Below, in pieces: positions 1 through 64,000 of a DNA stretch of 64,000 nt. Location: assembly GCA_021817005.1 (NCBI GenBank), contig JAKAWJ010000003.1, forward strand, positions 1 to 64,000. Reading direction: 5' to 3'. Numbering within the stretch: the first letter of the stretch is position 1; each line of letters opens with the position of its first letter. Under the pieces are notes generated by a model, which saw nothing but the letters and a program-made list of their open reading frames with translations, was not told the DNA's origin and did no database searches. A program made the position numbers and the translations under genes. Source of the stretch: an archaeon. Lineage in GTDB: Archaea; Thermoproteota; Thermoprotei_A; Marsarchaeales; Marsarchaeaceae.

Positions 1-124
1 AACCCTTACTGGCTATCCCTCAACCGTGGGCACTGGAAACACTGTGGTCTTCTCTGTGACCGCTACCGACCAGGCAACCGGCACGAGCCTGTCCACCCAA
101 GCCTCAACCGTCATCGCAGACTGA
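1..124 (+). CDS. 3' end of a type IV pilin, identical copy of the pilin at 6193-6702 (partial)
   Basis: Only the last 40 codons lie in the window, reading in frame from base 2 to a TGA at 122-124. The translated tail (TLTGYPSTVGTGNTVVF and onward) equals the C-terminus of the pilin encoded at 6193-6702. The DNA is identical over window bases 1-127 and 6579-6705, then diverges at once. The encoded part is the Ser/Thr-rich beta domain of an archaeal pilin; the signal peptide lies upstream of the window. It precedes three other pilin genes in the same direction and is probably the first visible member of pilus locus A. An exact duplicate implies very recent duplication, gene conversion or an assembly repeat. 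Confidence 0.85.
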   Translation, partial: TLTGYPSTVGTGNTVVFSVTATDQATGTSLSTQASTVIAD

Positions 125-139
125 GCGGCGCCTACAGCG

Positions 140-664
140 ATGACTAGGTCCGCCCGAACCCGAAGGGGTAGAGCTCTCTCACCAGTGGTGGGAACTCTAC
201 TACTTTTTGCCATAGGTTTTGTGGCCTGGGCATTGATTTATCACATAGGTCTTTTTTACGTGAATGTTAACGAGGGCACGCCGCAGGTTACTGTAGCTTC
301 GTCAATTCTTCTCCTGAATAATGGCAACCTTTCCGTAATAGAGCTACAGATCTCTGACCAAGGGTATGGCGCGTTTAACCTTGAGTCGGTTTCTGTATTT
401 AATAGCACTGTACTTTCTAGCACCATTTCTCCGTCCGCGTTCTATACCACGTTTTCCCAGGTAAGCACGGGTACGAGCTCTTCTCCCGTGACAATATCGA
501 GCGCGCAGCCGTTTCTTGTACGACAGGGTACGACAGCTACGCTCTACGCGATTGTTCATGATCAGGGCGAATTTTCGGGCGCTCAGACGTTTATTGTGCA
601 GCTCACCGGGACCATCGGCTCTTCGACCTTTACCTTCCAGTCCTCCGCTCAGGTGGTCAGCTGA
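140..664 (+). CDS. Type IV pilin-like protein, locus A pilin 1
   Basis: A 174-residue protein with an archaeal prepilin signal. It has a short basic N-terminus (RRGRA), a cleavage site before LSPVVG, then one hydrophobic helix of about 20 residues, as in the archaeal pilin N-terminal family. The rest is a Ser/Thr-rich beta-type domain expected outside the cell. A class III prepilin peptidase (not in this window) would process it before assembly by the ATPase and membrane protein at 1740-5085. The stop overlaps the next gene's ATG (ATGA at 663-666), so the pilin genes are translationally coupled. Whether it is a major or minor subunit cannot be told from sequence. Confidence 0.75.
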   Translation: MTRSARTRRGRALSPVVGTLLLFAIGFVAWALIYHIGLFYVNVNEGTPQVTVASSILLLNNGNLSVIELQISDQGYGAFNLESVSVFNSTVLSSTISPSAFYTTFSQVSTGTSSSPVTISSAQPFLVRQGTTATLYAIVHDQGEFSGAQTFIVQLTGTIGSSTFTFQSSAQVVS

Positions 665-1164
665 TGCGTTGCATGGCGCGCCGGGGAAGTCGTGGGCTAT
701 CCGAGGTTCAGGGAGCGCTGCTTTCGCTTGTTGTGACACTGGTGCTGATTGGCACATTTGTTGCGTTCAACATCAACTATATTCGTCCGGAAGCTTCGAC
801 AGTTAAGGAGCCCACCATCGAGCTTCTTTCTGTATTGTGGACGAACACCAGCACAAATAGCGCCAAGACCCGCACTACTTTCATGCTTGGGGTCGAGGAC
901 TATGGGTCGAATCCGATTACTATCGCATATGCACTGGTAAATGGAGGAGCAATCCCGTTTCCGGCTATTGTATCCCAGTGTAGCAGCACGAGCTCAACGA
1001 ACTATGTTGCAACGTGTACGGTTGACGCCAGTAACATATTGGCTCCTCACGGGGTTTACGAAGTGAACGTAACGGTTAATTCGGGCTACAGCGTATCTGG
1101 CGGGCCCAATTACGTCACACTTGCGACGGCTAACGGTGGGCTCTATCAGGAGGTATTGGGATGA
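664..1164 (+). CDS. Type IV pilin-like protein, locus A pilin 2
   Basis: A 166-residue protein starting MRCMARRGSRG and then LSEVQG, with a hydrophobic helix to about residue 40. This is a prepilin peptidase site (after the RG) with the conserved glutamate-like position of type IV pilins. The remainder is an extracellular beta-rich domain containing a cysteine pair (CSSTSSTNYVATC), possibly a disulfide. It starts with ATG 664 inside the previous stop; ATG 673 is an alternative start. It ends in an ATGA overlap with the next pilin gene. Inferred role: minor subunit of locus A pili. Confidence 0.72.
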   Translation: MRCMARRGSRGLSEVQGALLSLVVTLVLIGTFVAFNINYIRPEASTVKEPTIELLSVLWTNTSTNSAKTRTTFMLGVEDYGSNPITIAYALVNGGAIPFPAIVSQCSSTSSTNYVATCTVDASNILAPHGVYEVNVTVNSGYSVSGGPNYVTLATANGGLYQEVLG

Positions 1165-1715
1165 GCATCAGGTATAACTCTCGGAAGAAATTTGGACGCA
1201 GGCAGCGATCGGGACTCGGAACGGTGATCGGCACTCTCTTATTCATCATTATCGCTCTGGCTTCGATCTCTTTGATCAGCGCGCTAATCGCAAGGTCTCA
1301 GGCATTCGGAACGGAGCTAGCGTCGTATGAGAGTACGATCTACCAGCGCAACTCCGAGAGCTATAATGTAACCGTCCAGGTAGATTGTACTATAGTGTGT
1401 ACGACGAACGATTATGTGGTAACCGTTAATAATAATGGACCCACCTCTCTCGTCTGGCAGGACCTCGTAGTTTTAAATAACAAAGTGGCTCCTCCGGCTC
1501 CGGTTTGCTTTGTAGCCGTGAGCCACCTAGTGCCGCCAGGAGGGAGCTACAGTGTAACTTTAACTAGCAGCAATTGTGGCAATCTAGCAACTACCGGGTC
1601 TCTATCCCCCCCCGGCTATACGTTCTATGCCGTGACACCGGAAGGCGTCAGCGAATACTATCATCTTAAGAGCTTTAGCTGTAGTCTGACATGTACCCAG
1701 ACACCCTCACCATGA
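1161..1715 (+). CDS. Type IV pilin-like protein, locus A pilin 3
   Basis: A 184-residue protein. A basic start (RKKFGRRQRSG) precedes LGTVIG and a long Ile/Leu-rich helix, the archaeal prepilin pattern with cleavage after Gly. The C-terminal domain has several cysteines (CTIVC, CFVA, CGN, CSLTC), unusual among its neighbours and suggestive of disulfide stabilisation outside the cell. The ATG overlaps the previous gene's TGA. The ATPase gene begins 24 bases after its stop, behind a good Shine-Dalgarno (aaggag at about 1720). It is probably co-transcribed with the assembly machinery. Confidence 0.72.
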   Translation: MSIRYNSRKKFGRRQRSGLGTVIGTLLFIIIALASISLISALIARSQAFGTELASYESTIYQRNSESYNVTVQVDCTIVCTTNDYVVTVNNNGPTSLVWQDLVVLNNKVAPPAPVCFVAVSHLVPPGGSYSVTLTSSNCGNLATTGSLSPPGYTFYAVTPEGVSEYYHLKSFSCSLTCTQTPSP

Positions 1716-1739
1716 TGTAACAAGGAGAGTTTAATCAAA

Positions 1740-3203
1740 ATGAGTTTTAGACCAATCAAGGTTTTAAAAGCGGAGCAATCGCAGGAAGCCATCTCTTTAC
1801 GGGAGCTTCCTTGGAAGTACGGCGAAATGGGACTGCTCTACCCCAGCGCGCAGATTACAAAGCGCGACGGGCAGATTCGCTACGAAATAATCGAGCCGGA
1901 CCTGAGCAAACAGGAAATGGAGAAGGAGATGGCGCTCAGGAAGTCTCTCTTCTACACGCTCAAGCCCGAGTCCCTGGCGGTCGGCGCTGACGATGCAGAA
2001 GTGGCAACGCGGATGCTCGACCTTCTCAAAAAGTCGGTTGACAAGTCCACCTACCCCAAGATAGGCTACTATCTTGTGCGGGATATAGTGCGATACGATT
2101 CGCTAACCGCATTTCTGGATGACCCGGACATAGAGGACCTGAGCTATTCCGCAATGGATCAGAGCGTCAAGGTGTTCCACCGCGAATACAGCACGTGGCT
2201 CGACACAAATCTTGACATCTCCCTCGAAGACGCGGATTATCTCGTCCAGCGAATCGCGCTAAAGTGCGGCAAATCTGTTTCCATAGCAATCCCCATGCTG
2301 GACGCGATGAGCCCCGAAGGCTACCGAGTTTCTATCACTTTCTCGAAGGAAATATCACCACCGGGTTCGACGTTCTCCGTAAGAAAGCCGGCGACAGAGT
2401 TCTGGACTCTCCCTGAACTGATTGTCGACAAGCGCATGATGACTCCGGAAATGGGCGCTGCGCTCTGGTACACTCTTCAGAACCGCGGTGTAGTGCTGGT
2501 CGTGGGAAGGCCGGGTACCGGAAAGACCACGCTCATGAATTCGGCGCTCACGGTGCTGCCGACGAGCTGGAAGATGGTCACCGTCGAAGAGATCCCTGAG
2601 ATACACATACTGCATCCCAACTGGCTGCGTCTGATCACCCGGCGCTCAAGCACGTTCTTAGAGGCATCCGAGAAGGTGGAGATTTCTCTTGACAAACTCC
2701 TGCCTCACACACTCAGGGTGCGCCCTGACATAGTCTCAGTGGGCGAGGTCAGGACAAAGTCTGAAATCAAAGAATTCATTCAGGCTGTTGCAGCCGGCAA
2801 TGGCGGCATAACTTCGATGCACGCAGAGGACTTTGACTCGCTAAAGGCAAGATTCAACTACGCGGATGTGGACGATTCCTTCTTCTCGCTGGTTACTTTT
2901 GTGCTCTTCCTTAACGCATTCGAAGTTCGCGGGAAGCTGATTCGCAGGGTTCAGGAGATGGGAGAGGTGGTGCTCAAGGACGGCAAAGCGACCTACAACT
3001 CCCTGGCGACCTACAACCTCGCGAAGGATAGCTACGTTCAGAATGTCTACGACAGCGTAAGGATGGCAAAGCTTGCGTCCATAAACGGACTGAGCAAGGA
3101 TGATTTGTTAAAGGACTTGGGCAGGCGCAAAGATTTCATCGGCCGCAGTGCTTCGCTAAAGGGCAACGAGTTCGTCGAGGAACTTCGGCAGTTTTACGGC
3201 TAG
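1740..3203 (+). CDS. Type IV pilus assembly ATPase (GspE/VirB11/FlaI family), locus A
   Basis: A 487-residue cytoplasmic secretion ATPase that would power pilin extraction and polymerisation. The N-terminal half has the family's VRDIVRYDSLTAFLDDP segment. The ATPase core holds Walker A GRPGTGKTT at about residues 256-264, the acidic box VTVEE, Walker B region RPDIVSVGEVR at about 328-338 and the histidine box GGITSMHAED near 352-361. Length is normal for archaeal FlaI-like ATPases. It follows the pilin trio and precedes its membrane partner by 13 bases. It differs from the canonical Walker B in having VRTKSE rather than RGxE after the GEV. Three paralogous ATPases occur in this window, so it is likely dedicated to locus A. 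Confidence 0.92.
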   Translation: MSFRPIKVLKAEQSQEAISLRELPWKYGEMGLLYPSAQITKRDGQIRYEIIEPDLSKQEMEKEMALRKSLFYTLKPESLAVGADDAEVATRMLDLLKKSVDKSTYPKIGYYLVRDIVRYDSLTAFLDDPDIEDLSYSAMDQSVKVFHREYSTWLDTNLDISLEDADYLVQRIALKCGKSVSIAIPMLDAMSPEGYRVSITFSKEISPPGSTFSVRKPATEFWTLPELIVDKRMMTPEMGAALWYTLQNRGVVLVVGRPGTGKTTLMNSALTVLPTSWKMVTVEEIPEIHILHPNWLRLITRRSSTFLEASEKVEISLDKLLPHTLRVRPDIVSVGEVRTKSEIKEFIQAVAAGNGGITSMHAEDFDSLKARFNYADVDDSFFSLVTFVLFLNAFEVRGKLIRRVQEMGEVVLKDGKATYNSLATYNLAKDSYVQNVYDSVRMAKLASINGLSKDDLLKDLGRRKDFIGRSASLKGNEFVEELRQFYG

Positions 3204-3216
3204 GTAGGCGGGGCAA

Positions 3217-5085
3217 ATGCAAAGCACTTCCTACCTAGTGTTGGCTATACTCTGCGTGGTCGCTGTTTTCGCTGTGTATTTGCCAGTTATACCAAGGGTG
3301 AGCACCTACTCTCCCTATCCAGCTTTGAACGACTATGTTGTCGCTGCAGTTGTGGCTTTGGCATCGTTTGCGTTTCCGATACTGGTTTTTCACTACAGGC
3401 TAAGGCGTTCGGGTGAAACCCTTTCCTCGGCAATGGAGAGGCTTGCGGCGAGGTCGAAGATAGTCGAACTACCTGACGTATGGGTAAAGGAGACCCTCCA
3501 GCTCACGTATATCGGCATTCCGCTGGCTCTGGTCCTTGGCGCCGTGCTCTATGTCGGCTTTGGTAATACGGTTTATGCTTTCATTGTTGCCGTGCTCAGC
3601 CTTGGCACATATTTCGTTCCCTATATCAGGGCGTTTGACATCAGAAACACTCTGAACCAGGAGGTCACTAGGGAGCTGCCTGTGGTTGTGATTGTGATGT
3701 GGGGTCTCTCCCAGATCGGCTACAGCGTCCAAAGGATGATTGAGACTCTCAGCACGGAAACTGACATTTCAACTGCAATTGCGAGGGAATTCAGGAAAAT
3801 CTACAGGGACTTTACGGCCTTCAGGGTTGACCCCGAAGACGCAATTGCAGCCGAAGCCGCGGACCACCCCTCGAAGATATTTGACAGGCTGCTCACTGGC
3901 ATACTGGGCATCTCAAGACTGGGCGGAGAACTCAGCGCATACCTCGAACGCATGGCGTTTGAAGTAATTACCGACCTAAAGGAGCAGTGGGCCAGATTTG
4001 GCCGCGCTGCCTCTGATATGGGGGAGCTCTCAATACTCTTTATGCTGATGCTCCCAATTCTAGCCATCTTTTTTGCGCTCGTCGAAGCTGACCCGGTGTA
4101 CGGTGTCGACCTGATAGCGTTCTTTATGGTCCCGGTAGTGGGCTTCGCGCTTTACATGTACGTGGCAGTCCAGGCCAATCTTTCCCAGCTGCGAGTGCGG
4201 GGAAGGACCGGCTATGGCATTCTTGGGATAGCCGTCGGTGCGGTTATCGATGCTCTTTTCTACATATTCACGGGCTATCACCCCTTATGGCTGCTTTTTG
4301 AATTTCCGGTGATTCTGGGAAGTCTTGGCTACGGCTACCCAGCTCATCGTGCGATCCGCCAGAAGGAAGACGCGGACAATCACCTGCCTCTCTTCTCGCG
4401 AACCGTGGCCGAGCACATACGCTCGACAGGGGACAACCTTTCCAACGCCCTGATGAAGCTGAGAGGAAGCAGAGCCTTCGGCAAAGAAATCAACAGAATA
4501 ATCTCCGAGTTCCTGGGGAGGCAGCGCGTCGTGCAGAACTACAGAGACGCAATTCCGGAGACCCATTCCTGGATGACCAAGTCCGTGTTTACTACGATGC
4601 AGGAAATGGACCACGAGGGGGTGCTGAACTATCGCGTGCTCACAAAGATAACCGAAATGAGCGACGCTTTTTATGACGCCGAAAAAACCAGAAGAAACGG
4701 GCTCCTTGTGTTCAAGTCGATATCATTCATTGCCCCCGCGCTGCTTGCGCCGATAATTGGGATACTCTTCTGGGTGCTCTACGACCTGTCATCCGTTGCC
4801 GCAATTCCGAGCCCTGCCTCGTTTGGAAATACTCTCGGGTACATCGGTGGTCTGAACGGCTTTATCTCCTTCTTTAACGCCTTTCAAAATATAAGCGGGA
4901 TAATCAAGGAAATAGTTCCCGCGCTTGAATTTATGGTTGCGGAGGTTGGAGTGATATTCGGTCTGCTGTATGCAAAGGCAGGCGACGGAACGCTCAGGAA
5001 CACCTATAGGGTCTTTCAGATTTCGGTTGTAGCCTCAATTGCGATAATAGCGCTGGAGATTTACATCAGATACATTCTTCTCTAG
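3217..5085 (+). CDS. Type IV pilus inner-membrane platform protein (TadC/FlaJ, T2SSF-like), locus A
   Basis: A 622-residue polytopic membrane protein with two T2SSF-type cytoplasmic regions (about residues 140-270 and 380-505). Each is followed by hydrophobic segments, and membrane helices also lie at about 5-25, 40-60 and 97-137. The motif ELPVVVIVMWGLSQIG opens the first T2SSF unit, as in archaeal FlaJ/TadC proteins. It forms the platform on which the upstream ATPase acts. It begins with ATG 13 bases after the ATPase stop and ends the operon; the next gene is convergent. The duplicated T2SSF layout is typical of archaeal pilus systems rather than bacterial PilC. Confidence 0.88.
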   Translation: MQSTSYLVLAILCVVAVFAVYLPVIPRVSTYSPYPALNDYVVAAVVALASFAFPILVFHYRLRRSGETLSSAMERLAARSKIVELPDVWVKETLQLTYIGIPLALVLGAVLYVGFGNTVYAFIVAVLSLGTYFVPYIRAFDIRNTLNQEVTRELPVVVIVMWGLSQIGYSVQRMIETLSTETDISTAIAREFRKIYRDFTAFRVDPEDAIAAEAADHPSKIFDRLLTGILGISRLGGELSAYLERMAFEVITDLKEQWARFGRAASDMGELSILFMLMLPILAIFFALVEADPVYGVDLIAFFMVPVVGFALYMYVAVQANLSQLRVRGRTGYGILGIAVGAVIDALFYIFTGYHPLWLLFEFPVILGSLGYGYPAHRAIRQKEDADNHLPLFSRTVAEHIRSTGDNLSNALMKLRGSRAFGKEINRIISEFLGRQRVVQNYRDAIPETHSWMTKSVFTTMQEMDHEGVLNYRVLTKITEMSDAFYDAEKTRRNGLLVFKSISFIAPALLAPIIGILFWVLYDLSSVAAIPSPASFGNTLGYIGGLNGFISFFNAFQNISGIIKEIVPALEFMVAEVGVIFGLLYAKAGDGTLRNTYRVFQISVVASIAIIALEIYIRYILL

Positions 5086-5099
5086 GGAGCAGCCGGAGT

Positions 5100-6047
5100 T
5101 TAGTTCGCAGCCACCTTTTCTGCTTCCTGCTCGCTCAATTCCTGTAGAAACTTTTCGGCGTCTAGGGCGGCTCTGCAGCCGTCCCCCGCGGCAGTAACGG
5201 CCTGGCGGTACCTGAAATCTCTGACGTCACCTGCGGCGAAAACCCCCGGGATATTGGTTGCAGTAGTCGGTCCAAAGGTTCGGATATAGCCCTTTTCGTC
5301 CAGCTCCAGCTGGCCCCGGAAAAGCTCGGTGTTTGGCTCGTGACCTATGGCCACAAAGAGTCCTTGGGCGGCGATAACCCGCACCTCGCCAGTTTTGCGG
5401 CTCTTTACGCTCACGCCTTCCACTTTGCTGGCGCCGTGCACGTCAACCACCTCAGAATCGTATATTATGCTTATCTTGGGGCTCTTGCGCACCCTTTCCT
5501 GCATGATTTTGCTTGCCCTGAACTCGTTTCTTCTGTGCACGAGTGTCACGTGATTTGCGAATTTGGTCAGATAGAGCGAATCCTCCATTGCTGAGTCTCC
5601 GCCGCCAACCACGACGACGTCCTTCCCCTTAAAGAAAAATCCGTCACAGACCGCACACCCCGAAACGCCCTTGCCGCGCAGTCTCTGCTCGTTTGGGAGA
5701 CCCAGCCACTTTGCGCTAGCTCCCGTGGCTACGATTACGCTTGACGCTTCCTCCCTTCCTGAGGCCCACTCCACTACGAAGGGGTGACTGCGAAGCTGGA
5801 CTCTGGTTGCGGCGTCGTCTACAATCTCGGTTCCAAACTTGATCGCTTGGTCCCTAAACTTCTCCATCAAGTCTGGTCCGAGTATTCCTTCAGGGAAGCC
5901 CGGGTAATTCTCGACATCTGAGGTGAGCGCGAGCTGACCGCCCCTCTCTGCGCCTGCAAGAAGAAGAGGTTCGAGCTGGGCCCGGGAAGCGTAAATTGCC
6001 GCGGTATAGCCAGCCGCGCCTGAACCAAGGATGATTAATTTTCTCAT
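5100..6047 (-). CDS. trxB: Thioredoxin reductase
   Basis: A 315-residue flavoprotein that transfers electrons from NAD(P)H to thioredoxin. The FAD-binding GSGAAG motif is at residues 8-13, the redox-active CAVC at 131-134 and the second nucleotide site GGGDSA at 148-153. The ATG FAD signature appears as VATGA near 106-110, and GDVRD near the end binds FAD. Length and motif order fit the low-molecular-weight TrxB class. The pyridine-nucleotide site is followed by HRRNEFRAS, whose arginines suggest NADPH preference. It is transcribed toward the pilus platform gene and is divergent from the pilin at 6193; a TATA-like cttaag sits near 6082-6088. It is not obviously linked to pili. Confidence 0.95.
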   Translation of the reverse strand: MRKLIILGSGAAGYTAAIYASRAQLEPLLLAGAERGGQLALTSDVENYPGFPEGILGPDLMEKFRDQAIKFGTEIVDDAATRVQLRSHPFVVEWASGREEASSVIVATGASAKWLGLPNEQRLRGKGVSGCAVCDGFFFKGKDVVVVGGGDSAMEDSLYLTKFANHVTLVHRRNEFRASKIMQERVRKSPKISIIYDSEVVDVHGASKVEGVSVKSRKTGEVRVIAAQGLFVAIGHEPNTELFRGQLELDEKGYIRTFGPTTATNIPGVFAAGDVRDFRYRQAVTAAGDGCRAALDAEKFLQELSEQEAEKVAAN

Positions 6048-6192
6048 GCTCTACTCCGACCTCATCTCTATGTCGCATCATCGACTTAAGTTCAACCAAG
6101 AATTCTCCAGCGCGGACGGCGACCCCGCCGAGGAGTGCCTGACGGCCTTATGGCGAAGTGTTTAAGAAGAACTGCTGGCACTTGGTGCACAG

Positions 6193-6702
6193 TTGATTTC
6201 CTGCATGAGAACATCTATGACCTTCGGCAGAAGAAGAAAAGCTGGTTTGTCGAATGTTGTTGGAATGCTACTACTGATCATCCTTACCATCATCGCCGCT
6301 CTCCTTCTGGGCCACTTCGTCTTCGGCCTGTTCGCCTCGAACAGCCACAACGCCGGGCTCAGGATAAGCGACGTGAGCGTGATCCAGCCGGGCGGCAACT
6401 CCGCCGGCCCGATGTACGTGACACTCACAGTTACGAACAACGGCGATGACAGCATCAGCCTGAACACCGTGACTCTCGCGCTCAATTCTGCATCTTCCGT
6501 CAGTGGCGGCTGGTCGCCCTCTACCGCGGTTAGCTCAGGAAACATCCTGAGGCCAGGTCAGAGCGTCACGCTCACCACAACCCTTACTGGCTATCCCTCA
6601 ACCGTGGGCACTGGAAACACTGTGGTCTTCTCTGTGACCGCTACCGACCAGGCAACCGGCACGAGCCTGTCCACCCAAGCCTCAACCGTCATCGCAGACT
6701 GA
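6193..6702 (+). CDS. Type IV pilin-like protein (second copy of the pilin at the window's left edge)
   Basis: A 169-residue pilin precursor. RRRKAG precedes LSNVVG and a hydrophobic helix (LLLIILTIIAALLLGHFVF), an archaeal class-III-type prepilin signal. The mature domain is Ser/Thr/Val-rich. I keep TTG 6193 because a TATA-like gtttaag near 6160 would place the transcript start near 6187; ATG 6205 and 6217 also give sensible signal peptides. Its last 124 coding bases are identical to window bases 1-124, so two near-identical pilins flank locus A. Being monocistronic with its own promoter suggests a strongly expressed, possibly major, subunit (inference). Confidence 0.8.
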   Translation: MISCMRTSMTFGRRRKAGLSNVVGMLLLIILTIIAALLLGHFVFGLFASNSHNAGLRISDVSVIQPGGNSAGPMYVTLTVTNNGDDSISLNTVTLALNSASSVSGGWSPSTAVSSGNILRPGQSVTLTTTLTGYPSTVGTGNTVVFSVTATDQATGTSLSTQASTVIAD

Positions 6703-7039
6703 GCGCTGCCGCACCTCGGGGCTACGGTTTACCGCGGTTAGTAAGTTTGCCTCGGGTTAGTGCATCCAAAGCAGGTGTCAATAGTAGCGGCTACCTCGGA
6801 CGCAGCTAACGCACTAGAGCCGGTGACAGGTAGGTCATCCCGGGCAGAAAAGTCGCTCCGGAGGGCTTTCTGAGCTACGAGGAACTCGACTCGGCTCTGA
6901 TGTGGGCTATAGATGGGCCATCAACTTCGCTCGTGTAGAGCACCTGGCGCCTAAGGTCGGCCATTTCCCACTATTCCTACGGTAAAATGTGGGATGTTCT
7001 TTATATGACACTATGTCAAGGGATACCCAAGACATCAAA
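6703..7039. other. Intergenic region between a pilin and the tetraether synthase
   Basis: There is no convincing coding sequence in these 337 bases. The right end holds a TATA element (7000-7006). I looked for RNase P, SRP and 5S RNA signatures and recognised none, although short inverted segments such as gtagcggctac occur near 6786. Confidence 0.5.
7000..7006 (+). promoter_or_regulatory. TATA box of the tetraether synthase gene
   Basis: tttatat lies about 25 bases before the expected transcript start near 7028. This supports ATG 7040 as the start over the upstream ATG 7013 and GTG 6989. Confidence 0.55.
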
Positions 7040-8701
7040 ATGGCATTGGATATCATACCCGAGGTATCACTTACGCGGCACGTAATAACCGAGACCCGGA
7101 GCGTTTGTCCCGAGTGCAATCTTGTGCTCCCGGCTACGGTATACGAACAGGACGGCAAAGTGATGATGGACAAGATTTGTCCGGAGCACGGCCGCACAGA
7201 AGAGCTGTATTTCGGCTCTTATGACATGTATGTGAAGTTCAGCAAGTACCTGCACAATGGAAAGGGTACCGAGAACCCCAATGTCCGGAAAGTGAGCTGC
7301 GATTGTCCGAATAACTGCGGGCTGTGCGAAAGCCACCTCAGTCATACTGGTCTCGCAAATATTGTCGTCACCAACCGCTGTGATTTGACCTGTTGGTACT
7401 GCTTCTTCTACGCCAAGAAGGGCGTTGAGGGCGCTTACGTCTACGAGCCCTCCTTGCAGGACATCAAGGAGATGGCCCTGAACCTCCGGGCAGAAAGACC
7501 AGTCCCTGGCAACGCCGTGCAGATTACCGGTGGTGAACCCACCATCAGGGAGGACCTTCCTGAGATCATTCGGATAATCAAGGAGTCGGGAGTTGACCAT
7601 ATACAGCTAAACACCAACAGCGTCAACCTTGCACTCCACCCAGAGCTCGCGAAGAAGTACAGGGACGCCGGTGTGAACAACCTCTATATGAGCTTCGATG
7701 GAGTGACTCCAAAGACCAATCCCAAGAACCACTGGGAGGCGCCGTACGCAATTGAAGCTTGCCGCAAGGCAGGGCTTGGGATTGTGCTTGTGCCCACCGT
7801 GATAAAATCTGTGAATGACCACGAGCTCGGCGGAATCATCCGTTTCGCTCAAAAGAACATGGACATCATTCGTTCAGTGAACTTCCAGCCAGTCTCTTTG
7901 ACCGGCAGGATGTCCAAGACTGAGCGCGAGAAGTACAGGATTACGATCCCCGACGCGATCAAGAGAATTGAGGAGCAGACGAACGGCGAAATACCCTCTG
8001 ACTCGTTCTTCCCTGTTCCCAGCTGTGTTCCGATAACCCACTTTGTCGAGGCCATGACTAAAAAACCGCAGTATGAGCTTTCGATACACTTTGCCTGCGG
8101 TGCGGGGACTTACGTATTTGAGGACAGAGGAAAGCTCATTCCGATTACCAAGTTTGTGGACGTCGAGGGCATGCTGGAGTACCTTGGTGAGAAGACTGAG
8201 GAGCTGGAAGCCGGAGCGAACAAGTATATTGTCGCTGCAAAGATCCTATCGAAGCTTCCTTCCTTTATAGACAAGGAAAATCAACCGGAGGGAATCAATT
8301 TTGCAAAGCTACTTTTCAATGCTCTTGTAAGGCACGACTACAGCGCGCTGGGAGAGCTACACATGCGCACGATGTTCATCGGTATGATGCACTTCCAGGA
8401 CAAGTACAACCACGACGAAGAAAGATTACGCCGGTGTGACATCCACTATCTTACTCCGGATAACAGAATCATACCCTTCTGCGCGTTCAACGTGATACCC
8501 GAGTGGTACAGAGACGCGGTGCAGGCGAAGTACGGCGTTCCCATCGAAGAATGGGAGAAGCGTTCCGGGACAACCTTGGAGAAAGGACTTTACCGGGGAA
8601 CCCTCAGGCGCGGCCAGAAGGCTGTGGCTGCAGCGTGTGCCGCAGGCGCTCTCACTGGAAAGAGCGAGGACCATAAAGTGGTCGAGCTCCGGGTAAACTG
8701 A
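7040..8701 (+). CDS. tes: Radical SAM tetraether lipid synthase (Tes/MJ0619-type)
   Basis: A 553-residue radical SAM enzyme of the family shown to join archaeal lipid chains into macrocyclic and tetraether lipids (GDGT formation). Visible: an N-terminal cysteine set (C23PEC26, C47, and C87/C89/C93/C96 in SCDCPNNCGLC), the radical SAM cluster motif C114DLTC118WYC121, and ITGGEPTIREDL for SAM binding. A C-terminal Cys region contains RCDIH and PFCAF. The extra N-terminal cysteines and the CFFYA after the cluster motif match the Tes family rather than generic radical SAM proteins. It is monocistronic with its own TATA box and a T-rich terminator. Several upstream starts are possible; ATG 7040 fits the promoter. 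Confidence 0.85.
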   Translation: MALDIIPEVSLTRHVITETRSVCPECNLVLPATVYEQDGKVMMDKICPEHGRTEELYFGSYDMYVKFSKYLHNGKGTENPNVRKVSCDCPNNCGLCESHLSHTGLANIVVTNRCDLTCWYCFFYAKKGVEGAYVYEPSLQDIKEMALNLRAERPVPGNAVQITGGEPTIREDLPEIIRIIKESGVDHIQLNTNSVNLALHPELAKKYRDAGVNNLYMSFDGVTPKTNPKNHWEAPYAIEACRKAGLGIVLVPTVIKSVNDHELGGIIRFAQKNMDIIRSVNFQPVSLTGRMSKTEREKYRITIPDAIKRIEEQTNGEIPSDSFFPVPSCVPITHFVEAMTKKPQYELSIHFACGAGTYVFEDRGKLIPITKFVDVEGMLEYLGEKTEELEAGANKYIVAAKILSKLPSFIDKENQPEGINFAKLLFNALVRHDYSALGELHMRTMFIGMMHFQDKYNHDEERLRRCDIHYLTPDNRIIPFCAFNVIPEWYRDAVQAKYGVPIEEWEKRSGTTLEKGLYRGTLRRGQKAVAAACAAGALTGKSEDHKVVELRVN

Positions 8702-8715
8702 GCGCCCAAGCTCCT

Positions 8716-8750
8716 CTTTCTTTATACTCTCTTACTTTTTTATTTTTATT
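8716..8750 (+). terminator. T-rich terminator after tes
   Basis: A pyrimidine/T-rich run with tttttt and attttt tracts begins 15 bases after the tes stop. This is the usual form of archaeal intrinsic termination signals. Confidence 0.55.
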
Positions 8751-8772
8751 TGGCTCTTCTTTCGGGTAAATT

Positions 8773-9378
8773 TTGGAAACTTACGAGCGTTGGGTTGTTA
8801 GTTTTGTTGGGCTTCTGATGATTGCCCTTGTGGCCTCGAGTATATGGGCGCACGCTACTTTCCCGGGATATGCAGACCTTTCTACATTTCTTTCTGCATC
8901 CAGTGGTTTGCATTCGTACTACGGCAGACCGCTTTCCATTGAACCCGTAGTTTACACGATTGCGCTGGGGAGCGAGTCCCAGAGTGGAGGGTCTCTTCTC
9001 CGGCTGCAGGTAAGCGGCGCTTCTTTCGTAATACCTGCCGGCACAGAATACGTACAGCCGAGCTCATACTGCGTATCTCTTGTGACGGCGAGCGCGGAAT
9101 ACACGGGTTTCTGCTATAACGAAGTCGTCTATCAAGCGGGGGCTGACACAAACATATCCTTCTATGCGCTCGTGATCAGAACTGGATTGCATATCCTTTT
9201 CCAGTCGAATTACTTGGAGGACCAAAGAAACACAACACTCCTAGGCGGAGGCTGCTACTCCCACGCACAGGGGCGCCTGTATATTACGCTGAACTCGACC
9301 GCGGTGCTTGATTTCGGTTTACCAGGGGAAGTCTGCGTGCGTTTCTATGCTCTGGCATCCGAGCTTTCTCCAGCGTGA
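8773..9378 (+). CDS. Membrane-anchored minor-pilin-like protein, locus B subunit 'a'
   Basis: A 201-residue protein with one N-terminal hydrophobic segment (about residues 8-27) and an otherwise extracellular-looking sequence. I do not recognise a named family. It shares the short motif YxRPLSI with the protein at 15756 (YMRPLSI), and a similar GRSLSI occurs in the locus C protein at 21735, at comparable distances after the membrane helix. It opens locus B with a TTG start, 6 bases ahead of the next gene. Cysteines at about residues 98 and 114, and near 156 and 191, could form disulfides. Role in pilus assembly or priming is inferred from position. Confidence 0.55.
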   Translation: METYERWVVSFVGLLMIALVASSIWAHATFPGYADLSTFLSASSGLHSYYGRPLSIEPVVYTIALGSESQSGGSLLRLQVSGASFVIPAGTEYVQPSSYCVSLVTASAEYTGFCYNEVVYQAGADTNISFYALVIRTGLHILFQSNYLEDQRNTTLLGGGCYSHAQGRLYITLNSTAVLDFGLPGEVCVRFYALASELSPA

Positions 9379-9384
9379 TCGGGT

Positions 9385-10509
9385 TTGGATAAGACTATAT
9401 CGCAAGTTTTGGTTCTGGCCACGATGCTCCTCATGGCTTCCGCGCTCGTACCCTCGGTGTTTATGCTCGAGTCCTCTAATTCATGGTATTCCTCCTTCGC
9501 AAGGCATCAGATCGCTGCACAGGCATCCCAGCGAATGTATGCGGCAATGCTCAGCCTGATATCGGACGGAGGGGGCCTGGCCTCGCAGCTAGTGAATGTT
9601 TCGAATTGGTTCAGCTGGGACTGGGCCTGCCGAAATCAGGAAATTCTTCCTGGTGGCAATCTGTATTCCGCGCCCTGCTACTCCGGCTTCCCAACATGGA
9701 ATTCGACCGCGGTGTCTCGCTCTGTGGTGCCGACAATCTACCAGTACTACTCGGTTATGCTCTACATCCCACCAGGCGTACCCTCCTTTGAGCTGAGTTT
9801 TCACTGGTCTCTTGTCGCTACCCAGTACGTGGGTTACATGAACTATTTGGCCGAAGTCTACCAGGGAAACGCTGCAAAAACCGGTGTCATGTCGCAACGC
9901 CCGATGGATTCGATATCGCTGTTCCATTCAGCCACGTACATGGGCCTGAAGGTAGGAGGGAGCGCCTCCATCTACGTAGGTGGTAACCAGACCTTTGGGC
10001 TGACAATCTCCCCAGCAAGCGGCACCATGGCCAACATAACATTTGGCGCCAGCTCTTTGAGTGAAACCAGCTCAGCGCCGGATTTTTTGGTTGAACTGCC
10101 CAGCGCGGAATATTCGACAGGTTTCAGCTATGCAGGGGGCTCGCTCGGGCCCGAGCAGGGACCCGTCGCAGAATTGCGCCTTCCAACGAAGTCAGAGTAC
10201 TCGGGCAATCTAACAATCTACTACGGTGGAAGTTTGATTGGCGCCTTTAATATAATTGCGCGTAACGGAGACGAATTCGTCTACTATCCAAGCGCAGCTT
10301 CGATGGGTAATCCAAGCGCGGGTGTTTTCCTTAGCTTCCCGGTTTCCATCTCTGCGAATGGCACATTCTTCGTGACGGGTTTTGCAGGCTCATTTCTTTC
10401 GCAGCCAACTGAGTTCAGAGTAGTAGGGGGAGGCGAGGGTGAGGCGTGGAAACTTACTCTGGTGGGTTGCGTACGAACCTGCTTGGTAACATTGAGTACG
10501 CTTGGTTGA
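9385..10509 (+). CDS. Membrane-anchored pilus-associated protein, locus B subunit 'b'
   Basis: A 374-residue protein with an N-terminal helix (ISQVLVLATMLLMASALVPSV) and a long Ser/Gly/Tyr-rich extracellular part. No catalytic motif is visible and I do not recognise the family. Its first 55 residues (hydrophobic helix, then an amphipathic stretch rich in Gln/Ala) resemble the start of the locus C protein at 22660. I therefore treat the two as equivalent minor subunits. TTG start; its 3' end overlaps only weak upstream starts of the next gene. Several potential N-glycosylation sites (NVS, NST, NQT, NIT, NLT) fit a surface location. Confidence 0.5.
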   Translation: MDKTISQVLVLATMLLMASALVPSVFMLESSNSWYSSFARHQIAAQASQRMYAAMLSLISDGGGLASQLVNVSNWFSWDWACRNQEILPGGNLYSAPCYSGFPTWNSTAVSRSVVPTIYQYYSVMLYIPPGVPSFELSFHWSLVATQYVGYMNYLAEVYQGNAAKTGVMSQRPMDSISLFHSATYMGLKVGGSASIYVGGNQTFGLTISPASGTMANITFGASSLSETSSAPDFLVELPSAEYSTGFSYAGGSLGPEQGPVAELRLPTKSEYSGNLTIYYGGSLIGAFNIIARNGDEFVYYPSAASMGNPSAGVFLSFPVSISANGTFFVTGFAGSFLSQPTEFRVVGGGEGEAWKLTLVGCVRTCLVTLSTLG

Positions 10510-10558
10510 CTGCGGCATTTGGGAATTTATGGCCAAAGGAATTTGCGGGGGAATCAGT

Positions 10559-10996
10559 ATGAAAACCAGATTCGGGTCTAGGCCAAGGTCCAGGAAGGCG
10601 GTTTCGCAGAGTCTGGAAGCCATCATTCTTGTCGTAGTGGCACTATCCATCGTTGCGGTCTACGCAGGCTGGGCGTTCGGCGTGTTCGGGCGCACGGTGA
10701 ACTCGCCGATCCTTACCGTAGCCGGGACTCCGTCCGTGCAGGGCGTTTCAAGCTCCAATCCAACGCTCTATCTCTCAATCAGGAACTCCGGCGCATCTCC
10801 CGCAAACATAACGCAGATTTACGTGAACAACGTCAAGGTAACCCTGTCAAGCGCCCAGCTCATTCAGCCCGGCTCGGCTTCTACTCTGATAGTGCCGCTT
10901 GGCAATTCGTTCTCTCTTCAACAGGGTTCAACAGTGAACATCGTGGTCGATGCGGGGGCAACCACTCTCAGTACCTCAGCTCTGGTAGAAAGTTGA
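10559..10996 (+). CDS. Type IV pilin, locus B (likely major subunit)
   Basis: A 145-residue precursor. MKTRFGSRPRSRKAV precedes SQSLEAIILVVVALSIVAVYAGW, a prepilin peptidase site followed by a helix with the conserved Glu at mature position 5 or so. The C-terminal domain is short and beta-rich, as in abundant archaeal pilins. I chose ATG 10559 because a gcggggg Shine-Dalgarno sits 8 bases upstream, while the in-frame starts at 10502 and 10529 add residues unlike a signal peptide. The TGA overlaps the ATPase start as TTGA. Confidence 0.75.
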   Translation: MKTRFGSRPRSRKAVSQSLEAIILVVVALSIVAVYAGWAFGVFGRTVNSPILTVAGTPSVQGVSSSNPTLYLSIRNSGASPANITQIYVNNVKVTLSSAQLIQPGSASTLIVPLGNSFSLQQGSTVNIVVDAGATTLSTSALVES

Positions 10997-12849
10997 GCGA
11001 AGACTCTGGGATGCTAGACTCCCTTCGAACCAAACTTCGCTCGCTCGCCCGCGGGTCAGACGGCGAGCGAGGCGAAGACTTTCCAGAAGGACAGCACAGG
11101 GTGGTGCTCGCCAAGCCGGAATCCAGAAAGAGTTTCAGGCGCTCGATTCTGGCTAGAGGCCGTGGCGATAACGGCCGCAGTGCAGGCCCGGTCCCGCGAC
11201 TGCGTGGCGAGCGTCACGGCCTCCTGAAGAAATTTGGAGGCGCGAGTTTTCGAAAGACAGGGAGGCCTCAGACTATGAAGTTCGAGGCCAAAAAAGAAGG
11301 CCCGGTATCACGAGGATTTCTCATAGCCACCCTCCCTTCTGGTTTCGCACCTGCAGTGGCACCCAAAGAAGTGGGTCTCGCCAAAGTCTATGTCCAGGGT
11401 GGAATGTACTACGTTCAGGACCCAGAAGTCCCGGCAGAAGAACTGAGCGCATACTCGAACGTCCTTCAGGAAGGACTGGAGTGGCTACCTCCCGAGGCGT
11501 TCTCGTCTGAAGACGGTCTCGAACGGATGCTTCGTTCGCGCGGAATCGACGACGAAGCGATACTGTATTTCATGCGCCGGGAGCTATCTGGGTATTCGGT
11601 GCTTCAACCGCTGGTGGACGATCCGAATGTCGAAGATATTGTTGTGGCTTCTCCTGACACTCCAATATCAGTTCGACATTCAAGCGGAACACTCGAAACG
11701 AATATAATCCTCGACGCGCCAGTTCTGGATTCGCTCGTCCAGAAGCTCGCCTCATATGCTGGAAAGCCGATCAGTACTTACAATCCACTTTTGAGCGCGA
11801 GGCTCCCGGACGGAAACCGGCTCACGCTGAACTATGGCAACGAGGTAAGCCACAGGGGCACGTCTGTAGCCATAAGGAAATTTCCGAAGGAGCCCTGGAG
11901 TGTGGCTCGACTGCTTGCACTCGGCTCCACGACACCCGAAGCGCTTGCATGGCTCTGGCTTCTTATAGAGAACAGGAAGGCGCTCATTGTAACAGGCGTG
12001 AGCGGAGTCGGGAAGACGAGCATGATCAATGCGCTCACGTCGTTCATCCCGAGTTCATCAAGAATCGTGACTGTTGAGGACGCGGGGGAGCTCAGACTGA
12101 GCCACAAACACTGGACTCCACTCGTTGCGAGATATTCCTATACGCAGAACCGGTTCGCCGAAATTTCGCTTGACCAGCTAGTCCGTCATGCGCTCAGGAT
12201 GTCAGCTGATTATATCATAGTCGGCGAAGTCAGGGGAGAAGAGGGCCACAGCTGGGCCCAGAGCATTCTGACCGGCCACGGAGGAATTACCTCGATACAC
12301 AGCGAGACACCCGAGCTTGCAATTCAGAGACTAATCTCTCCCCCCGTGAGCGTTGAACCAAGGAGCCTCACGGCTCTGCACGGTATTGTGGAACTCAGGA
12401 TGAACTCCTTCAACGGGGCTGTGACCAGGTTTGTCTCCACCATTCTGGACCACTCTCTCGAAACAGACCTCAGCTCGAGTTTTAGCAGAGTCTACCCCAG
12501 CGCGGCTTCTGCGCCGCTACTACCAGAAGACTATGCAGGTTATCCTACGGCGCAGGCGCTTGTATCACAGGGAAACCTATCTCCGGACGAACTCGCTCAG
12601 GAAATTCAGATTCGGAAACGCCTGCTCGACGTGCTCAGGTCAGAGTGCGCGCGCGACCCTGCGCTCCTCAGTCATGAGGCAGTGAGCCGGATAAGCTGGG
12701 CATACCAGGCCGAGCCAGCGCTGCGCGACCGCCCTGAAAGGCTGATTGATTTCGCTCGGACTACCTGTCCCCGGTGCTTCTCGGCACTGCCTCTCGGAGG
12801 AGTGTGCGCACGCTGTGCGGAGATCGACACCCCTGAAATAGCGGCGTAA
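10993..12849 (+). CDS. Type IV pilus assembly ATPase with C-terminal zinc ribbon, locus B
   Basis: A 618-residue secretion ATPase. The first ~110 residues are basic, Arg/Gly/Ser-rich and probably disordered. The ATPase domain has Walker A GVSGVGKTS at about 335-343, acidic box VTVEDAGE, Walker B region ADYIIVGEVRGEE and histidine box GGITSIHSE. The C-terminus carries a zinc-ribbon-like pair, CPRC (592-595) and CARC (605-608), absent from the other two ATPases here. It starts at TTG 10993 within the pilin stop (ATG 11011 is possible) and is followed 3 bases later by its membrane partner. Function, powering locus B pilus assembly, is secure by family. The role of the zinc ribbon is unknown. Confidence 0.9.
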   Translation: MSEDSGMLDSLRTKLRSLARGSDGERGEDFPEGQHRVVLAKPESRKSFRRSILARGRGDNGRSAGPVPRLRGERHGLLKKFGGASFRKTGRPQTMKFEAKKEGPVSRGFLIATLPSGFAPAVAPKEVGLAKVYVQGGMYYVQDPEVPAEELSAYSNVLQEGLEWLPPEAFSSEDGLERMLRSRGIDDEAILYFMRRELSGYSVLQPLVDDPNVEDIVVASPDTPISVRHSSGTLETNIILDAPVLDSLVQKLASYAGKPISTYNPLLSARLPDGNRLTLNYGNEVSHRGTSVAIRKFPKEPWSVARLLALGSTTPEALAWLWLLIENRKALIVTGVSGVGKTSMINALTSFIPSSSRIVTVEDAGELRLSHKHWTPLVARYSYTQNRFAEISLDQLVRHALRMSADYIIVGEVRGEEGHSWAQSILTGHGGITSIHSETPELAIQRLISPPVSVEPRSLTALHGIVELRMNSFNGAVTRFVSTILDHSLETDLSSSFSRVYPSAASAPLLPEDYAGYPTAQALVSQGNLSPDELAQEIQIRKRLLDVLRSECARDPALLSHEAVSRISWAYQAEPALRDRPERLIDFARTTCPRCFSALPLGGVCARCAEIDTPEIAA

Positions 12850-12852
12850 CCC

Positions 12853-14373
12853 ATGGACCTCAAGAAACTGATACAGGCTTCCGGACTGAGCATTTCTCCA
12901 GGTTCGCTGCGTTTTCGCCGGCGGCTGGTCACTGCAGCAGCTTTTGTGGCCTTTGCGGTAGCAGCCTTTCTTCTATATTTGCGAACCCACAGTTTGCTGG
13001 TTTTCGGTTGCCTGCCAGGAGCTGCGCTCGTGGGAGCGGCATATCCCGTGGTCTGGCTGAGGAGCGCGGCCTCTACGAGGGCGAGGATGTGTGAGCGCGA
13101 ACTGCCCTTTGTATCCACTCTTCTGGCTATCGCAGCGAATCACTCGCCTCCATCCAGAACTCTGATGACTACGGGGGCAATGCCTTCTATGAGCTGGACG
13201 CAGCGTGAGTATGCAGCGCTCGTCAAAATTTCGAAAATTATGCGCTCGACGCTCGGTCAGGCTGCGTATGAGCTGTCTACGGTGCACCCTTCCCAGCGGT
13301 TTTCTGCGCTCCTGCGCTCGGTTTCAGCTGCAGAGAGAGGTCTAGGCGACCCGTATTATACGATGAGGGACAGTTCCAGAGCTGAGCTTTCTGCTCTGAA
13401 ACAGGAAGCGGAACTATCCTCCGAGAAGCTTGGCGTGGCTTCGTCCACTGTGCTCGTAGCTTTCGCGGTCGCGCCTCTATCGATACTCGTGTTTGCCGCG
13501 ATAACCTCGCAGTCGTTCTTTGTCTACTTTGGTTCGCTGCTCTCGCTTCCCTCCGCGGTGTTGGTGGATATTATGGTGACCCGAGCCTATCCGGAAACCC
13601 TGAGGCCCTGTGTGCGTCTTCCAGGCTACTGGTTTTTGGTCGCGTCAATTGGCTCCGGCCTTGCGGCCATCTTCGTTCCCCTCCCTCTTTCAGTGCCGTT
13701 CTATATGAGGCTGGGCGGAGCGCTGGTGTTCGGCAGCCTCGTGGCAGGGCTTTCAAGCATCAGTCAAGAAAGAGCACACGCCACTCTGCTGAAAAATCTC
13801 CCTGCTCTTTCGCGGGACTTTGCTGAGGAAGCCAAGAAGGGAGTGCCCCCAAGCGCCGCCATTCCCAGATTGAAAGCCTCGCTCAAGTATCCCGCCATCC
13901 TTTTCAGCACGCTTTCGGGCCATGCACCGAAGCCATATCTCGCCCAGGCCTATCTCGACCTGGCCAAAGAAAGCGAAAGACTAGGCGCCGACACCGAGAG
14001 TCTGGAGGCCGTGTCGGATGCGGTAAACACCGTTGCGAGCATTCACTCTTCTTACCTTTCCAAGGCATCTTTCTTCAGGATGACCGCGTTTGCGAGCGCA
14101 GCGATTCTTGCCTCATCTTCCGCGATTGTGCTTCATACCTTCTCCTCTCTTTCGTCTCACGCAAGCGGAGGATATCTCCCCCCGAGCCTTGTGTTCGTCT
14201 CATTCAATCCGGCTATTGCCCCGGTAGTATTTGCCGCCGTGGTTCTCAATTCTTACCTTCTCGGAGTGCTCGCTGGTAAGGCACTGAGGGGCTCCCTGCT
14301 CTACGGCCTAAGGGACGGTGCGCTTGGTGCACTCCTCGCCACGCTCATAATTTCGGTTGGAATGGTGCTCTAG
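12853..14373 (+). CDS. Pilus platform membrane protein (TadC/FlaJ-like, divergent), locus B
   Basis: A 506-residue polytopic membrane protein with hydrophobic pairs at about 25-70, 200-240, 255-300, 410-430 and 450-505. They surround two soluble stretches (about 75-195 and 310-400) in the positions of T2SSF loops. Similarity to classical T2SSF is weaker than in loci A and C, but the layout and its place directly after the ATPase make the platform role likely. It starts with ATG 3 bases after the ATPase stop; the next gene begins 3 bases after its own stop, so translation is probably coupled. Confidence 0.75.
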   Translation: MDLKKLIQASGLSISPGSLRFRRRLVTAAAFVAFAVAAFLLYLRTHSLLVFGCLPGAALVGAAYPVVWLRSAASTRARMCERELPFVSTLLAIAANHSPPSRTLMTTGAMPSMSWTQREYAALVKISKIMRSTLGQAAYELSTVHPSQRFSALLRSVSAAERGLGDPYYTMRDSSRAELSALKQEAELSSEKLGVASSTVLVAFAVAPLSILVFAAITSQSFFVYFGSLLSLPSAVLVDIMVTRAYPETLRPCVRLPGYWFLVASIGSGLAAIFVPLPLSVPFYMRLGGALVFGSLVAGLSSISQERAHATLLKNLPALSRDFAEEAKKGVPPSAAIPRLKASLKYPAILFSTLSGHAPKPYLAQAYLDLAKESERLGADTESLEAVSDAVNTVASIHSSYLSKASFFRMTAFASAAILASSSAIVLHTFSSLSSHASGGYLPPSLVFVSFNPAIAPVVFAAVVLNSYLLGVLAGKALRGSLLYGLRDGALGALLATLIISVGMVL

Positions 14374-14376
14374 TTC

Positions 14377-14805
14377 TTGGAAGACGCTTTCGACGCAGTA
14401 GTCGCAACTTCCGCCTTTCTGCTGGTGATCATGGCTGCGCTCAATCAGGTCGTGTCTTACTATGACCACCCAACGGCAGAGCCTGAATCACTTGCCGAGG
14501 TGGTGTCTCTGGGGCTTGTGAGCAAGCTCGGCAGCAACGCGACCGCATGGAAGGAGTTCAGCAAAGTCGAACCGAGCGTTGCCGTGCTGAATGGTTCAGA
14601 CTACTTGATCTATGCCACCGGGAAGCTTCCTCTGGGCTCGGGCCAACCACCCGGGCTTTACCTGCAGCTCTCCGACTATGGGGCTAACTCTCTTGCATGG
14701 TCTGCAGTTCTGGGACTGGATTTCTCGAAACCATCTCAGTGCGAAACCAGCTACGAGTGGCTGAGCGATGGGTCGCTTTTAGTAATTGAGGTCTGCGCCA
14801 CTTGA
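14377..14805 (+). CDS. Minor pilin-like membrane-anchored protein, locus B subunit 'c'
   Basis: A 142-residue protein with one N-terminal helix (AVVATSAFLLVIMAALNQVV) and a small extracellular domain. After the helix it has a segment with LGLVSKLGSNATAWKEFS. This resembles the LLTPGSPANWGQ segment of the locus C protein at 23194, which I regard as its counterpart. TTG start, and the stop overlaps the next gene as TTGA. No family name recognised; minor-pilin role is inferred from position and architecture. Confidence 0.55.
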   Translation: MEDAFDAVVATSAFLLVIMAALNQVVSYYDHPTAEPESLAEVVSLGLVSKLGSNATAWKEFSKVEPSVAVLNGSDYLIYATGKLPLGSGQPPGLYLQLSDYGANSLAWSAVLGLDFSKPSQCETSYEWLSDGSLLVIEVCAT

Positions 14806-15179
14806 AATCTCAAGTTGGCAGCCGGGCGCAGGTTAGAACACTCGAAGCTTTGGTGGCAGTCGCAATCGTGGCGGGTGCAGCGGGAACCCTCCAGCACTAC
14901 GCAATACAGCAGACAACTGTAGCGAACGCGCAGGAGCTCCTGGACTACCTTGTGTACAATGGGACGATACCGCAAGGACTGTCCCAGCCCGGCCAGCTTG
15001 CCATCCAGCTCTCCCAACTTCTTGCTGGTCAGCCGTGGAAGCTCGAAGTTTTTGAGCTCGTGCGCGGCTCTCTGAACTTGGTGTTTGAGATGCAGAGCGG
15101 CTCGCCTAGTGCGTCTTCACCCGCCGCTGCTGTTACGTACTCCCCACACGTGGAGGTCTACTACCTTTACGCCACCTAG
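14802..15179 (+). CDS. Minor pilin-like protein, locus B subunit 'd'
   Basis: A 125-residue protein beginning with a basic segment, then VRTLEALVAVAIVAGAAGTLQHY, a pilin-type helix with an early glutamate. The locus C protein at 24432 starts almost the same way (MRTVEVLIAIGILVGGVAGL) and also continues with a small Leu/Gln/Gln-rich amphipathic region. The pair therefore looks orthologous between loci. TTG start inside the previous stop. Its TAG (15177-15179) overlaps the first sense codon of the next reading frame, which has no standard start of its own. Confidence 0.6.
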   Translation: MKSQVGSRAQVRTLEALVAVAIVAGAAGTLQHYAIQQTTVANAQELLDYLVYNGTIPQGLSQPGQLAIQLSQLLAGQPWKLEVFELVRGSLNLVFEMQSGSPSASSPAAAVTYSPHVEVYYLYAT

Positions 15180-15768
15180 GCAGAGGGGCGGGCAGGCGAT
15201 AATTCTGGCATCGCTCCTTTTTGCGGCTTTGCTCTATAGCTTGTATGCGGTGCAACTGGACGGCACAGTAGCAGGTGCGAGCTATTTTCAATCTGAATTG
15301 TATACAGATGCGCTGCTAGCCGCGCTCGCCGCGGGCTCGCACGGCGCAAACGTTTCTTCAGCTGAAACCCATTACTCGGGCTACCTAGCGGAGCTCGAGG
15401 GGCTAAATGCGAGCTACGTGTCATCAAGTATCCCGCCGGGCTCGCCTGTTTTTCAGTATTCCGGATATGGCACGAGACTCCAGACCGGAGGTTCAGTCTC
15501 TGCGCTTGCGGAATATCCGCCCTACTCTGTGGTTTTTTCTGCAACCCTTGTCTCCGAAAGCGGGACGAGCGCCGTGACCTACCTGCTATACATAAACTAC
15601 ACAGTGGACGGCAGGGCCGTGGATTTTGACAATCTCACCCTAAAGTCAAATTCGGCATTGACTTACACGATTCATGCCCAGTGGCTCAGCATAACTCACT
15701 CCGGCTCAACTGCATTCTCTGTTACGCTCTTCTCGCCTACGGGGGTCGACCTGAAGTGGTCTCTGTAG
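15178..15768 (+). CDS. Class III signal peptide protein, locus B subunit 'e' (no canonical start codon)
   Basis: A frame of about 196 codons. Its N-terminal region reads RQRGGQAIILASLLFAALLYSLYAVQLD, that is R-x-x-G, G|Q and a hydrophobic helix: the archaeal class III signal peptide, cut between Gly and Gln. No ATG, GTG or TTG precedes this in frame closer than GTG 15109, which would add about 23 low-complexity residues read from the previous gene's alternative frame. The frame is +1 relative to the upstream gene and opens exactly at that gene's TAG. The mature part is small, extracellular-looking, with glycosylation sites (NVS, NAS, NYT, NLT). The locus C counterpart at 25806 has the same problem. 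The 5' boundary given is the first codon after the overlapping stop. Confidence 0.6.
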   Translation, partial: RQRGGQAIILASLLFAALLYSLYAVQLDGTVAGASYFQSELYTDALLAALAAGSHGANVSSAETHYSGYLAELEGLNASYVSSSIPPGSPVFQYSGYGTRLQTGGSVSALAEYPPYSVVFSATLVSESGTSAVTYLLYINYTVDGRAVDFDNLTLKSNSALTYTIHAQWLSITHSGSTAFSVTLFSPTGVDLKWSL

Positions 15769-16169
15769 CCCTGGAATCATCGTTGGTGCTGGCCATCGGT
15801 TTGCTCATGATATTCGGCGCGCTGCGCTCGGCGGAAACCCCTGTTGCGCCGGGGTGCCCCGTGAATCCGCTTGTGCCAGTGGGCCTTGCGCTTGAGGCCG
15901 CGTACATGCGCCCTCTCTCCATCCAGGTCGCGCAAATCGATGGAAAATCGGTTGTCAATTTCTCAGAGAACGCTGTCAGCTTTGAGGGCTGCACCGCCCC
16001 TTTTCCGGCTATACCCGACCCGTCCAGTATGTTTGGCGGCCAGAGTGCGAAGAGACTAACTCTCAACAGTCCTGTTGTGTTTGCGTCAGCAGGGGTTTAC
16101 TATTCCTGTCCATGCGAAATCTACTTTGAGTATCTGACGTGGAATTCTACCATGCGTGTCAGAGGTTAG
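15756..16169 (+). CDS. Minor pilin-like protein with RPLSI motif, locus B second 'a'-type subunit
   Basis: A 137-residue protein starting at GTG 15756, overlapping the previous stop by 13 bases; TTG 15783 is an alternative. VALESSLVLAIGLLMIFG is a pilin-like helix with a Glu near its start. After it comes AYMRPLSIQ, the motif shared with the proteins at 8773 and 21735. It contains CPVNP, CTAP and a CPC pair that could form disulfides. It ends locus B. Confidence 0.55.
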   Translation: MVSVALESSLVLAIGLLMIFGALRSAETPVAPGCPVNPLVPVGLALEAAYMRPLSIQVAQIDGKSVVNFSENAVSFEGCTAPFPAIPDPSSMFGGQSAKRLTLNSPVVFASAGVYYSCPCEIYFEYLTWNSTMRVRG

Positions 16170-16401
16170 CGAGGAACCAGACCATGTTCTGCATTTGGTT
16201 TTGATCTTTTTGTGCAACGAGAGTAGGGAACTGTTCGCCGATAGCCCAGCTCAAACTTGGCTGGTTTTCGCTTCTGTCCCCGCTGCGGCGGGCAGTAACA
16301 TTCCGGAATCGTACCTGCGGCCGGGCCCCGGAGTGCGAACTCCTCAAGATGCGTCGGGTAAGCATTATTAGTCTGGAGCAATGCTCACACGCTGAATCTG
16401 G

Positions 16402-17649
16402 TTGGCGGCTAGGAAAGTTCAGGGGGCTCTCTCTTTGGATCAGCTGGAGAATACCGGCCGCTGGCTCGACTCGAACCTATTCAAGGACCTTGGTACGCAG
16501 CTCAGCGTATCCGACGCGGTCCTCTGTGTCTGGGCTCTCGAAACCCTGGGAAAGGACGTGAACAGCATAGTGAACAAGCTGACTGACATCCTGTCCTCAG
16601 ACCTAAACATGCGCCTCAGGGTGATGGTGGACTTGCCTCAGAGCTCTCCTGAGTCTCTACTCCAGCTTTGCAGGCTGGTCACCATAAAGAATCCGGGCCT
16701 TGCGAAGGAGATAGCTAATTCCACGGTCGAGGACGCGAAGCGCATGCAGCTGCCATCTGGCTCGATTATAGGAAACCACCCGTCGCTCAGTTTGTTGCTT
16801 GTAAACTTCGCTCCTGAAGACAGTGCGACAAAGCAGGCGGTGCAGTACACGTTGAAGCAGCTGCAGGAAAAGCATCTCGATCAGTTGCCCAGAATTCAGC
16901 TGAGTGACCTCTACTTGGATTCGCGCGTGCTGTGGGAGGCGGGTATCCTTCCCAAGGATGCATCCGAACGGATAGTCAATGCCATCCTCGCGCGCCAGGC
17001 CTCAAACGGAAGCTGGGGGAAGAATTCGGAGACAATATCAGCAATCCGTACTCTCGCCATGCTCGATTATTATACTGCTGCAAGCGCGATACAGCGCGGT
17101 GCAGCTCAGCTCAGAAACTCGCTGGACAGAGACGGCTCCCTGAAGGATGACCTGAAGGATACCGCGCTTTTTGTAATCGCCTTAGCCGAAGCGAACAGGC
17201 AGTCCTCCAAGGAAAAAGAGTTCATAGTCGATACTGGCGTGCTAAGGCCCAGCACAGGCGTGACAGTCGGTCAGATGCTCTCAGCGCTGCTCAGGCGAGC
17301 CCAGAAGTCCGTGGTCGCGGTGAATTTCGAATCCGAGGCCCTTGGAAAAGTACTGCTTTCGATGCTGAAATCCAATCCGTCACTCGCGATTGCATTTGTT
17401 CACAGCGAAAAGGGGACGCCGCAGGTTTTGCGCCAGTTTCCGGCTGCCGGCAACGTCAGGGTAAGGCACCTCGATTACCAGATTCCTCCTATGCTCGTGC
17501 TCGACGATGAAACTGTTGTCTACGGAATTCTTAGCGACGAGTCTCTTGGAAGAAACGGCGCCCTCTGCGCGGTTATGAGGAGCCAGAAACTGGCCAGGGA
17601 GATACTCGACTCACTCGGGCTCTCCGCTCCGTCGGCCTCGCAGCGATAA
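16402..17649 (+). CDS. Hypothetical two-domain protein: alpha/alpha-toroid repeats plus PLD-like C-terminal domain
   Basis: A 415-residue soluble protein. The first ~280 residues are alpha-helical with repeats resembling terpene-cyclase/prenyltransferase toroids (RQASNGSWG at about 195-203 and RDGSLKDDLKDTALFVIAL near 242-260). The last ~130 residues run VTVGQMLSALLRRAQKSVVAVN, then a beta strand and VLDDETVVYGI. This resembles the phospholipase-D-like ligand domain of TrmB-type proteins, but no HxK catalytic motif is visible. I cannot name a function. TTG 16402 is the only plausible start, with a TATA-like cattatta near 16363-16370. It follows locus B by 230 bases and may be independent of it. 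Confidence 0.55.
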   Translation: MAARKVQGALSLDQLENTGRWLDSNLFKDLGTQLSVSDAVLCVWALETLGKDVNSIVNKLTDILSSDLNMRLRVMVDLPQSSPESLLQLCRLVTIKNPGLAKEIANSTVEDAKRMQLPSGSIIGNHPSLSLLLVNFAPEDSATKQAVQYTLKQLQEKHLDQLPRIQLSDLYLDSRVLWEAGILPKDASERIVNAILARQASNGSWGKNSETISAIRTLAMLDYYTAASAIQRGAAQLRNSLDRDGSLKDDLKDTALFVIALAEANRQSSKEKEFIVDTGVLRPSTGVTVGQMLSALLRRAQKSVVAVNFESEALGKVLLSMLKSNPSLAIAFVHSEKGTPQVLRQFPAAGNVRVRHLDYQIPPMLVLDDETVVYGILSDESLGRNGALCAVMRSQKLAREILDSLGLSAPSASQR

Positions 17650-17826
17650 TCGACGCGGCTCTTGCGCCTGACAGGAAATCGTACCGTGTAAAGGGAGTGC
17701 CCGGCCCGGCTCAGTATTTTTCACGTGTTCGCCCGCCCGTCACCAAGGTCAGAAGGGACTAGCGAATACCGCAGGTCTCTAATAATAAAAGTTAAATATC
17801 CACTTTACGCCACAGGGGTGAAAGAT

Positions 17827-18258
17827 TTGTCGATCGAACTTCATACCTTCAAGAGTGTGGCAGAGCTGACCAAGCAGCTCGATGACGAGGTATCGAGAAT
17901 AAAAACCCTGCTCGGAGAGTATTTGCGGAGACTCGATGAGTCTCGGGCGAGGCTGGAAAAGCTAAGGAAGACACAGGAAGTAATATCGAAGCTCACTGGA
18001 GGAAAGTCTGCAGCAGCGAGGACTGGTGAAGGGCAGACGCTCGACCTTATGGGGCTCAAGGTTCTTGTTTATGTGTCTCCTGAAGATGAGGCAGAAGTGC
18101 TTGAGGAATCGGTCAAAACACTTCAGGACAAGCTGAACGTCCTGCAGAGAGTGCGTAAAGCTTTGGAGCCTCTTGGGTCGCTAGAAGAAGCCGGGGCTAC
18201 GCTAACCGCGGTTATGAATGACGGCATTCCGACACGCATACTACTCAAAGTGACATAA
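17827..18258 (+). CDS. Hypothetical coiled-coil protein
   Basis: About 143 residues. Residues 12-60 form a charged coiled coil, a short beta-like segment (LDLMGLKVLVYVS) follows, then a second helix (about 85-115) and a short C-terminal strand. The helix-strand-helix plan is prefoldin-like, but I cannot assign it. A promoter ttaaatat at 17792-17799 and a ggggtga Shine-Dalgarno at 17814-17820 favour TTG 17827; GTG 17818 is an alternative. It stands alone between unrelated genes. Confidence 0.55.
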   Translation: MSIELHTFKSVAELTKQLDDEVSRIKTLLGEYLRRLDESRARLEKLRKTQEVISKLTGGKSAAARTGEGQTLDLMGLKVLVYVSPEDEAEVLEESVKTLQDKLNVLQRVRKALEPLGSLEEAGATLTAVMNDGIPTRILLKVT

Positions 18259-18559
18259 TCACATCTCACGGGGACTGGATACTTCAACCCACGAGCACGT
18301 GGGATCAGCCCGTCAGGTTTTGGGCTTCAGTGCTAATTCGAGATGAGGTGTTTTCATAGATTCTGCTTTTCGTAATTGAACTGGCTTTGCCGCTTTTCGG
18401 AGGAACGCTAGCTCCTAGAGAAAGAAGTTCGTCGAGGAGGAGTGACCAGGGGAATTGATAACATTCTTTGAGCTAGGGGGATATGGAACGGGGCGATACG
18501 ACTTCCATCACAAAAGGCTCGCCCGGGCTCTAAAGAGGGATAAATCTACATTTACTGAA
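18259..18559. other. Intergenic region without recognisable genes
   Basis: These 301 bases lie between convergent genes. An open frame at 18455-18700 overlaps the winged-helix-like gene and has no family features. A small hairpin (cccacgagcacgtggg, about 18289-18304) could serve as a terminator for the coiled-coil gene. Confidence 0.4.
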
Positions 18560-18853
18560 CTAGATACTCAACTCGGGCTCGGAAAGGGCTTTCGCTCTTC
18601 TTGCTCTGCCTCTTACAGGTGCCTTCAGGATGGCCGAGTTCATAATTTTCCATTGCGAGCCTTCCTTGAGAATGCTGACCTTATTTTTGGTAGCCATTGA
18701 TCCCAGAACCAGCGCTACACGGTCTCTTCTCAGTCTTTCGGCGCTGTGTTGGGCCAGGTACGAGAGCAACCGCCTGAATGTAACCTTGCCTGCAACCGTA
18801 ATGTACCCATAAATGACTTCCTCTATATTTTCCTCGGGTTTTCTTTCAGCCAT
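18560..18853 (-). CDS. Small winged-helix-like protein
   Basis: A 97-residue protein with helix-rich sequence. IEEVIYGYITVAGKVTFRRLLSYLAQ followed by LRRDRVALVLGSMATKNKVSILKEGSQWKI looks like a winged helix (recognition helix then a beta hairpin). The tail is basic (RGRARRAK). I take ATG 18853 because a TATA-like cttaag on the minus strand near 18889 fits it; an upstream TTG at 18907 would overlap the neighbour. It could be a DNA-binding regulator. It sits just downstream of the membrane protein gene at 18891-19442. Confidence 0.5.
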   Translation of the reverse strand: MAERKPEENIEEVIYGYITVAGKVTFRRLLSYLAQHSAERLRRDRVALVLGSMATKNKVSILKEGSQWKIMNSAILKAPVRGRARRAKALSEPELSI

Positions 18854-18890
18854 ATATACCTTTCTTGCGTTTAGTCTATCCCCCGTCCAC

Positions 18891-19442
18891 TTAAGCCTTG
18901 TGACCAAACTGAGGAGCTAACCGGGTATTGGCCCAGTTCACTACCAAGGAGTTGGTGGTGAGCCCCACGCCCAGGGCGAACGCTGAAGACGCCGCGAGAA
19001 TTGGCAGGCTGGGAGAGGCTGCGCCGAAAGTAAAAAGGGAAACCGAGGCGACAGAGGCGATGCCGAGGCCAACTCTCGGGCTGAGCTTTGCTGTCAATGA
19101 CCAGGCGGCAGTGGAAAGTGCAAATAGCAGCACGATGTCTGGTAAGCTTGTTGTAGGGTGAAGAGAAAGAACTAGGTCAGTTGTCACGATCAGTGGTAGG
19201 AGCGTGAGGGGAGAGAGCACAAACCAAAAGGCTACGAGCCTTCTCAGCTCTGCCGGTAAGAGTCTGTTCATGAGTGCCACTGCTACTGCCCACTCTACAA
19301 TCAGGACCAGCGCAACAACAGCCTGCGGGGCTCCCCTCAGCAACAGCGCCATTCCGGAAGCATAGGTTAGATAGGTACACAGGAGCACGCCTGAAAGCAA
19401 GAGATAATCCTTAGGGTGTGGCAAGCCACTCACGAGGCGCAT
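18891..19442 (-). CDS. Hypothetical polytopic membrane protein
   Basis: A 183-residue protein almost wholly hydrophobic, with about six predicted membrane helices separated by short loops (HPKD, LPAELRR, HPTTS, SPRV). It has no recognised motif. Preceded by a strong TATA-like tatatata near 19451-19459 on the minus strand, only about 14 bases before the ATG. Transcription may therefore start inside the annotated start and the true start may be slightly downstream. It is followed by the winged-helix-like gene 37 bases on, possibly a two-gene unit. Confidence 0.5.
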   Translation of the reverse strand: MRLVSGLPHPKDYLLLSGVLLCTYLTYASGMALLLRGAPQAVVALVLIVEWAVAVALMNRLLPAELRRLVAFWFVLSPLTLLPLIVTTDLVLSLHPTTSLPDIVLLFALSTAAWSLTAKLSPRVGLGIASVASVSLFTFGAASPSLPILAASSAFALGVGLTTNSLVVNWANTRLAPQFGHKA

Positions 19443-19631
19443 GAAGACAGGCTATATATACATTCCTGCGCAGTCATACGGACGTTCAGCCATTCCGCAG
19501 CCCTCATTTGAGCTCGGTTTGACGAATGTTGCAGGGTTCCTTGAAGATGGTTTGATTTTTGGCGGCTCATGAGCGTGCTGTGCTTGTCTCCTTTATGATG
19601 AGCGTCATCGCCTTGTTCAAGAGCTGTTCAG

Positions 19632-21404
19632 TCAGACGCCAGGAATTTTGAAGAAGACGGTTGCGATAAAGACTACGATTCCGCTCACTGCTGCAAGGAG
19701 AGAGGCGTGTTTGAAGCCAGCAGCTATGCTGCCCTCGCCCATTTTCCCAGCGACGAATCCCATGACCCAGCTCGTGAATACTGCACCAGCCAGCATCGGG
19801 CTCGTGATTGATGCCGCGTTGATTCCAGACGAAAACGGGTTGTATCCCTGGCCCGTTATCACTGGAGAAGTCAGGAAGTAGACCATGAGCACTGTAGTGA
19901 CAACTATCATGATTGCACCGAAATATGGAATGAATACGTACGGCCGTAGCTGGCTCTTCTTCTCCTTATCAATCTGAGCTGTTCGCTCTACGAAGTCGGC
20001 CAGAGTGCCGAGCATCTCGGGAGTGCCTCCGCCTACATCCACAACCTCGGAGAGGAGGAACATGGTGGCCTGGGTCATCCAGCTCCTTGTTTTCTTCATT
20101 ATGCCTTGCACGATCTGTCGCAGGGGTATACCCCAGCTGAGTTCGGAAGCCATGCCGCTCACCACGCGCGAAAGACCGCCGTAATTTCTTGTTGCCACCT
20201 GCTCTATACATTTTTCTGGAGCCAGTCCGGTCTTGCGGACTTCTGCGATATCCCGGATAAAGCTGGGTATCATGCGTTCCAGGCTTCCGCGCGCCCTGTT
20301 TTCCCTGATGCTCACTATCGCGCCGGGTAATGTCGCCAGTGTAAGTCCGGCTGCGAGCTTGTAAACGAGGGAAACGCCATGTAATGGAAGAATTACTGCG
20401 ATTGGGATGATTGGAACGCTTGCAAGAAATATAAAATAGGGGCGGTAGTAGTTGAAGGGCTCCTTGGGCTGCACGCTGTGGGATATGTAGATAAATACGG
20501 CCGAGACAGCTGGATTGAAGACTGTGGTGAGAAGTATGATGCGCTGCACTCCTCCGCCCCCTGAACCGGCGCCACTTGCGGAGCCCAGAATGGTCTGAAC
20601 TGCGAAGAGCACGAAAAGCCCTATTCCCAGAATTACGGCCACGGAGATGTAGGACTCTGCAAAAGTGCCAATTGTATCGGCCGCACTTTTCACCTTTATT
20701 GCGCGATACGCAAAAACGTCTTTCACCTTCGACTGCATGTAGTCGACAGTATCTCCTCCGGTCTTGAGCACGCTAGTATAACCCCCGAAGAAATCAGCGA
20801 AGACCCGGTTAGGGTTATACCTCGCAGCTTTTTCCAGCGCTGTTATCGGGTCGTTTGCGAATATTTCGATATCCATGAGTATTCGGCGGGCTTCGAGCGC
20901 AGATTTGGGGTACAGGGTTACGTTAGACAGCCGCTTTAGTGTCATGATGGGCGACACGCCTCCGCTGGCCAGCACTGTTATGTAGCCGACCACGAACGGA
21001 AGCTCATCATCAAGGGCAGCACTCCTTCCGCTGGCTATCATCGAAGGGTATGACAGACCAAGCCCAAAAGCGAGCACTGGTGCTATTGCGATTGTAGCAA
21101 GCAGTGGAAGACGGAAGAGCACGGCAAGCGCAAGCCCCACGCCTACGACCGGAAGTGTAAAGACCGTCACCATGACCACAAGAGAAAGGTAAGCCTCTGT
21201 CGAGTAGTTCATTCCGCTCTTCATGATTTGGGTAGGAAGTTCGGGCATTTTGGATGAAAGGAAGCGTGAGGCCCAGCCAAACCGTCTGAAAGCGTAGGCC
21301 GCTGCAGCTTCGCCAAATGTGCTCTCACGAGGCTGTTCCTGAGACTTTTCCGCCTCGGCTGGCGAAGGTTTCGCTACTGCCTTCTTTCTATTTCTTAATA
21401 CCAA
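19632..21404 (-). CDS. Type IV pilus platform membrane protein (TadC/FlaJ-like), locus C
   Basis: A 590-residue platform protein. The N-terminal ~70 residues are soluble and charged. Membrane helix groups lie at about 70-125, 250-275, 290-360, 485-510 and 535-590, with two T2SSF-like loops between (about 130-245 and 370-480). The loops contain DDELPFVVGYITVLASGG and RMIPSFIRDIAEVRKTGL, the archaeal FlaJ/TadC signature starts. TTG 21404 is the only upstream start. It is divergent from the locus C pilin operon and separated from its presumed ATPase (28188-29798) by that operon, unlike loci A and B where the two are adjacent. Confidence 0.87.
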   Translation of the reverse strand: MVLRNRKKAVAKPSPAEAEKSQEQPRESTFGEAAAAYAFRRFGWASRFLSSKMPELPTQIMKSGMNYSTEAYLSLVVMVTVFTLPVVGVGLALAVLFRLPLLATIAIAPVLAFGLGLSYPSMIASGRSAALDDELPFVVGYITVLASGGVSPIMTLKRLSNVTLYPKSALEARRILMDIEIFANDPITALEKAARYNPNRVFADFFGGYTSVLKTGGDTVDYMQSKVKDVFAYRAIKVKSAADTIGTFAESYISVAVILGIGLFVLFAVQTILGSASGAGSGGGGVQRIILLTTVFNPAVSAVFIYISHSVQPKEPFNYYRPYFIFLASVPIIPIAVILPLHGVSLVYKLAAGLTLATLPGAIVSIRENRARGSLERMIPSFIRDIAEVRKTGLAPEKCIEQVATRNYGGLSRVVSGMASELSWGIPLRQIVQGIMKKTRSWMTQATMFLLSEVVDVGGGTPEMLGTLADFVERTAQIDKEKKSQLRPYVFIPYFGAIMIVVTTVLMVYFLTSPVITGQGYNPFSSGINAASITSPMLAGAVFTSWVMGFVAGKMGEGSIAAGFKHASLLAAVSGIVVFIATVFFKIPGV

Positions 21405-21734
21405 TTTTATGTCTACTCCATGCGAACTATATTGAGAGACGGCTGACCACTGAACTCTGTCACTTAGGTTAAGTGATTACGTCTCGGCGGCTACTTAACA
21501 TTTGCTAGCGGAACACCGTAGGAAGCCCTTGAAAGCAATCCACGTGTAGAATCCTCGACAGGCTTGGAATGGATGTCAGCGTTGGTTAGGGGCCGAAGAT
21601 GAGTCAGTTCACACTGGGTTTCTGCAATGGACGGCCTCATCAGGGTCCACATTCGTGTGTAACCTATCCTCCTGAGGGAGTGGTTCATTTGACTTTATAA
21701 ATATGATTAGGTTCCTAATGTGTCAAGTTCGAAC
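21405..21734. promoter_or_regulatory. Divergent promoter region of pilus locus C
   Basis: This 330-base gap between the platform gene and the pilin operon has no gene. It contains a perfect 7-bp inverted repeat, TCACTTA-GGT-TAAGTGA (21460-21476), and a strong TATA box tttataaatat (21694-21704). The latter sets transcription of the pilin operon near 21722-21730, just before ATG 21735. The inverted repeat could be an operator for either direction. Confidence 0.55.
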
Positions 21735-22622
21735 ATGTTTTTCCGAAGCCGGACTCACAGGCGTGCCATCAGTCCGGTCATAGCTACTGTGATCTTGCTC
21801 GCTGTGTTCATAGCTCTCGTTTCTGCTGCGCTTGCGTTCGTGGACACCGAACTTACTTCATATTATGCAAACTCCGACCTAGCCTCAAGCTCAACGTTCG
21901 CACAGAATTACGCTCAAGCTGTGCAGAGCGTTGGCATGACCTTTGGTAGAAGCCTGAGCATAGGTTACGGAGTGAAGTACGCGCAACTTGCCTTCATTCC
22001 CGCTGCTCTGCAGTATACTATAACAGTGGGCAGCCAGAGCTGCCTCATAGTCACCGGATTCCTTCTCAGTGCGATATCGGCAAGCTATTACTCGCTGGGC
22101 AAGAATTACTATATCAACTATTATCCCGGAAAGTTCAGTGGGCTGTCCTCGATTGGTGCCAGTGGTAGCTTCGCCAGAGCTTTTGCCACTGAATACCAGT
22201 CCACGCCAAATTCGCCGTTCTTTCTTGATACGGTTGTAATGGGCATCCCCCAAGTGACGAATTTTATGCTCACCACTCCAGGATCCTCACCTGTTAATAT
22301 AACTCGGATATATCTTCCAGAATTGTACTATAGAAATAATCCCATCCCTATGGATTGTTCTGGTTCAATGGGGCCTTCTACAGAAGTGACAAGATTCACT
22401 TCGCCTACGGGTTATATTTCGGCTCAGGGACAGGGCCTTCAGGTAGAGACCTACTCAAGCACTTCCACGACGTTCCAGATTACTGCGAGTGCAACTCCCG
22501 CATTTTCCTCGCAGTATCCTCTGAGCTTTTACCATTTTAGCTCAAGCACCCAGACATTTCATATACAATCTGGTCAAGAAATACAGATATTTATAGGAGA
22601 CATCGAAGTACTTGGTGTATAG
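21735..22622 (+). CDS. Type IV pilin-like protein, locus C subunit 'a'
   Basis: A 295-residue protein starting MFFRSRTHRRA, cleaved before ISPVIATVILLAVFIALVSAAL, a textbook archaeal pilin N-terminus. It is larger than typical pilins. After the helix comes TFGRSLSIGYG, similar to the RPLSI motif of the locus B proteins at 8773 and 15756. The domain has a CSGS and a CLIV cysteine. ATG 21735 fits the TATA box; GTG 21720 is upstream but would precede the expected transcript start. It is the first gene of a five-gene operon. Confidence 0.72.
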   Translation: MFFRSRTHRRAISPVIATVILLAVFIALVSAALAFVDTELTSYYANSDLASSSTFAQNYAQAVQSVGMTFGRSLSIGYGVKYAQLAFIPAALQYTITVGSQSCLIVTGFLLSAISASYYSLGKNYYINYYPGKFSGLSSIGASGSFARAFATEYQSTPNSPFFLDTVVMGIPQVTNFMLTTPGSSPVNITRIYLPELYYRNNPIPMDCSGSMGPSTEVTRFTSPTGYISAQGQGLQVETYSSTSTTFQITASATPAFSSQYPLSFYHFSSSTQTFHIQSGQEIQIFIGDIEVLGV

Positions 22623-22659
22623 GCTATGAGATTAACGCGGGAGCTGGAAGTGAGGCTAG

Positions 22660-23181
22660 TTGGCTGATGTAGTAATTGGGAACGTTATACTCACTGCAGC
22701 GTTGGCGATTGGGCTCATACTCTTCATTTCTGCGGCCCAGGGTTTTTCTTTGATATACTCGATAAGGGCTCAGGATACTCTGGTTCAGGGTGACGTAGAC
22801 GCTGTGGCTCAGGAAATTCAGCAGGTATATCTCATTGTGAACCAGTCGCTCTTCCCCCCAGGCACCACTTACGTCCTGAAGAACTTGGGCCTGCCCAATC
22901 AGTTGTTGGGATTTCCTTACAGGATATCTCTCGAACTGTCCCAGGTTACCGCTCGCGAACACGAGCTTCTGGTCACGATTTCCCTGATAGGCGCTCAGGG
23001 AAAGGCATCTACTAGCGTGATACTCGGCGAAAACATTCAATTGCTGTCTACCGGAGCCGTGCAAGGTTCAACCACGACATCACTCGTTGCGTACAAATGT
23101 GGTTCGGGGGGAGGTTCGGTAGTTATTGGGGGGAACACGTATCCCTGCACGAATCCGTCTTTTGTGGAGATGAGTCTATAG
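22660..23181 (+). CDS. Minor pilin-like protein, locus C subunit 'b'
   Basis: A 173-residue protein with an N-terminal helix (VVIGNVILTAALAIGLILFISAA), no basic prepilin stretch, then an amphipathic Gln-rich helix (VDAVAQEIQQVYLIVNQS) and a beta domain. The helix/Gln-rich start resembles the locus B protein at 9385. There is a C-terminal cysteine pair (CGSG, CTNP). TTG start behind a weak gtgagg Shine-Dalgarno. The next gene starts 12 bases after its stop. Family not recognised. Confidence 0.55.
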   Translation: MADVVIGNVILTAALAIGLILFISAAQGFSLIYSIRAQDTLVQGDVDAVAQEIQQVYLIVNQSLFPPGTTYVLKNLGLPNQLLGFPYRISLELSQVTAREHELLVTISLIGAQGKASTSVILGENIQLLSTGAVQGSTTTSLVAYKCGSGGGSVVIGGNTYPCTNPSFVEMSL

Positions 23182-23193
23182 AGTTGAGTTCAA

Positions 23194-24423
23194 ATGGTTA
23201 GCGAAATGATAGATTACATTGCGGCAGCATTAGGGATTGTGCTCGTGTTTATTGCTGGTGTTTTCTTCTTTACGTCGGCTGTCACGAACGGCCTCGCGTT
23301 CTCAAACCAGCAAAATGCTGCGCAGCAGGCAGAGAATCTGCTGGACTATATACTCTTGACTCCCGGCTCGCCTGCGAACTGGGGGCAAATCTCAACCGCC
23401 CCCCTTGCCTTGGGTCTTGCCTCGCCCACGTCACAGACTGAATATTCGCTCAGCCAGTACAGTCTTATGCGTCTACTCGTTCCGAACGCAAGTGCCACGC
23501 TGAATTTTAAAGGAGTGAACTACGAGTCGGTCTATTTGGGTGGTTATGATTACATAAGTGCACCGAGCTCCTATTTCCTGAATTATTCCTACGCAAAGAC
23601 ACTGCTGAATATCACGAGGGCGTATGAGTTCCGGTTAACTGTCAGGGCCGCGCTGAACGTTTCGATATCAGAGGTGTCGTCTTCGAAATATAGTGTCAGC
23701 GTGGTTTCGAGCTCTGGCAGCCCTGTGGTTGGTGCGAACGTCATAGCGTCTCTTGTATACGGAATATCTGAAGGCTCTAACAAAGTACCGCACCTAGGCA
23801 TCTCAACTGCTACTGGTACCACTGGACCCCAGGGAACTGTTACATTGTCCTTTGGCGTCAGCAATCCTTCTGGAGTAGGTGAGTATTATGTAGTAGCTCA
23901 GGTAGAGAGCGGAGGGTTAACCGGAGAGGGGTATCACTACTTTAACTCCGCTTCTCAGCCACTGACGTATATCTTATACAATGCAGGGGCGCCTAACCAA
24001 GTTACTGTCGTTCAGCATTGTGCAATCGGTACTACACCGCCATGCGGAACTGATTACATTAACGTTAGTATTGCTGATCTGAGTAATGGAGCAAATACAC
24101 AAACACAGCTCACATGCAACGTGACAAAGATCAATCCCGGAAAGGGAGGGGGAGATAATGGGGATAATTCAACTTGCAAGGGCACGATTCTTGGCGGATT
24201 CATCGTTGTGACATCGCAGAAATCTGGTAATGGTTCGAACAGCTATCCGACGGTTCAGTTATTTCCTATTAACTTTGCGGTTGGATTGGCGACTCAGTTC
24301 GGGGGCAATCCAACTGGTTCGCCCGACGCCGTGACCACCAGTCGAGTGGTGCTTGTAGCTGGAATAAGCTACGTGGTATCGCTGGTTTACTGGCCGGATG
24401 TTGGCCCAGAGTACGGAGGCTAA
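23194..24423 (+). CDS. Membrane-anchored surface protein with Ig-like domain, locus C subunit 'c'
   Basis: A 409-residue protein with an N-terminal helix (YIAAALGIVLVFIAGVFFFTSA), then AENLLDYILLTPGSPANWGQ, similar to the locus B protein at 14377. Residues ~170-255 (SGSPVVGANVIASLVYG and later GTVTLSFGVSNPSGVGEYYV) form an Ig/carboxypeptidase-regulatory-like beta sandwich, missing in the smaller locus B counterpart. Cysteines in CAIG, CGTD, CNVT and CKGT may be disulfide-linked. There are many glycosylation sequons. It is likely a pilus-associated adhesive subunit (inference). Confidence 0.58.
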   Translation: MVSEMIDYIAAALGIVLVFIAGVFFFTSAVTNGLAFSNQQNAAQQAENLLDYILLTPGSPANWGQISTAPLALGLASPTSQTEYSLSQYSLMRLLVPNASATLNFKGVNYESVYLGGYDYISAPSSYFLNYSYAKTLLNITRAYEFRLTVRAALNVSISEVSSSKYSVSVVSSSGSPVVGANVIASLVYGISEGSNKVPHLGISTATGTTGPQGTVTLSFGVSNPSGVGEYYVVAQVESGGLTGEGYHYFNSASQPLTYILYNAGAPNQVTVVQHCAIGTTPPCGTDYINVSIADLSNGANTQTQLTCNVTKINPGKGGGDNGDNSTCKGTILGGFIVVTSQKSGNGSNSYPTVQLFPINFAVGLATQFGGNPTGSPDAVTTSRVVLVAGISYVVSLVYWPDVGPEYGG

Positions 24424-24431
24424 AAACATTG

Positions 24432-25805
24432 ATGCGGACAGTAGAAGTGCTCATCGCGATTGGCATTCTTGTCGGTGGCGTCGCTGGGCTTACAGCGTAT
24501 ACGAATATACCAGCCCCCCAGTCGATTTATTCCACGCAGCTCCAGAACCTTGGCTACTCGGCTCTTTCGCACGCTGAAAGCAGCGGCGTTCTGCAAGCTG
24601 CCGCATTCAACCCCTCTGGGAGTTCCATGGCCCAGCTGCAGCAATCCTTGCTCGCAGTGTTACCAGGGGACGTCGTTTACAATCTTACGGTCTATCAGGT
24701 CGCAGGCGCGCAAGGCTCAACGGGACTGACTACGTACACGCCGGTAGCTTCCAGCTCGGATTACGTCGGAAACGGTCCAAAGTTCACGGTGAGCGTATCT
24801 TACGTTGTCGCCCCGCTTAACCTGAGCTACGTGTTAAGCGCCCGTCCCTACAAAGCAAATCTCTTTATTCTCAACACTTCTGATGCCGAGGGATGGTGGA
24901 CCACGGGTTACACTGGTGCAGTTCTCGCTTCTTCGCTCAAGTCTCTTCTTACCGAGCGAGCTTACTTCAATGCTACTATTACGATTAACAATACCAGAGA
25001 AATGTATGAACTTTTCAGTGCAGGAAAAATCGCAGTGAGGGGCGGAATAAACTCTTACGGACTGCAGGGGGGGATTGTTATCAATGTTTTCGGCGAAGCT
25101 GTCCCGATACCTTCCGAATTTTTTATAAACCATAACAATAACAACGTTTGCCCTGGATTTAGTACCGAACTCTATTGCTATGATTATTGGCTCGGCGGGG
25201 AGGTAAGCATGTACAACGTTACTTGGGTAAGTGTGGTAGGATGGCCATTTTATGAAGTGAGCAACACGAATTCTGCGTTTGATGCAATGCAATTCAATGG
25301 TTCTGCCTGCCCTTATGGGTACCCATACTTCGGAGTTTACGGAATCTGTGGTCAAGGTCCATCGGGGCTAAATGCTTTTGCTGCCGGCCTTGGCGGAGTA
25401 CAGGATGGGACATGTTCACTAAGTCCCGGAGGTACGTTACCAGGCCAACTTTCCTCTCAAGTTAAAGCGGCAGAAAATGCATACGGTATCTATGTCAATC
25501 CCACCCAGACGTCGACTCGCGCAATGCCTCCAGGCGAGTTTGAGAATTGCAAGCTAAATCCAACGCTGAGCTTAATCACCGCAAGCGGTACTGGATATGA
25601 CCCCGCTGAGGTCTACACTCACCAGTGCAGCAGTGGGTCGGGCGTCTGCGGGAGTTTCATCGACATCGGTCTTGTGCGCATCCCTGATATACGAACTACG
25701 GCGCTTGCTTTGTTCGCCTATTTCCAGCCTGCGGTAGCTCCCAATGCAAACTATCTCGCCACGGGTTACACAAGGCTCGTGGTGCTGCAACTGGGTGAAG
25801 TTTGA
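24432..25805 (+). CDS. Pilin-like surface protein, locus C subunit 'd'
   Basis: A 457-residue protein starting MRTVEVLIAIGILVGGVAGL, a type IV pilin-like helix with Glu near mature position 5. It is the counterpart of the 125-residue locus B protein at 14802 but carries a far larger, Tyr/Asn/Gly-rich extracellular region with cysteines (CPGFSTELYC, CPYG, CGQG, CSLS, CKL, CSSGSGVC). TTG 24429 directly precedes ATG 24432. It ends with TGA at 25803-25805, which is in frame with the next coding stretch. Confidence 0.6.
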   Translation: MRTVEVLIAIGILVGGVAGLTAYTNIPAPQSIYSTQLQNLGYSALSHAESSGVLQAAAFNPSGSSMAQLQQSLLAVLPGDVVYNLTVYQVAGAQGSTGLTTYTPVASSSDYVGNGPKFTVSVSYVVAPLNLSYVLSARPYKANLFILNTSDAEGWWTTGYTGAVLASSLKSLLTERAYFNATITINNTREMYELFSAGKIAVRGGINSYGLQGGIVINVFGEAVPIPSEFFINHNNNNVCPGFSTELYCYDYWLGGEVSMYNVTWVSVVGWPFYEVSNTNSAFDAMQFNGSACPYGYPYFGVYGICGQGPSGLNAFAAGLGGVQDGTCSLSPGGTLPGQLSSQVKAAENAYGIYVNPTQTSTRAMPPGEFENCKLNPTLSLITASGTGYDPAEVYTHQCSSGSGVCGSFIDIGLVRIPDIRTTALALFAYFQPAVAPNANYLATGYTRLVVLQLGEV

Positions 25806-27890
25806 ACGCACACACCTGCAAAACGCAATAGTGGGCAGTTCATAATAGCCGCCGCTGGAATAATACTGATACTTATGATTGCAACAGTTCTTTTCCTCTA
25901 TACGAATCTGCCAAGTCAGCAGATTGCCGTAGGAAACCCGCTGCAGGCCGTGCAGAGCGTCGAGCAGGGGATGAATCACGTTTATGCCGCGAGTGCGAGT
26001 TACTATTCCTCGATACTGAACGTGACCGGAAACTACACCTTCGCGAGGCAGCAGGCTCTATCGCTTACCCAAGAAGGTTTTGACCGTCTTTCTGTGCTCT
26101 ATTCTCTCTATGGCCTGAGTTTCAACGCAACGCCCACGGAGGTTCGAGCCTCTTGGTATTCTCCTAGGAGTTATACCTACGCTTCTGGGGTAGTGAGCTT
26201 TAACCTGAGTGTGCAGGGCCTGAGTGGCATAACCTATAACGCGAGTCAGGAGCTCAGCGTCGACATAACATCAACGTCATCGTGCGGCATTTACAAGTGT
26301 TCAGACGTTCAAGTGGCTGAACAAGGGGGAGTGAATGACGCTGCGCTCACAAGTTCTAACTTTTACTTCTACGTTTTCGACGGACAGACTTCGATCTGGG
26401 TTAGGGCCTCTCCTTCCTCTCAGGTAGTTAACTATGGTAATGGTACATACGCTGTGCCGTTACCGAGTTCCTCTTCTACGTCTCTCTACGTACTGGGCGT
26501 GCAGGACAGCAGGGGAATAACCGTGATAGCTACGAATGCACACGAAATAACTTACTCTCTGACAGACTCCAACCCTGTGAACCAGAATGTGACTTTCGAG
26601 TTTCTAAATAACGGCACAGTGACCGAACTCGGGCAGTGTGTTGTCTCTTGCAGTTCGTCATCGGTCTCGGTTCCTATACCCCCCGTGCCGGTCAAGGATA
26701 TTCTCGTAAACGAAACACTGAGCGGCCACAAATCTGCCTATGTTCCCTTCCAAGTCGAAGACTGGGCATCAAACTATACTGTCCCGCTCGGATTATCTGG
26801 CAATCTCACTCTCTTTTCGAACTTTCAGATGGTCGTCACAATGGTAAATCCTTCTGATACTCAAAGCGTAACTATATCTTGGAACGGCACTGACTCTTCG
26901 AGGCAGACTCTGTATGCGATTCCGGATCGTGTACCGGGCGAGAAGGGGGGTACGTATTTCAGTCATAGCCTTAGCTCATCGAACAATGATATCTATACGA
27001 ATGGTGCGCTAAGTATCAGTATCCCTCAGGGAGGCTCAACGGCAGGCGTGGTTTTGACCATATCCGAGGAAAGCAAACTTTCGACTGTGCTGGGAACCGT
27101 GAACATTGTCCGAGCTGATGGTGTGACCCCCAGTGAGGGAGGAGGGTACGCCTATACTCTCGTGCCGGGAGTAGTACGAGATATTCTACAGGTCGAGCCC
27201 GAGAACCCGAGCGGCTGGGGGAATGCAAACAACCTCTACTTCCAGGCAGTTATACTGATTCCCGCGGATACGCAGTGGATTCAGGTGATTAATAGAGCGT
27301 ACTTTGTAACCGCTCCCTATTCGAGGAGTGTTAACGACCTAATGTTTGACAAGCTTGTACCCAATTGCGGGTCCCCATGCAATGGATTCAACGCTTTCGT
27401 CCAATGGGTAAATAATACGATTGACAATACCAATTATTTTGTGGCTTTAGGGAAGAACATGTCTTTTGACCAGAGCAACTCCACCAATATTCACCTCTGG
27501 GCCGCTTACTGTTATGGTCCCGGCCCGTCAGGTGGAACACAACTTCCCACCCAAACTACTGACCCCTGTACCGAAGGGGGCACTTACAACGTAGGAGTTC
27601 TGATGATGAATGCTGCTCTACAGAATCTTTACGCGTTTACGAATTCGCTCAGAAACTGCGGTGGCGGGTTTGGTGTTTCAACTGTGTCAGGGTCCCAGTA
27701 TCTGGAGGTCGACCCTGTGATACCCGCAACATGTGAAGGTGGGCTCTCCCCTTCGCCAACTTACGCCGCAACCCTTAGTTGGACAGGAATATTCTGGTTT
27801 TGGCCACCTCGGGCTCCCATACGCATAGACGCATATAGTTTGGCCAGCCTTGTGGAGTACCCCCCGACGTTGACGGTGACGACCTCCTAG
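25806..27890 (+). CDS. Large class III signal peptide surface protein, locus C subunit 'e' (no canonical start codon)
   Basis: About 694 codons, open immediately after the TGA of the preceding gene and in the same frame. The N-terminus reads THTPAKRNSG|QFIIAAAGIILILMIATVLFLY, with a class III site (G|Q) and a hydrophobic helix. It matches the shorter locus B protein at 15178. The first standard start is ATG 25875, in the middle of that helix, and would destroy the signal. TTG 25802, at the expected TTGA position, is in another frame. The extracellular part is rich in Ser/Thr/Asn, with many NxT/S sequons and a few cysteines, and ends without a second anchor. Probable tip or adhesive subunit (inference). 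Confidence 0.6.
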   Translation, partial: THTPAKRNSGQFIIAAAGIILILMIATVLFLYTNLPSQQIAVGNPLQAVQSVEQGMNHVYAASASYYSSILNVTGNYTFARQQALSLTQEGFDRLSVLYSLYGLSFNATPTEVRASWYSPRSYTYASGVVSFNLSVQGLSGITYNASQELSVDITSTSSCGIYKCSDVQVAEQGGVNDAALTSSNFYFYVFDGQTSIWVRASPSSQVVNYGNGTYAVPLPSSSSTSLYVLGVQDSRGITVIATNAHEITYSLTDSNPVNQNVTFEFLNNGTVTELGQCVVSCSSSSVSVPIPPVPVKDILVNETLSGHKSAYVPFQVEDWASNYTVPLGLSGNLTLFSNFQMVVTMVNPSDTQSVTISWNGTDSSRQTLYAIPDRVPGEKGGTYFSHSLSSSNNDIYTNGALSISIPQGGSTAGVVLTISEESKLSTVLGTVNIVRADGVTPSEGGGYAYTLVPGVVRDILQVEPENPSGWGNANNLYFQAVILIPADTQWIQVINRAYFVTAPYSRSVNDLMFDKLVPNCGSPCNGFNAFVQWVNNTIDNTNYFVALGKNMSFDQSNSTNIHLWAAYCYGPGPSGGTQLPTQTTDPCTEGGTYNVGVLMMNAALQNLYAFTNSLRNCGGGFGVSTVSGSQYLEVDPVIPATCEGGLSPSPTYAATLSWTGIFWFWPPRAPIRIDAYSLASLVEYPPTLTVTTS

Positions 27891-28187
27891 GGCACATTTT
27901 AGCAGGCGCCTTGGGTACCGTATGACTGCCGCAGTCCATTGTTCTATCATTAAAGCTAGTTATCTTTGAACTACCGGCAAGCTAATCGGGTGAGCGGTTT
28001 TTAGCGCGGAAATGACGCTTTGAGAGTCGTCGTCGAAATCCGGTCTTAGACGTACAAAATTTGCTAAGACGATTGTTTCCGTCCAATAAATCTCGGACCA
28101 CCCGCTCATCAAAAAAGAAACTGGGGCGACACAACCCAGACTTGAGAGCGCATTTTGCAGTTAAGAGACTGCCTGAGTTCTCGGTTG
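27891..28187. other. Gap between the convergent ends of the locus C operon and its ATPase gene
   Basis: These 297 bases contain no supported gene or clear terminator hairpin. They simply separate the plus-strand pilin operon from the minus-strand ATPase gene. Confidence 0.4.
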
Positions 28188-29798
28188 TCATCTCGCGCTG
28201 ACCGCAGTTTGCGGAGAAGGAGCCTTAGAGCGGCCCTCTCCCACGCCCAGCTCCTGAGCGGCCAGCGCACCTGTCTCCTGCGGCTTGTAGTAGTAGTCAG
28301 TGAACACCTTTTGCAGCTCGACCTGGTGCCTCAGGTTGCGCTGCACGAGCCACTTTAGCACAACTTCCCTCCTGTGGATTTCATCAATTATTGCTTCAGG
28401 AGTTGTAGCGCGAAACTCGGCAAGTTTCTTGATTTTCACGCTTTCATGTAGGTTCGAGACGAAATTATCCTTGGCGTTATTCCATTCGAACACCCGCACC
28501 TGGGTGTCCACGTCCACTACTTCTTCGGCCGCGATTATTCTCCTGCCAAAGCGCATCCTGTCGCTTCCCGGGAGTAGAACCCTGCGGGAGACAAGTGCCA
28601 AATCCAGGAACGGAATATAGGAGGGTGCGACATCCATCGGTTTCGAGGTCAGACGCTTTATCGCAGATCGAACGTCTTCTGCGTGTATTGTGCACAGCCC
28701 TCCGTGACCGGTTGACACGGCCTGGAAAAGTACATACGCCTCTTCACCTCGCACCTCGCCTACTATGAGTACCTCTGGACGCATTCTTAGGGAGGCTTTC
28801 ACGAGGTCGAAAAGAGAAACTTCGCCAATTCTTTCCGAGCTCAGGCCGTAGGACGGCCTGCTTATCATTGGCACCCAGTTGTCAACTGCTATGTTCATCT
28901 CCTGGACTTCCTCTATCGTGACGATTTTGATTCCGGGTCTCAGCATGCTTGCCAGCGCATTGAGTAGCGTGGTCTTGCCCGCGGCGGTCGCACCCACGAC
29001 AATCGTGGTCAGCCTGCTCTCCATCATGTACCAGAGGTAGGCAGCAAGCTCGGTGTTCAGCGTTCCAAACTTGAGCATATCCACAATCGTGACGGGGTCT
29101 GTCCTGAACTTTCGAATCGTGAGCGTGCTTCCAAAGGGAGTGACCTCCTTTCTGTATGTTGCCATGAGCCTGTGCCGCCCGGGCAGTGTTGCGTCGACAA
29201 GCGGAAAGGCCGTGCTCACGTGTTTTCCGGAAATGTGCACCAGTCTGACAATCAGGTCGTCAAGATCCTCCTCCTTTGTGAATATCAGATTCGTGGGCAT
29301 GCTCTCATACTTCGAGTGGAACACGTAGAGCGGCCTGTTCAGGCCGTCCAGGCTGACGTCTTCGATTGCGGGGTCGGACATGAAGGCGTTCAGCGCACCG
29401 AAGCCCACCATGTCGCGGTCGATATAATAGAGAATCTTGGACCACGCAATGTTTGCCATCCTGCCCATTGCTATCCTGTATTTGTCCACGATGTTCCTCG
29501 CGCTGGCTTCGAAGTAGGCCTTGGAATCTACGTCGCTCCTCGGAACTTTGAGCTCCATCTGGAGAGTTTTCAGGAGAGTATTATAGATCTGAATTTCTTC
29601 TTCGTTGAGCTTGAGCTCATCAACCATGTATGCGTATCCGCCGGATTCAGGGTCTTTAGCAATTACAACATACGCGAAGGGCTCGGTGATCGCGTAACGC
29701 TCCACTTCAACGAAGTTAGTGGGAATGGGTGTCGTAGTAATTGGCGACTTGAGGTCGCCATCTGCCGTCGATCCGTTTTGTTTCTTCGTGGTTTCCAT
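28188..29798 (-). CDS. Type IV pilus assembly ATPase (GspE/FlaI family), locus C
   Basis: A 536-residue secretion ATPase. The N-terminal domain contains YYIDRDMVGFGALNAFMSDP, as in archaeal FlaI. Walker A GATAAGKTT lies at about 269-277, acidic box VTIEEVQE, Walker B region RPEVLIVGEVRGEE and histidine box GGLCTIHAED, all intact. The minus-strand TATA tatata near 29834-29839 favours ATG 29798 over GTG 29813. It is monocistronic, convergent with the locus C pilin operon. With no other platform gene nearby, the membrane protein at 19632-21404 is its likely partner. The tail (~470-536) is charged and contains a family-typical helix ending in HRREVVLKWLVQ. Confidence 0.92.
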   Translation of the reverse strand: METTKKQNGSTADGDLKSPITTTPIPTNFVEVERYAITEPFAYVVIAKDPESGGYAYMVDELKLNEEEIQIYNTLLKTLQMELKVPRSDVDSKAYFEASARNIVDKYRIAMGRMANIAWSKILYYIDRDMVGFGALNAFMSDPAIEDVSLDGLNRPLYVFHSKYESMPTNLIFTKEEDLDDLIVRLVHISGKHVSTAFPLVDATLPGRHRLMATYRKEVTPFGSTLTIRKFRTDPVTIVDMLKFGTLNTELAAYLWYMMESRLTTIVVGATAAGKTTLLNALASMLRPGIKIVTIEEVQEMNIAVDNWVPMISRPSYGLSSERIGEVSLFDLVKASLRMRPEVLIVGEVRGEEAYVLFQAVSTGHGGLCTIHAEDVRSAIKRLTSKPMDVAPSYIPFLDLALVSRRVLLPGSDRMRFGRRIIAAEEVVDVDTQVRVFEWNNAKDNFVSNLHESVKIKKLAEFRATTPEAIIDEIHRREVVLKWLVQRNLRHQVELQKVFTDYYYKPQETGALAAQELGVGEGRSKAPSPQTAVSAR

Positions 29799-29831
29799 GG
29801 ACTTGAGACTCACAGTGAGTATTCTGCGCTG

Positions 29832-29841
29832 GCTATATAAC
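29832..29841 (-). promoter_or_regulatory. TATA box of the locus C ATPase gene
   Basis: On the minus strand it reads ttatatagcc. Transcription about 25 bases downstream would begin near 29810, just ahead of ATG 29798. Confidence 0.5.
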
Positions 29842-30539
29842 GGATTCGCAGCTATCCCCTCTGTAGATTAATATCAAATGTGATATATTATCTATGCTAT
29901 AAGTCTACTTATGCCTTTTGGATGAATGTATAATCGCCCCTGTCCGGACGTGCAGCCCACGACAAGGGCTCTCCTCGCTGCGGGCCAAAGACTGGGGGAG
30001 CACTGCGGCGGATGTCCCGCTCGTTTGGGTCGTTGGAATACTCGAGCTGTGCTGGGATATGCTCTTTAAGAGAAGACTTTGGACCATACGTTTGACGGCG
30101 TGGATTTGATGCTAGAGTCAAGTCTTTGGGCGAATGTCGATTTGTGAATAATAAGGATGTCCTAGAGGAGGATCTCTTGCTCACGGTCGACCCCGCTCTA
30201 TCCGGAGCTGCAAATTCCGTCTGGAAGCATCAATATCTTCTTGAGGACTTGGATGACGGGCTACCATACCTGCCGATCGCTTAAGGATTGGTCGAATCGG
30301 GTGGAACTCGAATCGCTGACGCTGAAGCGGAACTCGTGGAGAAGACCATTCGCCATTGGTTAGGCACAGGCTCGCACTGCACGACATCATTTTTGCGGCT
30401 CTTGCTAGAGAAATGGAATCTCCACTCGGTACTTCCGACAAACGCCAAGCGCGTTTGATGAACTAGTGAGAGTTGTCGACTGAAATTGTAAGATCAAATC
30501 GAGATTTGCAAGGGAAGCTTCGTGGATTCTGCCGGGTCC

Positions 30540-30569
30540 GCTAAGCCCAGCTAAGTTCAGTTAAGCTCT
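30540..30569. repeat. Three direct 10-bp repeats (GCTAAGnnCA-like)
   Basis: Units gctaagccca, gctaagttca and gttaagctct follow one another with a 10-bp period, placing TAAG once per helical turn. The spacing suggests protein binding on one DNA face, but no regulated gene is adjacent. Confidence 0.4.
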
Positions 30570-31003
30570 AACAGACGTTCAGCCGAGTATGCGCCGCTCA
30601 GGTAGCTCGACCATATCGACGGGGACGACCGGCAGGCTGTGGACTACTGGGCCAGCGCCGTCGGCCGCGCGGCGACTTCAGCCGCTGGTCACCGAACACG
30701 ACCACTCTGGAATTTCCCACCCGCGAGCCACTCCGCAGGTAGGTCGGAGAGCGTGGGCTCGATTTGCCGTCGCGCTCGAGGCGGATTGTCGCTCGGGACC
30801 CCCGGCCGGTGCGTGAACAGTCAGACAGGCACACACAATCAGCAAAACAGTCACAGGTGCGCAGAAGAGAGGGAGAAAAGTATGCGGTCGCCGGGTATTT
30901 TGGGATCGCTTTCGAATCCCTGACAGTTTTGCAAGCAAACTAACCCAAAAATATACAAGATATACGAAGCCTAGACATAGATATTAGAGCATACTCGAAT
31001 CAA

Positions 31004-31216
31004 CCTAAGACTAGTCTTGGGGCCTTACAAAACATTAGTCCAAGACTATAAAACTTGCGACAAGGTTGGATGCCAGACTTCCAAGACTAGTCTTGACGAA
31101 ATTTAAGACTACCAAGACTCCAGAACTAGGAAGTCAGCCCGAAATTTGAGCACGATTTCATGATAGTCTTGTTCTTCCAAGGCTAGTCTTGGCAAGACTC
31201 CCAGTCTTGAAGACTG
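31004..31216. repeat. Cluster of AAGACTAGTCTT palindromes and half-sites
   Basis: Full palindromes: 31007-31018 (AAGACTAGTCTT), 31082-31095 (CAAGACTAGTCTTG, perfect), 31177-31192 (CCAAGGCTAGTCTTGG, one mismatch) and 31202-31216 (CAGTCTT-G-AAGACTG, perfect). Half-sites AAGACT or AGTCTT also occur at 31042, 31105, 31114, 31165 and 31194. About a dozen copies of one hexamer in 210 bp is far above chance. The cluster lies about 290 bp before the start of the DUF5678/retropepsin pair. Operator array, partition site or origin element are all possible; none is established. Confidence 0.75.
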
Positions 31217-31465
31217 CCTATGGTACGAGACCGCAAGCGAAACCATTGTACTACATTTTCGAAGGGCCGTTAAATCCTCAGGATTGGTTGTCTCGGGTCT
31301 TAGGTGGATTGCTGTCGTACATAGTTGTCGGAGCCCCAGGGGCTTGCTGACTGTGACTGTCAAATGCCTCCGAGATAACAGTCATAACAAAAATCACAAG
31401 GCTCCTTTGTATATCATTGAAACTTGAATGATAATCACATAGTCTAGGAAGAGCTGTTGACAAGG

Positions 31466-31473
31466 CTTTATAT
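31466..31473 (+). promoter_or_regulatory. TATA box of the DUF5678/retropepsin unit
   Basis: ctttatat lies about 35 bases before ATG 31505, predicting a transcript start near 31496 and a short leader. Confidence 0.55.
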
Positions 31474-31504
31474 CCATGAAAGACAAGTATATTGTGCTCA
31501 ATGA

Positions 31505-31765
31505 ATGTCTCAGTCGCCGGCCTTGCAGACTGAATATCAGTACTATCTTAAAATCAAAGCTGACCTGCTCAAACAATACAAAGGTAAGTTTGCTTTAATT
31601 AAGAAACAGGAGCTTGTCGGAACCTTCGATACGGATCAAGATGCCTACAATTCGGGTCTTGACAAATTTGGAAACGTGCCGTTTCTAATAATTCGTATAG
31701 AGGAAACAGATGAATCAGCTTGGATTCCTGTGCTATCTATGGGCCTTTTGAATGCCGGTCTTTGA
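31505..31765 (+). CDS. DUF5678-like small protein
   Basis: An 86-residue protein. A helical start (EYQYYLKIKADLLKQYKGKFALIKKQELVGTF) is followed by DTDQDAYNSGLDKFGNVPFLIIRI. This is the pattern of small archaeal/cyanobacterial DUF5678 proteins (LxxYKGKxVAIxxxxVVxxGxxxxxAxxxAxxxxxxPxxIxxI). Function unknown. It overlaps the next gene by 14 bases, so the two are co-translated. DUF5678 proteins are often found beside retropepsin-like proteases, which supports the assignment. Codon use looks more AT-rich than its neighbours, hinting at acquisition. Confidence 0.65.
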   Translation: MSQSPALQTEYQYYLKIKADLLKQYKGKFALIKKQELVGTFDTDQDAYNSGLDKFGNVPFLIIRIEETDESAWIPVLSMGLLNAGL

Positions 31766-32228
31766 ATTCACTTACAATGCCGCAGTAACTGCAGGTCAAA
31801 GTCCAATTTCACCTCAAGCGGCTCTTCAGCCTGCTGGACCTCGAATCCAAGGGATACAGATGGCCGTACCATCGCGTCTTGAACAGCAGCTAAGAGACTC
31901 AAATCAGCCAGTGCCTTCTCCAATTTCTGGGGATGCACTGATCGACACTGGCGCTACGGTTAGCGCTGTGGATGATTCTGTCATTCGCAGATTAGGAGTA
32001 TCTCCTGTAGGATTAGCTAACGTTGGAACCGGAGCCGGGCCGAATCAACAAAACCTCTATCCTGCAAGATTCATCTTGCCTAACCTAGGATTTGTGCTCG
32101 AATTCAGTAGAGCGTTGGGAAGTAACCTTTCTTCAACGGGACTAATAGCTCTATTGGGTAGAGACGTCCTTTCAAGAATGGTCCTCATCTATAGTGGGGC
32201 GTCAGGCAGGATTACGAATGCATTCTGA
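31752..32228 (+). CDS. Retropepsin-like aspartic protease
   Basis: A 158-residue protein with the aspartyl protease motif ALIDTGATVSAVDDSV (D-T-G-A) at about residues 62-77 and the family's C-terminal ALLGRDVLSRMVLIYSG. These are the hallmark of single-domain, dimeric retropepsin-like proteases. Residues 1-55 may form a beta strand for substrate binding. It would hydrolyse peptide bonds in the cytoplasm as a dimer; the substrate is unknown. It starts at ATG 31752 within the partner gene. Together they form a compact two-gene unit preceded by an unusual palindrome array. Confidence 0.72.
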   Translation: MPVFEFTYNAAVTAGQSPISPQAALQPAGPRIQGIQMAVPSRLEQQLRDSNQPVPSPISGDALIDTGATVSAVDDSVIRRLGVSPVGLANVGTGAGPNQQNLYPARFILPNLGFVLEFSRALGSNLSSTGLIALLGRDVLSRMVLIYSGASGRITNAF

Positions 32229-32388
32229 AATAGATTCTGCCCCTATTTCCCATGCTTTACTTCGGTACAAGGGAACTTTAAGGATCTCAGTTTCACAATT
32301 TTGTAATGAGAGCTAATCTAAAGTCTCCCTAAGGAGAAAGTCTTGATAAGGTGGATTTCCGTCTGAGATTATAACTCATGGAGGTAGG

Positions 32389-32463
32389 TGCGGTCGCCGG
32401 GATTTGAACCCGGGATCGGCAGCTTGGAGGGCTGCAGTCCTAACCAGACTAGACGACGACCGC
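32389..32463 (-). tRNA. tRNA-Gly(TCC), with C33 in the anticodon loop
   Basis: A 75-nt cloverleaf. Acceptor GCGGTCG/CGACCGC, D-arm containing TAGTCTGGTTAGGA, anticodon stem GCAGC/GCTGC, T-arm CCGGG-TTCAAAT-CCCGG, discriminator A; no CCA is encoded. The seven-base loop reads CCTCCAA, placing TCC at 34-36 and C at position 33, where nearly all tRNAs have U. The tRNA-Val here, with the same layout, has T33. No intron. Confidence 0.9.
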
Positions 32464-32632
32464 CCAGTTCGGCCATTGCCTCTGCTCACACAGAACCCGC
32501 GTATGGCGAACGATAGTCTAGGCGCAGCCGGAGACTGATAAGCTTCTCACGCACTTTTCAAAGAAGATATGCATCAACTTGTGTAGTATTACTTAAGTAT
32601 GCCAGCTGTGTGAGAGCAGGTGGTCCCGCAGA

Positions 32633-34261
32633 GTGACTTCGCTGGAGGACAAGCCATGGGTAGCAAACTACCCCCCAGGTGTCGGCCAGACGCTTGCCTA
32701 CCCTGACAAACCCATCTACGAGGTGTTGAATAACCTTTCAACAAGAATGGGCCGCAAGATTGGACTTGTATATGAAAACACTGAGCTGACGTGGGGTTTT
32801 ATGGACGCCTTGGTCAACCAGACGGCTAGGGCGCTACTCAGCTTGGGTTTCGCCCGCGGCCAGAGAATTGCGGTTGTGCTGCCAAGCTCTCCTCAAATCA
32901 TCTTCACGCTCATGGGCGCCTCGAGGGTGGGCTGTTCCGTTCTGATTGCCGACCCGCTCAACCCTCGGGAAGCTCTCTCTAAGGCTCTCGTGAACTTCCG
33001 GCCGAAGGGACTTGTTGTAAGCTCCGACATCATATCTGGCAAGGACCTGTATGAACCGCTCTCCGAGATTATAGACTCGGGCGCGTTTGAGGTGGTTTTG
33101 ACCGCAAGCCTGCTCGATTTCCTTCCGCCAGCCGCGCAGTGGTTTCCGCTGACTCTCAAACAGGTGAAGAGTAAAAGAAGAGCAAAGCGTCAGAGCTGGT
33201 TTAGGCTTGTAACGAAACAGAGCCAAAGGCCCCCCGACGCCCAGCCGCAGGCAATGGGTGATGTCATGGTGAACATGGTACGCCTTTCAGCGCCGGGCGA
33301 AATCGATCTCGTCCCGTTCACTCAGGTCAATCTGATTGCGAGTGCCCAGCAGCTGCAGTCCTGGTTCCACATAGGTGAAGAAGACTCGCTGGCGAGCTCG
33401 GTTTCAATGAACACAGCGGCGGGTCTTGTGACCTCGTTGTTCCTTCCTGTCCAGAGCGCTGCGACCTTTGCGATTTATCCGCTCTTTGAACCGACGCAGA
33501 TGATTTCCTCAATACAGAGGCACAAGTTCGATGTGCTATCCGCTCCTCCGCATACACTCCGGGCACTCGCGCTGCACCTGATGTCAGTGCACAGCGAAGG
33601 CAGCGCGCTCAAGCTCGTGCTGAGTATGGGGCCGCGATCAAAGGACGGTCTGGAAACATCCCTTTCAACTCTGACGGGGGCAAAAGTGTGTCACTGCTAT
33701 GCGGCTGCTGAAGTTGGGGCGATTACTCACTGCACAACCCCCGACTCTCCACCCTCTGCCGAAGGAGCGGTGGGATTGCCACTTCCAGACACGGAAGTAA
33801 AACTGATTGGCTCAGAAGCAGAAGGAAAGGAAGCGTTATCATCCCGGTCATCTACAGGGTTACTTGCTGTTAGGGGAGCGCAGGTTCCTGTGAATCCTCC
33901 CGCGTCAAAAAAGGGTACTTCCCCTCCTCATATGGAAGGGTGGATGATGTCTGAGGACTTTGTTCGGATCGACTCCTCCGGCGCGTTCACAATCGAACCC
34001 GGTTCAAGTGGGGGGGCGTATATCGCAGGAGCCCGAGTGAATCTTGAGCAGCTCGAGACACTTCTTAGGCGCCACTCTTGGGTGAGAGACGCGGAAGTTG
34101 CGATCACTTATGACCCGCTTATGGGGGAGCGCCCCATAGTGCGTATTATGCTCAAAGACTCTTCGAGCGAGCCGAGCCCGAAAGAGTTTACCGATTACGT
34201 GGGAGCATATCTTATGCCTCAGGCAGTTCCGATAGGTTTCGAGTTCATCAGATCGGCCTGA
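32633..34261 (+). CDS. Degenerate acyl-CoA synthetase-like (ANL superfamily) protein
   Basis: A 542-residue protein of the AMP-dependent synthetase/ligase fold. The N-terminal part is family-like (LTWGFMDALVNQTARALLSLG, then RIAVVLPSSPQIIFTLMGASRVG). The CHCYAAAEVGAITHC segment stands where the YGxTE motif normally is, and a later GWMMSEDFVRID matches the GDxxxxD region. The ATP-binding Ser/Thr/Gly-rich loop (TSGTTGxPKG) is absent, and the C-terminus stops without the catalytic lysine motif (GKxxR). It may have lost adenylation and act as a binding protein. GTG start with TATA-like cttaagt near 32592-32598. No operon partner. Confidence 0.7.
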   Translation: MTSLEDKPWVANYPPGVGQTLAYPDKPIYEVLNNLSTRMGRKIGLVYENTELTWGFMDALVNQTARALLSLGFARGQRIAVVLPSSPQIIFTLMGASRVGCSVLIADPLNPREALSKALVNFRPKGLVVSSDIISGKDLYEPLSEIIDSGAFEVVLTASLLDFLPPAAQWFPLTLKQVKSKRRAKRQSWFRLVTKQSQRPPDAQPQAMGDVMVNMVRLSAPGEIDLVPFTQVNLIASAQQLQSWFHIGEEDSLASSVSMNTAAGLVTSLFLPVQSAATFAIYPLFEPTQMISSIQRHKFDVLSAPPHTLRALALHLMSVHSEGSALKLVLSMGPRSKDGLETSLSTLTGAKVCHCYAAAEVGAITHCTTPDSPPSAEGAVGLPLPDTEVKLIGSEAEGKEALSSRSSTGLLAVRGAQVPVNPPASKKGTSPPHMEGWMMSEDFVRIDSSGAFTIEPGSSGGAYIAGARVNLEQLETLLRRHSWVRDAEVAITYDPLMGERPIVRIMLKDSSSEPSPKEFTDYVGAYLMPQAVPIGFEFIRSA

Positions 34262-34317
34262 GCGCTCTGGCTTCCGGTTTTACGGTTGGCTCGGATCCTA
34301 CACAGTGCGAGCCAAAT

Positions 34318-35970
34318 CTACACGCTGGTCCTGTTCGCCCGCCTTTTTATTAGTGTAGCAGCATAAACCACTGCAATTATAGCAATTATCAGGGCAATTA
34401 GCGCGCCTATGAGTGTGGCGGAATTAAGGGACGGAGGCGTGGTTCCGGAAACGCTCGAGTGTTGCGTAGCTTGAGTCCCACTAGTGGAGGTAAGTGGGGT
34501 GGAGTCGACAGCATAGTAGGTTGTAGCCGGGTCGTCAAACACGTAGACCCTGCCCGCCGAATACCAGTAGTTCTGGGAGTTGAGTTCCACTATGCCAGAG
34601 GACGCACTCTTAAAGACCAATACGTTCGAGAAGGACACGCTCAGGTTGAACAAAATATATCCAGTCGCAGTGATATTCGCTTCTACCCCCTGATATTTTT
34701 TGCCGGAATACGTAATATTTGCAGCGCCCACAGCCGTGACATGTGCAAGGTTGACTGCGTCTCCGCTCCGGGTGGACGAGTCAAGATAGACGTAGCCAGA
34801 ACCCTGTGGCAGTGTCACCTCGAGCAAAATTCCACTTGAGTTCAGATAGACCGTTCGGACATTGGTTACTGTCGCGCTAGCCTCAACTCCGGCGGAAGCC
34901 ATGGCCGATGCTACGAAAGTTACAGACTGGCCATCTACGGCTACCTTGGTCGAAAACGTATTTCCGTGAATTACGAGCCCTGCGGTAGATGGTAGGGACA
35001 TAATAAGTATCGACGAACCTTCCACCGTCCGCGCAAAACTGAGACCTACCGAAGTGACATGGCTTGCACCTGAGAGCGTCAGCAAAGAGTCATATTCTAA
35101 CGCGATCCCATTCAGGCCGTACCATACAATCGCCGTGCCATTCGCGTGCGAATCCGTGCTAGTCTGGCCGGCCCCAAAAACAATCTGAGAGGTACCTCTC
35201 CAATAAGCGACGGGGTAAATGGAGCCTCCGGAGCGTACAGCCTCTGCGCCTTGATAGGACAAACCCATCCTTCCCGTCGCATTTAGTTCGCCAAGGCTCG
35301 CGTTGAAGGAGGTGTCCGCGCTCGGAATCGAATTTTGGAGCGACACTCTCTGCTCGAGAGAAGAGCTTAAGGAAAATGTCACGGTCGGAAGTGGTGCCAT
35401 TACAACCGCGCTTCCGTTGATGGTCGCCCAGACGGTCTCAATCCCTGCCTCAGTCGCGAAACCAAGTACCACTAAGGCCGAGGCGGCCGTGCTTGAATTA
35501 AGATAAGCAAGCCCGCTTACGTCAGTCTTACCTGACAATTCCAGGACACCTGACCAGAATAATTCCTCCGTCCCTTGGGAGTAGACCGAGGCCGTCACGA
35601 GAGTTCCTGAGGCTGCGGAGATAGCTACATTTACCGAGTGTGTCGAGCTACGGTAACTTGACGTGAACGACACATTCACGTTAGCGGGCGAAGTGAATGC
35701 GGTTGAAATGTAAACGCGAGTTGTTACGAGGAAGTTTGCTCCGGACGAAGTGCCGGTGTAGGTGGCGTTTGTTAAATCCAGATGCGTGGTTGTGCCCGAA
35801 ATCGTCGAAATGGAGGAGTAGCTCACGAATTCCCTTTGGTAATCCACAATATAGGAGGGCGGGGTCGCTTGTGCTTGGGCAGATATCGGGGCGATTCCAA
35901 TACCCACCAGCTGGGCGAGGACCAGACAGAATACTAAAACCATCAGGAGCCGAGTAGTTGCATTTGCCAT
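34318..35970 (-). CDS. Large secreted surface protein with C-terminal membrane anchor
   Basis: A 550-residue protein. It has a Sec-type signal peptide (RLLMVLVFCLVLAQLVGIGIAPISAQAQA), a long Ser/Thr/Val/Gly-rich beta-type ectodomain with many Asn-glycosylation sites, a Thr/Ser-rich linker (STSGTQATQHSSVSGT), and a single C-terminal helix (LIGALIALIIAIIAVVYAATLI) with a short basic tail. This is the plan of archaeal cell-surface proteins. It is not a pilin and lacks recognised domains. ATG 35970 fits the minus-strand TATA at 35996-36006 as a leaderless start; GTG 35994 is too near it. Its role (adhesin, S-layer-associated) is unknown. Confidence 0.65.
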   Translation of the reverse strand: MANATTRLLMVLVFCLVLAQLVGIGIAPISAQAQATPPSYIVDYQREFVSYSSISTISGTTTHLDLTNATYTGTSSGANFLVTTRVYISTAFTSPANVNVSFTSSYRSSTHSVNVAISAASGTLVTASVYSQGTEELFWSGVLELSGKTDVSGLAYLNSSTAASALVVLGFATEAGIETVWATINGSAVVMAPLPTVTFSLSSSLEQRVSLQNSIPSADTSFNASLGELNATGRMGLSYQGAEAVRSGGSIYPVAYWRGTSQIVFGAGQTSTDSHANGTAIVWYGLNGIALEYDSLLTLSGASHVTSVGLSFARTVEGSSILIMSLPSTAGLVIHGNTFSTKVAVDGQSVTFVASAMASAGVEASATVTNVRTVYLNSSGILLEVTLPQGSGYVYLDSSTRSGDAVNLAHVTAVGAANITYSGKKYQGVEANITATGYILFNLSVSFSNVLVFKSASSGIVELNSQNYWYSAGRVYVFDDPATTYYAVDSTPLTSTSGTQATQHSSVSGTTPPSLNSATLIGALIALIIAIIAVVYAATLIKRRANRTSV

Positions 35971-35995
35971 GTTCGCAAGCATGTAGATCACCACC

Positions 35996-36006
35996 TTATA
36001 TTTACC
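35996..36006 (-). promoter_or_regulatory. TATA box of the surface protein gene
   Basis: Minus-strand ggtaaatataag. Transcription about 25 bases on would begin at about 35975, making ATG 35970 nearly leaderless. Confidence 0.5.
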
Positions 36007-36198
36007 TTGTCCGGAGGAGCGGCTCGGGATGAACTCCTATCAGCCACTCGGGGACGTATTGCCCACAAAGGCGGTGGAGTAGCGAAAAGCCTTTTTGTTA
36101 TTGGAGGAGAAAGGCTTGGATCCTTAGCGAGCTGGCGTCAGTCTCGACAAATGCCTAAAGTGAGCAGCAGTCTAAGGGTAAAGCCTACTATATCTTGA

Positions 36199-36270
36199 GC
36201 CCCTGTAGCTCAGCGGGAGAGCACCCGGCTGAAGACCGGGTTGTCGTGGGTTCGATCCCCACCGGGGGCA
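36199..36270 (+). tRNA. tRNA-Phe(GAA)
   Basis: A 72-nt cloverleaf. Acceptor GCCCCTG/CGGGGGC, D-arm GCTCAGCGGGAGAGC, anticodon stem CCCGG/CCGGG with loop CTGAAGA (GAA anticodon, T33), T-arm GTGGG-TTCGATC-CCCAC, discriminator A. No intron and no encoded CCA. Confidence 0.95.
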
Positions 36271-37088
36271 TTTCTGACATCTCGCTCTGTAGAGCGTAGT
36301 TTCTAGATAAGTCGCTGCTTTTCTCGGTTCAGCGGTTGTATATGTTGATGTGCTCTGGAGTTGACATCAGGTTCACGAATGCCTCTCAAGAAAACCCACG
36401 ACCTTCAGGCGAAGGTAATTGTAGCAACGTTACGTCCCTGAGCTAGCTCTGGCTAAGCGAGAAAAGCCACAATAGAAGCAACCGGATCAGGGCGCCCTGT
36501 GCCAGACGACAATTCACCAGCCCCTGAACAGGCATATGAACGCCCAATATTGATCACTCGGTTTGTGCGAGCCGGCTCGAACTTAGTGATTCACGAACCC
36601 TATCTGAATCTGAAATTGATGAAAAGCTCTGGCTAGGACCGATGCCGGAGTTATCCGAGCTACCACGGTTGTTTGAGGTAAAGCGTCACTGTGTGAGCGC
36701 CTGATTTCGTCAGTTTATTCCCTGCATTCCTGACAAATTTTCGAAAAAAAATTCGGAAGCAGAGTGCACGCTCCGGCGTTTGGGCGCCTGTCAGAGTAAT
36801 ACGTCTCGATTCCGGTGATTCGAGACCCCGCACTACTCCTCCGCTTTCCCGGTCCGAAAGCAGAAAACGTAAACAGAACTCGGCTCGCTTAAAGGGAGAG
36901 CAGTAGTAGGGCGAGGCATGCCCGAATTCACGCCCGTGGAGACAGCTCTTGCGGGCTATCTTTCAAGACGAGTTATCAGCCAAGTTTCTCTGAAACAGGA
37001 ATCTCTAGTTCTTTAGCGAGGAGGGGATGCCAGCCACTTTGACTAATCTTCCGAAAAAGCTTTTTAGCCCAAGTTCAAGGGTTTCGCC
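36271..37088. other. 818-bp region with no recognised gene
   Basis: No supported coding frame or RNA. Features seen are short poly-A and poly-T stretches (about 36735-36753) and a TATA-like gcttttta (37057-37064) placed for the GTG start at 37089. Confidence 0.45.
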
Positions 37089-37904
37089 GTGAGTATTGAG
37101 AGCCCGCGGCGGAGGAAAAAGCTGGTTATAATTGGCCTGGATGATGCGGGCTGGCCAGACGTGGAGAAGTATGTAACCGAATTACGCTCAAGCCTACCAT
37201 CGTCTGCGGGCGTCTGGGTGAGGGTACTCAAGTTAGAAGCGGCTTCAGCTCAGGACGCGTGGAAGAGGGCTGACAAATCTTTCGGAGACTACTTCAACGG
37301 CATTTCTGGCTTTACGGGAGGCGACAGTACTTCAGTTGACGCGGATTTGGTCGAAGCGTGGAATTATGCCAGGCTCTTCTCTGCGACCCAGCTGCCAATA
37401 GCGGCTCTCGACAACAAACTGCTCTCTAGCGGAAAACTGCCGAGTTTGGGAAGCGTTTTTGATGCTCTCGGGCTTCCGTTCGCAGGTAGGCCAATGCAAG
37501 AGGAGAGCGTTCCCGCTGCGACCGGTGTGAGCGGCAGTAAAGGTGAGACGACGATTGTGAAATCACCGCCCACTCAAATCGGCGAGGGGAACGTCCCGCA
37601 ACCCTCACCATTGGTGGAGCCTGGTGTCCCTGCAGCGAGCGCGGATGAGATATCGCGGAGCGAGTCGAGTTCTGAGTCGTTGGCGGCTGCGAAGTCCCCT
37701 ATGGCCAGTTCGGCTCCCGCAGCCTTCACGCTGACCGCGAAAGATGTAGAAACTATTAAGGAAGTCAGGAAAAGGACACATTTCGTAGGACCCGAGAATT
37801 GTAAAGCATGCTTCTACTATACCGAACTGAACCGACGCTGTGGTCTGTTTCATCTGGAAGTGCCCGATCCAGCTATGCCACTGTGCAGAATTGATCTGGA
37901 TTAG
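37089..37904 (+). CDS. Hypothetical protein with disordered linker and C-terminal four-Cys motif
   Basis: A 271-residue protein. An N-terminal alpha/beta segment (KKLVIIGLDDAGWPDVEKYV) is followed by helices to about residue 135. A Ser/Pro/Ala/Glu-rich low-complexity linker runs over about 140-220. A conserved-looking C-terminus reads NCKACFYYTELNRRCG and ends PLCRIDLD. The four cysteines (CxxC...C...C) could bind zinc or an Fe-S cluster. I do not recognise the family. GTG 37089 fits a TATA-like element 25-32 bases upstream. It precedes thiL by 78 bases and may be co-transcribed with it. Confidence 0.55.
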   Translation: MSIESPRRRKKLVIIGLDDAGWPDVEKYVTELRSSLPSSAGVWVRVLKLEAASAQDAWKRADKSFGDYFNGISGFTGGDSTSVDADLVEAWNYARLFSATQLPIAALDNKLLSSGKLPSLGSVFDALGLPFAGRPMQEESVPAATGVSGSKGETTIVKSPPTQIGEGNVPQPSPLVEPGVPAASADEISRSESSSESLAAAKSPMASSAPAAFTLTAKDVETIKEVRKRTHFVGPENCKACFYYTELNRRCGLFHLEVPDPAMPLCRIDLD

Positions 37905-37982
37905 GTCTAGAGTTCAGGCAGCGCTTGCGTCAGCTGAGGATAGGCCACCTCGTAATTATGAAATTGCTCGGAGCGGTTCGCA

Positions 37983-38960
37983 ATGAATAGCATGACGTTA
38001 CACGATATTGGTGAGAAACGTCTCCTCCTCTGGCTCGGAAAGTATTTCCCTGGGATGGAACGAGGAGTGATCGTATCCAATACCCATGACGCCGCTGTAG
38101 TGCGTGTGAGTGGCAATGTTGCAATCAAGACTGACACAATGGTCATCACGAAGAGCATACCTGGGATAACTCCTGAACACATTGGCTACAAGGCGGGAGT
38201 GGCAGTGCTCAGCGACTTCGCAGCGATTGGTGCCACTCCCAAGTATGCCACCCTGTCGATCTCAGCTCCGCGCAAAATGACTTTTTCCGATTTTAGGTTG
38301 GTTTGCTCAGGCGTAAGACGTTCACTAGCAAGAGCCAACGTGCTGGTCGTTGGGGGAGACCTTAGCGAAGCTTCAGATCTCTCCGTTTCAATTTCTCTGA
38401 TTGGTAAAGGCTCACAAAGGAGCATGACTCGGTCTGGATCGAAACCGGGGGATTTGATAGCAGTATCCCGCCCGTTCGGGCTCGAGCCTTACGGTCTGAA
38501 GGTTCTTGCAGAGCGGCTTCCCAGGGGTCCGCTGGAAAGGGAAGCGGTGAGAAGGTTTCTCTTTCCGAAACCGGAGCTTACCTATGGCAAGCTGCTCTCC
38601 ACGCTGGACTTTGTCCACGCGTGCACTGACTCAAGCGACGGACTGCTAATTTCCATTGACAATCTTCTCAACCGGAGTTTGGATGCCAGCCTGGAGCATC
38701 TACCCGCTGCGGGTGCGCTCCTGAAATCTGGCATGGATAAAGAGACTGTAGCGTCTCTCGTGAGTTCCGGTGGAGAAGAGTATGTTCTGGTATTCAGCTA
38801 TGACCAAAGAAGGGACTCAGAACTGGTTCGGGCCCTTCGCAAAGTGGGTAGACGTAGGATAGTCGTCGGAAGGTTTGTGAACGGCCGAGGAATAGTTAGG
38901 GATGCGGCAAGGAAAGGCAAACCTGTTGACATCAGAGGCTGGCGACAGTTTGAAAGTTGA
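37983..38960 (+). CDS. thiL: Thiamine-monophosphate kinase (ThiL, AIR synthase-related fold)
   Basis: A 325-residue enzyme that phosphorylates thiamine monophosphate to thiamine diphosphate with ATP. The N-terminal part has the AIR-synthase pattern: HDAAVV near 33-38, KTDTMVITKSIPGITPEHIG with the metal-binding aspartate, and KAGVAVLSDFAAIGATPKY. VVGGDLSEASDL (GGD) and ACTDSSDGLL (D-S-S-D-G) follow. All agree with ThiL rather than PurM or SelD, although the N-terminus is divergent. ATG 37983 is used; ATG 37992 is close. Thiamine synthesis genes are not adjacent. Confidence 0.85.
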   Translation: MNSMTLHDIGEKRLLLWLGKYFPGMERGVIVSNTHDAAVVRVSGNVAIKTDTMVITKSIPGITPEHIGYKAGVAVLSDFAAIGATPKYATLSISAPRKMTFSDFRLVCSGVRRSLARANVLVVGGDLSEASDLSVSISLIGKGSQRSMTRSGSKPGDLIAVSRPFGLEPYGLKVLAERLPRGPLEREAVRRFLFPKPELTYGKLLSTLDFVHACTDSSDGLLISIDNLLNRSLDASLEHLPAAGALLKSGMDKETVASLVSSGGEEYVLVFSYDQRRDSELVRALRKVGRRRIVVGRFVNGRGIVRDAARKGKPVDIRGWRQFES

Positions 38961-39658
38961 TGGATATTGACGGCACAGGTGTCGTGAACACGGCTGAAGT
39001 TCTCGTTTTGGTTCTGCAGAGCAAAGATTTTGCGACCCCTGCTGAGTCAGGTCCATGACGCCCGCGGGCCATTTTCTCGACCAGGCCGCAGTTGCGAAAA
39101 GAGTGCAGAAAACCTCCCCCACGTCGTGTGTGGGGACGTCACGGCAACGTCTCAATCGTTAGCCGCCCCGCGCTCAAAATCAAAGCAGCGGTGATTCGAG
39201 GGGCACTTGTTTTGGCCCGCACCGAGTTGCGGGTGGTCTGGGCCAAACGCTCAGTCTAACCAGAATCGAGGCGACTTACCCAAAATACAGAAGTCGTCAG
39301 GGCCCCGCAACCCGCGAGGATCATGGTCTTTATCACAGTAGTCGCGGCGCTGGCTCGCGCAGGGGTTGAGCCTGAGCCGTTGGTGGAGAAGAAGGGGCAG
39401 GACGAGTGCAGCTCGCCGCCGCTCGCCCCGGGTATGCCCGTGATATTCGAAATCGCAGGGCGCTGCATAAAGTTCGCACAGGCGCCTCCTTGTGTCCTTC
39501 AGCGTAAAGGAGTAAAGAGCAGAGAGCATCAGTCAATCCTGAAGAAGTGCGCTTCTTTGTCCTCGGACTCGGCCCGGGCGCCAGATTCCATCGCACGTCC
39601 ACCCGGTTCAAGTTTCTGGCGGGCGGGCGTGAGCGGTCCACGGTCGAACATTTTCAAA
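38961..39658. other. GC-rich 700-bp region without a supported gene
   Basis: Several overlapping frames exist on both strands but none shows family features or a convincing start. A strong nested stem (TTTGGCCC 39211-39218 with GGGCCAAA 39240-39247, and CCCGCA/TGCGGG inside) suggests an RNA or terminator. I could not match SRP or RNase P RNA consensus blocks. Confidence 0.4.
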
Positions 39659-39733
39659 TGGGCTCGCCCGGATTTGAACCGGGGACCTCCACCGTGTGAG
39701 GGTGGCATCCTAACCAGACTAGACGACGAGCCC
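39659..39733 (-). tRNA. tRNA-Val(CAC)
   Basis: A 75-nt cloverleaf. Acceptor GGGCTCG/CGAGCCC, D-arm with TAGTCTGGTTAGGA, anticodon stem CCACC/GGTGG with loop CTCACAC (CAC, T33), T-arm CCCGG-TTCAAAT-CCGGG, discriminator A. It lies 10 bases downstream of the L40e gene on the same strand and may be co-transcribed. Confidence 0.94.
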
Positions 39734-39743
39734 TTCTGAGTTA

Positions 39744-39905
39744 TTATCTTCTGATTTCCTGCTTCTTAAGCCTGAGGTTGGTGCTGTGACAGCGCCTGCA
39801 CTTGACGGAGTTTATCGACATCTTTGCACCGCAGTTTCTGCATATCTTGAACTTGATGAGGCTTCTTGAGGCAATTTCTCTCTTAATAGGATCTGAAATT
39901 GGCAT
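39744..39905 (-). CDS. rpl40e: Large ribosomal subunit protein eL40
   Basis: A 53-residue protein with the eL40 zinc ribbon: CRNCGAK...KCRRCHS (CxxC-x13-CxxC), flanked by basic residues and ending RLKKQEIRR. It is a structural protein of the 50S subunit. ATG 39905 gives the normal archaeal length; an upstream in-frame start at 39932 would add a nine-residue extension not typical of the family. It is followed closely by tRNA-Val on the same strand. Confidence 0.93.
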   Translation of the reverse strand: MPISDPIKREIASRSLIKFKICRNCGAKMSINSVKCRRCHSTNLRLKKQEIRR

Positions 39906-39976
39906 TTCAGGGGGACCAGCCGAATGGGGCACGCGCTAGTTTAAGTCTTTCCGCGAGCTCCGGGGCTCTTGGGCAT

Positions 39977-40438
39977 TCACTTGAGCTTTTCAATTATCAC
40001 AAACGCTCTCGTTTCGGAGACGCCCTGAACTCCTGACAACCTCTTCAGAAAATTGTCGAGGTTGCTGTACTCAACTATCGCGACCACGTCGCTGTCACCC
40101 GTGACCCTGTAGACCTCGTTCGCTCCTGCCTCAGCCGCGACGCTGTACGCCTGATTGCGATTCTGAGGATTAACCCTGACATGAACAAAGGCTTCTACTG
40201 TTGACCTTCCCAAGGCAGTGATCCCTTCGGGGGTGATGTCCACAAATCCCCTTCCAGTTCGGACATACTTAGCCGCTTTGAGCTTCCTCAAGTGTATGCT
40301 CAGAGCCTGCCTAGAAATTTTTAGCTCCTGGGCTATCTCGGCCTGTGACTTGCTCACTGAGTAAACCTTTGTTGTCTTGGAATTGGCATACAGCCTTTCG
40401 AGAAGTTGAAACTGCCTCTCGGTGAGCCGCTTTGACAT
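39977..40438 (-). CDS. Lrp/AsnC-type transcription regulator with N-terminal helix-turn-helix
   Basis: A 153-residue regulator. Residues ~1-75 form a winged helix (SKSQAEIAQELKISRQALSIHLRKLKAAKYV, with RGFVDITPEGITAL wing). Residues ~85-153 are a RAM/Lrp ligand-binding domain (VEAFVHVRVNPQNRNQAYSVAAEAGANEVYRVTGDSDVVAIVE and GVSETRAFVIIEKLK). It would bind DNA as a dimer or octamer and sense a small metabolite; the effector is unknown. The minus-strand TATA tctatatatcta centred near 40463 gives a leaderless ATG 40438. No target sites are evident here. Confidence 0.85.
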   Translation of the reverse strand: MSKRLTERQFQLLERLYANSKTTKVYSVSKSQAEIAQELKISRQALSIHLRKLKAAKYVRTGRGFVDITPEGITALGRSTVEAFVHVRVNPQNRNQAYSVAAEAGANEVYRVTGDSDVVAIVEYSNLDNFLKRLSGVQGVSETRAFVIIEKLK

Positions 40439-40457
40439 AAGACAACACATGTAAGTC

Positions 40458-40469
40458 TAGATATATAGA
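40458..40469 (-). promoter_or_regulatory. TATA box of the Lrp-type regulator gene
   Basis: tctatatatcta on the minus strand, centred 25 bases before ATG 40438. It lies partly within an inverted tatata that might also permit autoregulation (inference). Confidence 0.55.
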
Positions 40470-40609
40470 CCTTATGGTAACGATTTATGCGCTGATTTTT
40501 CAAAGTCGTCTTCGTAGCGTGTCGTGAAGTTTCTCGTTTTACGCAATGTATAAGGCAGCCAGAGTTATACTTATGTTTTGCGTACGCGTATCATAGAGCG
40601 TGGTCCACA

Positions 40610-41107
40610 TTGAAAGCTCCAATTTGTCAATTCTGTCTGGAAAGCGAAATACTATGCTCCAAGGATCAGGCCAGACTCGACGCTTCTCAAATAACCAAGC
40701 TTGACATAGAAGTGTCTAGACAACTTTACAAGTCAGGCAGGGCAGTGCATACGTTGGAGTCGGTAGAGCTCTTTAGAACCGAAGAGCTGGGCGATACTGT
40801 ATTGGCAATCGTAGAGTCGCAACGCCCGCTCGCGATTGATGAGGTAGAGAAGATAAATCGAAACGCAAGCGCGGGCCTGCACCGCGATTTGAAGCTGATA
40901 GAGTTGAAGGCCCCCCAGAATAAGATATTGCAAGAACTGGTATTACCAAAGCGGGTAGTCTCTCACTCCAGCCTGTGGCTGCCAGACGGCTCACGGTACA
41001 TTCGGCTCAGACTCTCGGAAGGTGATGGCACACCCAAGCCATCTTTTCTTTCAAAGCTAAACCAGCTCTCAAAGGGATTGCTGGATTCTGAAGTCGTGAT
41101 TGAATAG
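40610..41107 (+). CDS. NusA-like/KH-type predicted RNA-binding transcription factor
   Basis: A 165-residue protein. The start KAPICQFCLESEILCSKDQARLDASQITKLDIEVSRQLY resembles archaeal NusA-related proteins, which begin with a CxxC...C cysteine set followed by ITxLDxxVxRxL. The later segments (TVLAIVESQRPLAIDEVEKINRNASAGLHRDLKLIEL) occupy the KH-domain position, though the GxxG loop is not visible. TTG start. It is divergent from the Lrp-type gene, sharing a 170-bp intergenic region. The identification rests on the N-terminal pattern. Confidence 0.5.
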   Translation: MKAPICQFCLESEILCSKDQARLDASQITKLDIEVSRQLYKSGRAVHTLESVELFRTEELGDTVLAIVESQRPLAIDEVEKINRNASAGLHRDLKLIELKAPQNKILQELVLPKRVVSHSSLWLPDGSRYIRLRLSEGDGTPKPSFLSKLNQLSKGLLDSEVVIE

Positions 41108-41221
41108 CACGCGACTGGCTTAATGCTCAACTCTTCTCTACGGCGATTCAGCTGCCTCAGTAGCCTGAATGGCTAGCAGGCAAGGTTTCAAAGGCTGACC
41201 CGGGAAAATCTGCCAGCGCAC

Positions 41222-42430
41222 TCACCCCCCATGCGCGTCTGAGCTACCTGCGCCTGGTCTTCCGACTGTTACAGCGTCTCCTCCAAGGATTTCCTGGAGT
41301 GCCACAGTGGCGTACATGCCTCTGCTCAAATTGAAACGGGCAAGAAAGTGATTGCCGAGCGAATGAAGGGACGCTTTCTCCAGCCAAAAGCAGGCTTGCC
41401 TGAATCCACCACCAATCTCTCCAGTTGGGCCTTTCCTGAAGTCGGCAAGACTGACCCCGTCTTGAGACAGCAGCTCTAACACACGCGCCGCCGCCACCCC
41501 CTTTAGGAGGGCAAGATTAGTCCCTGGAAGCGGCAGCATGGGGAACAGCTTTTTGGTCTTAAGGAGGCTGTGCGTCAAGTTGGAAACAGGGCTGAGAGTG
41601 GTTCTCGACGGCAGACCAAATCTGTCAACCTCTCCCAAATATAATGGATCTTCATAAATGGGCCACTTTTCTGATTTTATGAGGAACTGGAGCAACCTAT
41701 TAAATACCGAAGCCTGATAGGCATTCACAAAGAGTTTGAGCAACGAGGAAGGCAAGCTCAGCAAGGCTTCCGCTTCCCCTTGGCCGGCTGCAAGCTTGTC
41801 TTGAAGTGCCGCCTCGTAACCCCCATTTCTTCCGGATAAAATTGCTTCTGTTGCCGCACTCCACTCTTGTCTCAACAGATGGTGGCCAATCAGGTGCGTG
41901 TCTCCATTGAATCCACCGAACCTTTGGGGGCCGAAGAAAGCGGGGAGTGGCCCCCGGCTGGCTGTTTCAAATGCCTGAATCAGCTCAGCGGGGCTTCGCA
42001 CGTTGAAGATCCTGGCTTCAAATTCATTCCCCCAAATTTCCTTTGAAGAAAGCGGTGTATTGCGGCCGGAGAGTGGAACGAAACTTACTGCCGATCCCTC
42101 AACCCGGCCCACCCTTCCAGAAAGAGTCACAAACTGCCAAGTTGTGGCCCAGGCGTCCTTCAGGCCGGCGTATCCGATTGAACCAGATGAGCAACCGCAA
42201 GCTTTGGCGAGCATGGACACTGCCGCATGTGTGGAAACACCTAGCTTCCGCAAGACGCCCAGAGTGAGCCTTCCGGCTCCTTGCCAGGCCGGCAACTCTC
42301 TCGCGCTTGCCCCGTTCAGATGAATTTCTGAGACAAAGAGAGTTTCGGGGCTTGAACCGAAGCTACCTCTTCTCATTCCGTAGCTTGGTGTATGGTTCAG
42401 ACCGGTAGTGATCGACCGGCAGTCTGTCAT
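41222..42430 (-). CDS. truD: tRNA pseudouridine(13) synthase
   Basis: A 402-residue RNA-modifying enzyme converting U13 of tRNA to pseudouridine. The family signature GYAGLKDAWATTWQFVTL contains the catalytic aspartate (GLKD), and GPQRFGG with NAYQASVFNRLL occurs further on, as in archaeal/eukaryotic TruD/Pus7. Its ATG overlaps the pth2 stop as ATGA (42427-42430), so the two are one unit. The first ~20 residues are variable; ATG 42376 is another possible start. No insertion or truncation seen. Confidence 0.93.
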   Translation of the reverse strand: MTDCRSITTGLNHTPSYGMRRGSFGSSPETLFVSEIHLNGASARELPAWQGAGRLTLGVLRKLGVSTHAAVSMLAKACGCSSGSIGYAGLKDAWATTWQFVTLSGRVGRVEGSAVSFVPLSGRNTPLSSKEIWGNEFEARIFNVRSPAELIQAFETASRGPLPAFFGPQRFGGFNGDTHLIGHHLLRQEWSAATEAILSGRNGGYEAALQDKLAAGQGEAEALLSLPSSLLKLFVNAYQASVFNRLLQFLIKSEKWPIYEDPLYLGEVDRFGLPSRTTLSPVSNLTHSLLKTKKLFPMLPLPGTNLALLKGVAAARVLELLSQDGVSLADFRKGPTGEIGGGFRQACFWLEKASLHSLGNHFLARFNLSRGMYATVALQEILGGDAVTVGRPGAGSSDAHGG

Positions 42431-42792
42431 AGCAGCTTGAGCTTCCCACTGATTTCATCCATAATAGAGGAAGGGCCAGGACCTAATCCAACACAAGTCA
42501 GGGTATTGGGTTCAACCTGAGTCAAGCCTGCGTCCCGCACAATAAAAGAAGGTATGCCAAGCGAGTTTGCCTTTCTGGACAATGATAATACTTCGTTCTC
42601 GTTCGAAGCTCTTACCACTATTTTCTTCCAGCCGCAGCGGCGCCATCCCGTCGCCCATTCAGGTTTGAAATGTAAACACTCCTCATAGGCACCGAGCGAA
42701 GCATGAGCGACTTGCGCAGCTATCTTGCCACAGCCCAGGTGCAGGTCCTTCCTTACAGCGATTACTTGTTTGTAATCAGTCTCGACGGGCAC
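42427..42792 (-). CDS. pth2: Peptidyl-tRNA hydrolase 2
   Basis: A 121-residue Pth2-family enzyme that releases peptides from peptidyl-tRNA. The family's KQVIAVRKDLHLGCGKIAAQVAHASLGAY with the conserved lysine and histidine, WKKIVVRA, and VRDAGLTQVEPNTLTCVGLGP are all present. Full length. It is the first gene of the pth2-truD unit and diverges from the geranylgeranyl reductase gene with only 40 bases between, so promoters overlap. Confidence 0.96.
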   Translation of the reverse strand: MPVETDYKQVIAVRKDLHLGCGKIAAQVAHASLGAYEECLHFKPEWATGWRRCGWKKIVVRASNENEVLSLSRKANSLGIPSFIVRDAGLTQVEPNTLTCVGLGPGPSSIMDEISGKLKLL

Positions 42793-42832
42793 AAGACCAA
42801 ATTAGCACCTTTACAATTTAAGCGCTTTAGAG

Positions 42833-43921
42833 ATGCGCGTTGGAATCGCAGGGGGAGGCTCAGCAGGTCTGCTTGCTGCCTGCAGGCTGTCTCAAGAGGG
42901 ATTTCAAGTCGAGCTCTTCGAAGAGGACCCGGAGGTTGGCTACCCTGAACACTGCACAGGGATAGTTCGGTCAGATTTCTTTGAAACAATCCGCTACCCC
43001 GAGCTTTCTAGACTCGTGCTAGCGAAATATTCGGGCGGAACTTTGCATATCGGTGACAATACGGCCCCCATAGGAATTGACACCGGTTCGGTAAAGGCGC
43101 TCATGATTGATAGACCGGCCTACGAACGCTCTCTTTCTGAAATCGCGGAGTCGAACGGAGTAAGAATTTACAAGTCGTCAAAGGTTTCAATCCGGAAAAA
43201 GGGCGAGAAGTATGCGCTCTTATCGCAGGAGGCGCTTCAGAGTTTCGACCTTGTTATAGGTGCCCGGGGGGCGCGTGCAAATCCATTCCTGCGGTTACTT
43301 CCCGGAATGCAGGCCAGAGTGAAACTGAATCAAAGAATCAGCGAGGAGTTTGTGAGCGTTCTCGCGTCTCAGGACACTCCCGGTTTCTTCGGATGGCTTG
43401 CTCCTTATGGTGGAGGCAAATTTGCCAAGGTCGGGCTGGCCGCAAGGAGCAGGGTGCACCGCAGGTCAATAGCTTCCATTCTATCACGGTTTGGAATGGA
43501 GAGCGAAATTCTGGGTTATTACGGTGGTTTGGTGGTTGTTGGCGGCGTGACAAGGGCTTCGCCGGACTCCAATTATTTGCCCCTCGGGGACGAGGGGGGA
43601 CAGGTCAAGCCACTCACTGGAGGAGGGCTCGACCTAGCAGCGTTCGCGGTCAACTCGATGTTACATGATCTTGTCAATGGAGACACCAGCCTTTCTGGCT
43701 ACAAAGCGTGGCTCAGGAAATTGAAGCAGAGTTTGATGGCTTCAGAAATCGCGGCTAGGATGTTGTTTGGCATGCCAATTTCGCTCAAATGGAAGCTTGC
43801 GCACAGTCTCCTTGACTCACCGGGGGTGTCGAGGGTGCTTGCGGCATCGGATTTTGACGAGCACTCTGCGGTACTGAAAGAACTTGCTGTGTCCCGACTG
43901 ACGGCGGCATTAATCGGCTAG
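42833..43921 (+). CDS. Geranylgeranyl reductase family FAD-dependent protein
   Basis: A 362-residue flavoprotein. The FAD-binding GIAGGGSAGLLAACRL is at the N-terminus, HCTGIV is the family's PxxCxG-like substrate motif near 41-46, and GDEGGQVKPLTGGGL near 255-270 is the second FAD signature. The family hydrogenates geranylgeranyl chains of archaeal lipids, fitting a membrane-lipid role like that of the tetraether synthase. Related enzymes act on other isoprenoids, so the exact substrate is open. ATG 42833. Next gene 90 bases away. Confidence 0.82.
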   Translation: MRVGIAGGGSAGLLAACRLSQEGFQVELFEEDPEVGYPEHCTGIVRSDFFETIRYPELSRLVLAKYSGGTLHIGDNTAPIGIDTGSVKALMIDRPAYERSLSEIAESNGVRIYKSSKVSIRKKGEKYALLSQEALQSFDLVIGARGARANPFLRLLPGMQARVKLNQRISEEFVSVLASQDTPGFFGWLAPYGGGKFAKVGLAARSRVHRRSIASILSRFGMESEILGYYGGLVVVGGVTRASPDSNYLPLGDEGGQVKPLTGGGLDLAAFAVNSMLHDLVNGDTSLSGYKAWLRKLKQSLMASEIAARMLFGMPISLKWKLAHSLLDSPGVSRVLAASDFDEHSAVLKELAVSRLTAALIG

Positions 43922-44012
43922 CCCGCACCAATTGAAGTCAAGACTGGTGATTGATTCGGCTGTGCGCTCTTCCTGAAAGGGCTTTTATTGTACCGGGTGG
44001 CAAAGAGAAAAT

Positions 44013-44207
44013 GTGGCCAGTCCACAGCCATTGCAAGAGATTCAGCTACCAATCTGCAATTCGTGCAGGACCCCTATTATCCTGATAGAGAAGGGCACAA
44101 AGTTTCTGTGTCCCAAGTGCGGAGCGATTGTGATCTGGAGATGCGCTCGCTGCCGCAAGACAGGGACGACTTACAGATGTCCCGACTGCGGTTTCGAGGG
44201 TCCGTGA
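44013..44207 (+). CDS. Zinc-ribbon RNA-binding protein (DUF1610/HVO_2753-like)
   Basis: A 64-residue protein with four CxxC-type pairs: CNSC, CPKC, CARC and CPDC, ending GFEGP. This double zinc-ribbon pattern, with IWRC and the final GFxGP, matches a widespread small archaeal family. I chose GTG 44013 because a TATA-like gcttttattg near 43980-43989 fits leaderless transcription. The last 37 bases overlap the 3' end of the NOG1 gene on the other strand. Confidence 0.8.
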   Translation: MASPQPLQEIQLPICNSCRTPIILIEKGTKFLCPKCGAIVIWRCARCRKTGTTYRCPDCGFEGP

Positions 44208-45229
44208 GCATAGCGGTAAGAAAAAGGGCCCCGCCTACCGGCATACCATTCGCGCGCCTCGTCGATTATCTTCTGCTTTAACTCTGGGATACCATACCCT
44301 GTCTTGTTGGATATGTAATTCGACGGCGCTAAGGGTCCGGGAACTTCGTCAGCGTGAGTTGAGATGGTGATTAGCTTGGTGGCAGGCATCATTGTTCTCA
44401 CCGAGTCGAGTATGGCCCACTGGTAAGTCATAGGATATCCTGCCCTCTCTGTTGGGTCCGTGAGAAATATTATGAAATCTGATAGATATCTGAGAGCGGC
44501 TACGCATTTCTTCTCTATCGAGCTTCTACGTTCGAGGGGTCTATCGAGCAATCCTGGGGTATCGAACACGAGTATTCTCGTTCCCCCGGAAACTATGTCT
44601 CCTGCATTGATTCGTTTGGTCGCGAAGGGATACGTTCCAATTTCTAGTTTTCTGTTGGTCAGATTGGAAACGAGAGAGGATTTGCCTACATGAGGGGCTC
44701 CGGCAACCACGACCTTGAATGATGAAGAGTTTAGATCAGGGAGCTCTCCAAGCTGCATGCTGTACGACCTGATTCTGTCCAGTTTTGACCCGGCTCTCCT
44801 TACTATTGAGCCGCACCGGCCGAGAAATTGCTTCTTCAATTGGTCCGCATTCTCGCTAGGGTCCTGTATTCGCCTTAGACTGTCGAACTTCAGCCGGTCA
44901 ATCACTTTGTAAGAGTCAAGCGCCTCTCCAAGCTCGCGGAGGAGTTTGTCGTAACCACTTGGATAGACAGCGTCGCAGAGATCAATGTGGAACAAATGCG
45001 CTGCCTCCACCTCTTTGTAGATATGTTTCAGCTTCTGCATCTTCTGCCTGTAAAGCTTCGCGAAGAGGTTGACCTTTGTCTTTGCAAGCACTTTGCGCCT
45101 ATCGGCTCTATCTATGCGTCCCACGTTAACCAGGAAGACACGTCGAAACAAGTTGTTTTCGAGGTCTGCACCCGAAGGCAGCGACGCCAGTTCGCGGAAC
45201 GGGTTACGAATTATTTCTTGCTCTTGCAA
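44171..45229 (-). CDS. NOG1-family GTPase (ribosome biogenesis)
   Basis: A 352-residue GTPase. A helical N-terminal NOG1 domain (KMQKLKHIYKEVEAAHLFH and later) precedes the G domain: G1 GAPHVGKSSL near 177-186, switch IGTYPFATKRINAG, G3 DTPGLLDRPLERR, and G4-like THADE in place of NKxD. Family members act on the large ribosomal subunit. The THADE variant of the guanine-specificity motif is unusual. TTG start overlapping the end of the UPF0248 gene by 26 bases. The 3' end overlaps the zinc-ribbon gene. Confidence 0.9.
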   Translation of the reverse strand: MQEQEIIRNPFRELASLPSGADLENNLFRRVFLVNVGRIDRADRRKVLAKTKVNLFAKLYRQKMQKLKHIYKEVEAAHLFHIDLCDAVYPSGYDKLLRELGEALDSYKVIDRLKFDSLRRIQDPSENADQLKKQFLGRCGSIVRRAGSKLDRIRSYSMQLGELPDLNSSSFKVVVAGAPHVGKSSLVSNLTNRKLEIGTYPFATKRINAGDIVSGGTRILVFDTPGLLDRPLERRSSIEKKCVAALRYLSDFIIFLTDPTERAGYPMTYQWAILDSVRTMMPATKLITISTHADEVPGPLAPSNYISNKTGYGIPELKQKIIDEAREWYAGRRGPFSYRYAHGPSKPQSGHL

Positions 45230-45494
45230 GGTCCCACTTTCTCGACTTCCACAGGATTTCAGAGCCAGCGGTTATTTCTACTATCCTGTGATAAGGGATA
45301 TAGACTGCGTCATCTCCCAGATTGAGCCTGAAATAATCACGGGCGACGAGCGTCACGGTTTCTATGCCTGCAGCCTTGACTTTTGCACCGTTCTCTTCTC
45401 GACTTACATAATAGACTCTTCTAAGCGGGGGGAGGCCCTTATCATGCAGGAGCCTATTGAGTGTATTTCTTATCTCGGACTGCATCGTTCTCAT
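45204..45494 (-). CDS. UPF0248/DUF504 (MJ1316-type) protein
   Basis: A 96-residue protein with the UPF0248 pattern: RNTLNRLLHDKGLPPLRRVYYVSR at the start and DDAVYIPYHRIVEITAGSEILWKSRK near the end. The family is thought to bind RNA; exact function is not established. The NOG1 gene starts within its last codons, so the two form an operon. ATG 45494 or 45485 could be the start. Confidence 0.85.
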   Translation of the reverse strand: MRTMQSEIRNTLNRLLHDKGLPPLRRVYYVSREENGAKVKAAGIETVTLVARDYFRLNLGDDAVYIPYHRIVEITAGSEILWKSRKWDLARARNNS

Positions 45495-45540
45495 AATGGT
45501 CTAGGCACTATTGTATAAGCACAGACTGCCACGCCTGGAG

Positions 45541-45575
45541 CACCCGGTCGCCGCCACGATTTGAAACCCTAGGCT
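45541..45575 (-). pseudogene. Possible tRNA 3'-half remnant
   Basis: The minus strand shows a T-arm-like GGGTTTCAAATC followed by GGCGGCGACCGGG. This is close to the 3' half of the tRNA-Gly at 32389 (GGGTTCAAATCCCGGCGACCGC) but with mismatches and no 5' half. It could be a decayed tRNA or a chance match. Confidence 0.3.
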
Positions 45576-45645
45576 TCCCCAGCACCAACTTAGGTCGCGT
45601 TTACTTGCGAGCAAAAGAATCCTACGCTAGGGTTAAATTTGAGGG

Positions 45646-46275
45646 ATGCCCGACCAGTCCTTGATTATGGGTTACGAATTGGGTGTGGGCGGCACAGCAG
45701 TTGGCATCAGATCTGTTTCAGGGGTGGTCATTGCGGCGGATAAGAGGCTCGCCTATGGTTACACAATTCTCTCGAAGGCGGCGAAGAAAGTTTACGTCAT
45801 TACACCCACAGTCGGAATTGGGTTTGCTGGTGTTATCGGGGACATGCAGGCGCTCGTCAGGAGGCTGGACTCAGCCGTTCGGCTTCGTGAAATCGAGAGT
45901 GGATCGCGTCTGACAGTAAGAGCCATTGCCAAGCTTACTAGCGTTATGCTGTACGAGGCTCGCATGACCCCTTATATTACGCAGTCAATTGTGGGTGGCT
46001 GCGACCAAACTGGATGCCATCTGTTCAGCATGGACGCACTGGGTTCGTTGCTTGAAGAAGACTTTGTGAGTGTTGGAAGCGGCGCTGCGGTCAGTATAGG
46101 ACTTCTGGAGGAGAATTACCGCAAGGACCTCTCGCTTGAGCAGATGGCTGAGCTTTCGAAGAAAAGCCTTGGCGCCGCGGCCTCCCGTGATGCAGTGTCC
46201 GGGGACGGTCTCGACATGCTGCGAATTGACTCAACCGGGGTTAAAGAAGAGACCGTTGTATTCAGGTCGGTCTAG
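45646..46275 (+). CDS. psmB: 20S proteasome beta subunit
   Basis: A 209-residue proteasome beta subunit of the type with a short propeptide; TAVGIRSVSGVVIAADKR starts at Thr17. In the usual register (TTTVGI...D17...K33) the position of Thr1 is taken by Gly16 and Thr17 aligns with residue 2, as in the crenarchaeal LPATAIGL-type subunit. D17 (ADKR) and K33 (AKKVY) are conserved. SGDGLDM near the end is the family's SGD. It is part of the core particle; with Thr offset its own activity may be low. ATG 45646 with a TATA-like ttaaat near 45632-45637. Confidence 0.9.
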   Translation: MPDQSLIMGYELGVGGTAVGIRSVSGVVIAADKRLAYGYTILSKAAKKVYVITPTVGIGFAGVIGDMQALVRRLDSAVRLREIESGSRLTVRAIAKLTSVMLYEARMTPYITQSIVGGCDQTGCHLFSMDALGSLLEEDFVSVGSGAAVSIGLLEENYRKDLSLEQMAELSKKSLGAAASRDAVSGDGLDMLRIDSTGVKEETVVFRSV

Positions 46276-46281
46276 CTACTA

Positions 46282-46893
46282 ATGTCGAAGCAGTTTCTCC
46301 CGGGCGGTAAATCTGAACTGAGAACGGAACTGGAAGAGCTAGCTCGCGCGAAAGAAAAAACCGCGGAGCTCTGCGGCAGGATAATAGAAGAGGCCGGCAC
46401 ATCAATATCTCTGTTACACAGGGGGGAGAATTCAAAGTCGCGTCACCTTGTTCAGTCGTTGGGGGCCAAACTGAAGGAGCTGGACGCGCTGGTCAAAGAC
46501 AAGCCGAGTCTTTCGAGAGTATCTCTGGTGAAGGATGCGAAAATGGAATACGTGGAAGCAAGTGGTTTCTATTCGCTTGTCGCGAACGGAAGAATTCCAT
46601 CACATCGAGAATTAGGCGTTGAACCGGATGAATTCCTTTTGGGTCTCGCTGACCTGATTGGGGAGCTCCGGCGCAGGTGCCTTGACGCCGTAAGGAAATC
46701 GGATTATGCGGAATCCGAGCGTAGCTTCGAGAAAATGGAGAAGCTTTACGAATTCGTCTGGCAGTTCGAATATCCCAAGCGGGAAGTGCGTGGACTCCGG
46801 CATAAACTGGACGTAGACAGGAGACTACTGGATGATACGCGTCTTATTCTGGCCCAATCGCACATTTCTCTGTCCTTCCAAAAGGAGCATTAA
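46282..46893 (+). CDS. Translin family protein
   Basis: A 203-residue helical protein with the translin/TRAX signature DEFLLGLADLIGELRRRCLDAV near 116-137 and a helical N-terminus. Archaeal translin homologues bind RNA, and some have ribonuclease activity together with a partner; catalytic acidic residues (ASGFY..., EYVEA) are present at expected places. ATG start 6 bases after the proteasome gene stop; the RibK gene follows after 3 bases. The three genes likely form one operon. Confidence 0.85.
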   Translation: MSKQFLPGGKSELRTELEELARAKEKTAELCGRIIEEAGTSISLLHRGENSKSRHLVQSLGAKLKELDALVKDKPSLSRVSLVKDAKMEYVEASGFYSLVANGRIPSHRELGVEPDEFLLGLADLIGELRRRCLDAVRKSDYAESERSFEKMEKLYEFVWQFEYPKREVRGLRHKLDVDRRLLDDTRLILAQSHISLSFQKEH

Positions 46894-46896
46894 ATC

Positions 46897-47598
46897 ATGG
46901 TGGCCATAAAGCGTGATTTTCTCGGCGAATCTGGGCAGAGGTGGTTTGACTATGCAGATATCCTTGTAGCGCTATCAGAGTTTGGAGGGTTACACGGTTA
47001 TGTCCGCCTCTCGGGGTCCTCGCTTGGAAGCCTTCTCGGGATTTCCCAGCAAGCCGCATCTTCCAAGTTGCAACGGGCCTGTGATGCAAGATTGGTCGAG
47101 AAGAGGAAGACTGCATTCGGTTATGAATTCTTGATTTCTGCCTCGGCCAGGTCCCAGATTTCACGCTTTGTAGAGGGATTCGGAGAAAGGCCAGATTCAT
47201 CATTCGTGGAAGGCACAGTAGCGAGCGGAGTTGGAGAAGGACGCTTCTTTCTTGAGCTGCAGGGGTACAGGAAGCAGTTTGAACAAATCTACCGGTTCAA
47301 GCCCTACCCCGGGACTCTCAACATAAAGTGTGATGGAAACGTGTTCGCGGAATTCAAGAAATACCCTGCTAACGTAGTAAATGGATTTAGGACTAAAGGT
47401 AGAGTATTTGGCCTAGTTCTTACCTATCCCGCGCGCATCTCATTCTCGGGAAAGGAGGCCGAATGTGTGGCGTTATTTCCGCAGATTTCTCGCTACGGCG
47501 ATGATATGGCTGAGCTGATTTCGCATTTCTACCTTAGGAAAAAACTTGGTTTGGAAGATGGTTCGAAGGTAACGATCTGGCCGCTTATGAAAAAGTAA
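46897..47598 (+). CDS. ribK: CTP-dependent riboflavin kinase with N-terminal helix-turn-helix
   Basis: A 233-residue bifunctional-looking protein. Residues ~1-85 form a winged helix (SGSSLGSLLGISQQAASSKLQRACDARLVEKR). Residues ~95-233 are the archaeal riboflavin kinase (EGTVASGVGEGRFFLELQGYRKQF, then FKPYPGTLNIKC and LRKKLGLEDGSKVTIW). The enzyme makes FMN from riboflavin using CTP, and the HTH may regulate riboflavin genes. Gene length and domain order match RibK/RibR. It converges with the FAD synthase gene, overlapping by 14 bases, so the FMN and FAD steps are adjacent. Confidence 0.93.
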   Translation: MVAIKRDFLGESGQRWFDYADILVALSEFGGLHGYVRLSGSSLGSLLGISQQAASSKLQRACDARLVEKRKTAFGYEFLISASARSQISRFVEGFGERPDSSFVEGTVASGVGEGRFFLELQGYRKQFEQIYRFKPYPGTLNIKCDGNVFAEFKKYPANVVNGFRTKGRVFGLVLTYPARISFSGKEAECVALFPQISRYGDDMAELISHFYLRKKLGLEDGSKVTIWPLMKK

Positions 47599-48256
47599 TA
47601 ACATCCTTTACTCTCGCAATTATTTGTGACGAGCTATTGAGGGGATAGTTCGTATATCTCTTGGTAGCTCTAGCCACCTTTGCGTGTAGTCCCCTCTCCT
47701 TGAGCTGTGTCTTCAGCTTCTCCTCAGGATACGGGTCATCCGGGCCCAAGAGTATGATGTCGGGGTCCACTTGTCTCACGGGCCTGAGGAAATCGTGCTC
47801 GTCACCTACCATCACTTGGTCCACAGGCTTTAGGTTCCTTACAACTTCCGCTCTTTGTTCCGCGGGAACTATAGGAGGTCTTCCCTTTGCTTTTTCAACG
47901 TTCGCGTCGGTGGCCACTACAACGTAAACTCTGCCGAGCCGTTTTGCCTCCCAAAGCAGAGCAATATGTCCGGGATGTATCAGGTCCCATGTGCCGACAA
48001 CCAAGACTTTCTTGGCTGTATTTACCCATTGGGTTTTGTTACCTTTAGAGAGAGCGTGGCCGTCGGCCAACCCTTCAGCATAGCAAGCGCAGACGAGCGA
48101 GGTTGTGTAGTCTCCTTTCGCGAAATAATGTCTCGAATCGGCCGTATAGTCCCTAAGGCGCCTTGCGACCTCGCTGTTAGACATTTCCTGAGTGTGAATG
48201 AGTCCCTCAAGGTTCGAGATGTAGCTTGCTGCTAATCGCTCTAATCGACTTTTCAT
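47585..48256 (-). CDS. ribL: FAD synthase (RibL) fused to an N-terminal DUF357 domain
   Basis: A 223-residue fusion. Residues ~1-75 match DUF357 (RLRDYTADSRHYFAKGDYTTSLVCACYAEGLADG). Residues ~82-223 are a nucleotidyltransferase (VLVVGTWDLIHPGHIALLWEAKRLG with the HxGH motif, VATDANVEKAKGRPPIVPAEQRAEVV). These RibL-type enzymes convert FMN to FAD. DUF357 is often a separate gene, so the fusion is noteworthy. ATG 48256 overlaps the dphB 3' end by 50 bases; the same-strand order is thermosome, dphB, this gene. Confidence 0.85.
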   Translation of the reverse strand: MKSRLERLAASYISNLEGLIHTQEMSNSEVARRLRDYTADSRHYFAKGDYTTSLVCACYAEGLADGHALSKGNKTQWVNTAKKVLVVGTWDLIHPGHIALLWEAKRLGRVYVVVATDANVEKAKGRPPIVPAEQRAEVVRNLKPVDQVMVGDEHDFLRPVRQVDPDIILLGPDDPYPEEKLKTQLKERGLHAKVARATKRYTNYPLNSSSQIIARVKDVITFS

Positions 48257-49043
48257 GAGATTCTATCAGCCTTGGTTCCGCTCCCAGAAAAATAAGGGCT
48301 CTTCTCTCAATATCGTCTAGGTAACCCGGAATGATGAGCGAATGCGGAACCATATTGTTCCTTAGGTCCGATAGCCTTTCGACGGATTCGCACACCGCAA
48401 GCTGCTCTCTCGAACCCAGTCTCGACAGACCGATACCGAGTACTTCTGAAGCTAGGAGTCCTTTTGCATGAATTGCTTTGCCAAATAGCTCCGCTCCTTC
48501 GCTGAATGTCATGAACTTTCTGTGGGGCAGATCTATATCCAGAAAGAAAAGTGTGTGTAGCCCCTGTGCCAGATTCCTGAAGGCTTTACTGAACTGAGAT
48601 GTGGGGTGATAGAGCCCGGAGGGCGTAACTATTGTGGCGGGTGGACCGGCCTTGTATATCTGGAGGCCCGAGAGCGAGAAGGCTGTGGTATAAGCGGATA
48701 CCCCTGGGATATATATAACATCAAAACCCCTGGCTTTTGCGTCATTGCGAAGCGAAATATGGGTGGTTGCGATGAACGGATCACCAGCGGTAGCAAGTGC
48801 AACGTTCCTCCCAGCAGCCGAATCCAGAAACTTCGTTATGCCCTTTCCTTCAAGCTCGTTCCGCTCCAAAACCATGAGTTTTTTCCCTATAAGCGACTCC
48901 AGTTCTTGTAGTTCTAGACCAAGCAGAGGGGATGTATACCCCTCAAAGTAAGCCGCGTCAGCTGACCTCAAAGTCTCTACGGCCGCGTTTGTCAGGCTCT
49001 CCCTGAACGCGAGGCCGAGCCCGACGAACGCAAGCCATGTCAA
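48207..49043 (-). CDS. dphB: Diphthine synthase
   Basis: A 278-residue SAM-dependent methyltransferase of the tetrapyrrole-methylase fold that methylates the modified histidine of elongation factor 2 in diphthamide synthesis. FVGLGLAFRESLT near the start, LATAGDPFIATTH and VIYIPGVSAYTTAFSLSGLQIYKAG are the family's blocks. TTG start, 14 bases after the thermosome stop, so probably co-transcribed with it. Length is normal. Confidence 0.93.
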   Translation of the reverse strand: MTWLAFVGLGLAFRESLTNAAVETLRSADAAYFEGYTSPLLGLELQELESLIGKKLMVLERNELEGKGITKFLDSAAGRNVALATAGDPFIATTHISLRNDAKARGFDVIYIPGVSAYTTAFSLSGLQIYKAGPPATIVTPSGLYHPTSQFSKAFRNLAQGLHTLFFLDIDLPHRKFMTFSEGAELFGKAIHAKGLLASEVLGIGLSRLGSREQLAVCESVERLSDLRNNMVPHSLIIPGYLDDIERRALIFLGAEPRLIESHEKSIRAISSKLHLEP

Positions 49044-49057
49044 TGGAAAAAGGGGTT

Positions 49058-50710
49058 TTAGTCTGAACCTTCGTCTTTCTTGTCTGCGCCCTTGCCTGGA
49101 CCCTTACCTGCTCCAGTTGAGCGAGCCGAAGCCACGATATCGTCTATTCGAAGGATTGCGCTGGCAGCCTCCACCGCTGAGCGTATCGCTTGGGTGGTAA
49201 GGTTTGCTGGTTCAATTATTCCTTTTTTGAGAGAGTCGATGGGCTTGCCGCTTACAATATCTAGCCCCATACTAGTTCCCTCGGCCTTTGTGTGAGCAGC
49301 ACGGAGCTCAGTGATTACGTTGATGGGGTCCAGTCCCGCATTCTCGGCCAATCCTTTTGGAATCACCTCAAGAGCGTCCGCGAACGCTTCGACTGCAAGC
49401 TGTTCCTTTCCGCCTACTTTCGCAGCGTATGTTCTGACCCGCTTTGCAAGTTCAACCTGAGTCGCTCCGGCTCCCGGCAAGATCCTTGCATCCATCACGG
49501 CTGTTGCAACGGCTTTGAAGGAGTCGTGGAGTGAGCGCTCAATTTCGTCGACCGCACGTTCGAGCCCTGCACGAACAAGCACGCTCACAGCCCTAGGATT
49601 TTTGCAACCCTCAACGAAGAGCATCTTCTCATTCGCTATACTCCTCTCCTCGACTGTCTCGGCCTCGCCAAGATCGGCTGGTGAGAGGTCTTCAAGGGAC
49701 GTGACAATCCTCGCCCCAGTCGCCCTAGAGAGCTTCTCCATGTCACTCTGCTTGGCCCGACGGACAGCCATGATTTTGTTCTTTGCGAGGAAATGCTGTG
49801 CGACATCATCGATGCCCTTCTGGCAAACAACTACTGTCGCACCGGCGCTCTTGAGTTTCTCAACCATCTCTTTGAGCAATGTCGACTCTTGGTCTATGAA
49901 GGCCTTCATTTGTTCCGGATTTGTGATTCGGATTTCGGCATCAATTTCCGTCTTTTCAATCTCCAAGGGGGAATCAAGAAGAGCAATCTTTGCCTTCTGG
50001 ACGACTTTAGGCATACCCGGGTGGACAACTTCTTTGTCCACTACTACGCCCATAATTAGCTTGGTATCGAGAGCGCCTCCACCTTGCTTCTTTACGACCT
50101 GTATCAGGTCAACATCAACGTAGTCCTTGGTCCCGCGTTTTTCCGCGACTTGAAGCACCGCATCAACCGATATATCCGCCAGATGATCCTTCGCGTCAGA
50201 GACTGATTTGCTGTTCATTGCTGTGACCGCAATCTTCTTCAGAGTTGCTTTGTCATCAAGGGAGATGGGTTTCGCAATGCTATCAAGGGCTTTTAGAGCC
50301 TCATCTTCCGCCTTGCGATAACCCGAGACGATCATAGTCGGGTGAACCTTTCTGTCCACGAGGTCTTCTGCCCTGCGTAGCAGCTCCCCTGCAAGAACAA
50401 CCGTCGTTTTTGTGCCGTCTCCGACTTCGTCATCTTGCGTCTTGGATATCTGCACCATCAGCTTCGCAGCAGGGTGCTGCACATCCATATTTTTGAGAAT
50501 GGTCGCACCATCGTTGGTTACTGTCACTTCCCCAAGAGTATCGACAAGCATCTTATCCAACCCCTTGGGGCCCAAGGTGGTTCGTATTACTTCGGCCACA
50601 GCAACAGCGGCGGCGATGTTTCCATGGAGGGCTTCTCTACCTTGCGACCTTTGGGAGCCTTCCTTCAGTACAAGAACAGGCGCTCCGCCTAACGAGGGTA
50701 CAGCAGTCAT
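49058..50710 (-). CDS. Thermosome subunit (group II chaperonin)
   Basis: A 550-residue chaperonin subunit forming the double-ring ATPase that folds proteins. Conserved: RTTLGPKGLDKMLVD, VTVTNDGATILKNM, GDGTKTTVVLAGELL, and GLDPINVITEL near the end. The C-terminal tail is acidic and Gly/Lys-rich instead of the GGM repeats of some groups. Minus-strand TATA gttaaaaaac (about 50744-50753) places transcription near 50724. It heads a unit with dphB and ribL. Only one thermosome gene is in this window; hetero-oligomers with another are possible. Confidence 0.96.
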   Translation of the reverse strand: MTAVPSLGGAPVLVLKEGSQRSQGREALHGNIAAAVAVAEVIRTTLGPKGLDKMLVDTLGEVTVTNDGATILKNMDVQHPAAKLMVQISKTQDDEVGDGTKTTVVLAGELLRRAEDLVDRKVHPTMIVSGYRKAEDEALKALDSIAKPISLDDKATLKKIAVTAMNSKSVSDAKDHLADISVDAVLQVAEKRGTKDYVDVDLIQVVKKQGGGALDTKLIMGVVVDKEVVHPGMPKVVQKAKIALLDSPLEIEKTEIDAEIRITNPEQMKAFIDQESTLLKEMVEKLKSAGATVVVCQKGIDDVAQHFLAKNKIMAVRRAKQSDMEKLSRATGARIVTSLEDLSPADLGEAETVEERSIANEKMLFVEGCKNPRAVSVLVRAGLERAVDEIERSLHDSFKAVATAVMDARILPGAGATQVELAKRVRTYAAKVGGKEQLAVEAFADALEVIPKGLAENAGLDPINVITELRAAHTKAEGTSMGLDIVSGKPIDSLKKGIIEPANLTTQAIRSAVEAASAILRIDDIVASARSTGAGKGPGKGADKKDEGSD

Positions 50711-50804
50711 ACTTGAATCACTTTTTATGAAGAGGTGGTTTTGGGTTTTTTAACCTTACGAGCCAGCGGGCGCACCTTTGAGTGGGGCATATACTCGCGA
50801 CTAG

Positions 50805-50815
50805 GTTATAAATAT
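50805..50815 (+). promoter_or_regulatory. TATA box of the S17e gene
   Basis: gttataaatat, centred about 26 bases before position 50836, makes ATG 50839 essentially leaderless and fixes the start choice. Confidence 0.6.
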
Positions 50816-50838
50816 GGGACCAAAGAATGTGGGCTAGG

Positions 50839-51051
50839 ATGGGCAACATCAAGACGAGAACAATAAAGAGGGCCGGATACAAACTTGCCTCAACTTATCC
50901 AGAACTGTTTGCGAAGGACTTTGCTGAGAATAAAAAGGTCGTTGCGCAGCTCATGACCGCGGATTCCAAAAAGAGTCTGAACAAGGTGGCGGGTTACGTG
51001 ACGCGTATCAAACGGAAGGAAGAACGACAAGAAGCCGTCTTGGACCAGTAG
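50839..51051 (+). CDS. rps17e: Small ribosomal subunit protein eS17
   Basis: A 70-residue protein. MGNIKTRTIKRAGYKLASTY and the later KSLNKVAGYVTRIKR are the eS17 signature (MGN[IV][KR]T[RK].(IV)KR...N...AGYVTR). It is a component of the 30S subunit. An upstream GTG exists but the TATA position and family start both favour ATG 50839. It is divergent from the thermosome gene and followed after 90 bases by the ubiquitin-like gene. Confidence 0.95.
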   Translation: MGNIKTRTIKRAGYKLASTYPELFAKDFAENKKVVAQLMTADSKKSLNKVAGYVTRIKRKEERQEAVLDQ

Positions 51052-51141
51052 CCATATGCGGGCATGATGTCATGCTGACCTGCGCTGATTCGTGACGAAC
51101 ATGCGCCTCGCTGACCCGCAAGAATACGGTGGACCCCTAAC

Positions 51142-51414
51142 TTGAAGGTCAGAGTTAAGGGACTGGGGTGGCTTGCTACTGCCCCTGGCTTTTATGAAAT
51201 TCAGCTCGTTAATGGCGAGTCTTTGCGTGGTGCTATTAACAATATATTTGGCTCAAACAGAGACATTCTTCACAGGGTACTCAAGGATGACGTGATATCG
51301 TCGGAAATAATTGTACTGGTTAATGGAATCGATTCAAGACTGAGCGGGGGCGCGAACACATCTCTAAAAGACGGGGATGAAATCACCCTAGTGCCTGTGG
51401 TGCACGGCGGCTAA
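51142..51414 (+). CDS. Ubiquitin-like MoaD/ThiS/SAMP protein
   Basis: A 90-residue beta-grasp protein ending in a diglycine (VVHGG), needed for adenylation by an E1-like enzyme. LKDGDEITLVPVVHGG is the typical C-terminus of MoaD/ThiS/SAMP proteins. It could carry sulfur for molybdopterin, thiazole or tRNA thiolation, or modify proteins as an archaeal SAMP; the sequence alone does not decide. TTG start; the phosphoribosyltransferase gene begins 6 bases after its stop. Confidence 0.85.
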   Translation: MKVRVKGLGWLATAPGFYEIQLVNGESLRGAINNIFGSNRDILHRVLKDDVISSEIIVLVNGIDSRLSGGANTSLKDGDEITLVPVVHGG

Positions 51415-51420
51415 GAGATA

Positions 51421-52032
51421 GTGCCAACATTTCGCTCGCCCTCTTGGGTGGAAATTCAGACCGCAATGATTAGAATAGCGGGCAGGATAAGGTCGGATGG
51501 AAAACATTTTGACGCGATTGTGGGTATTGCACGTGGGGGGTGGGTGCCGGCCAGGCTGTTGTGTGACCTGCTTGGCATACAGCGCCTGATATCTGTCCAG
51601 CTTGTTTCATACGAGAAGATGGAGAGAGGAAAAATAAAGCAGCTAGACATGCCAGAGCTTTCGGGGATAGGAGAAGTCCTGCTCGTAGACGATGTATCTG
51701 ATAGTGGCTCCAGCTTTAAACACTCACTGTCGGTTATATCTCGCTCGGGCGTCAGCGCAAAAACGTCTGCGATCTATGTCAAACCATGGACGGCGTTCAG
51801 GCCGGACTACTACTATCAGGAAGTGAACGAATGGGTGGTCTTTCCTTGGGAGGTGGTAGAAGTAGTGGGGCCCATGGTAAAGAGTAAGACGGATTCACCG
51901 GAGCAGATTTCAAAAAGGATAGGCATGGATATTTCGACCCTAAGATCTTTCCAGGACTTTTTCGTCGATTGCGCGCTATCTTCGGAGAAGGAGTTGTTTG
52001 AAGGAAGTGGAAGGGTTGCGAAGCAAGACTAG
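51421..52032 (+). CDS. Phosphoribosyltransferase (COG2236-like)
   Basis: A 203-residue enzyme of the purine phosphoribosyltransferase fold. The PRPP-binding motif is EVLLVDDVSDSGSSFKHSL near 84-102, and an earlier IVGIARGGWVPARLL is the pyrophosphate loop. It would transfer phosphoribosyl to a base such as guanine or hypoxanthine/xanthine, but substrate is uncertain. GTG 51421 start. The C-terminal ~45 residues (ISKRIGMDISTLRSFQDF) are helical and not part of the core. Confidence 0.85.
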   Translation: MPTFRSPSWVEIQTAMIRIAGRIRSDGKHFDAIVGIARGGWVPARLLCDLLGIQRLISVQLVSYEKMERGKIKQLDMPELSGIGEVLLVDDVSDSGSSFKHSLSVISRSGVSAKTSAIYVKPWTAFRPDYYYQEVNEWVVFPWEVVEVVGPMVKSKTDSPEQISKRIGMDISTLRSFQDFFVDCALSSEKELFEGSGRVAKQD

Positions 52033-52103
52033 CTACTGGATTCACGTCAGTGATGCTCGTACCCCCCGCAGAAAATTCACCTTACGTCTGGAGGAGAGAA
52101 CTA

Positions 52104-52568
52104 ATGAAGATCGAGTTTCCAGGTAGGACATTTCATATTCGAGTCTTTGAAGCTCGAAGCGAGTCTTCTGGTGCTTCTCCAAAGCTTGCTTCTGAGACTT
52201 ATTCACCCGAACCCGAGGCATTCTTTTTCGGAAGTAAAGCGAAGTTGTCTCCGGCCGAGTTAAGCGTGGCAGTTTACAACGCCTGCCTCCGGTTCTACAT
52301 GGGGGAGAATATCTCTAAAAAATTGAGCTATGAGGTGCTTGTCGTTCTTACCGGCGAGACACAGATTTCAAAAATTCTTCAGAGATGCACCGCTTTACAC
52401 AATCAGGCTCATAAATACTGTGTGGTCGCAGCGGAAGAAACTTTGTATGATGGCCCGCTTGGGCCAGACTGGGGCGAGGTTGAGCTTAGTTGTGCCAGCG
52501 GCATCTCCGAGAGGGAAGCATCAAAAATCTCTTCAAACATCTCCGCCTTGACTTCAAAGTTCTCGTGA
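52104..52568 (+). CDS. Cgi121-like KEOPS subunit (predicted)
   Basis: A 154-residue protein. The C-terminal part contains EVLVVLTGETQISKILQRCTALHN, matching the Cgi121 motif (YLAGERQISKALxxxG), and EVELSCAS near the end; the N-terminus is weaker. In the KEOPS complex Cgi121 binds the tRNA 3' end while t6A is added. I chose ATG 52104 because GGAGGAG at 52090-52096 is spaced ideally; an in-frame start at 52050 lacks this. It converges with the THUMP protein gene, overlapping by 15 bases. Confidence 0.6.
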   Translation: MKIEFPGRTFHIRVFEARSESSGASPKLASETYSPEPEAFFFGSKAKLSPAELSVAVYNACLRFYMGENISKKLSYEVLVVLTGETQISKILQRCTALHNQAHKYCVVAAEETLYDGPLGPDWGEVELSCASGISEREASKISSNISALTSKFS

Positions 52569-53105
52569 CAGCCTGTAGTTTTGGAGCGCGACTTCGCTGC
52601 TTTTTGCCGGGTAAACCAGCATCAATTTACCGTCGATATAGTAAATTTTCAGCTCAAATTCGTAGTTCTCAAGGTCCACCCTACCGCCCAATCTAGCTCC
52701 AAATTCGTTGACGATGGCCTTACGGAGGTCGGGATTTGCTATTCGACGCAGCGTAATTCTGTACTTGAGGTCTCCAATCTCTTCTTTAATATCCTCGGAA
52801 ACCTGATCGATGCTTTCGAGGTAGGTATTGTAAGATAGTTCTCTGCGGACTAATGACACTTTTAGAAGGGAGTTAAAGCGCCAAGGCTCACGCTCTGCCA
52901 TTTTTCCAAGAGAATCGATGAGGTGTTCGCTAACGCCCAATTGGGCTACCACAACACCGGGCGAAGAGGTTCTCTTCACGCGCTCGAGCCGCGCGCTTGA
53001 TTGGATAATCGCATCTTCAAATTCGTAAACACCGTTAGCTTCCTTGTGCAACAACGTGAATAGAAGGGCAATATTTGATGAATTACTGCCTGGGATTAAA
53101 GACAT
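52554..53105 (-). CDS. THUMP-domain protein (Tan1-like, predicted)
   Basis: A 183-residue protein. The C-terminal half, KYRITLRRIANPDLRKAIVNEF...GGRVDLENYEFELKIYYIDGKLML, follows the THUMP pattern (basic strand, helix, xVDLxNxxxxxxIxxxxxxxLM). THUMP domains bind tRNA. Stand-alone THUMP proteins such as Tan1 help acetylate cytidine 12. The N-terminal half is helical with no further domain. Start ATG 53105 with no clear ribosome-binding site. Confidence 0.6.
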   Translation of the reverse strand: MSLIPGSNSSNIALLFTLLHKEANGVYEFEDAIIQSSARLERVKRTSSPGVVVAQLGVSEHLIDSLGKMAEREPWRFNSLLKVSLVRRELSYNTYLESIDQVSEDIKEEIGDLKYRITLRRIANPDLRKAIVNEFGARLGGRVDLENYEFELKIYYIDGKLMLVYPAKSSEVALQNYRLSREL

Positions 53106-53395
53106 TAAGAAAAGGGCTCACTAAGGTTGAATTGGTTTAACTCATCAAAATAGGTTTATGTGCCGGCGGTAACGGTTTTACTAGGCACAGCAGTCTAAGC
53201 GTGGGCGGTTCGGCGAAGAAGTCTCGGAGCGCTAAACCGGCTTTTACTAGCCTTCAGATCTGTGTGCCCTACGGATTACAGCTTGCCAGCGCCGCGATAA
53301 AGCCACAGAAAACTCTGGTTAACCCCGGCCCGTGTTTTGGGGGGGCCTCCCACCGTGACCTACACAGGCCCGAAATCCAGACGACTTCAGAAGCA

Positions 53396-53404
53396 TTTAT
53401 ATTT
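53396..53404 (+). promoter_or_regulatory. TATA box before the acidic mini-gene
   Basis: tttatattt is centred about 25 bases before 53426, supporting transcription of the small acidic frame at 53442 rather than of longer frames beginning upstream. Confidence 0.5.
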
Positions 53405-53441
53405 GAGATTTGGGCCAAAGCGCTCCGCAAGGGTATCAACC

Positions 53442-53585
53442 TTGGTCTCAGAAAAGAAGGACGAAAAGAAAGAGGATGACGATAGTGATGACGGGGACGT
53501 TGATGACTCCGAGGACCTCGAGGAGGAGTTTATGGACGAGGACCTCGAAGAGACGGGGGACGAACCGTCAGAGGAAGACGAGTAG
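53442..53585 (+). CDS. Small highly acidic protein
   Basis: A 47-residue peptide made mostly of Asp, Glu, Ser and Lys (MVSEKKDEKKEDDDSDDGDV, then long Glu/Asp runs) from TTG 53442 to TAG 53585. No fold or family is recognised; the composition suggests disorder. A TATA box at 53396-53404 supports expression. It lies 43 bases before the zinc-ribbon transcription-factor-like gene, whose own C-terminus is also acidic. Confidence 0.45.
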   Translation: MVSEKKDEKKEDDDSDDGDVDDSEDLEEEFMDEDLEETGDEPSEEDE

Positions 53586-53628
53586 CCCTTTTATTCTTAC
53601 GTAAAGCAACAGTGCTGGTAGACGGTCT

Positions 53629-53886
53629 TTGGACTACTGCCCTAAATGCGGCGGAGTAATGGTACCAAAAAAAGAAAACAAAAAGATGGTGCTATATTGC
53701 GCCAAATGCGGGTATGTAAAGCCCTTCCGCAGCAAGAGACCGAAAGAAGCTATAGTCACTGTGAAAAAAGGTGTGGACGTAGTAGTAGAATCGGGTGAAG
53801 AAAAGCCCGAGAAAGAAGCTCAGATGAAAGAAGCCTTTCTTGAGGCATTTGATATAGCCGAAGAAGAAGAGCCCGCCGAAGAGTAG
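53629..53886 (+). CDS. TFS/RPB9-like single zinc-ribbon protein with acidic tail
   Basis: An 85-residue protein. MDYCPKCGGVMVPKKENKKM and CAKCGYVKP form the N-terminal zinc ribbon of the archaeal TFS/RpoM family (CPKCG-x-x-CxxCGY). Normal TFS has a second C-terminal ribbon with an acidic DE loop that stimulates RNA cleavage by polymerase. Here the sequence instead runs KPEKEAQMKEAF and ends in a Glu-rich tail. It may bind RNA polymerase without cleavage stimulation. TTG start after a TATA-like ttttattc (53589-53596). Rli1 follows, starting at about 53892. Confidence 0.7.
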   Translation: MDYCPKCGGVMVPKKENKKMVLYCAKCGYVKPFRSKRPKEAIVTVKKGVDVVVESGEEKPEKEAQMKEAFLEAFDIAEEEEPAEE

Positions 53887-53891
53887 GGGCT

Positions 53892-55730
53892 ATTTGGAGG
53901 AGACCGTCGTTCAGGATTGCTGCCGTTGAGCAGAGCCAGTGCAGGCCAGAAAAGTGTGGCGACCTGTGTATTCGTGTTTGTCCGGTTGAGCGTGCCAAAC
54001 CCGAGACAATAGTGATCGAACCAGCCAGCAAAAAGGCCAAGATTGATGAGGATCTGTGCATTGGTTGCGGGATTTGCGTGAATAAGTGCCCTTACTCTGC
54101 GATAGCAGTGCTTAATCTGCCTGACAGCTGGTCCGACACGCTGGTTCATAAGTATCTGACCAGCGGCTTTCAGCTCTTCTGGCTGCCGTCGCCGAAGCCG
54201 GGCAGAATACTCGGTATACTTGGAAAGAACGGGGCAGGGAAGACGACCGCTCTCAAAATACTGACTGGTGAAATTGTGCCCAACCTAGGTCATGAGAGCG
54301 CGGACGAGAGGGCTGTAATTACATATTTTCGTGGCAAAGAATTGCAGAGATACTTCACAGAGGTTTACGCCAAACGCATCCGCGTGGCATTCAAGCCTCA
54401 ATATATAGAAAATCTGAAGTCCGAAGAGAAACTCTCGACTTACTTGGCTGGTTCGGATTCCGAATTGGTTATGAGTTTCGGCCTCTCGGGCATACTCTCA
54501 AGGAGGATGAAAGACCTAAGCGGGGGGGAGCTTCAGAAGGCGGCCATAGTTCATACAGCGTCCGAGGATGCTGGCGCGTATTTCTTCGATGAGCCAGCCA
54601 GTTTTCTGGATGTCAAGGAAAGGCTCCAGCTGGGCCGGGCGCTCGCACGCTTGGCGGCACTGGGCAAATATGTGGTAGTGGTAGAGCACGACTTGGTAGT
54701 GCTCGACTACCTGGCAGATTATCTCACGATTATTTACGGAGAGGCCGGGGCGTATGGGCATGTTTCCAATGTCTATAGTGCACGTAGCGGCATCAATGCC
54801 TACCTGTTGGGTCACTTGGCAAGCCAGAATATTCGTTTCCGAGACTCGCCTGTAAGATTCTACAAGCGCTCCATGCCCGAGATGCATGAACGTTCTGAGA
54901 AGCTGAGCTGGCCCGTTTTAGAAGCGAGATACTCAAGTGGCTTCAGGCTCTCCATCCTACCTGGGGAAATAGGGCGAGGCGAGGCGATTGGAGTTATCGG
55001 TGAAAACGGCATAGGTAAGACTACTTTTGTGAAGAAGATTTACAATCATTTTCAGGAAAAATACTTCTCCGGTCGTCCAGTTGGAATCAGCTATAAGCCT
55101 CAGACAATTAGTCCGAAGTTCGACGGTTCAGTAGAGGAATTGTTCCGGACTTACGCCAAGGCCGCTCTGGACGACCGCACATTCAGCACAGACGTGTATG
55201 AGTCTCTCCGTATTCCTAGGCTTTCGCAAAAACTCGTCTCCGAGTTGAGCGGGGGTGAGCTGCAGCGCGTGGCGATAGTTTTTGCGCTCGCCAGCAGAGC
55301 GGATATTTATCTCCTTGATGAACCGAGCGCTTACTTGGACGTGGAAGAACGTATTGCCGTGTCTAAAGCGGTCAGGAGGACAGTAGAGAGCCGTAACGCG
55401 GTATCATTCGTAATTGACCACGATCTCTCGTTGATAGATTACATCTCTGACGGGCTTGTTCTGATAGATGGTGTAGCGGGCAAGAGTGCCACCGCGCACG
55501 CCCCCGCAAGTCTACACGACGGATTGAACACGTTCCTCAAACAGGTCGGGATAACATTCAGAAGAGATAAGGAAACGGGACGACCCAGAGCGAACAAAGC
55601 CGGCAGCAATCTAGACCGGGAACAGAAGAGTTCTGGGGAATATTTCTACCAGTCGTCATTCGAGGAATCAAAGCCGAGCGAAGAGCCCTCTCAAGACGGC
55701 GCGATGATCTTTAGCGAAAACGAATCCTGA
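53892..55730 (+). CDS. Ribosome recycling factor ABCE1/Rli1 (start codon unclear)
   Basis: About 612 residues. Two 4Fe-4S motifs: C-x-P-E-K-C-G-D-L-C-I-R-V-C-P (RPEKCGDLCIRVCPV) and CIGCGICVNKCP. Two ABC cassettes follow: Walker A GKNGAGKTT and GENGIGKTT, signatures LSGGELQKA and LSGGELQRV, and DEPASFLD and DEPSAYLD. It splits ribosomes after termination. The frame has no ATG, GTG or TTG before the conserved RIAAVEQSQC; ATT 53892 is given as the 5' limit, and TTG 53894 lies in another frame. A non-standard start or a one-base frameshift is likely. The last ~65 residues are an acidic extension overlapping the tpiA gene by 63 bases. Confidence 0.9.
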   Translation: MWRRPSFRIAAVEQSQCRPEKCGDLCIRVCPVERAKPETIVIEPASKKAKIDEDLCIGCGICVNKCPYSAIAVLNLPDSWSDTLVHKYLTSGFQLFWLPSPKPGRILGILGKNGAGKTTALKILTGEIVPNLGHESADERAVITYFRGKELQRYFTEVYAKRIRVAFKPQYIENLKSEEKLSTYLAGSDSELVMSFGLSGILSRRMKDLSGGELQKAAIVHTASEDAGAYFFDEPASFLDVKERLQLGRALARLAALGKYVVVVEHDLVVLDYLADYLTIIYGEAGAYGHVSNVYSARSGINAYLLGHLASQNIRFRDSPVRFYKRSMPEMHERSEKLSWPVLEARYSSGFRLSILPGEIGRGEAIGVIGENGIGKTTFVKKIYNHFQEKYFSGRPVGISYKPQTISPKFDGSVEELFRTYAKAALDDRTFSTDVYESLRIPRLSQKLVSELSGGELQRVAIVFALASRADIYLLDEPSAYLDVEERIAVSKAVRRTVESRNAVSFVIDHDLSLIDYISDGLVLIDGVAGKSATAHAPASLHDGLNTFLKQVGITFRRDKETGRPRANKAGSNLDREQKSSGEYFYQSSFEESKPSEEPSQDGAMIFSENES

Positions 55731-56336
55731 AGAGATAAGGACGCCGTCAGCCCCGAGCTGACGCGCCGCCATAACGTCTTCTGAAGTTCTGATACCTGCG
55801 CCGCAGAGTTTTTGACACTTTGGGTTGATTTGATTGATTTTGGAGTAGGCCCTCATAAGGAGGTCTGGTTTTGTTTTTGACACAGAATTGTTGCCGCCAA
55901 TCAGTTCGGGGGGCTCGACCGCGACCATTTCAGCTGCTCGCCATTCGAGCGTCTCGAGTGCCCGCTCATCTGGGACGCATAGACAGGTCTCGAGCCCATA
56001 TGAATGGGCATTTTTCAGAATCGTAGTGATTTCAGCCGGCGTTTGAGGGTATTCTGAATGATTTACGAGGACTCCCCGAGCCCCTGTCCTTTGCAAGTCG
56101 GAGAGTGTAATACGTCCCGTGTATGGGCCATCATCTTGGGGATCGCAATGTTGGGCGAAATATTCTAGGTTTGCAAATTCCGCCTTGAAGAGTGGTAAAT
56201 CTACCATTCTGGGCGCAACTATTAGTCGAACGTCCCATTCCATTGCGACTTCCGCAGCAAGTCTTGCCAGATCTAGTGCAGATTGGCCAGTTGCTTCTTT
56301 GTAGCACTTGAAGTTGAGGATAACAATGTTCTTCAT
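55668..56336 (-). CDS. tpiA: Triosephosphate isomerase (archaeal type)
   Basis: A 222-residue glycolytic/gluconeogenic enzyme interconverting dihydroxyacetone phosphate and glyceraldehyde 3-phosphate. IVILNFKCYKEATGQ has the catalytic N-x-K, GVLVNHSEYPQTP the catalytic His, MVAVEPPELIGGNNSVS the catalytic Glu and GADGVLISSGFVFAKD the phosphate loop. Short archaeal length is normal. ATG 56336 matches the family start; in-frame codons further upstream add a Ser/Gln stretch. The 3' end overlaps rli1 by 63 bases on the other strand. Confidence 0.95.
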   Translation of the reverse strand: MKNIVILNFKCYKEATGQSALDLARLAAEVAMEWDVRLIVAPRMVDLPLFKAEFANLEYFAQHCDPQDDGPYTGRITLSDLQRTGARGVLVNHSEYPQTPAEITTILKNAHSYGLETCLCVPDERALETLEWRAAEMVAVEPPELIGGNNSVSKTKPDLLMRAYSKINQINPKCQKLCGAGIRTSEDVMAARQLGADGVLISSGFVFAKDHRAVLRGLFARL

Positions 56337-56564
56337 CCCTTGCTCAGAGCTACTTTGGTCCATATAATCAGTACGCTCCACTCGCGAGATCCGGCTACTT
56401 TACTGAGAGTGACGTAAACAAAGTAATTTGGCCCTTTTGTCTGAAGCTTATCACTAGGGTGCAGTTTTAGTGCCTTGAGGGGTGGTGATGAGCAACAATC
56501 AGCGTCCAGTCTCGCTCACGCCTGTCACTACGCGCTTAAATGAATGCTTCGGCTTCTTTCGGGA

Positions 56565-56639
56565 GGGCCCGTGGCCTAGCATGGATAGGGCGGCGGCCTT
56601 CGGAGCCGTAAGTCGAGGGTTCAAATCCCTCCGGGCCCG
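56565..56639 (+). tRNA. tRNA-Arg(TCG)
   Basis: A 75-nt cloverleaf. Acceptor GGGCCCG/CGGGCCC, D-arm with TAGCATGGATAGGGC, anticodon stem GCGGC/GCCGT with loop CTTCGGA (TCG, reading CGA/CGN), T-arm GAGGG-TTCAAAT-CCCTC, discriminator G. Intronless. Upstream ttaaat at about 56536-56541 may be its TATA box. It lies 19 bases before the CoaD gene. Confidence 0.92.
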
Positions 56640-56658
56640 TAAAGTGTGAAAACCAAAA

Positions 56659-57132
56659 TTGAAGAAAGCGGCTACGGGGGGGACTTTCGCGGTAATTCAT
56701 AAAGGACATGAGGCTCTCTTCGACAGGAGCAGCAAAGCTTCATCGTTAGTGACAGTGGGTGTGACGACGTCAGGGCTCTCTCCAAAGAGCCACCTCATCC
56801 CTCCTTTTCAGGTAAGGAGCAGGCAAATCCTGCGCTATTTTGAATCGCATTATGGTTTCAGACCGATTATTGCTCCTCTTACGGATCACTATGGGCCTGT
56901 CGTAAACGACCCCGAATACAGGACTCTGGTTACGAGCGAAGAGAATCTGCCGTATGCGTGCCAGATCCGGATGTTGAGATATAAGAAGGGTTACCCGACC
57001 CTTTCAATTGCTGTGGTGCATACCGTTCGTGCAAGTGACGGTCGACCAATATCCTCAACAAGAATCCTTAATGAAGAAGTAGATGCCACTGGAAGAGTGC
57101 TCTGTGAGATTGAGAAGGATTTACCTTGGTAG
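56659..57132 (+). CDS. coaD: Phosphopantetheine adenylyltransferase (archaeal type)
   Basis: A 157-residue enzyme that adenylates 4'-phosphopantetheine in coenzyme A synthesis. ATGGTFAVIHKGHEALFDRS has the nucleotidyltransferase HxGH motif, and GRPISSTRIL near the end is the ISSTxIR motif. The type is the eukaryote/archaeal one (no bacterial TPGTFDPI). TTG start 20 bases after tRNA-Arg. Its stop overlaps the PheS start, suggesting one operon coaD-pheS-pheT. Confidence 0.9.
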   Translation: MKKAATGGTFAVIHKGHEALFDRSSKASSLVTVGVTTSGLSPKSHLIPPFQVRSRQILRYFESHYGFRPIIAPLTDHYGPVVNDPEYRTLVTSEENLPYACQIRMLRYKKGYPTLSIAVVHTVRASDGRPISSTRILNEEVDATGRVLCEIEKDLPW

Positions 57133-58637
57133 CCAACATAACCGAAAACGAGGAAAGGGTGCTCTTGGCGCTAAAAGACGGCGTCGAGAGAAATTTGGAA
57201 GAAGTCGCAAAGACAACTGGATTGCCGGATTCAGCGGTTGCCTCTGCCATTGAGTCACTGAGCATGAAAAACCTTCTAAAAAAATCAACTTCGAGCGCTG
57301 TCTTTGCCGAACCCACTGAACGCGCAATGAGAATTAGTTCCTTGCCAGAAGACAGTCTCTACGCGACCATAGGAGAAAGCATGACCCTGAGCGCCGCTAA
57401 ATCAGAGTCCCACCTCGATGATCAGAGTTTCAATGCAGCGCTAGCTTGGGGGATCAAGAGAGGTCTGATACGGCTGGTGCAAGTGGACGGTCAAGAGGGG
57501 GTAGAAAGACGAATTGAAAGATTGAATCCCCCTCAGAAGCTTGGGGAGGTATTCCAGAGACTGAAGGAGCAACGGAGACTGCCCGTAAATGAGGCTCCGG
57601 CTGAGCTCGAGATCCTGAAGGAGAGGCAGCTTGCCGCTCTAAAGCAAAGGAGCGAAGTGCGCGTGAGGGCAGGTGCAGAACTTTCTGAAGGTTATATTCG
57701 TTCACTCAGAAGGCCAACAGTACTGTCCCACAAAACACTCGTTGACGGTTCTTATCGCACGCTGGAAGTTCCACCATACCAGTACGCCCTCAGAAGGAAG
57801 GCATCGTTCCACCGTGGCAAGAACCACTTCTATCTTGAATTTCTGCAGATGGTCAAAGAAACCCTTGTAGCGATGGGGTTTGAGGAAATGTACGGACCCT
57901 ATATCGAATACGAGTTCTGGAACTTTGATGCCCTCTTCGTTCCCCAAAATCACATTGCACGAGAAGCCCACCAAAGCTATGCCATTTCTGGTGACCCACA
58001 CTTACCCCCCGCCCCTGCCAAGGATCTTATGCGAAATGTAGGTGAGGTACATGCGGCTGGAGGGACAACCGGCTCCATTGGATGGGGAAGCCACTGGAGC
58101 CCGGAAATTGCGTTGAGGCTTGTCCTGAGATCCCACACTACATCAGTCTCTGCTAGGAAACTGGGGGAGCATCCCGGCGACGCCTACAAGTTCTTTACGA
58201 TTGATAGAAATTTCAGAAGGGACCCTCTCGACGCTACCCATCTGCCGGAATTTCAGCAATGTGAGGGAATCGTTGGCGGCGAACATCTTACTTTCCGGAA
58301 TCTTCTTGGTTTTCTTGAGGAATTCGCACGCAGCTTCGGAGTCACCAAAATCAGGTTCAAGCCCGGTTACTTTCCATTCACAGAGCCGAGCGTGGAGGCT
58401 TACATTTATCACGAGAATTTGGGCTGGGTGGAAGCCGCACCAGGCGGCATGTTTAGGCCGGAAGTTACTGTGCCTCTCGGGATCACACACCCTGTCCTCG
58501 CGTGGGGAATTGGCATTACCCGATTTGCAATGGCCTATTACGGACTTAACGACATACGAGAGCTGGTAACCCAGGACCTCGAAACGATACTTCTCAAGGA
58601 GGAGGCGGTCTCCAAGTTTGCCAACAATCGAGATTGA
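57126..58637 (+). CDS. pheS: Phenylalanyl-tRNA synthetase alpha subunit
   Basis: A 503-residue class II synthetase subunit. N-terminal winged helices (~1-130) bind tRNA. The catalytic core includes motif 2-like RNFRRDPLDATHLPEFQQCEG and motif 3-like GITHPVLAWGIGITRFAMAYYG. GFEEMYGPYIEYEFWNFDALF is the archaeal PheS motif 1 region. The archaeal/eukaryotic alpha type is long, as here. TTG start overlaps coaD by 7 bases; pheT starts 20 bases before its end. Confidence 0.97.
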   Translation: MVANITENEERVLLALKDGVERNLEEVAKTTGLPDSAVASAIESLSMKNLLKKSTSSAVFAEPTERAMRISSLPEDSLYATIGESMTLSAAKSESHLDDQSFNAALAWGIKRGLIRLVQVDGQEGVERRIERLNPPQKLGEVFQRLKEQRRLPVNEAPAELEILKERQLAALKQRSEVRVRAGAELSEGYIRSLRRPTVLSHKTLVDGSYRTLEVPPYQYALRRKASFHRGKNHFYLEFLQMVKETLVAMGFEEMYGPYIEYEFWNFDALFVPQNHIAREAHQSYAISGDPHLPPAPAKDLMRNVGEVHAAGGTTGSIGWGSHWSPEIALRLVLRSHTTSVSARKLGEHPGDAYKFFTIDRNFRRDPLDATHLPEFQQCEGIVGGEHLTFRNLLGFLEEFARSFGVTKIRFKPGYFPFTEPSVEAYIYHENLGWVEAAPGGMFRPEVTVPLGITHPVLAWGIGITRFAMAYYGLNDIRELVTQDLETILLKEEAVSKFANNRD

Positions 58638-60285
58638 TCGCCGAACTTTGACCAGAATCGTGGGACGCGAAATAGGTGATGCAGAGTTTGAGGAACTACT
58701 TTTCAATTTCAAAGGAGAGGTCCAGTCAAGGGGAACAAGCACCGTGGCGGTAGAGCTTAACGCGGATAGGGTGGACCTGATGTGCTCTGCCGGATTGGGT
58801 CGCGCCTTCAAGGGTTTCCTTGGTCTTGAACTTGGCTTCCCGCGCTATCCTTTTGCAGAAACCGATTTTACGCTTGACGTTGATACGAGCAGTCTCAGAG
58901 AAAAACGACCTTTTATGGTCGCCTATCTCGTAAAAGGAGTTCGGTTAGACGAAATTTCTGTGCGGGAGCTGATAGATTTTCAGGAGAGAATGCACCAGAT
59001 TCTCTCAGGAAATAGACTGCGGTTTGCGATTGGCGTCCACGATGTGTCCCGCCTGGCAAGCCACAGATTGACGTACCGTGCAGTAGGCTCCTCGAATATT
59101 AGTTTCATTCCACTCGGAGCTGAGAGGGAAATGAATGCCGACCAGATCCTAGCCGAACACCCGAAGGGCCAGGAATTCTCTCATTTGGTAGCGGGATGGA
59201 ACTCTTACCCGTTACTTGCGACAGACGCGGGCGAAGTGCTTTCGATGCCCCCCATCATAAACGGTTCACTCACCCAGCTTACTGCACACTCATCTTCACT
59301 CATGGTAGATGTTACAGGAACGGATCTCACGCTGGTTCGATCGGCGGCCCAGTTGATGGCCTTCACAATTGCGGAGTTTGGCGGTACCATAGCCAAGATA
59401 CTTCCGTCAGGCGCAGCCGACGTGGAAGCCGCGAAGCCTGCCAATCTGCCGGAAATGCGAGAAATGGAGTTGGACTGTGACTACTTACGGGGGATACTAG
59501 GACTGCCCCTAAAGAAATCCAGCATTAAATCGCTATTGGGCAGAGCCAGATTTGATTCTGTATCACAAAGAGGAAACCGGATTATGGCAAAGGTACCCTT
59601 ATACAGGCTGGACATCATGCATCAGGTCGACCTTATCGAGGATGTAGCGATGATGTATGGCTATCAAAACATAAGGCCGGAGAAGCCATATCACGCAACT
59701 GACGGCTCATTGCATACAATAACACTCGTAACAGAAGGTGCGAGAAGAAGCCTCTCAAGCCTTGGGTTCATTGAAGTCAATAATATGTTACTGTGTGCCA
59801 GCTCGGCTTCTTTCTGGAGCCAGCCTCTTGACATGATCCGGCTATCCAATCCAATGTCCCACGATATGGATTCCCTGAGGAGCAGCCTACTTCCGGGCCT
59901 CCTTTCATTCTTGACAAAGAATCAGAACAGACCCAAACCAATTCACATTTTTGAGGTGGGGCCCGTGGTAGGTATAAGAGACGGCTCGTACGTCCAGTCT
60001 TACAATGCGTGTGCGCTGGTTTGTGACAACGTGGCAACCTGCGATATTATAGAGGACTTCTTCGCCCAGTTCTGTCTCGATATAGGGCTCACCCCCAGTT
60101 TCGGCGATCGGGCGGGTGACCCGTTCCTTGCCGGTAGAGGGAGTATAATACTGCTCCCCGACCAGCGCCAAGGCAGAATTGGAGAGGTCAGTCCAGAAAT
60201 ACTGCGCAGGATTGGTCTTGATTACCCTGTTGCATGCTTTGAACTCGAGCTCTGCTTGCCCACTCTCAGGCGGCTAACCTATTAG
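58618..60285 (+). CDS. pheT: Phenylalanyl-tRNA synthetase beta subunit
   Basis: A 555-residue beta subunit of archaeal/eukaryotic size. It has B1/B3-4-type regions and the B5 domain (CDYLRGILGLPLKKSSIKSLL), followed by a pseudo-catalytic C-terminal core (YRLDIMHQVDLIEDVAMMYGYQNI). It forms the heterotetramer with PheS and carries out editing of mischarged tyrosine. TTG 58618 overlaps the PheS 3' end, with aaggagg about 15 bases upstream. A long non-coding stretch follows its stop. Confidence 0.96.
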   Translation: MPTIEIDRRTLTRIVGREIGDAEFEELLFNFKGEVQSRGTSTVAVELNADRVDLMCSAGLGRAFKGFLGLELGFPRYPFAETDFTLDVDTSSLREKRPFMVAYLVKGVRLDEISVRELIDFQERMHQILSGNRLRFAIGVHDVSRLASHRLTYRAVGSSNISFIPLGAEREMNADQILAEHPKGQEFSHLVAGWNSYPLLATDAGEVLSMPPIINGSLTQLTAHSSSLMVDVTGTDLTLVRSAAQLMAFTIAEFGGTIAKILPSGAADVEAAKPANLPEMREMELDCDYLRGILGLPLKKSSIKSLLGRARFDSVSQRGNRIMAKVPLYRLDIMHQVDLIEDVAMMYGYQNIRPEKPYHATDGSLHTITLVTEGARRSLSSLGFIEVNNMLLCASSASFWSQPLDMIRLSNPMSHDMDSLRSSLLPGLLSFLTKNQNRPKPIHIFEVGPVVGIRDGSYVQSYNACALVCDNVATCDIIEDFFAQFCLDIGLTPSFGDRAGDPFLAGRGSIILLPDQRQGRIGEVSPEILRRIGLDYPVACFELELCLPTLRRLTY

Positions 60286-61020
60286 AGACTTCCAGAAACT
60301 CTTATGCGGGCGGTCGGAACCGGCCCGGTTCGAGGGCCACGTCTAGTGGGCGTTAGCCTGTCAGTGAAATGTGGTGTCAGAGACTGGGCAACAGGCCGCT
60401 CATGGTAGCTGTTTGCAAGCGAAAATCCCCGAATCCTTAAGAGGAGGATGGATGCGGGCGGGCCGTTTGAATACTTCGGGCCCGACCACAACTAATTAAT
60501 TCCTGACCGAGCGAGGAACTCTGGCCAGTGAATAGCATCGCGTTTGCGGCAAAGCCGCGGATTGGAGCTTGGGACTCTGATTGGCCGCCAACTCAGGAAG
60601 TCCATGCGCCTTGTGCATGAGAAGGCGCTAGGTGCACACGCCTGCGGTTTCTCAGCAAGGAAATGCCACAAAAATTCCCAAAGGACACCTCAAATGTGGA
60701 GGAACGCGGTTAGAATCTTGCGAGCCTCACATCAAACACTGAAACTGCTTAATCGCTTGGACATCGGAGTGTATCGTGGTAGATGCTAACGGCTTCCCAT
60801 GCCAGTCCTATGCTACGGGGTAAGTCCCGGACTCTGCGACACTCCAGTACAAATTATCCAAATTCCGTAGAAAAGGACGCACACGAGACGGATGCATTGA
60901 CATGTGGAAACACATATTTGACCAGACCATCATTGTATCGCTAAAATTCCTCATTATGAATGTACTGGGCGATTAAGCAGGCCTTATAAAATGCGTTCAG
61001 CGAGGACATCATGAAAACTC
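60286..61020. other. 735-bp region without recognised genes
   Basis: No supported coding frame is seen. The left part (60300-60500) is GC-rich with stem-like segments (ggccgt, ccggcccgg) and might hold an RNA. I looked for SRP, RNase P and 5S signatures and did not find them. The right part ends with a TATA box ttataaaat (60984-60992) serving dnaG. Confidence 0.45.
60983..60992 (+). promoter_or_regulatory. TATA box of the dnaG-pelA unit
   Basis: cttataaaat lies about 25 bases before 61013, so ATG 61021 follows a short leader. Confidence 0.55.
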
Positions 61021-62301
61021 ATGGGTGGAATGCCCGCCAGTTCAACAAAGTACATAATTCACGCTCCTTGCGAAGTTGATGGAATCATTGACAAAAGCGA
61101 CGTCATAGGAGCAATATTCGGACAGACTGAAGGCTTGTTTAACGACGAATACGACTTTCGCTCGTTACTAGAGAAGGGCCGGATCGGACGAATCATGGTA
61201 GACTTGGAAACCCACGACAACCGCAGCGTGGGTCGCATCATGATTCCTTCTAACCTCGACAGGGCGGAGACGGCTCTTATTGCCTCGATAGTTGAAAATG
61301 TTGACCGAATCGGCCCCTACGCCGCACGAATCAGCATTGAAAACATCGAAGACACGCGGATGGAAAAAGTAAATCGCGTGATATCGAGAGCCAAGGAAAT
61401 CTTGGAGGGGTGGGACCGGAAGCAGCAAAAGGTTGACGTCAAAGAAATGCTTCAGGGTCTTCTCGGGAAGGTGCGTGAGTCGTTCGTTGTGCCCTACGGA
61501 CCGGAGAAACTGGACGCTGGCCCGGACGTTGATAGCTCAGAATCGATTATTTTGGTGGAAGGCAGGGCAGATGTGCTCAACCTGCTGAGATATGATTACC
61601 GGAATGCAATATCTTTGGGAGGTGCAGCCGAGCGTGTGCCGAAGTCAGTGATTGATCTATGCAGAACAAAGGAGGCGACCGTCTTTCTTGATGGCGACCG
61701 GGGAGGAGACCTCATCCTCAAGCGCCTCTTAGAGCTAGCCGAAGTCGATTTTGTGGCGAGGGCTCCGCAAGGAAAAGAAGTCGAAGAGCTCACTGGCAAG
61801 GAAATCATGAAAGCGCTGGCTAACAAGGTACCAGCTTTGGTCCAGGTTCAGCCTGAAAAGTCGCAACCGGCTCCGCAACCTCAGCCTCAACCGCAGCACT
61901 TCCCCGAACCGCGGCCTCACGAGCATACTCAAGGATACCGTGAGCATCAGCGAGAACAGGTCACGGCACAGGTCTCACAGCCAAGGGAAAAAGAACACAT
62001 CCCGGTCCCCGATAAGCTCCTGGAGCTCATGAAGAGCCTAAATGGAACGCTCGAGGCGGTCGTTCTAGACTCTGACTATAATGTTCTCGCGAAGGTTCCC
62101 GTCAAGGAGATGGCTGATAAACTCCATGACCTGCAAGGCAAGACGCCTTTCGCGGTGGTATTTGACGGCGTAATCAGTCAGCGTATATTGGACACTTCGA
62201 GCGAGAAGTCCATTCGGTACGTCGTAGGAAATAGGATGGGTAATATCGTGCGGCGACCGAGCGGAGTTGTCACGCTCACCTTCGAAGAAGCATCGGCATA
62301 A
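61021..62301 (+). CDS. dnaG: DnaG-type primase / exosome-associated protein
   Basis: A 426-residue protein. The TOPRIM domain holds EGRADVLNLL at about 180-189 and DGDRGGD near 224-230, the metal-binding acidic residues of DnaG. The N-terminal part has archaeal DnaG's IDKSDVIGAIFGQTEGLFNDEY. A Pro/Gln-rich linker follows (PAPQPQPQPQHFPEPRPHEH). The C-terminus (VPDKLLELMKSLNGTLEAVVLDSDYNVLAKV) resembles archaeal DnaG tails. Archaeal DnaG associates with the RNA exosome and has primase-like activity. ATG 61021. pelA follows 2 bases on. Confidence 0.94.
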   Translation: MGGMPASSTKYIIHAPCEVDGIIDKSDVIGAIFGQTEGLFNDEYDFRSLLEKGRIGRIMVDLETHDNRSVGRIMIPSNLDRAETALIASIVENVDRIGPYAARISIENIEDTRMEKVNRVISRAKEILEGWDRKQQKVDVKEMLQGLLGKVRESFVVPYGPEKLDAGPDVDSSESIILVEGRADVLNLLRYDYRNAISLGGAAERVPKSVIDLCRTKEATVFLDGDRGGDLILKRLLELAEVDFVARAPQGKEVEELTGKEIMKALANKVPALVQVQPEKSQPAPQPQPQPQHFPEPRPHEHTQGYREHQREQVTAQVSQPREKEHIPVPDKLLELMKSLNGTLEAVVLDSDYNVLAKVPVKEMADKLHDLQGKTPFAVVFDGVISQRILDTSSEKSIRYVVGNRMGNIVRRPSGVVTLTFEEASA

Positions 62302-62303
62302 AT

Positions 62304-63362
62304 ATGCGCGTTCTCGCGCGCGACCCCAAAGCAGGTTCAATAACGCTTCAGGTTACTTCACCCAGCGATTTCTGGAGTTTGGAGTCGATTCTTGCGGTAG
62401 GCGATGAGGTCACTGCGAGAACGAGCAGAATGCTTCGTTCCAGAGATGGAACGGAGCGTTCAGGGAGGGTACCGACTACCTTGTCAGTGCGAGTTGAGAA
62501 AGTATCGTTCGAACCATTCACTAGCACTTTTAGAATTACGGGGAAGGTGACCAGAGACCCTGATGAGCTCGGCATTCTTGGCTCGTATCATACAGTCGTG
62601 GCCGAGAATGGCTCGGTACTCACTATAGCAAAGACCCGTTGGCAGGAAGCCGAGCTTCAAGCACTGCTAAGGGAAGCGCCTTCTCAGACTGTTGGCGTGG
62701 TAGCTCTCGATTACGACGAAGTCACTTTCGCTAGGGTTTGGGATTACGGAGTGGAGACTGTTGCAACGTGGTCGACCGGAATTCCTGGGAAGGAGGAGCG
62801 AAAACATGAGGAGCTGGTCTCCGAGAGCCTAGAGAAGATCGCAAGCGACTTGACCAAGTTTATCAGGGCCGGTGAACCGGTAGTGTTCGCTGGTCCAGGT
62901 TACCTGAAGCAAAGGTTGTTGGGCCTGGTTAGGGGTGCACTCATAAAAAAGGGGGTGCACGTTGACGCAACACTTGTAGACACATCATATGGCGGGCAAG
63001 CAGGAGTTAAAGAGGCAGTAACCAAGCTCTTGGACAAAGGCTTTCTAGAGAAGCTCAGAGTTTCAGAAGAAACCAAGCTCATGGATAGGTTGTTCTCTGA
63101 GCTTGCATTGACGTCAGGAAGAAAGGTGGCCGTGGGTTACACAGAGGTCGAAAAGAGTGCTCGGGATGGTGCAATCCAGGAAATGTTGATATCTGAAAAG
63201 ATGTTAAAGAATGATTACGACCATGCCCATGACCTCATTTTCACAGTCGAAAAATATCGCGGTAAGGTACACATAATTTCGGAGCATCACGAAAAAGGCG
63301 AGCAGTTAGTGGGGTTGGGCGGCTATGCCGCCTTCCTAAGGTATGCCGTGACAAGCCGCTAG
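62304..63362 (+). CDS. pelA: Pelota (mRNA surveillance/ribosome rescue)
   Basis: A 352-residue protein homologous to eRF1/Pelota. The N-terminal Sm-like domain covers about 1-130. The central domain includes VVALDYDEVTFARVWDYGVE and then VFAGPGYLKQRLLGLVRG, and the C-terminal domain GRKVAVGYTEVEKSARDGAIQEMLISEKML, without a GGQ motif, as in Pelota. It acts with an EF1A-like GTPase and Rli1 (encoded at 53892-55730) to free stalled ribosomes. ATG 2 bases after the dnaG stop; the 3' end overlaps the radical SAM gene by 4 bases. Confidence 0.95.
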   Translation: MRVLARDPKAGSITLQVTSPSDFWSLESILAVGDEVTARTSRMLRSRDGTERSGRVPTTLSVRVEKVSFEPFTSTFRITGKVTRDPDELGILGSYHTVVAENGSVLTIAKTRWQEAELQALLREAPSQTVGVVALDYDEVTFARVWDYGVETVATWSTGIPGKEERKHEELVSESLEKIASDLTKFIRAGEPVVFAGPGYLKQRLLGLVRGALIKKGVHVDATLVDTSYGGQAGVKEAVTKLLDKGFLEKLRVSEETKLMDRLFSELALTSGRKVAVGYTEVEKSARDGAIQEMLISEKMLKNDYDHAHDLIFTVEKYRGKVHIISEHHEKGEQLVGLGGYAAFLRYAVTSR

Positions 63363-64000
63363 AGTCTTTCATAGACCGGATTCTTGTATGTCGGAGCGAA
63401 CCTGATGAGTTCCCCTTTCTCCGCTCTGAGGACCGTGCCATCATCCAGCAATTCACCCCCTATTCTTTTCGCCGCGAAGGATGATACCAGCCTGTTTCTA
63501 TACTGGATAAGATATTTGGAACGAACAGTGCAGTAGTGTATAGGGATAATTTCCCTAAGTTCCGACATGAGTTCCAGAATTCTCTTGTCGGGGTAGGAGA
63601 GGATTGCGGTGTTATTTCCCTGAAGGGTAAGACCTGCTGCGGCGAAGGAGTTTTCTTCATTCACTTCATACTCGTCTAGTATCATGAACTGGGCTCCTGC
63701 ACTTTTCGCTTTCTCTGCTTCCGCACGAAGGTCAACGCCCTCAAGCGCAGGTATTTCGACACCCACTCTCCATGGATATTGTGACGCCACTTCTATTGAG
63801 CGTTCTACTCCCGGCGCTGCAATTATGTGAAATCTTATCTCGTCAAGGCCCGACTCATAGAGTTCTCGAGCTACCCTCTCACTCATATTGGGGAATCCGC
63901 TGTACAAGTGTATATGATGAGACTTTCCGAATCTCTCTTTTAGCGCTCTAACGTATTCTGCGACACGTTTCGGCACTACCAGTGGCTCGCCGCCTGTAAC
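63359..64000 (-). CDS. Radical SAM protein, 5' end outside the window (partial)
   Basis: At least 214 codons read in from the window's right end, where VTGGEPLVVPKR appears. TGGEPL is the SAM-binding GGE motif, so the CxxxCxxC cluster motif must lie just upstream, outside the window. Then come barrel segments (HHIHLYSGFPNMSERVARELYESGLDEIRFHII, GVEIPALEGVDLRAEAEKAK). The C-terminal part (HYCTVRSKYLIQYRNRLV...GEL, LRAEKGELIRFAP) is distinctive but I cannot name the subfamily. GTG at 63976 is internal, not the true start. Confidence 0.75.
   Translation of the reverse strand, partial: VTGGEPLVVPKRVAEYVRALKERFGKSHHIHLYSGFPNMSERVARELYESGLDEIRFHIIAAPGVERSIEVASQYPWRVGVEIPALEGVDLRAEAEKAKSAGAQFMILDEYEVNEENSFAAAGLTLQGNNTAILSYPDKRILELMSELREIIPIHYCTVRSKYLIQYRNRLVSSFAAKRIGGELLDDGTVLRAEKGELIRFAPTYKNPVYERL

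Follow-up and report, generated by a model that had tools for sequence, protein, structure and literature searches.

Archaeal pili are numerous, and most of their minor subunits are carried as 'hypothetical' proteins whose origin is untraced. For haloarchaea, dedicated pilin sets have been described for the PilB4-type and clade 4C systems by Makarova et al. 2016 (PMC4858521), where minor pilins were placed near the base of the filament by analogy with the archaellum, and deletion of the clade 4C genes pilB1-C1 led to less adhesion (PMC6491452). In bacteria, the tips of type IV pili carry vWA or lectin minor pilins and those of Tad pili are formed by TadEFG (PMC12075869); Tad itself is thought to be derived from archaeal pili (PMC6668835).

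The window, the whole stretch of 64,000 nucleotides analysed here, contains two pilus loci, B and C. Our best explanation, with a probability of about 0.6, is that both are type IV pilus operons and that their minor pilins go back to one ancient archaeal set and would form an initiation/tip complex. The analysis itself shows homology, a shared gene order, signals that are conserved and domains that are swapped; tip location, priming and adhesion we infer.

Locus C comprises five pilin-like genes on the forward strand (21735-27890) in the order a-b-c-d-e, flanked on the opposite strand by a TadC-like platform protein with two T2SSF domains (19632..21404) and a GspE/VirB11-type assembly ATPase (28188..29813), which clusters with the ATPases of other five-pilin operons. 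The minor pilins are aC (DUF7289-like, 21735..22622), which has a class III signal and matched TIGR02537 above cut-off, bC (DUF7266-like, 22660..23181), cC (DUF7287-like, 23194..24423), with an LLTPGSPANWG motif, dC (DUF7288-like, 24429..25805), with an additional ectodomain of about 300 residues, and eC (DUF7261-like, 25806..27890), of about 690 residues, with a G|Q signal and apparently an ACG start. A PDB search with the better of two predicted dC structures (pLDDT 73 and usable, the first model being poor) gave no match for the additional ectodomain. Comparison of the locus C families with profiles built solely from other lineages produced on-diagonal matches exclusively (a 1.1e-24, b 1.8e-17, c 2e-42, d 1.5e-42, e 5.9e-38). 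On its type matches and gene order, locus C is assigned to the five-pilin (a-e) archaeal type IV pilus operons.

No Pfam pilin family was above cut-off for any minor pilin of B or C, and none of the window proteins passed the gathering scores of DUF7287, DUF7288, DUF7261, DUF7266 or DUF7289. The sole DUF match in the window, that of cC to DUF7287 (E 0.0058, below cut-off), recurred neither in the orthologs nor in 151 genomes and was rejected as a direct label; it was nevertheless the lead to the haloarchaeal five-DUF operon. Members from other lineages reached DUF7289 at 1.3e-5, DUF7266 at 2.3e-6 and DUF7261 at 3.4e-4.

Of the 250 Thermoproteota genomes sampled, 25 have adjacent c and d genes, by hand count. 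The 20 loci inspected read a-b-c-d-e, 17 of them with the ATPase in the same locus, and in the Thermoproteia family f3, likely Desulfurococcales, the order is ATPase, TadC, a, (a'), b, c, d, e. All five types also occur on two haloarchaeal plasmids in the order ATPase-TadC-c-d-e-b-a, corresponding to ATPase-TadC-DUF7287-DUF7288-DUF7261-DUF7266-DUF7289, and each of these proteins has its own type as best match. Profile-profile comparison of the haloarchaeal DUF set likewise gave the diagonal as best (a 8.7e-7, b 4.1e-9, c 1.5e-4, d 4.6e-6, e 2e-4), haloarchaeal b matching also a (5.7e-6). The conserved five-type set that the preliminary description had proposed for both loci holds for locus C and recurs across Thermoproteota and Halobacteria beside ATPase and TadC; types a and b are not detectably shared by locus B. 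The set had also been called no described pilus type. It is more exactly a partly described one, the haloarchaeal five being Pfam DUFs in a type IV pilus operon and pilin sets having been treated in PMC4858521.

Open reading frames are present at all positions first listed for the two loci, and both sets are kept in the related genomes G004, G001, G002 and G003 of this family, which indicates real genes. Locus B lies on the forward strand and begins with two proteins with a single N-terminal transmembrane helix, the lineage-specific aB (8773..9378, 201 aa) and bB (9385..10509, 374 aa), whose conservation is confined to family f1; neither has detectable homology to the type, a or b, after which it was named. 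The next gene, pB (10550..10996), missing from the set as first described, encodes a PilA-like pilin with a class III signal, the probable major pilin; it weakly matches NCBIfam UpsA, and its N-terminal likeness to type a is limited to signal and helix. It is followed by a GspE/VirB11-type assembly ATPase (10993..12849) and by a TadC-like platform protein (12853..14373, 506 aa), which falls under the Pfam T2SSF threshold and was recognised by position, transmembrane pattern and a weak tblastn match to Ctad relatives. Then come the short forms cB (14377..14805) and dB (14802..15179), eB (15178..15768) with a G|Q signal, for which GTG 15109, TTG 15085 or an ACG a few codons ahead of GQ are candidate starts, and a sixth pilin-like gene, fB (15756..16169, 137 aa), kept in the family. 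A cytoplasmic coiled-coil protein is encoded further on (17725..18258, forward strand), and look-alikes, judged by eye, lie near type IV pilus ATPases in other Thermoproteia loci. Profiles of bB and eB, run against 250 genomes, brought up no convincing B-like locus outside the family, and the sole match of the locus B TadC in a scan of genome contigs was to a same-genus MAG.

The ATPases of the two loci are not sisters in the tree, that of locus B forming a long branch outside the clade that contains that of C. Its grouping with the type II ATPases was rejected by the AU test (p 0.013, to be read with long-branch caution). Assignment of locus B to the type II operons, which read a-b-ATPase-TadC-c-d-e (L169, L171 and L181), was considered; the gene order fits, but the ATPase tree does not. 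Prepilin signal and helix are clear for aC, pB and the e proteins (G|Q), and b, c and the C-type d have no obvious charged signal. No archaellum markers (FlaH/ArlH KaiC-like protein, FlaF/G) were found beside B or C, in contrast to a locus in a relative (L038) that was judged archaellum-like by eye.

On this explanation locus C retains all five types, and locus B has c, d and e as strongly reduced, fast-evolving forms, with its own genes in place of a and b. In the proposed mechanism the subunits would be processed by a prepilin peptidase, which the genome encodes elsewhere. The c, d and e proteins, with a and b in locus C, would pair by way of their N-terminal helices within the membrane, above TadC, giving the initiation complex; the ATPase would then insert PilA-like major pilins below it (10550 in locus B), and the minor pilins would end at the filament tip, their variable ectodomains binding surfaces, cells or the S-layer. 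Since aB and bB are unmatched to a and b, locus B may work differently. In other lineages a vWA domain is present in one d (E 4e-22), F5/8C in one e (5e-11) and Ig-like domains in others, which together with the bacterial tip adhesins (PMC12075869) suggests a tip-adhesin logic. The set of five, which recurs in pilus operons from salt-loving to hot-spring archaea and mostly has no name there, probably forms an adhesive tip from which each pilus begins.

In another reading the five proteins are parts of a base or stator, comparable to the minor archaellins ArlF and ArlG, and fix the pilus in membrane and S-layer. The large C-type ectodomains could touch the S-layer, and the near-base placement taken from the archaellum (PMC4858521) agrees with such a role; the adhesin-type domains in the d and e of some lineages, however, better fit an exposed tip, and the ectodomains of both types vary greatly while signals and helices are kept. 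We regard a base or stator as unlikely. Co-polymerisation of some of the five in the shaft of a heteropolymeric filament, as a passage of Makarova et al. 2016 suggests for PilB4-type pilins, would agree with the PilA-like N-terminus of type a, but seems improbable: the size of c-e (up to 1155 aa) and their lineage-specific domains are ill-suited to a repeating shaft, each type is usually single-copy, and separate PilA-like genes lie in or beside many loci.

The derivation of both loci from one set was examined at the level of profiles. Matching subunits had been proposed throughout, and for c, d and e, present in the same order in both loci and following ATPase-TadC in locus B (d and e firm, c moderate), the proposal stood. 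Against broad N-terminal profiles the profile-profile E-values were 8.5e-8 for dB, 1.6e-6 for eB and 1.6e-5 for cB, next-best scores being far lower; the scores (48.5, 40.7 and 35.3) exceeded the block-shuffle maxima of the same pairs (16.6, 23.9 and 27.6). The on-type matches of d and e cover about 75-190 columns and extend past the helix, and all five dB sequences rank immediately behind dC among 3957 ORFs. Other-lineage profiles were matched at 6.6e-9 (e), 1.5e-5 (d) and 1e-3 (c). The all-against-all profile comparison confirmed d-d and e-e, supported c-c and left a-a and b-b unsupported, and the neighbourhood search found c-d-e beside a GspE-type ATPase in other archaea. Weak matches are inflated by the N-terminal likeness of the types a-e to each other, and of the three pairings c-c has the least support. 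The resemblance of c to d also explains a match of the cC HMM to dB (E 0.014); deep profiles send dB to d, and cC was dismissed as its partner. The genes at 8773, 9385 and 15756 match none of the five types, fB having been tried as b or a without support, and those called a and b in locus B lie upstream of the ATPase, whereas a and b of locus C lie directly upstream of c. That B and C share generic type IV pilin features alone (signal, hydrophobic helix, beta-rich domain), the pairing being convergence and chance order, merits little credence: the a-a and b-b failures, the likeness of the helices and the low probabilities from shallow B and C profiles (direct phmmer and HHalign were too weak, the exceptions being aC with pB and dB with a single dC, E 0.017) speak for it, but d and e match on-type far above off-type and shuffled controls, past the helix, and the two loci have the c-d-e order in common with other Thermoproteota and with Halobacteria.

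The sequence marks of the types fared unequally. The RxLSI motif, held to be common to 'a' of both loci, is fixed in the aC family (FGRS[LV]SIGY), but two of the four aB members read GDPLNV; the sharing is thus a coincidence, and the motif was discarded as homology evidence. The LGS/PGS..W motif of c is found as LL.xG.P.xW, fully or almost fully conserved across 18 c proteins, cB keeping W alone invariant. The R and E of the d start, RT-[LV]E[AV]L, are invariant over 19 d proteins, and in the e signal Q is invariant and G present in at least 90%. The locus C proteins exceed those of B in size (c 409 vs 142 aa, d 458 vs 125 aa, e 694 vs at least 196 aa); outside the family, c spans 293-550 aa across Thermoproteota, d mostly has 132-180 aa, and e ranges over 158-1155 aa. 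The growth of the locus C forms put forward in the preliminary description is real for d; for c, it is the short form in locus B that stands out among Thermoproteota.

More tentatively, the five-pilin set with its c-d-e core may predate the euryarchaeal-TACK split as the ancestral archaeal initiation/tip complex and, Tad being thought derived from archaeal pili (PMC6668835), may be a source of the bacterial TadE/F/G tips. If so, a five-pilin ancestor, deeper than the four-component one proposed in 2016 (ATPase, TadC and a single minor and major pilin), would take the place of the latter, and locus B would be such a complex in decay, with three members still recognisable and its motor replaced. 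In the window an enlarged set lies beside a shrunken one and the motors differ, which is relevant to the notion of motor and pilin set as separately evolving modules. The conserved set of five, with its invariant c-d-e block, allows a naming scheme across Halobacteria and Thermoproteota, and it points to genes, in tractable haloarchaea, for asking whether archaeal pili need a bacterial-like minor-pilin priming/tip complex.

Among known systems, the five-DUF operons of Haloferax mediterranei pHME505 and a Halobaculum halophilum plasmid begin with ATPase and TadC; then come five pilin-like genes with a single TM each, whose families pair one-to-one with a-e, the c-d-e block being intact. They differ in the order c-d-e-b-a, with a and b behind e and not ahead of c, in shorter ectodomains and in an ATPase of 955-989 aa on a separate branch, and are likened to the PilB4-type and clade 4C systems together rather than placed in either. 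The family f3 loci, with ATPase and TadC ahead of a-(a')-b-c-d-e, are putatively the Desulfurococcales pilus loci published in 2016; in most of them b has about 870 aa. The Sulfolobus Aap, Ups and Bas pili share a GspE-type ATPase, TadC and a PilA-like pilin, pB weakly matching UpsA, but are without a described c-d-e set, and neither aC nor eC was matched by the NCBIfam models of these systems. The TadEFG-tipped Tad pili of bacteria (PMC12075869) are functionally alike in having several minor pilins with variable extra domains beside TadA/TadC-type motors; in sequence, a single type b member gave a marginal TadE match (E 0.047). The pilins of loci B and C are a fast-evolving version of the haloarchaeal set partly noted by Makarova et al. 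2016 (PilB4/clade 4C); its span across the euryarchaeal-TACK divide and its link to the untraced Desulfurococcales components appear to be new.

The genome from which the window derives (1.93 Mb, 85% complete) encodes three T4P-type ATPases within the window (contig C24), one in each of the pilus loci A, B and C, and another on contig C2. All ORFs listed in the preliminary description were recovered. Locus B consists of the genes for the minor subunits aB (8773) and bB (9385), the PilA-like pilin pB (10550), the ATPase (10993), a TadC-like platform protein (12853), cB (14377), dB (14802), eB (15178) and a sixth pilin-like protein, fB (15756). Since its junctions overlap or leave at most 6 bases, the sole exception being the 40 bases between bB and pB, locus B looks like one operon. 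In locus C the genes aC (21735), bC (22660), cC (23194), dC (24429) and eC (25806) are preceded by TadC (19632) and followed by the ATPase (28188), both on the minus strand. Locus A (140-5085) contains an ATPase forming a very long branch, a TadC and three more pilin-like genes.

The comparison of loci B and C with shallow profiles of five sequences each gave the top scores for the d-d and e-e pairs and no a-a, b-b or c-c match, while aC unexpectedly matched pB. Deeper profiles, made only from lineages outside the family, gave exclusively diagonal matches with the C proteins (E 1e-17 to 1e-42) and also matched eB (E 6.6e-9, 187 columns), dB (E 1.5e-5, 88 columns) and cB (E 1e-3, 62 columns); aB, bB and fB matched none of these a-e profiles. 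Among 3957 ORFs the d profile ranked the dB sequences right behind dC, the next unrelated ORF having E 0.64, and the e profile found one eB at 5e-5 and the remaining ones lower yet near the top; individual B members were not found with the c, a and b profiles. HH comparison of broad N-terminal profiles gave 8.5e-8 for d, 1.6e-6 for e and 1.6e-5 for c, next-best scores lying about 11-24 points below. When the B columns were permuted within blocks of 12, the shuffle maxima for the matching pairs were 16.6, 23.9 and 27.6 against observed scores of 48.5 (d), 40.7 (e) and 35.3 (c), whereas aB, bB and fB scored close to their own shuffled values. Therefore, as judged from the profiles and shuffle controls, c, d and e are common to both loci and for a and b sharing is not detectable. 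The assignment of c is the weakest and leans also on gene position, because the N-termini of the five types resemble each other. The preliminary description had paired all five types; its observation thus holds for the homology and order of c-d-e and is not supported for the a and b pairing, and its interpretation is supported in part.

The B set is also present in four genomes of the same family (G001-G004). The C set occurs once each in G002 and G004 and in two copies in G001, always in the order a-b-c-d-e. In G002 the B and C pilin sets again lie side by side, but the C-type ATPase is at another place. This conservation indicates that the pilin genes of both loci are real and under selection. 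The gene directly upstream of locus B (6989-8701) encodes Tes, a synthase of tetraether lipids (NCBIfam NF045702, 724 bits), which is likewise located upstream of the B-type locus of G001, G002 and G003. A 415-aa protein (16402-17649) without a match in Pfam or NCBIfam is kept immediately downstream across the family. Between loci B and C, a small cytoplasmic coiled-coil protein (17725-18258) has look-alikes that adjoin the T4P ATPases of further Thermoproteia loci (L087, L089, L090) and is possibly a pilus regulator. Neither eC nor eB (about 15163) has an ATG, GTG or TTG just ahead of the G|Q signal; eC shows an ACG behind a GGTGA motif, at the site of the ATG in its relatives L084, L083 and L081 and identical in the same-genus G004, and eB an in-frame ACG eight codons ahead of the Q. 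An ACG start is possible in both paralogs.

HMMs of C-type c and d found many relatives in the phylum, and a tally made by hand from both match lists placed them side by side in 25 of 250 sampled genomes (27 loci). All 20 c-d loci fetched contained the a-b-c-d-e set, although b was poorly resolved in L169, a truncated in L171 and the frame of e uncertain in L173. The neighbourhood search proposed in the preliminary description found c-d-e in one locus with an ATPase in 17 of these 20. Two arrangements prevailed, ATPase-TadC-a-b-c-d-e and a-b-ATPase-TadC-c-d-e; G181 (L168/L169) and G161 (L170/L171) have one operon of each. In loci of the Thermoproteia family f3, ATPase and TadC precede a, which is mostly duplicated, and b, c, d and e come next; of these, c-e were assigned partly by position and start motif. 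Type b in most f3 loci (L095, L211-L217) is much bigger than elsewhere, about 870 aa.

Single members in Thermoproteota loci match Pfam families: DUF7289 (a), DUF7266 (b), DUF7287 (c) and DUF7261 (e). With the locus C ATPase as query, plasmid loci were located in Haloferax mediterranei (pHME505) and Halobaculum halophilum, in which five genes annotated as 'hypothetical' come after ATPase and TadC and correspond to DUF7287, DUF7288, DUF7261-like, DUF7266 and DUF7289. These pair one-to-one with c, d, e, b and a, the diagonal being best each time (E 2e-4 to 4e-9). On this evidence the set spans Halobacteria and Thermoproteota, with a constant c-d-e block around which a and b shift.

The C proteins are bigger than their B counterparts, as had been noted, and the proposed growth of c, d and e in locus C applies to d, usually 132-180 aa, which gained a domain of about 300 aa there and in seven inspected loci of families f14, f32 and f45. 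It does not apply to c: since this type usually has 293-550 aa in Thermoproteota, the 142-aa cB is, by its length, a reduced form among them, though haloarchaeal c is similarly short (179-186 aa). Type e ranges from 158 to 1155 aa. The added dC domain (model, pLDDT 73) had no match in the PDB. Besides its homology and gene order, the set displays domain swaps: one d (L178:2314-3384) bears a von Willebrand A (vWA) domain (E 4e-22), the e protein of its operon an Ig-like domain, found in further members too, and one e outside the window an F5/8C domain (E 5e-11).

The ATPase of locus C falls together with those of other five-pilin operons (support 98/96 and 94/94 in two trees), and that of locus B forms a separate long branch. 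Its grouping with the a-b-ATPase-TadC-c-d-e type was rejected by the AU test (p 0.013), a result that long branches make uncertain. It seems that the motor evolves as one module and the pilin set as another, in line with the proposal of Makarova et al. (2016, PMC4858521).

Bacterial minor pilins prime pilus assembly, and at the tip they display vWA or lectin domains (PMC12075869). By this analogy, a-e are best read as a complex that would initiate the pilus and form its tip, with adhesive heads that can be exchanged, the PilA-like proteins forming the filament shaft; tip position, priming and adhesion are what we infer from it. The subunits would first be cleaved by the prepilin peptidase, whose gene lies on contig C25 of the same genome, and then be assembled by ATPase and TadC.

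None of the open-access papers searched names the five DUFs. As shown by Legerme and Pohlschroder (2019, PMC6491452), pilB1-C1, which belongs to clade 4C, plays a part in adhesion. According to Makarova et al. (2016, PMC4858521), the euryarchaeal PilB4-type system has its own pilin set, the clade 4C haloarchaeal system has pilins in common with it, Desulfurococcales loci contain three to four extra components of untraced origin, and the ancestor is inferred to have been a four-component system. What appears new here is the one-to-one link of five types across the euryarchaeal-TACK divide, and the five-pilin set is a likely source of the untraced crenarchaeal components.

Follow-up and report, generated by a model that had tools for sequence, protein, structure and literature searches.

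The question raised by this locus is what is served by a dense cluster of short palindromes lying upstream of two archaeal genes, one encoding a DUF5678-like protein and the other a retropepsin-like protease. Within the window, by which we mean the whole 64-kb stretch analysed, the array spans 31004-31216 (no strand assigned) and consists of 12 AAGACT half-sites arranged as palindromes, an everted pair, and single and direct half-sites, with the extended half-site consensus (C)CAAGACTAGTCTTG(G). Two of the palindromes are perfect copies of AAGACTAGTCTT (31007-31018, and 31083-31094 inside CCAAGACTAGTCTTG), a third, AAGGCTAGTCTT, carries a single mismatch (31179-31190), and the everted pair AGTCTTGAAGACT (AGTCTT-G-AAGACT) lies at 31203-31215; five other half-sites are found at 31042 (+), 31105 (+), 31114 (+), 31165 (-) and 31194 (+). 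The initial annotation of this DNA had the coordinates and the number of half-sites right, but its four palindromes are in fact two perfect copies, one with a mismatch and one everted pair, and its non-constant spacings of 75, 95 and 25 bp, correct in kind, become 76, 96 and ~25 bp from centre to centre. The clustering is strong: 12 of the window's 50 occurrences of AAGACT/AGTCTT fall in 31007-31215, against a best count of 5 per 220 bp for unrelated hexamers in the window, and when the 650 bp preceding the DUF5678 gene were shuffled 300 times (order 1), the top hexamer averaged 3.8 copies and never reached 12. A DNA folding z-score of -4.6 was set aside as an additional signal, because palindromes alone would give such a value.

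In the 1.93-Mb assembly the perfect 12-mer AAGACTAGTCTT occurs three times, twice in the array and once at C9:2078, inside an ABC-transporter P-loop coding sequence, and one-mismatch sites outside the array are no commoner than those of a reversed control. The whole-assembly search thus rejects a motif dispersed in the host genome. The 14-mer CAAGACTNGTCTTG is present in 13 of 229 genomes of the class and is clustered nowhere except in the window, and the viral contigs searched for the palindrome gave single matches and zero clusters.

The 1.7-kb desert in which the array was said to lie does exist (29814-31504), but it is composite, with ordinary intergenic sequence of the host in 29814-30895 and part of an insertion in 30896-31504. 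Array, DUF5678 gene and retropepsin gene make up one unit inserted at the 3' end of a tRNA-Gly (TCC) gene (32387-32463, minus strand, called by ARAGORN), a mobile-element context that the initial annotation missed. The integrated mini-element occupies 30896-32401 (no strand assigned), or 1,506 bp including one copy of the att core, and is flanked by a 13-bp exact direct repeat of the tRNA 3' end, TGCGGTCGCCGGG. The proximal core (32389-32401, minus strand) lies within the intact 3' end of the tRNA gene, which the insertion regenerated, and the distal copy (30883-30895, plus strand) is the displaced tRNA-Gly 3' end. That these components were inserted as a single unit follows from the absence of the 1,506-bp insert in G001, the sole other same-genus genome searched, where the site is empty (contig G001:C34): the counterpart of window positions 30142-30895 is contiguous with that of 32402 onward, so that it is followed by the tRNA gene, 100% identical in the two genomes, and then by an acyl-CoA-ligase-like gene. 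When the window flanks are joined at a single 13-mer, they match G001 at 950 of 1,077 alignment columns. The GC content of the element is 44.2%, compared with 52.8% for its flanks, and is below that of all 1,506-bp stretches sampled from the window.

The empty site bears directly on the reading in which the array is a host chromosomal feature, either a set of origin boxes or the binding sites of a host regulator, with no mobile element involved. The cluster itself is all that speaks in favour of this reading, and the array is missing from the otherwise colinear G001, the motif is not a feature of the rest of the genome, the skew does not change sign at 31 kb, and cdc6 is on a different contig. 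The version involving a host replication origin, for which a signal had been thought worth seeking here, is refuted by the empty site and finds neither an adjacent cdc6/orc1 gene nor a skew switch, and we consider the chance that any form of the host reading is correct to be very small. Along the window the cumulative GC skew stays level for 33 kb and, from ~36 kb on, climbs steadily with no change of sign, probably owing to gene orientation.

Two other origins of the insert were considered and judged unlikely: a DDE transposon, since terminal inverted repeats were not seen by eye, and a chimeric assembly, given the 13-bp repeat and the recurrence of the unit of left-end block, array and DUF5678 gene in a second assembly. 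The 13-bp repeat is shorter than the k-mers usually used in assembly. Among the ORFs between the att sites there is no integrase, recombinase or transfer gene, and therefore either the integration enzyme was supplied in trans or the element is a deletion remnant. The host genome contains one recognisable tyrosine recombinase, XerA-like and below the curated cut-off, which is encoded away from tRNA genes. On excision, the expected circular junction would be GGAGGTAGG-TGCGGTCGCCGGG-TATTTTGGG. A left-end block, GGGATCGCTTTCGAATCCCTGACAGTTTTGCAAGCAAAC (30902-30940, plus strand), is present in a single copy in G000 and absent from G001-G005. The right end of the element (32229-32388, no strand assigned), non-coding from the retropepsin stop to the att core, matched only the window's own copies and a short tRNA end among all loci fetched; its 22-bp match to the tRNA-Gly(GCC) of G001 was dismissed as a shared tRNA 3' end plus chance. 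Viral contigs contained neither the left-end block nor the hypothetical attP, phage and plasmid collections gave no match to the element, and no replicating form of it was found in the viral, phage and plasmid collections.

In structural terms, the element fits the definition of a cis-mobilizable element (CIME) given in PMC5704250, namely an att-flanked element devoid of an integrase. Like a CIME, it has att sites on both sides, lacks integrase and transfer genes and targets a tRNA gene, and the tandem-accretion context of CIMEs is seen in a related archaeal locus (G178, below); it differs in being only 1.5 kb long, and its descent from a larger integrative element and its mobilisation by another element are hypothetical. 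It also resembles the cryptic integrated elements (CIEs) of Thaumarchaeota (Krupovic et al. 2019, PMC6563490), whose att sites start at 8 bp with a median of 17 and lie mostly at the 3' ends of tRNA genes: the two share integration at a tRNA 3' end, a short att (13 bp here), few genes and an unclear mode of replication. The survey's smallest element, at 2.6 kb, has an integrase gene, whereas the one described here has 1.5 kb, no integrase, the DUF5678-retropepsin pair and a palindrome array; the main text of the survey does not mention a retropepsin or aspartic protease. If our interpretation is right, few site-specifically integrated elements as small as this one have been described in the group.

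A homologous unit was found by a DUF5678 protein scan in L014 (JASHNZ010000097.1), a 5-kb contig labelled Nitrososphaerales archaeon JOPF010. The order of left-end block, array and DUF5678 gene is the same as in the window, the left-end block is ~90% or more identical (L014 1840-1877), and the homology starts at window position 30897, at the boundary of the att core. In L014, 10 of the 12 hexamers of the window array are matched exactly and in register, as compared with exact conservation of 12% of hexamers in adjacent non-coding DNA (binomial P ~3e-8, an approximate value that treats the half-sites as independent). Palindrome 3 has a perfect counterpart (L014 2118-2129), the right half of the everted pair is lost, and four extra half-sites are present where the window has near-matches; a single indel separates the two arrays, compared with six in the next 288 bp. 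Because the hexamers remain in register within otherwise diverged non-coding DNA that has also accumulated more indels, the comparison, which is based on two sequences, indicates that the array is under selection for both sequence and geometry. The general idea that an oligomeric protein binds the array at multiple sites, proposed when the array was first noted, gains support from this conservation. Inverted AATCNACCTAAGAC repeats on either side of the window array are not retained in L014 and were discounted.

The MAG from which L014 derives, G229, is only distantly related: its PheS is ~33% identical to that of the host, a distance like that between other families or classes. Hence the element has been transferred across a wide phylogenetic distance, unless the short L014 contig was mis-binned. 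In L014 the left end of the element lies inside a longer island, which within the 5 kb of the contig includes no integrase; a second DUF5678 copy has lost its upstream side at the contig end, a small winged-HTH gene (2776-3093) follows the DUF5678 gene, and inspection of the ORFs revealed a gene pair with a RelE-like toxin, along with other genes of restriction/abortive type. A 24-bp core of the left-end block occurs twice, at L014 1174-1197 and 1842-1864, flanking the RelE-like toxin module (~670 bp), which would fit a block that serves as a recombination site itself or is a scar left by successive insertions.

Turning to the genes, the DUF5678-like protein (31505-31765, plus strand, 86 aa) has a Pfam match below cut-off (PF18929, E 0.0046), is 97% and 91% identical in amino acid sequence to the two L014 copies and 36% identical to a homologue in G178, which does pass the Pfam cut-off. 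Fifteen synonymous and three other nucleotide differences from L014a indicate that the gene is under purifying selection. Its ORF is overlapped by 14 bp by that of a clan AA (retropepsin-like) aspartic protease of 158 aa (31752-32228, plus strand) with a DTGA motif, a Pfam match again below cut-off (PF13975, E 6e-5) and 35% identity to its G178 homologue. This protein has the D-T/S-G motif of retropepsin-like clan AA members, and the Pfam match is provided by homologues, with those of G304, G273 and L122 exceeding Pfam cut-offs; the names originally given to the two genes are thus upheld through their relatives. A putative archaeal TATA box, TTTATATCC (31467-31475, plus strand), lies ~30-38 bp before the DUF5678 start and is kept in L014a and L014b, and may represent a leaderless-type promoter. 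No significant fold match to the PDB was obtained for the DUF5678 model (pLDDT 79), and PADLOC, NCBIfam and PHROGs assigned no function to the pair.

What, then, does the array do? One possibility is an operator cluster, at which an oligomeric regulator would switch the DUF5678-retropepsin operon, for instance as part of an autoregulated addiction or defence-like module. In both the window and L014 the array precedes the element's only operon in the same orientation, the position expected of an operator and a point against the maintenance role that we favour below; the purifying selection on DUF5678 and the toxin and restriction/abortive-type genes on L014 fit such a module as well. In archaea, operators are usually found within or immediately next to the promoter, but the array, ending at 31216, stops ~250 bp upstream of the putative TATA box at 31467, and none of its sites lies near the core promoter. 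The element encodes no DNA-binding protein, and DUF5678 homologues elsewhere lack the array. We regard an operator as the main rival of the maintenance reading, possible but less likely.

The array is also close to one end of the element, 108 bp from the distal att core and beside the conserved left-end block, which recurs as a direct repeat around the L014 toxin-antitoxin module. It could accordingly be a recombination accessory region that provides arm-type or directionality-factor sites for an integrase or excisionase acting in trans. At least 12 sites would be many for arm sites, however, and near the other end there is just one half-site (32339), possibly due to chance; a text search for arm-binding domains or arm sites in a review on the tyrosine recombinases of archaea (PMC8371274) gave none. 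We consider this role improbable. More improbable still, in our view, is a role in partition, with a SegB/ParB-like protein binding the array as a centromere-like site. Palindromes clustered at variable spacing, as in the array, are typical of centromere-like sites, but segAB/parAB genes are absent from the element, the motif is not dispersed on the chromosome, and the palindrome does not seem to match the SegB site.

Our preferred reading, which we hold tentatively and at somewhat less than even confidence, is that the array is a cis-acting, multi-site initiator or maintenance region of an integrase-less, tRNA-integrated mini-element. We favour maintenance because spacing is kept over 210 bp, the promoter is ~250 bp away, and the array occupies the att-proximal end. 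An oligomeric DNA-binding protein, encoded by a helper element or by the host, would bind the palindromes cooperatively and act in the initiation of replication and perhaps also in copy control or partition; the bound array would build a nucleoprotein complex that lets the excised circle, or a parent element, replicate and persist, much as iterons do at plasmid origins, with the DUF5678-retropepsin pair as cargo. The mixture of palindromic and direct half-sites at fixed spacing would suit such a higher-order complex. Iteron-type origins share with the array a repeated short motif, a conserved geometry and spacing, and an AT-rich neighbour; the stretch adjoining the array is 67% AT (65% in L014), although the promoter region, at 66%, is just as rich. 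In contrast to iterons, the sites here are palindromic and of mixed orientation, and no initiator gene is nearby; a role in replication is suggested by analogy. ORF and Pfam searches detected no initiator gene within the element; the winged-HTH protein encoded in L014, and only there, is a candidate binding factor. For small thaumarchaeal elements, initiators of the winged-HTH type have been proposed (PMC6563490). Should this reading be right, an uncharacterised protein-protease module is paired with a conserved cis-acting array in a compact system for the persistence of archaeal elements that have neither a recombinase nor an initiator of their own.

DUF5678-retropepsin pairs also occur in G178, G273, G304 and G532, and the array is absent upstream of all of these and of the DUF5678 paralogues in G229. 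Conservation in relatives with the same two genes, the test set by the initial annotation, thus gives a split result, with the array kept in L014 and missing from these other loci, and because the distant pairs lack the array, it belongs to the element lineage and not to the genes. TGGGACA repeats upstream of the G178 DUF5678 gene look array-like by eye, but are not above chance. The pair in G178 is bracketed by a 50-bp tRNA 3' half present in two copies 2.1 kb from each other; tRNA end, retropepsin, DUF5678 and distal repeat follow one another as they do in the window, with the same orientation. In the complete genome G273 (L073 7642-8680), the 3' end of an intact tRNA-Arg(CCT) gene faces retropepsin-DUF5678 in the window orientation and ends ~200 bp from the retropepsin stop; a distal att repeat was sought there and not found, and no tRNA-derived repeat was found near the pair in G304 and G532. 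On a bacterial-looking IMG/VR contig (L122, 2527-5300), a gene for a tyrosine integrase precedes a DUF5678-like gene and its retropepsin neighbour by ~0.8 kb. The tRNA repeats in G178, the tRNA in G273 and the neighbouring integrase in L122 indicate that the pair is associated with mobile elements repeatedly, albeit not always, and, if this is right, DUF5678-retropepsin can travel as mobile cargo. It is a more speculative and, in our estimate, doubtful extension that these pairs represent a widespread archaeal class of minimal integrase-less, tRNA-integrated satellites, composed of att sites, a lineage-specific initiator-binding array and a two-gene cargo, and dependent on a helper's recombinase and initiator. 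Our limited literature search brought up no article that places DUF5678 together with retropepsin in mobile elements, which does not prove that none exists.

Two further observations concern the surroundings of these genes. G229 contains four DUF5678 copies, three with complete frames and one cut at a contig end, and at all four loci (L014 397-471 and 2697-2760, L128 near 6674 and L129 near 6235) the retropepsin is broken within its first ~25 codons; the protease has been lost repeatedly while DUF5678 was retained, as an orphan antidote might be. In L143 (G178:C54, 3687-12779), an intact tRNA-Arg(TCG) gene (12702-12779, minus strand) precedes at least four fragments of tRNA 3' halves spread over 9 kb, between which lie several ORFs with PIN domains (VapC-like, by inspection), as if toxin cassettes had been added one after another at a single tRNA gene.
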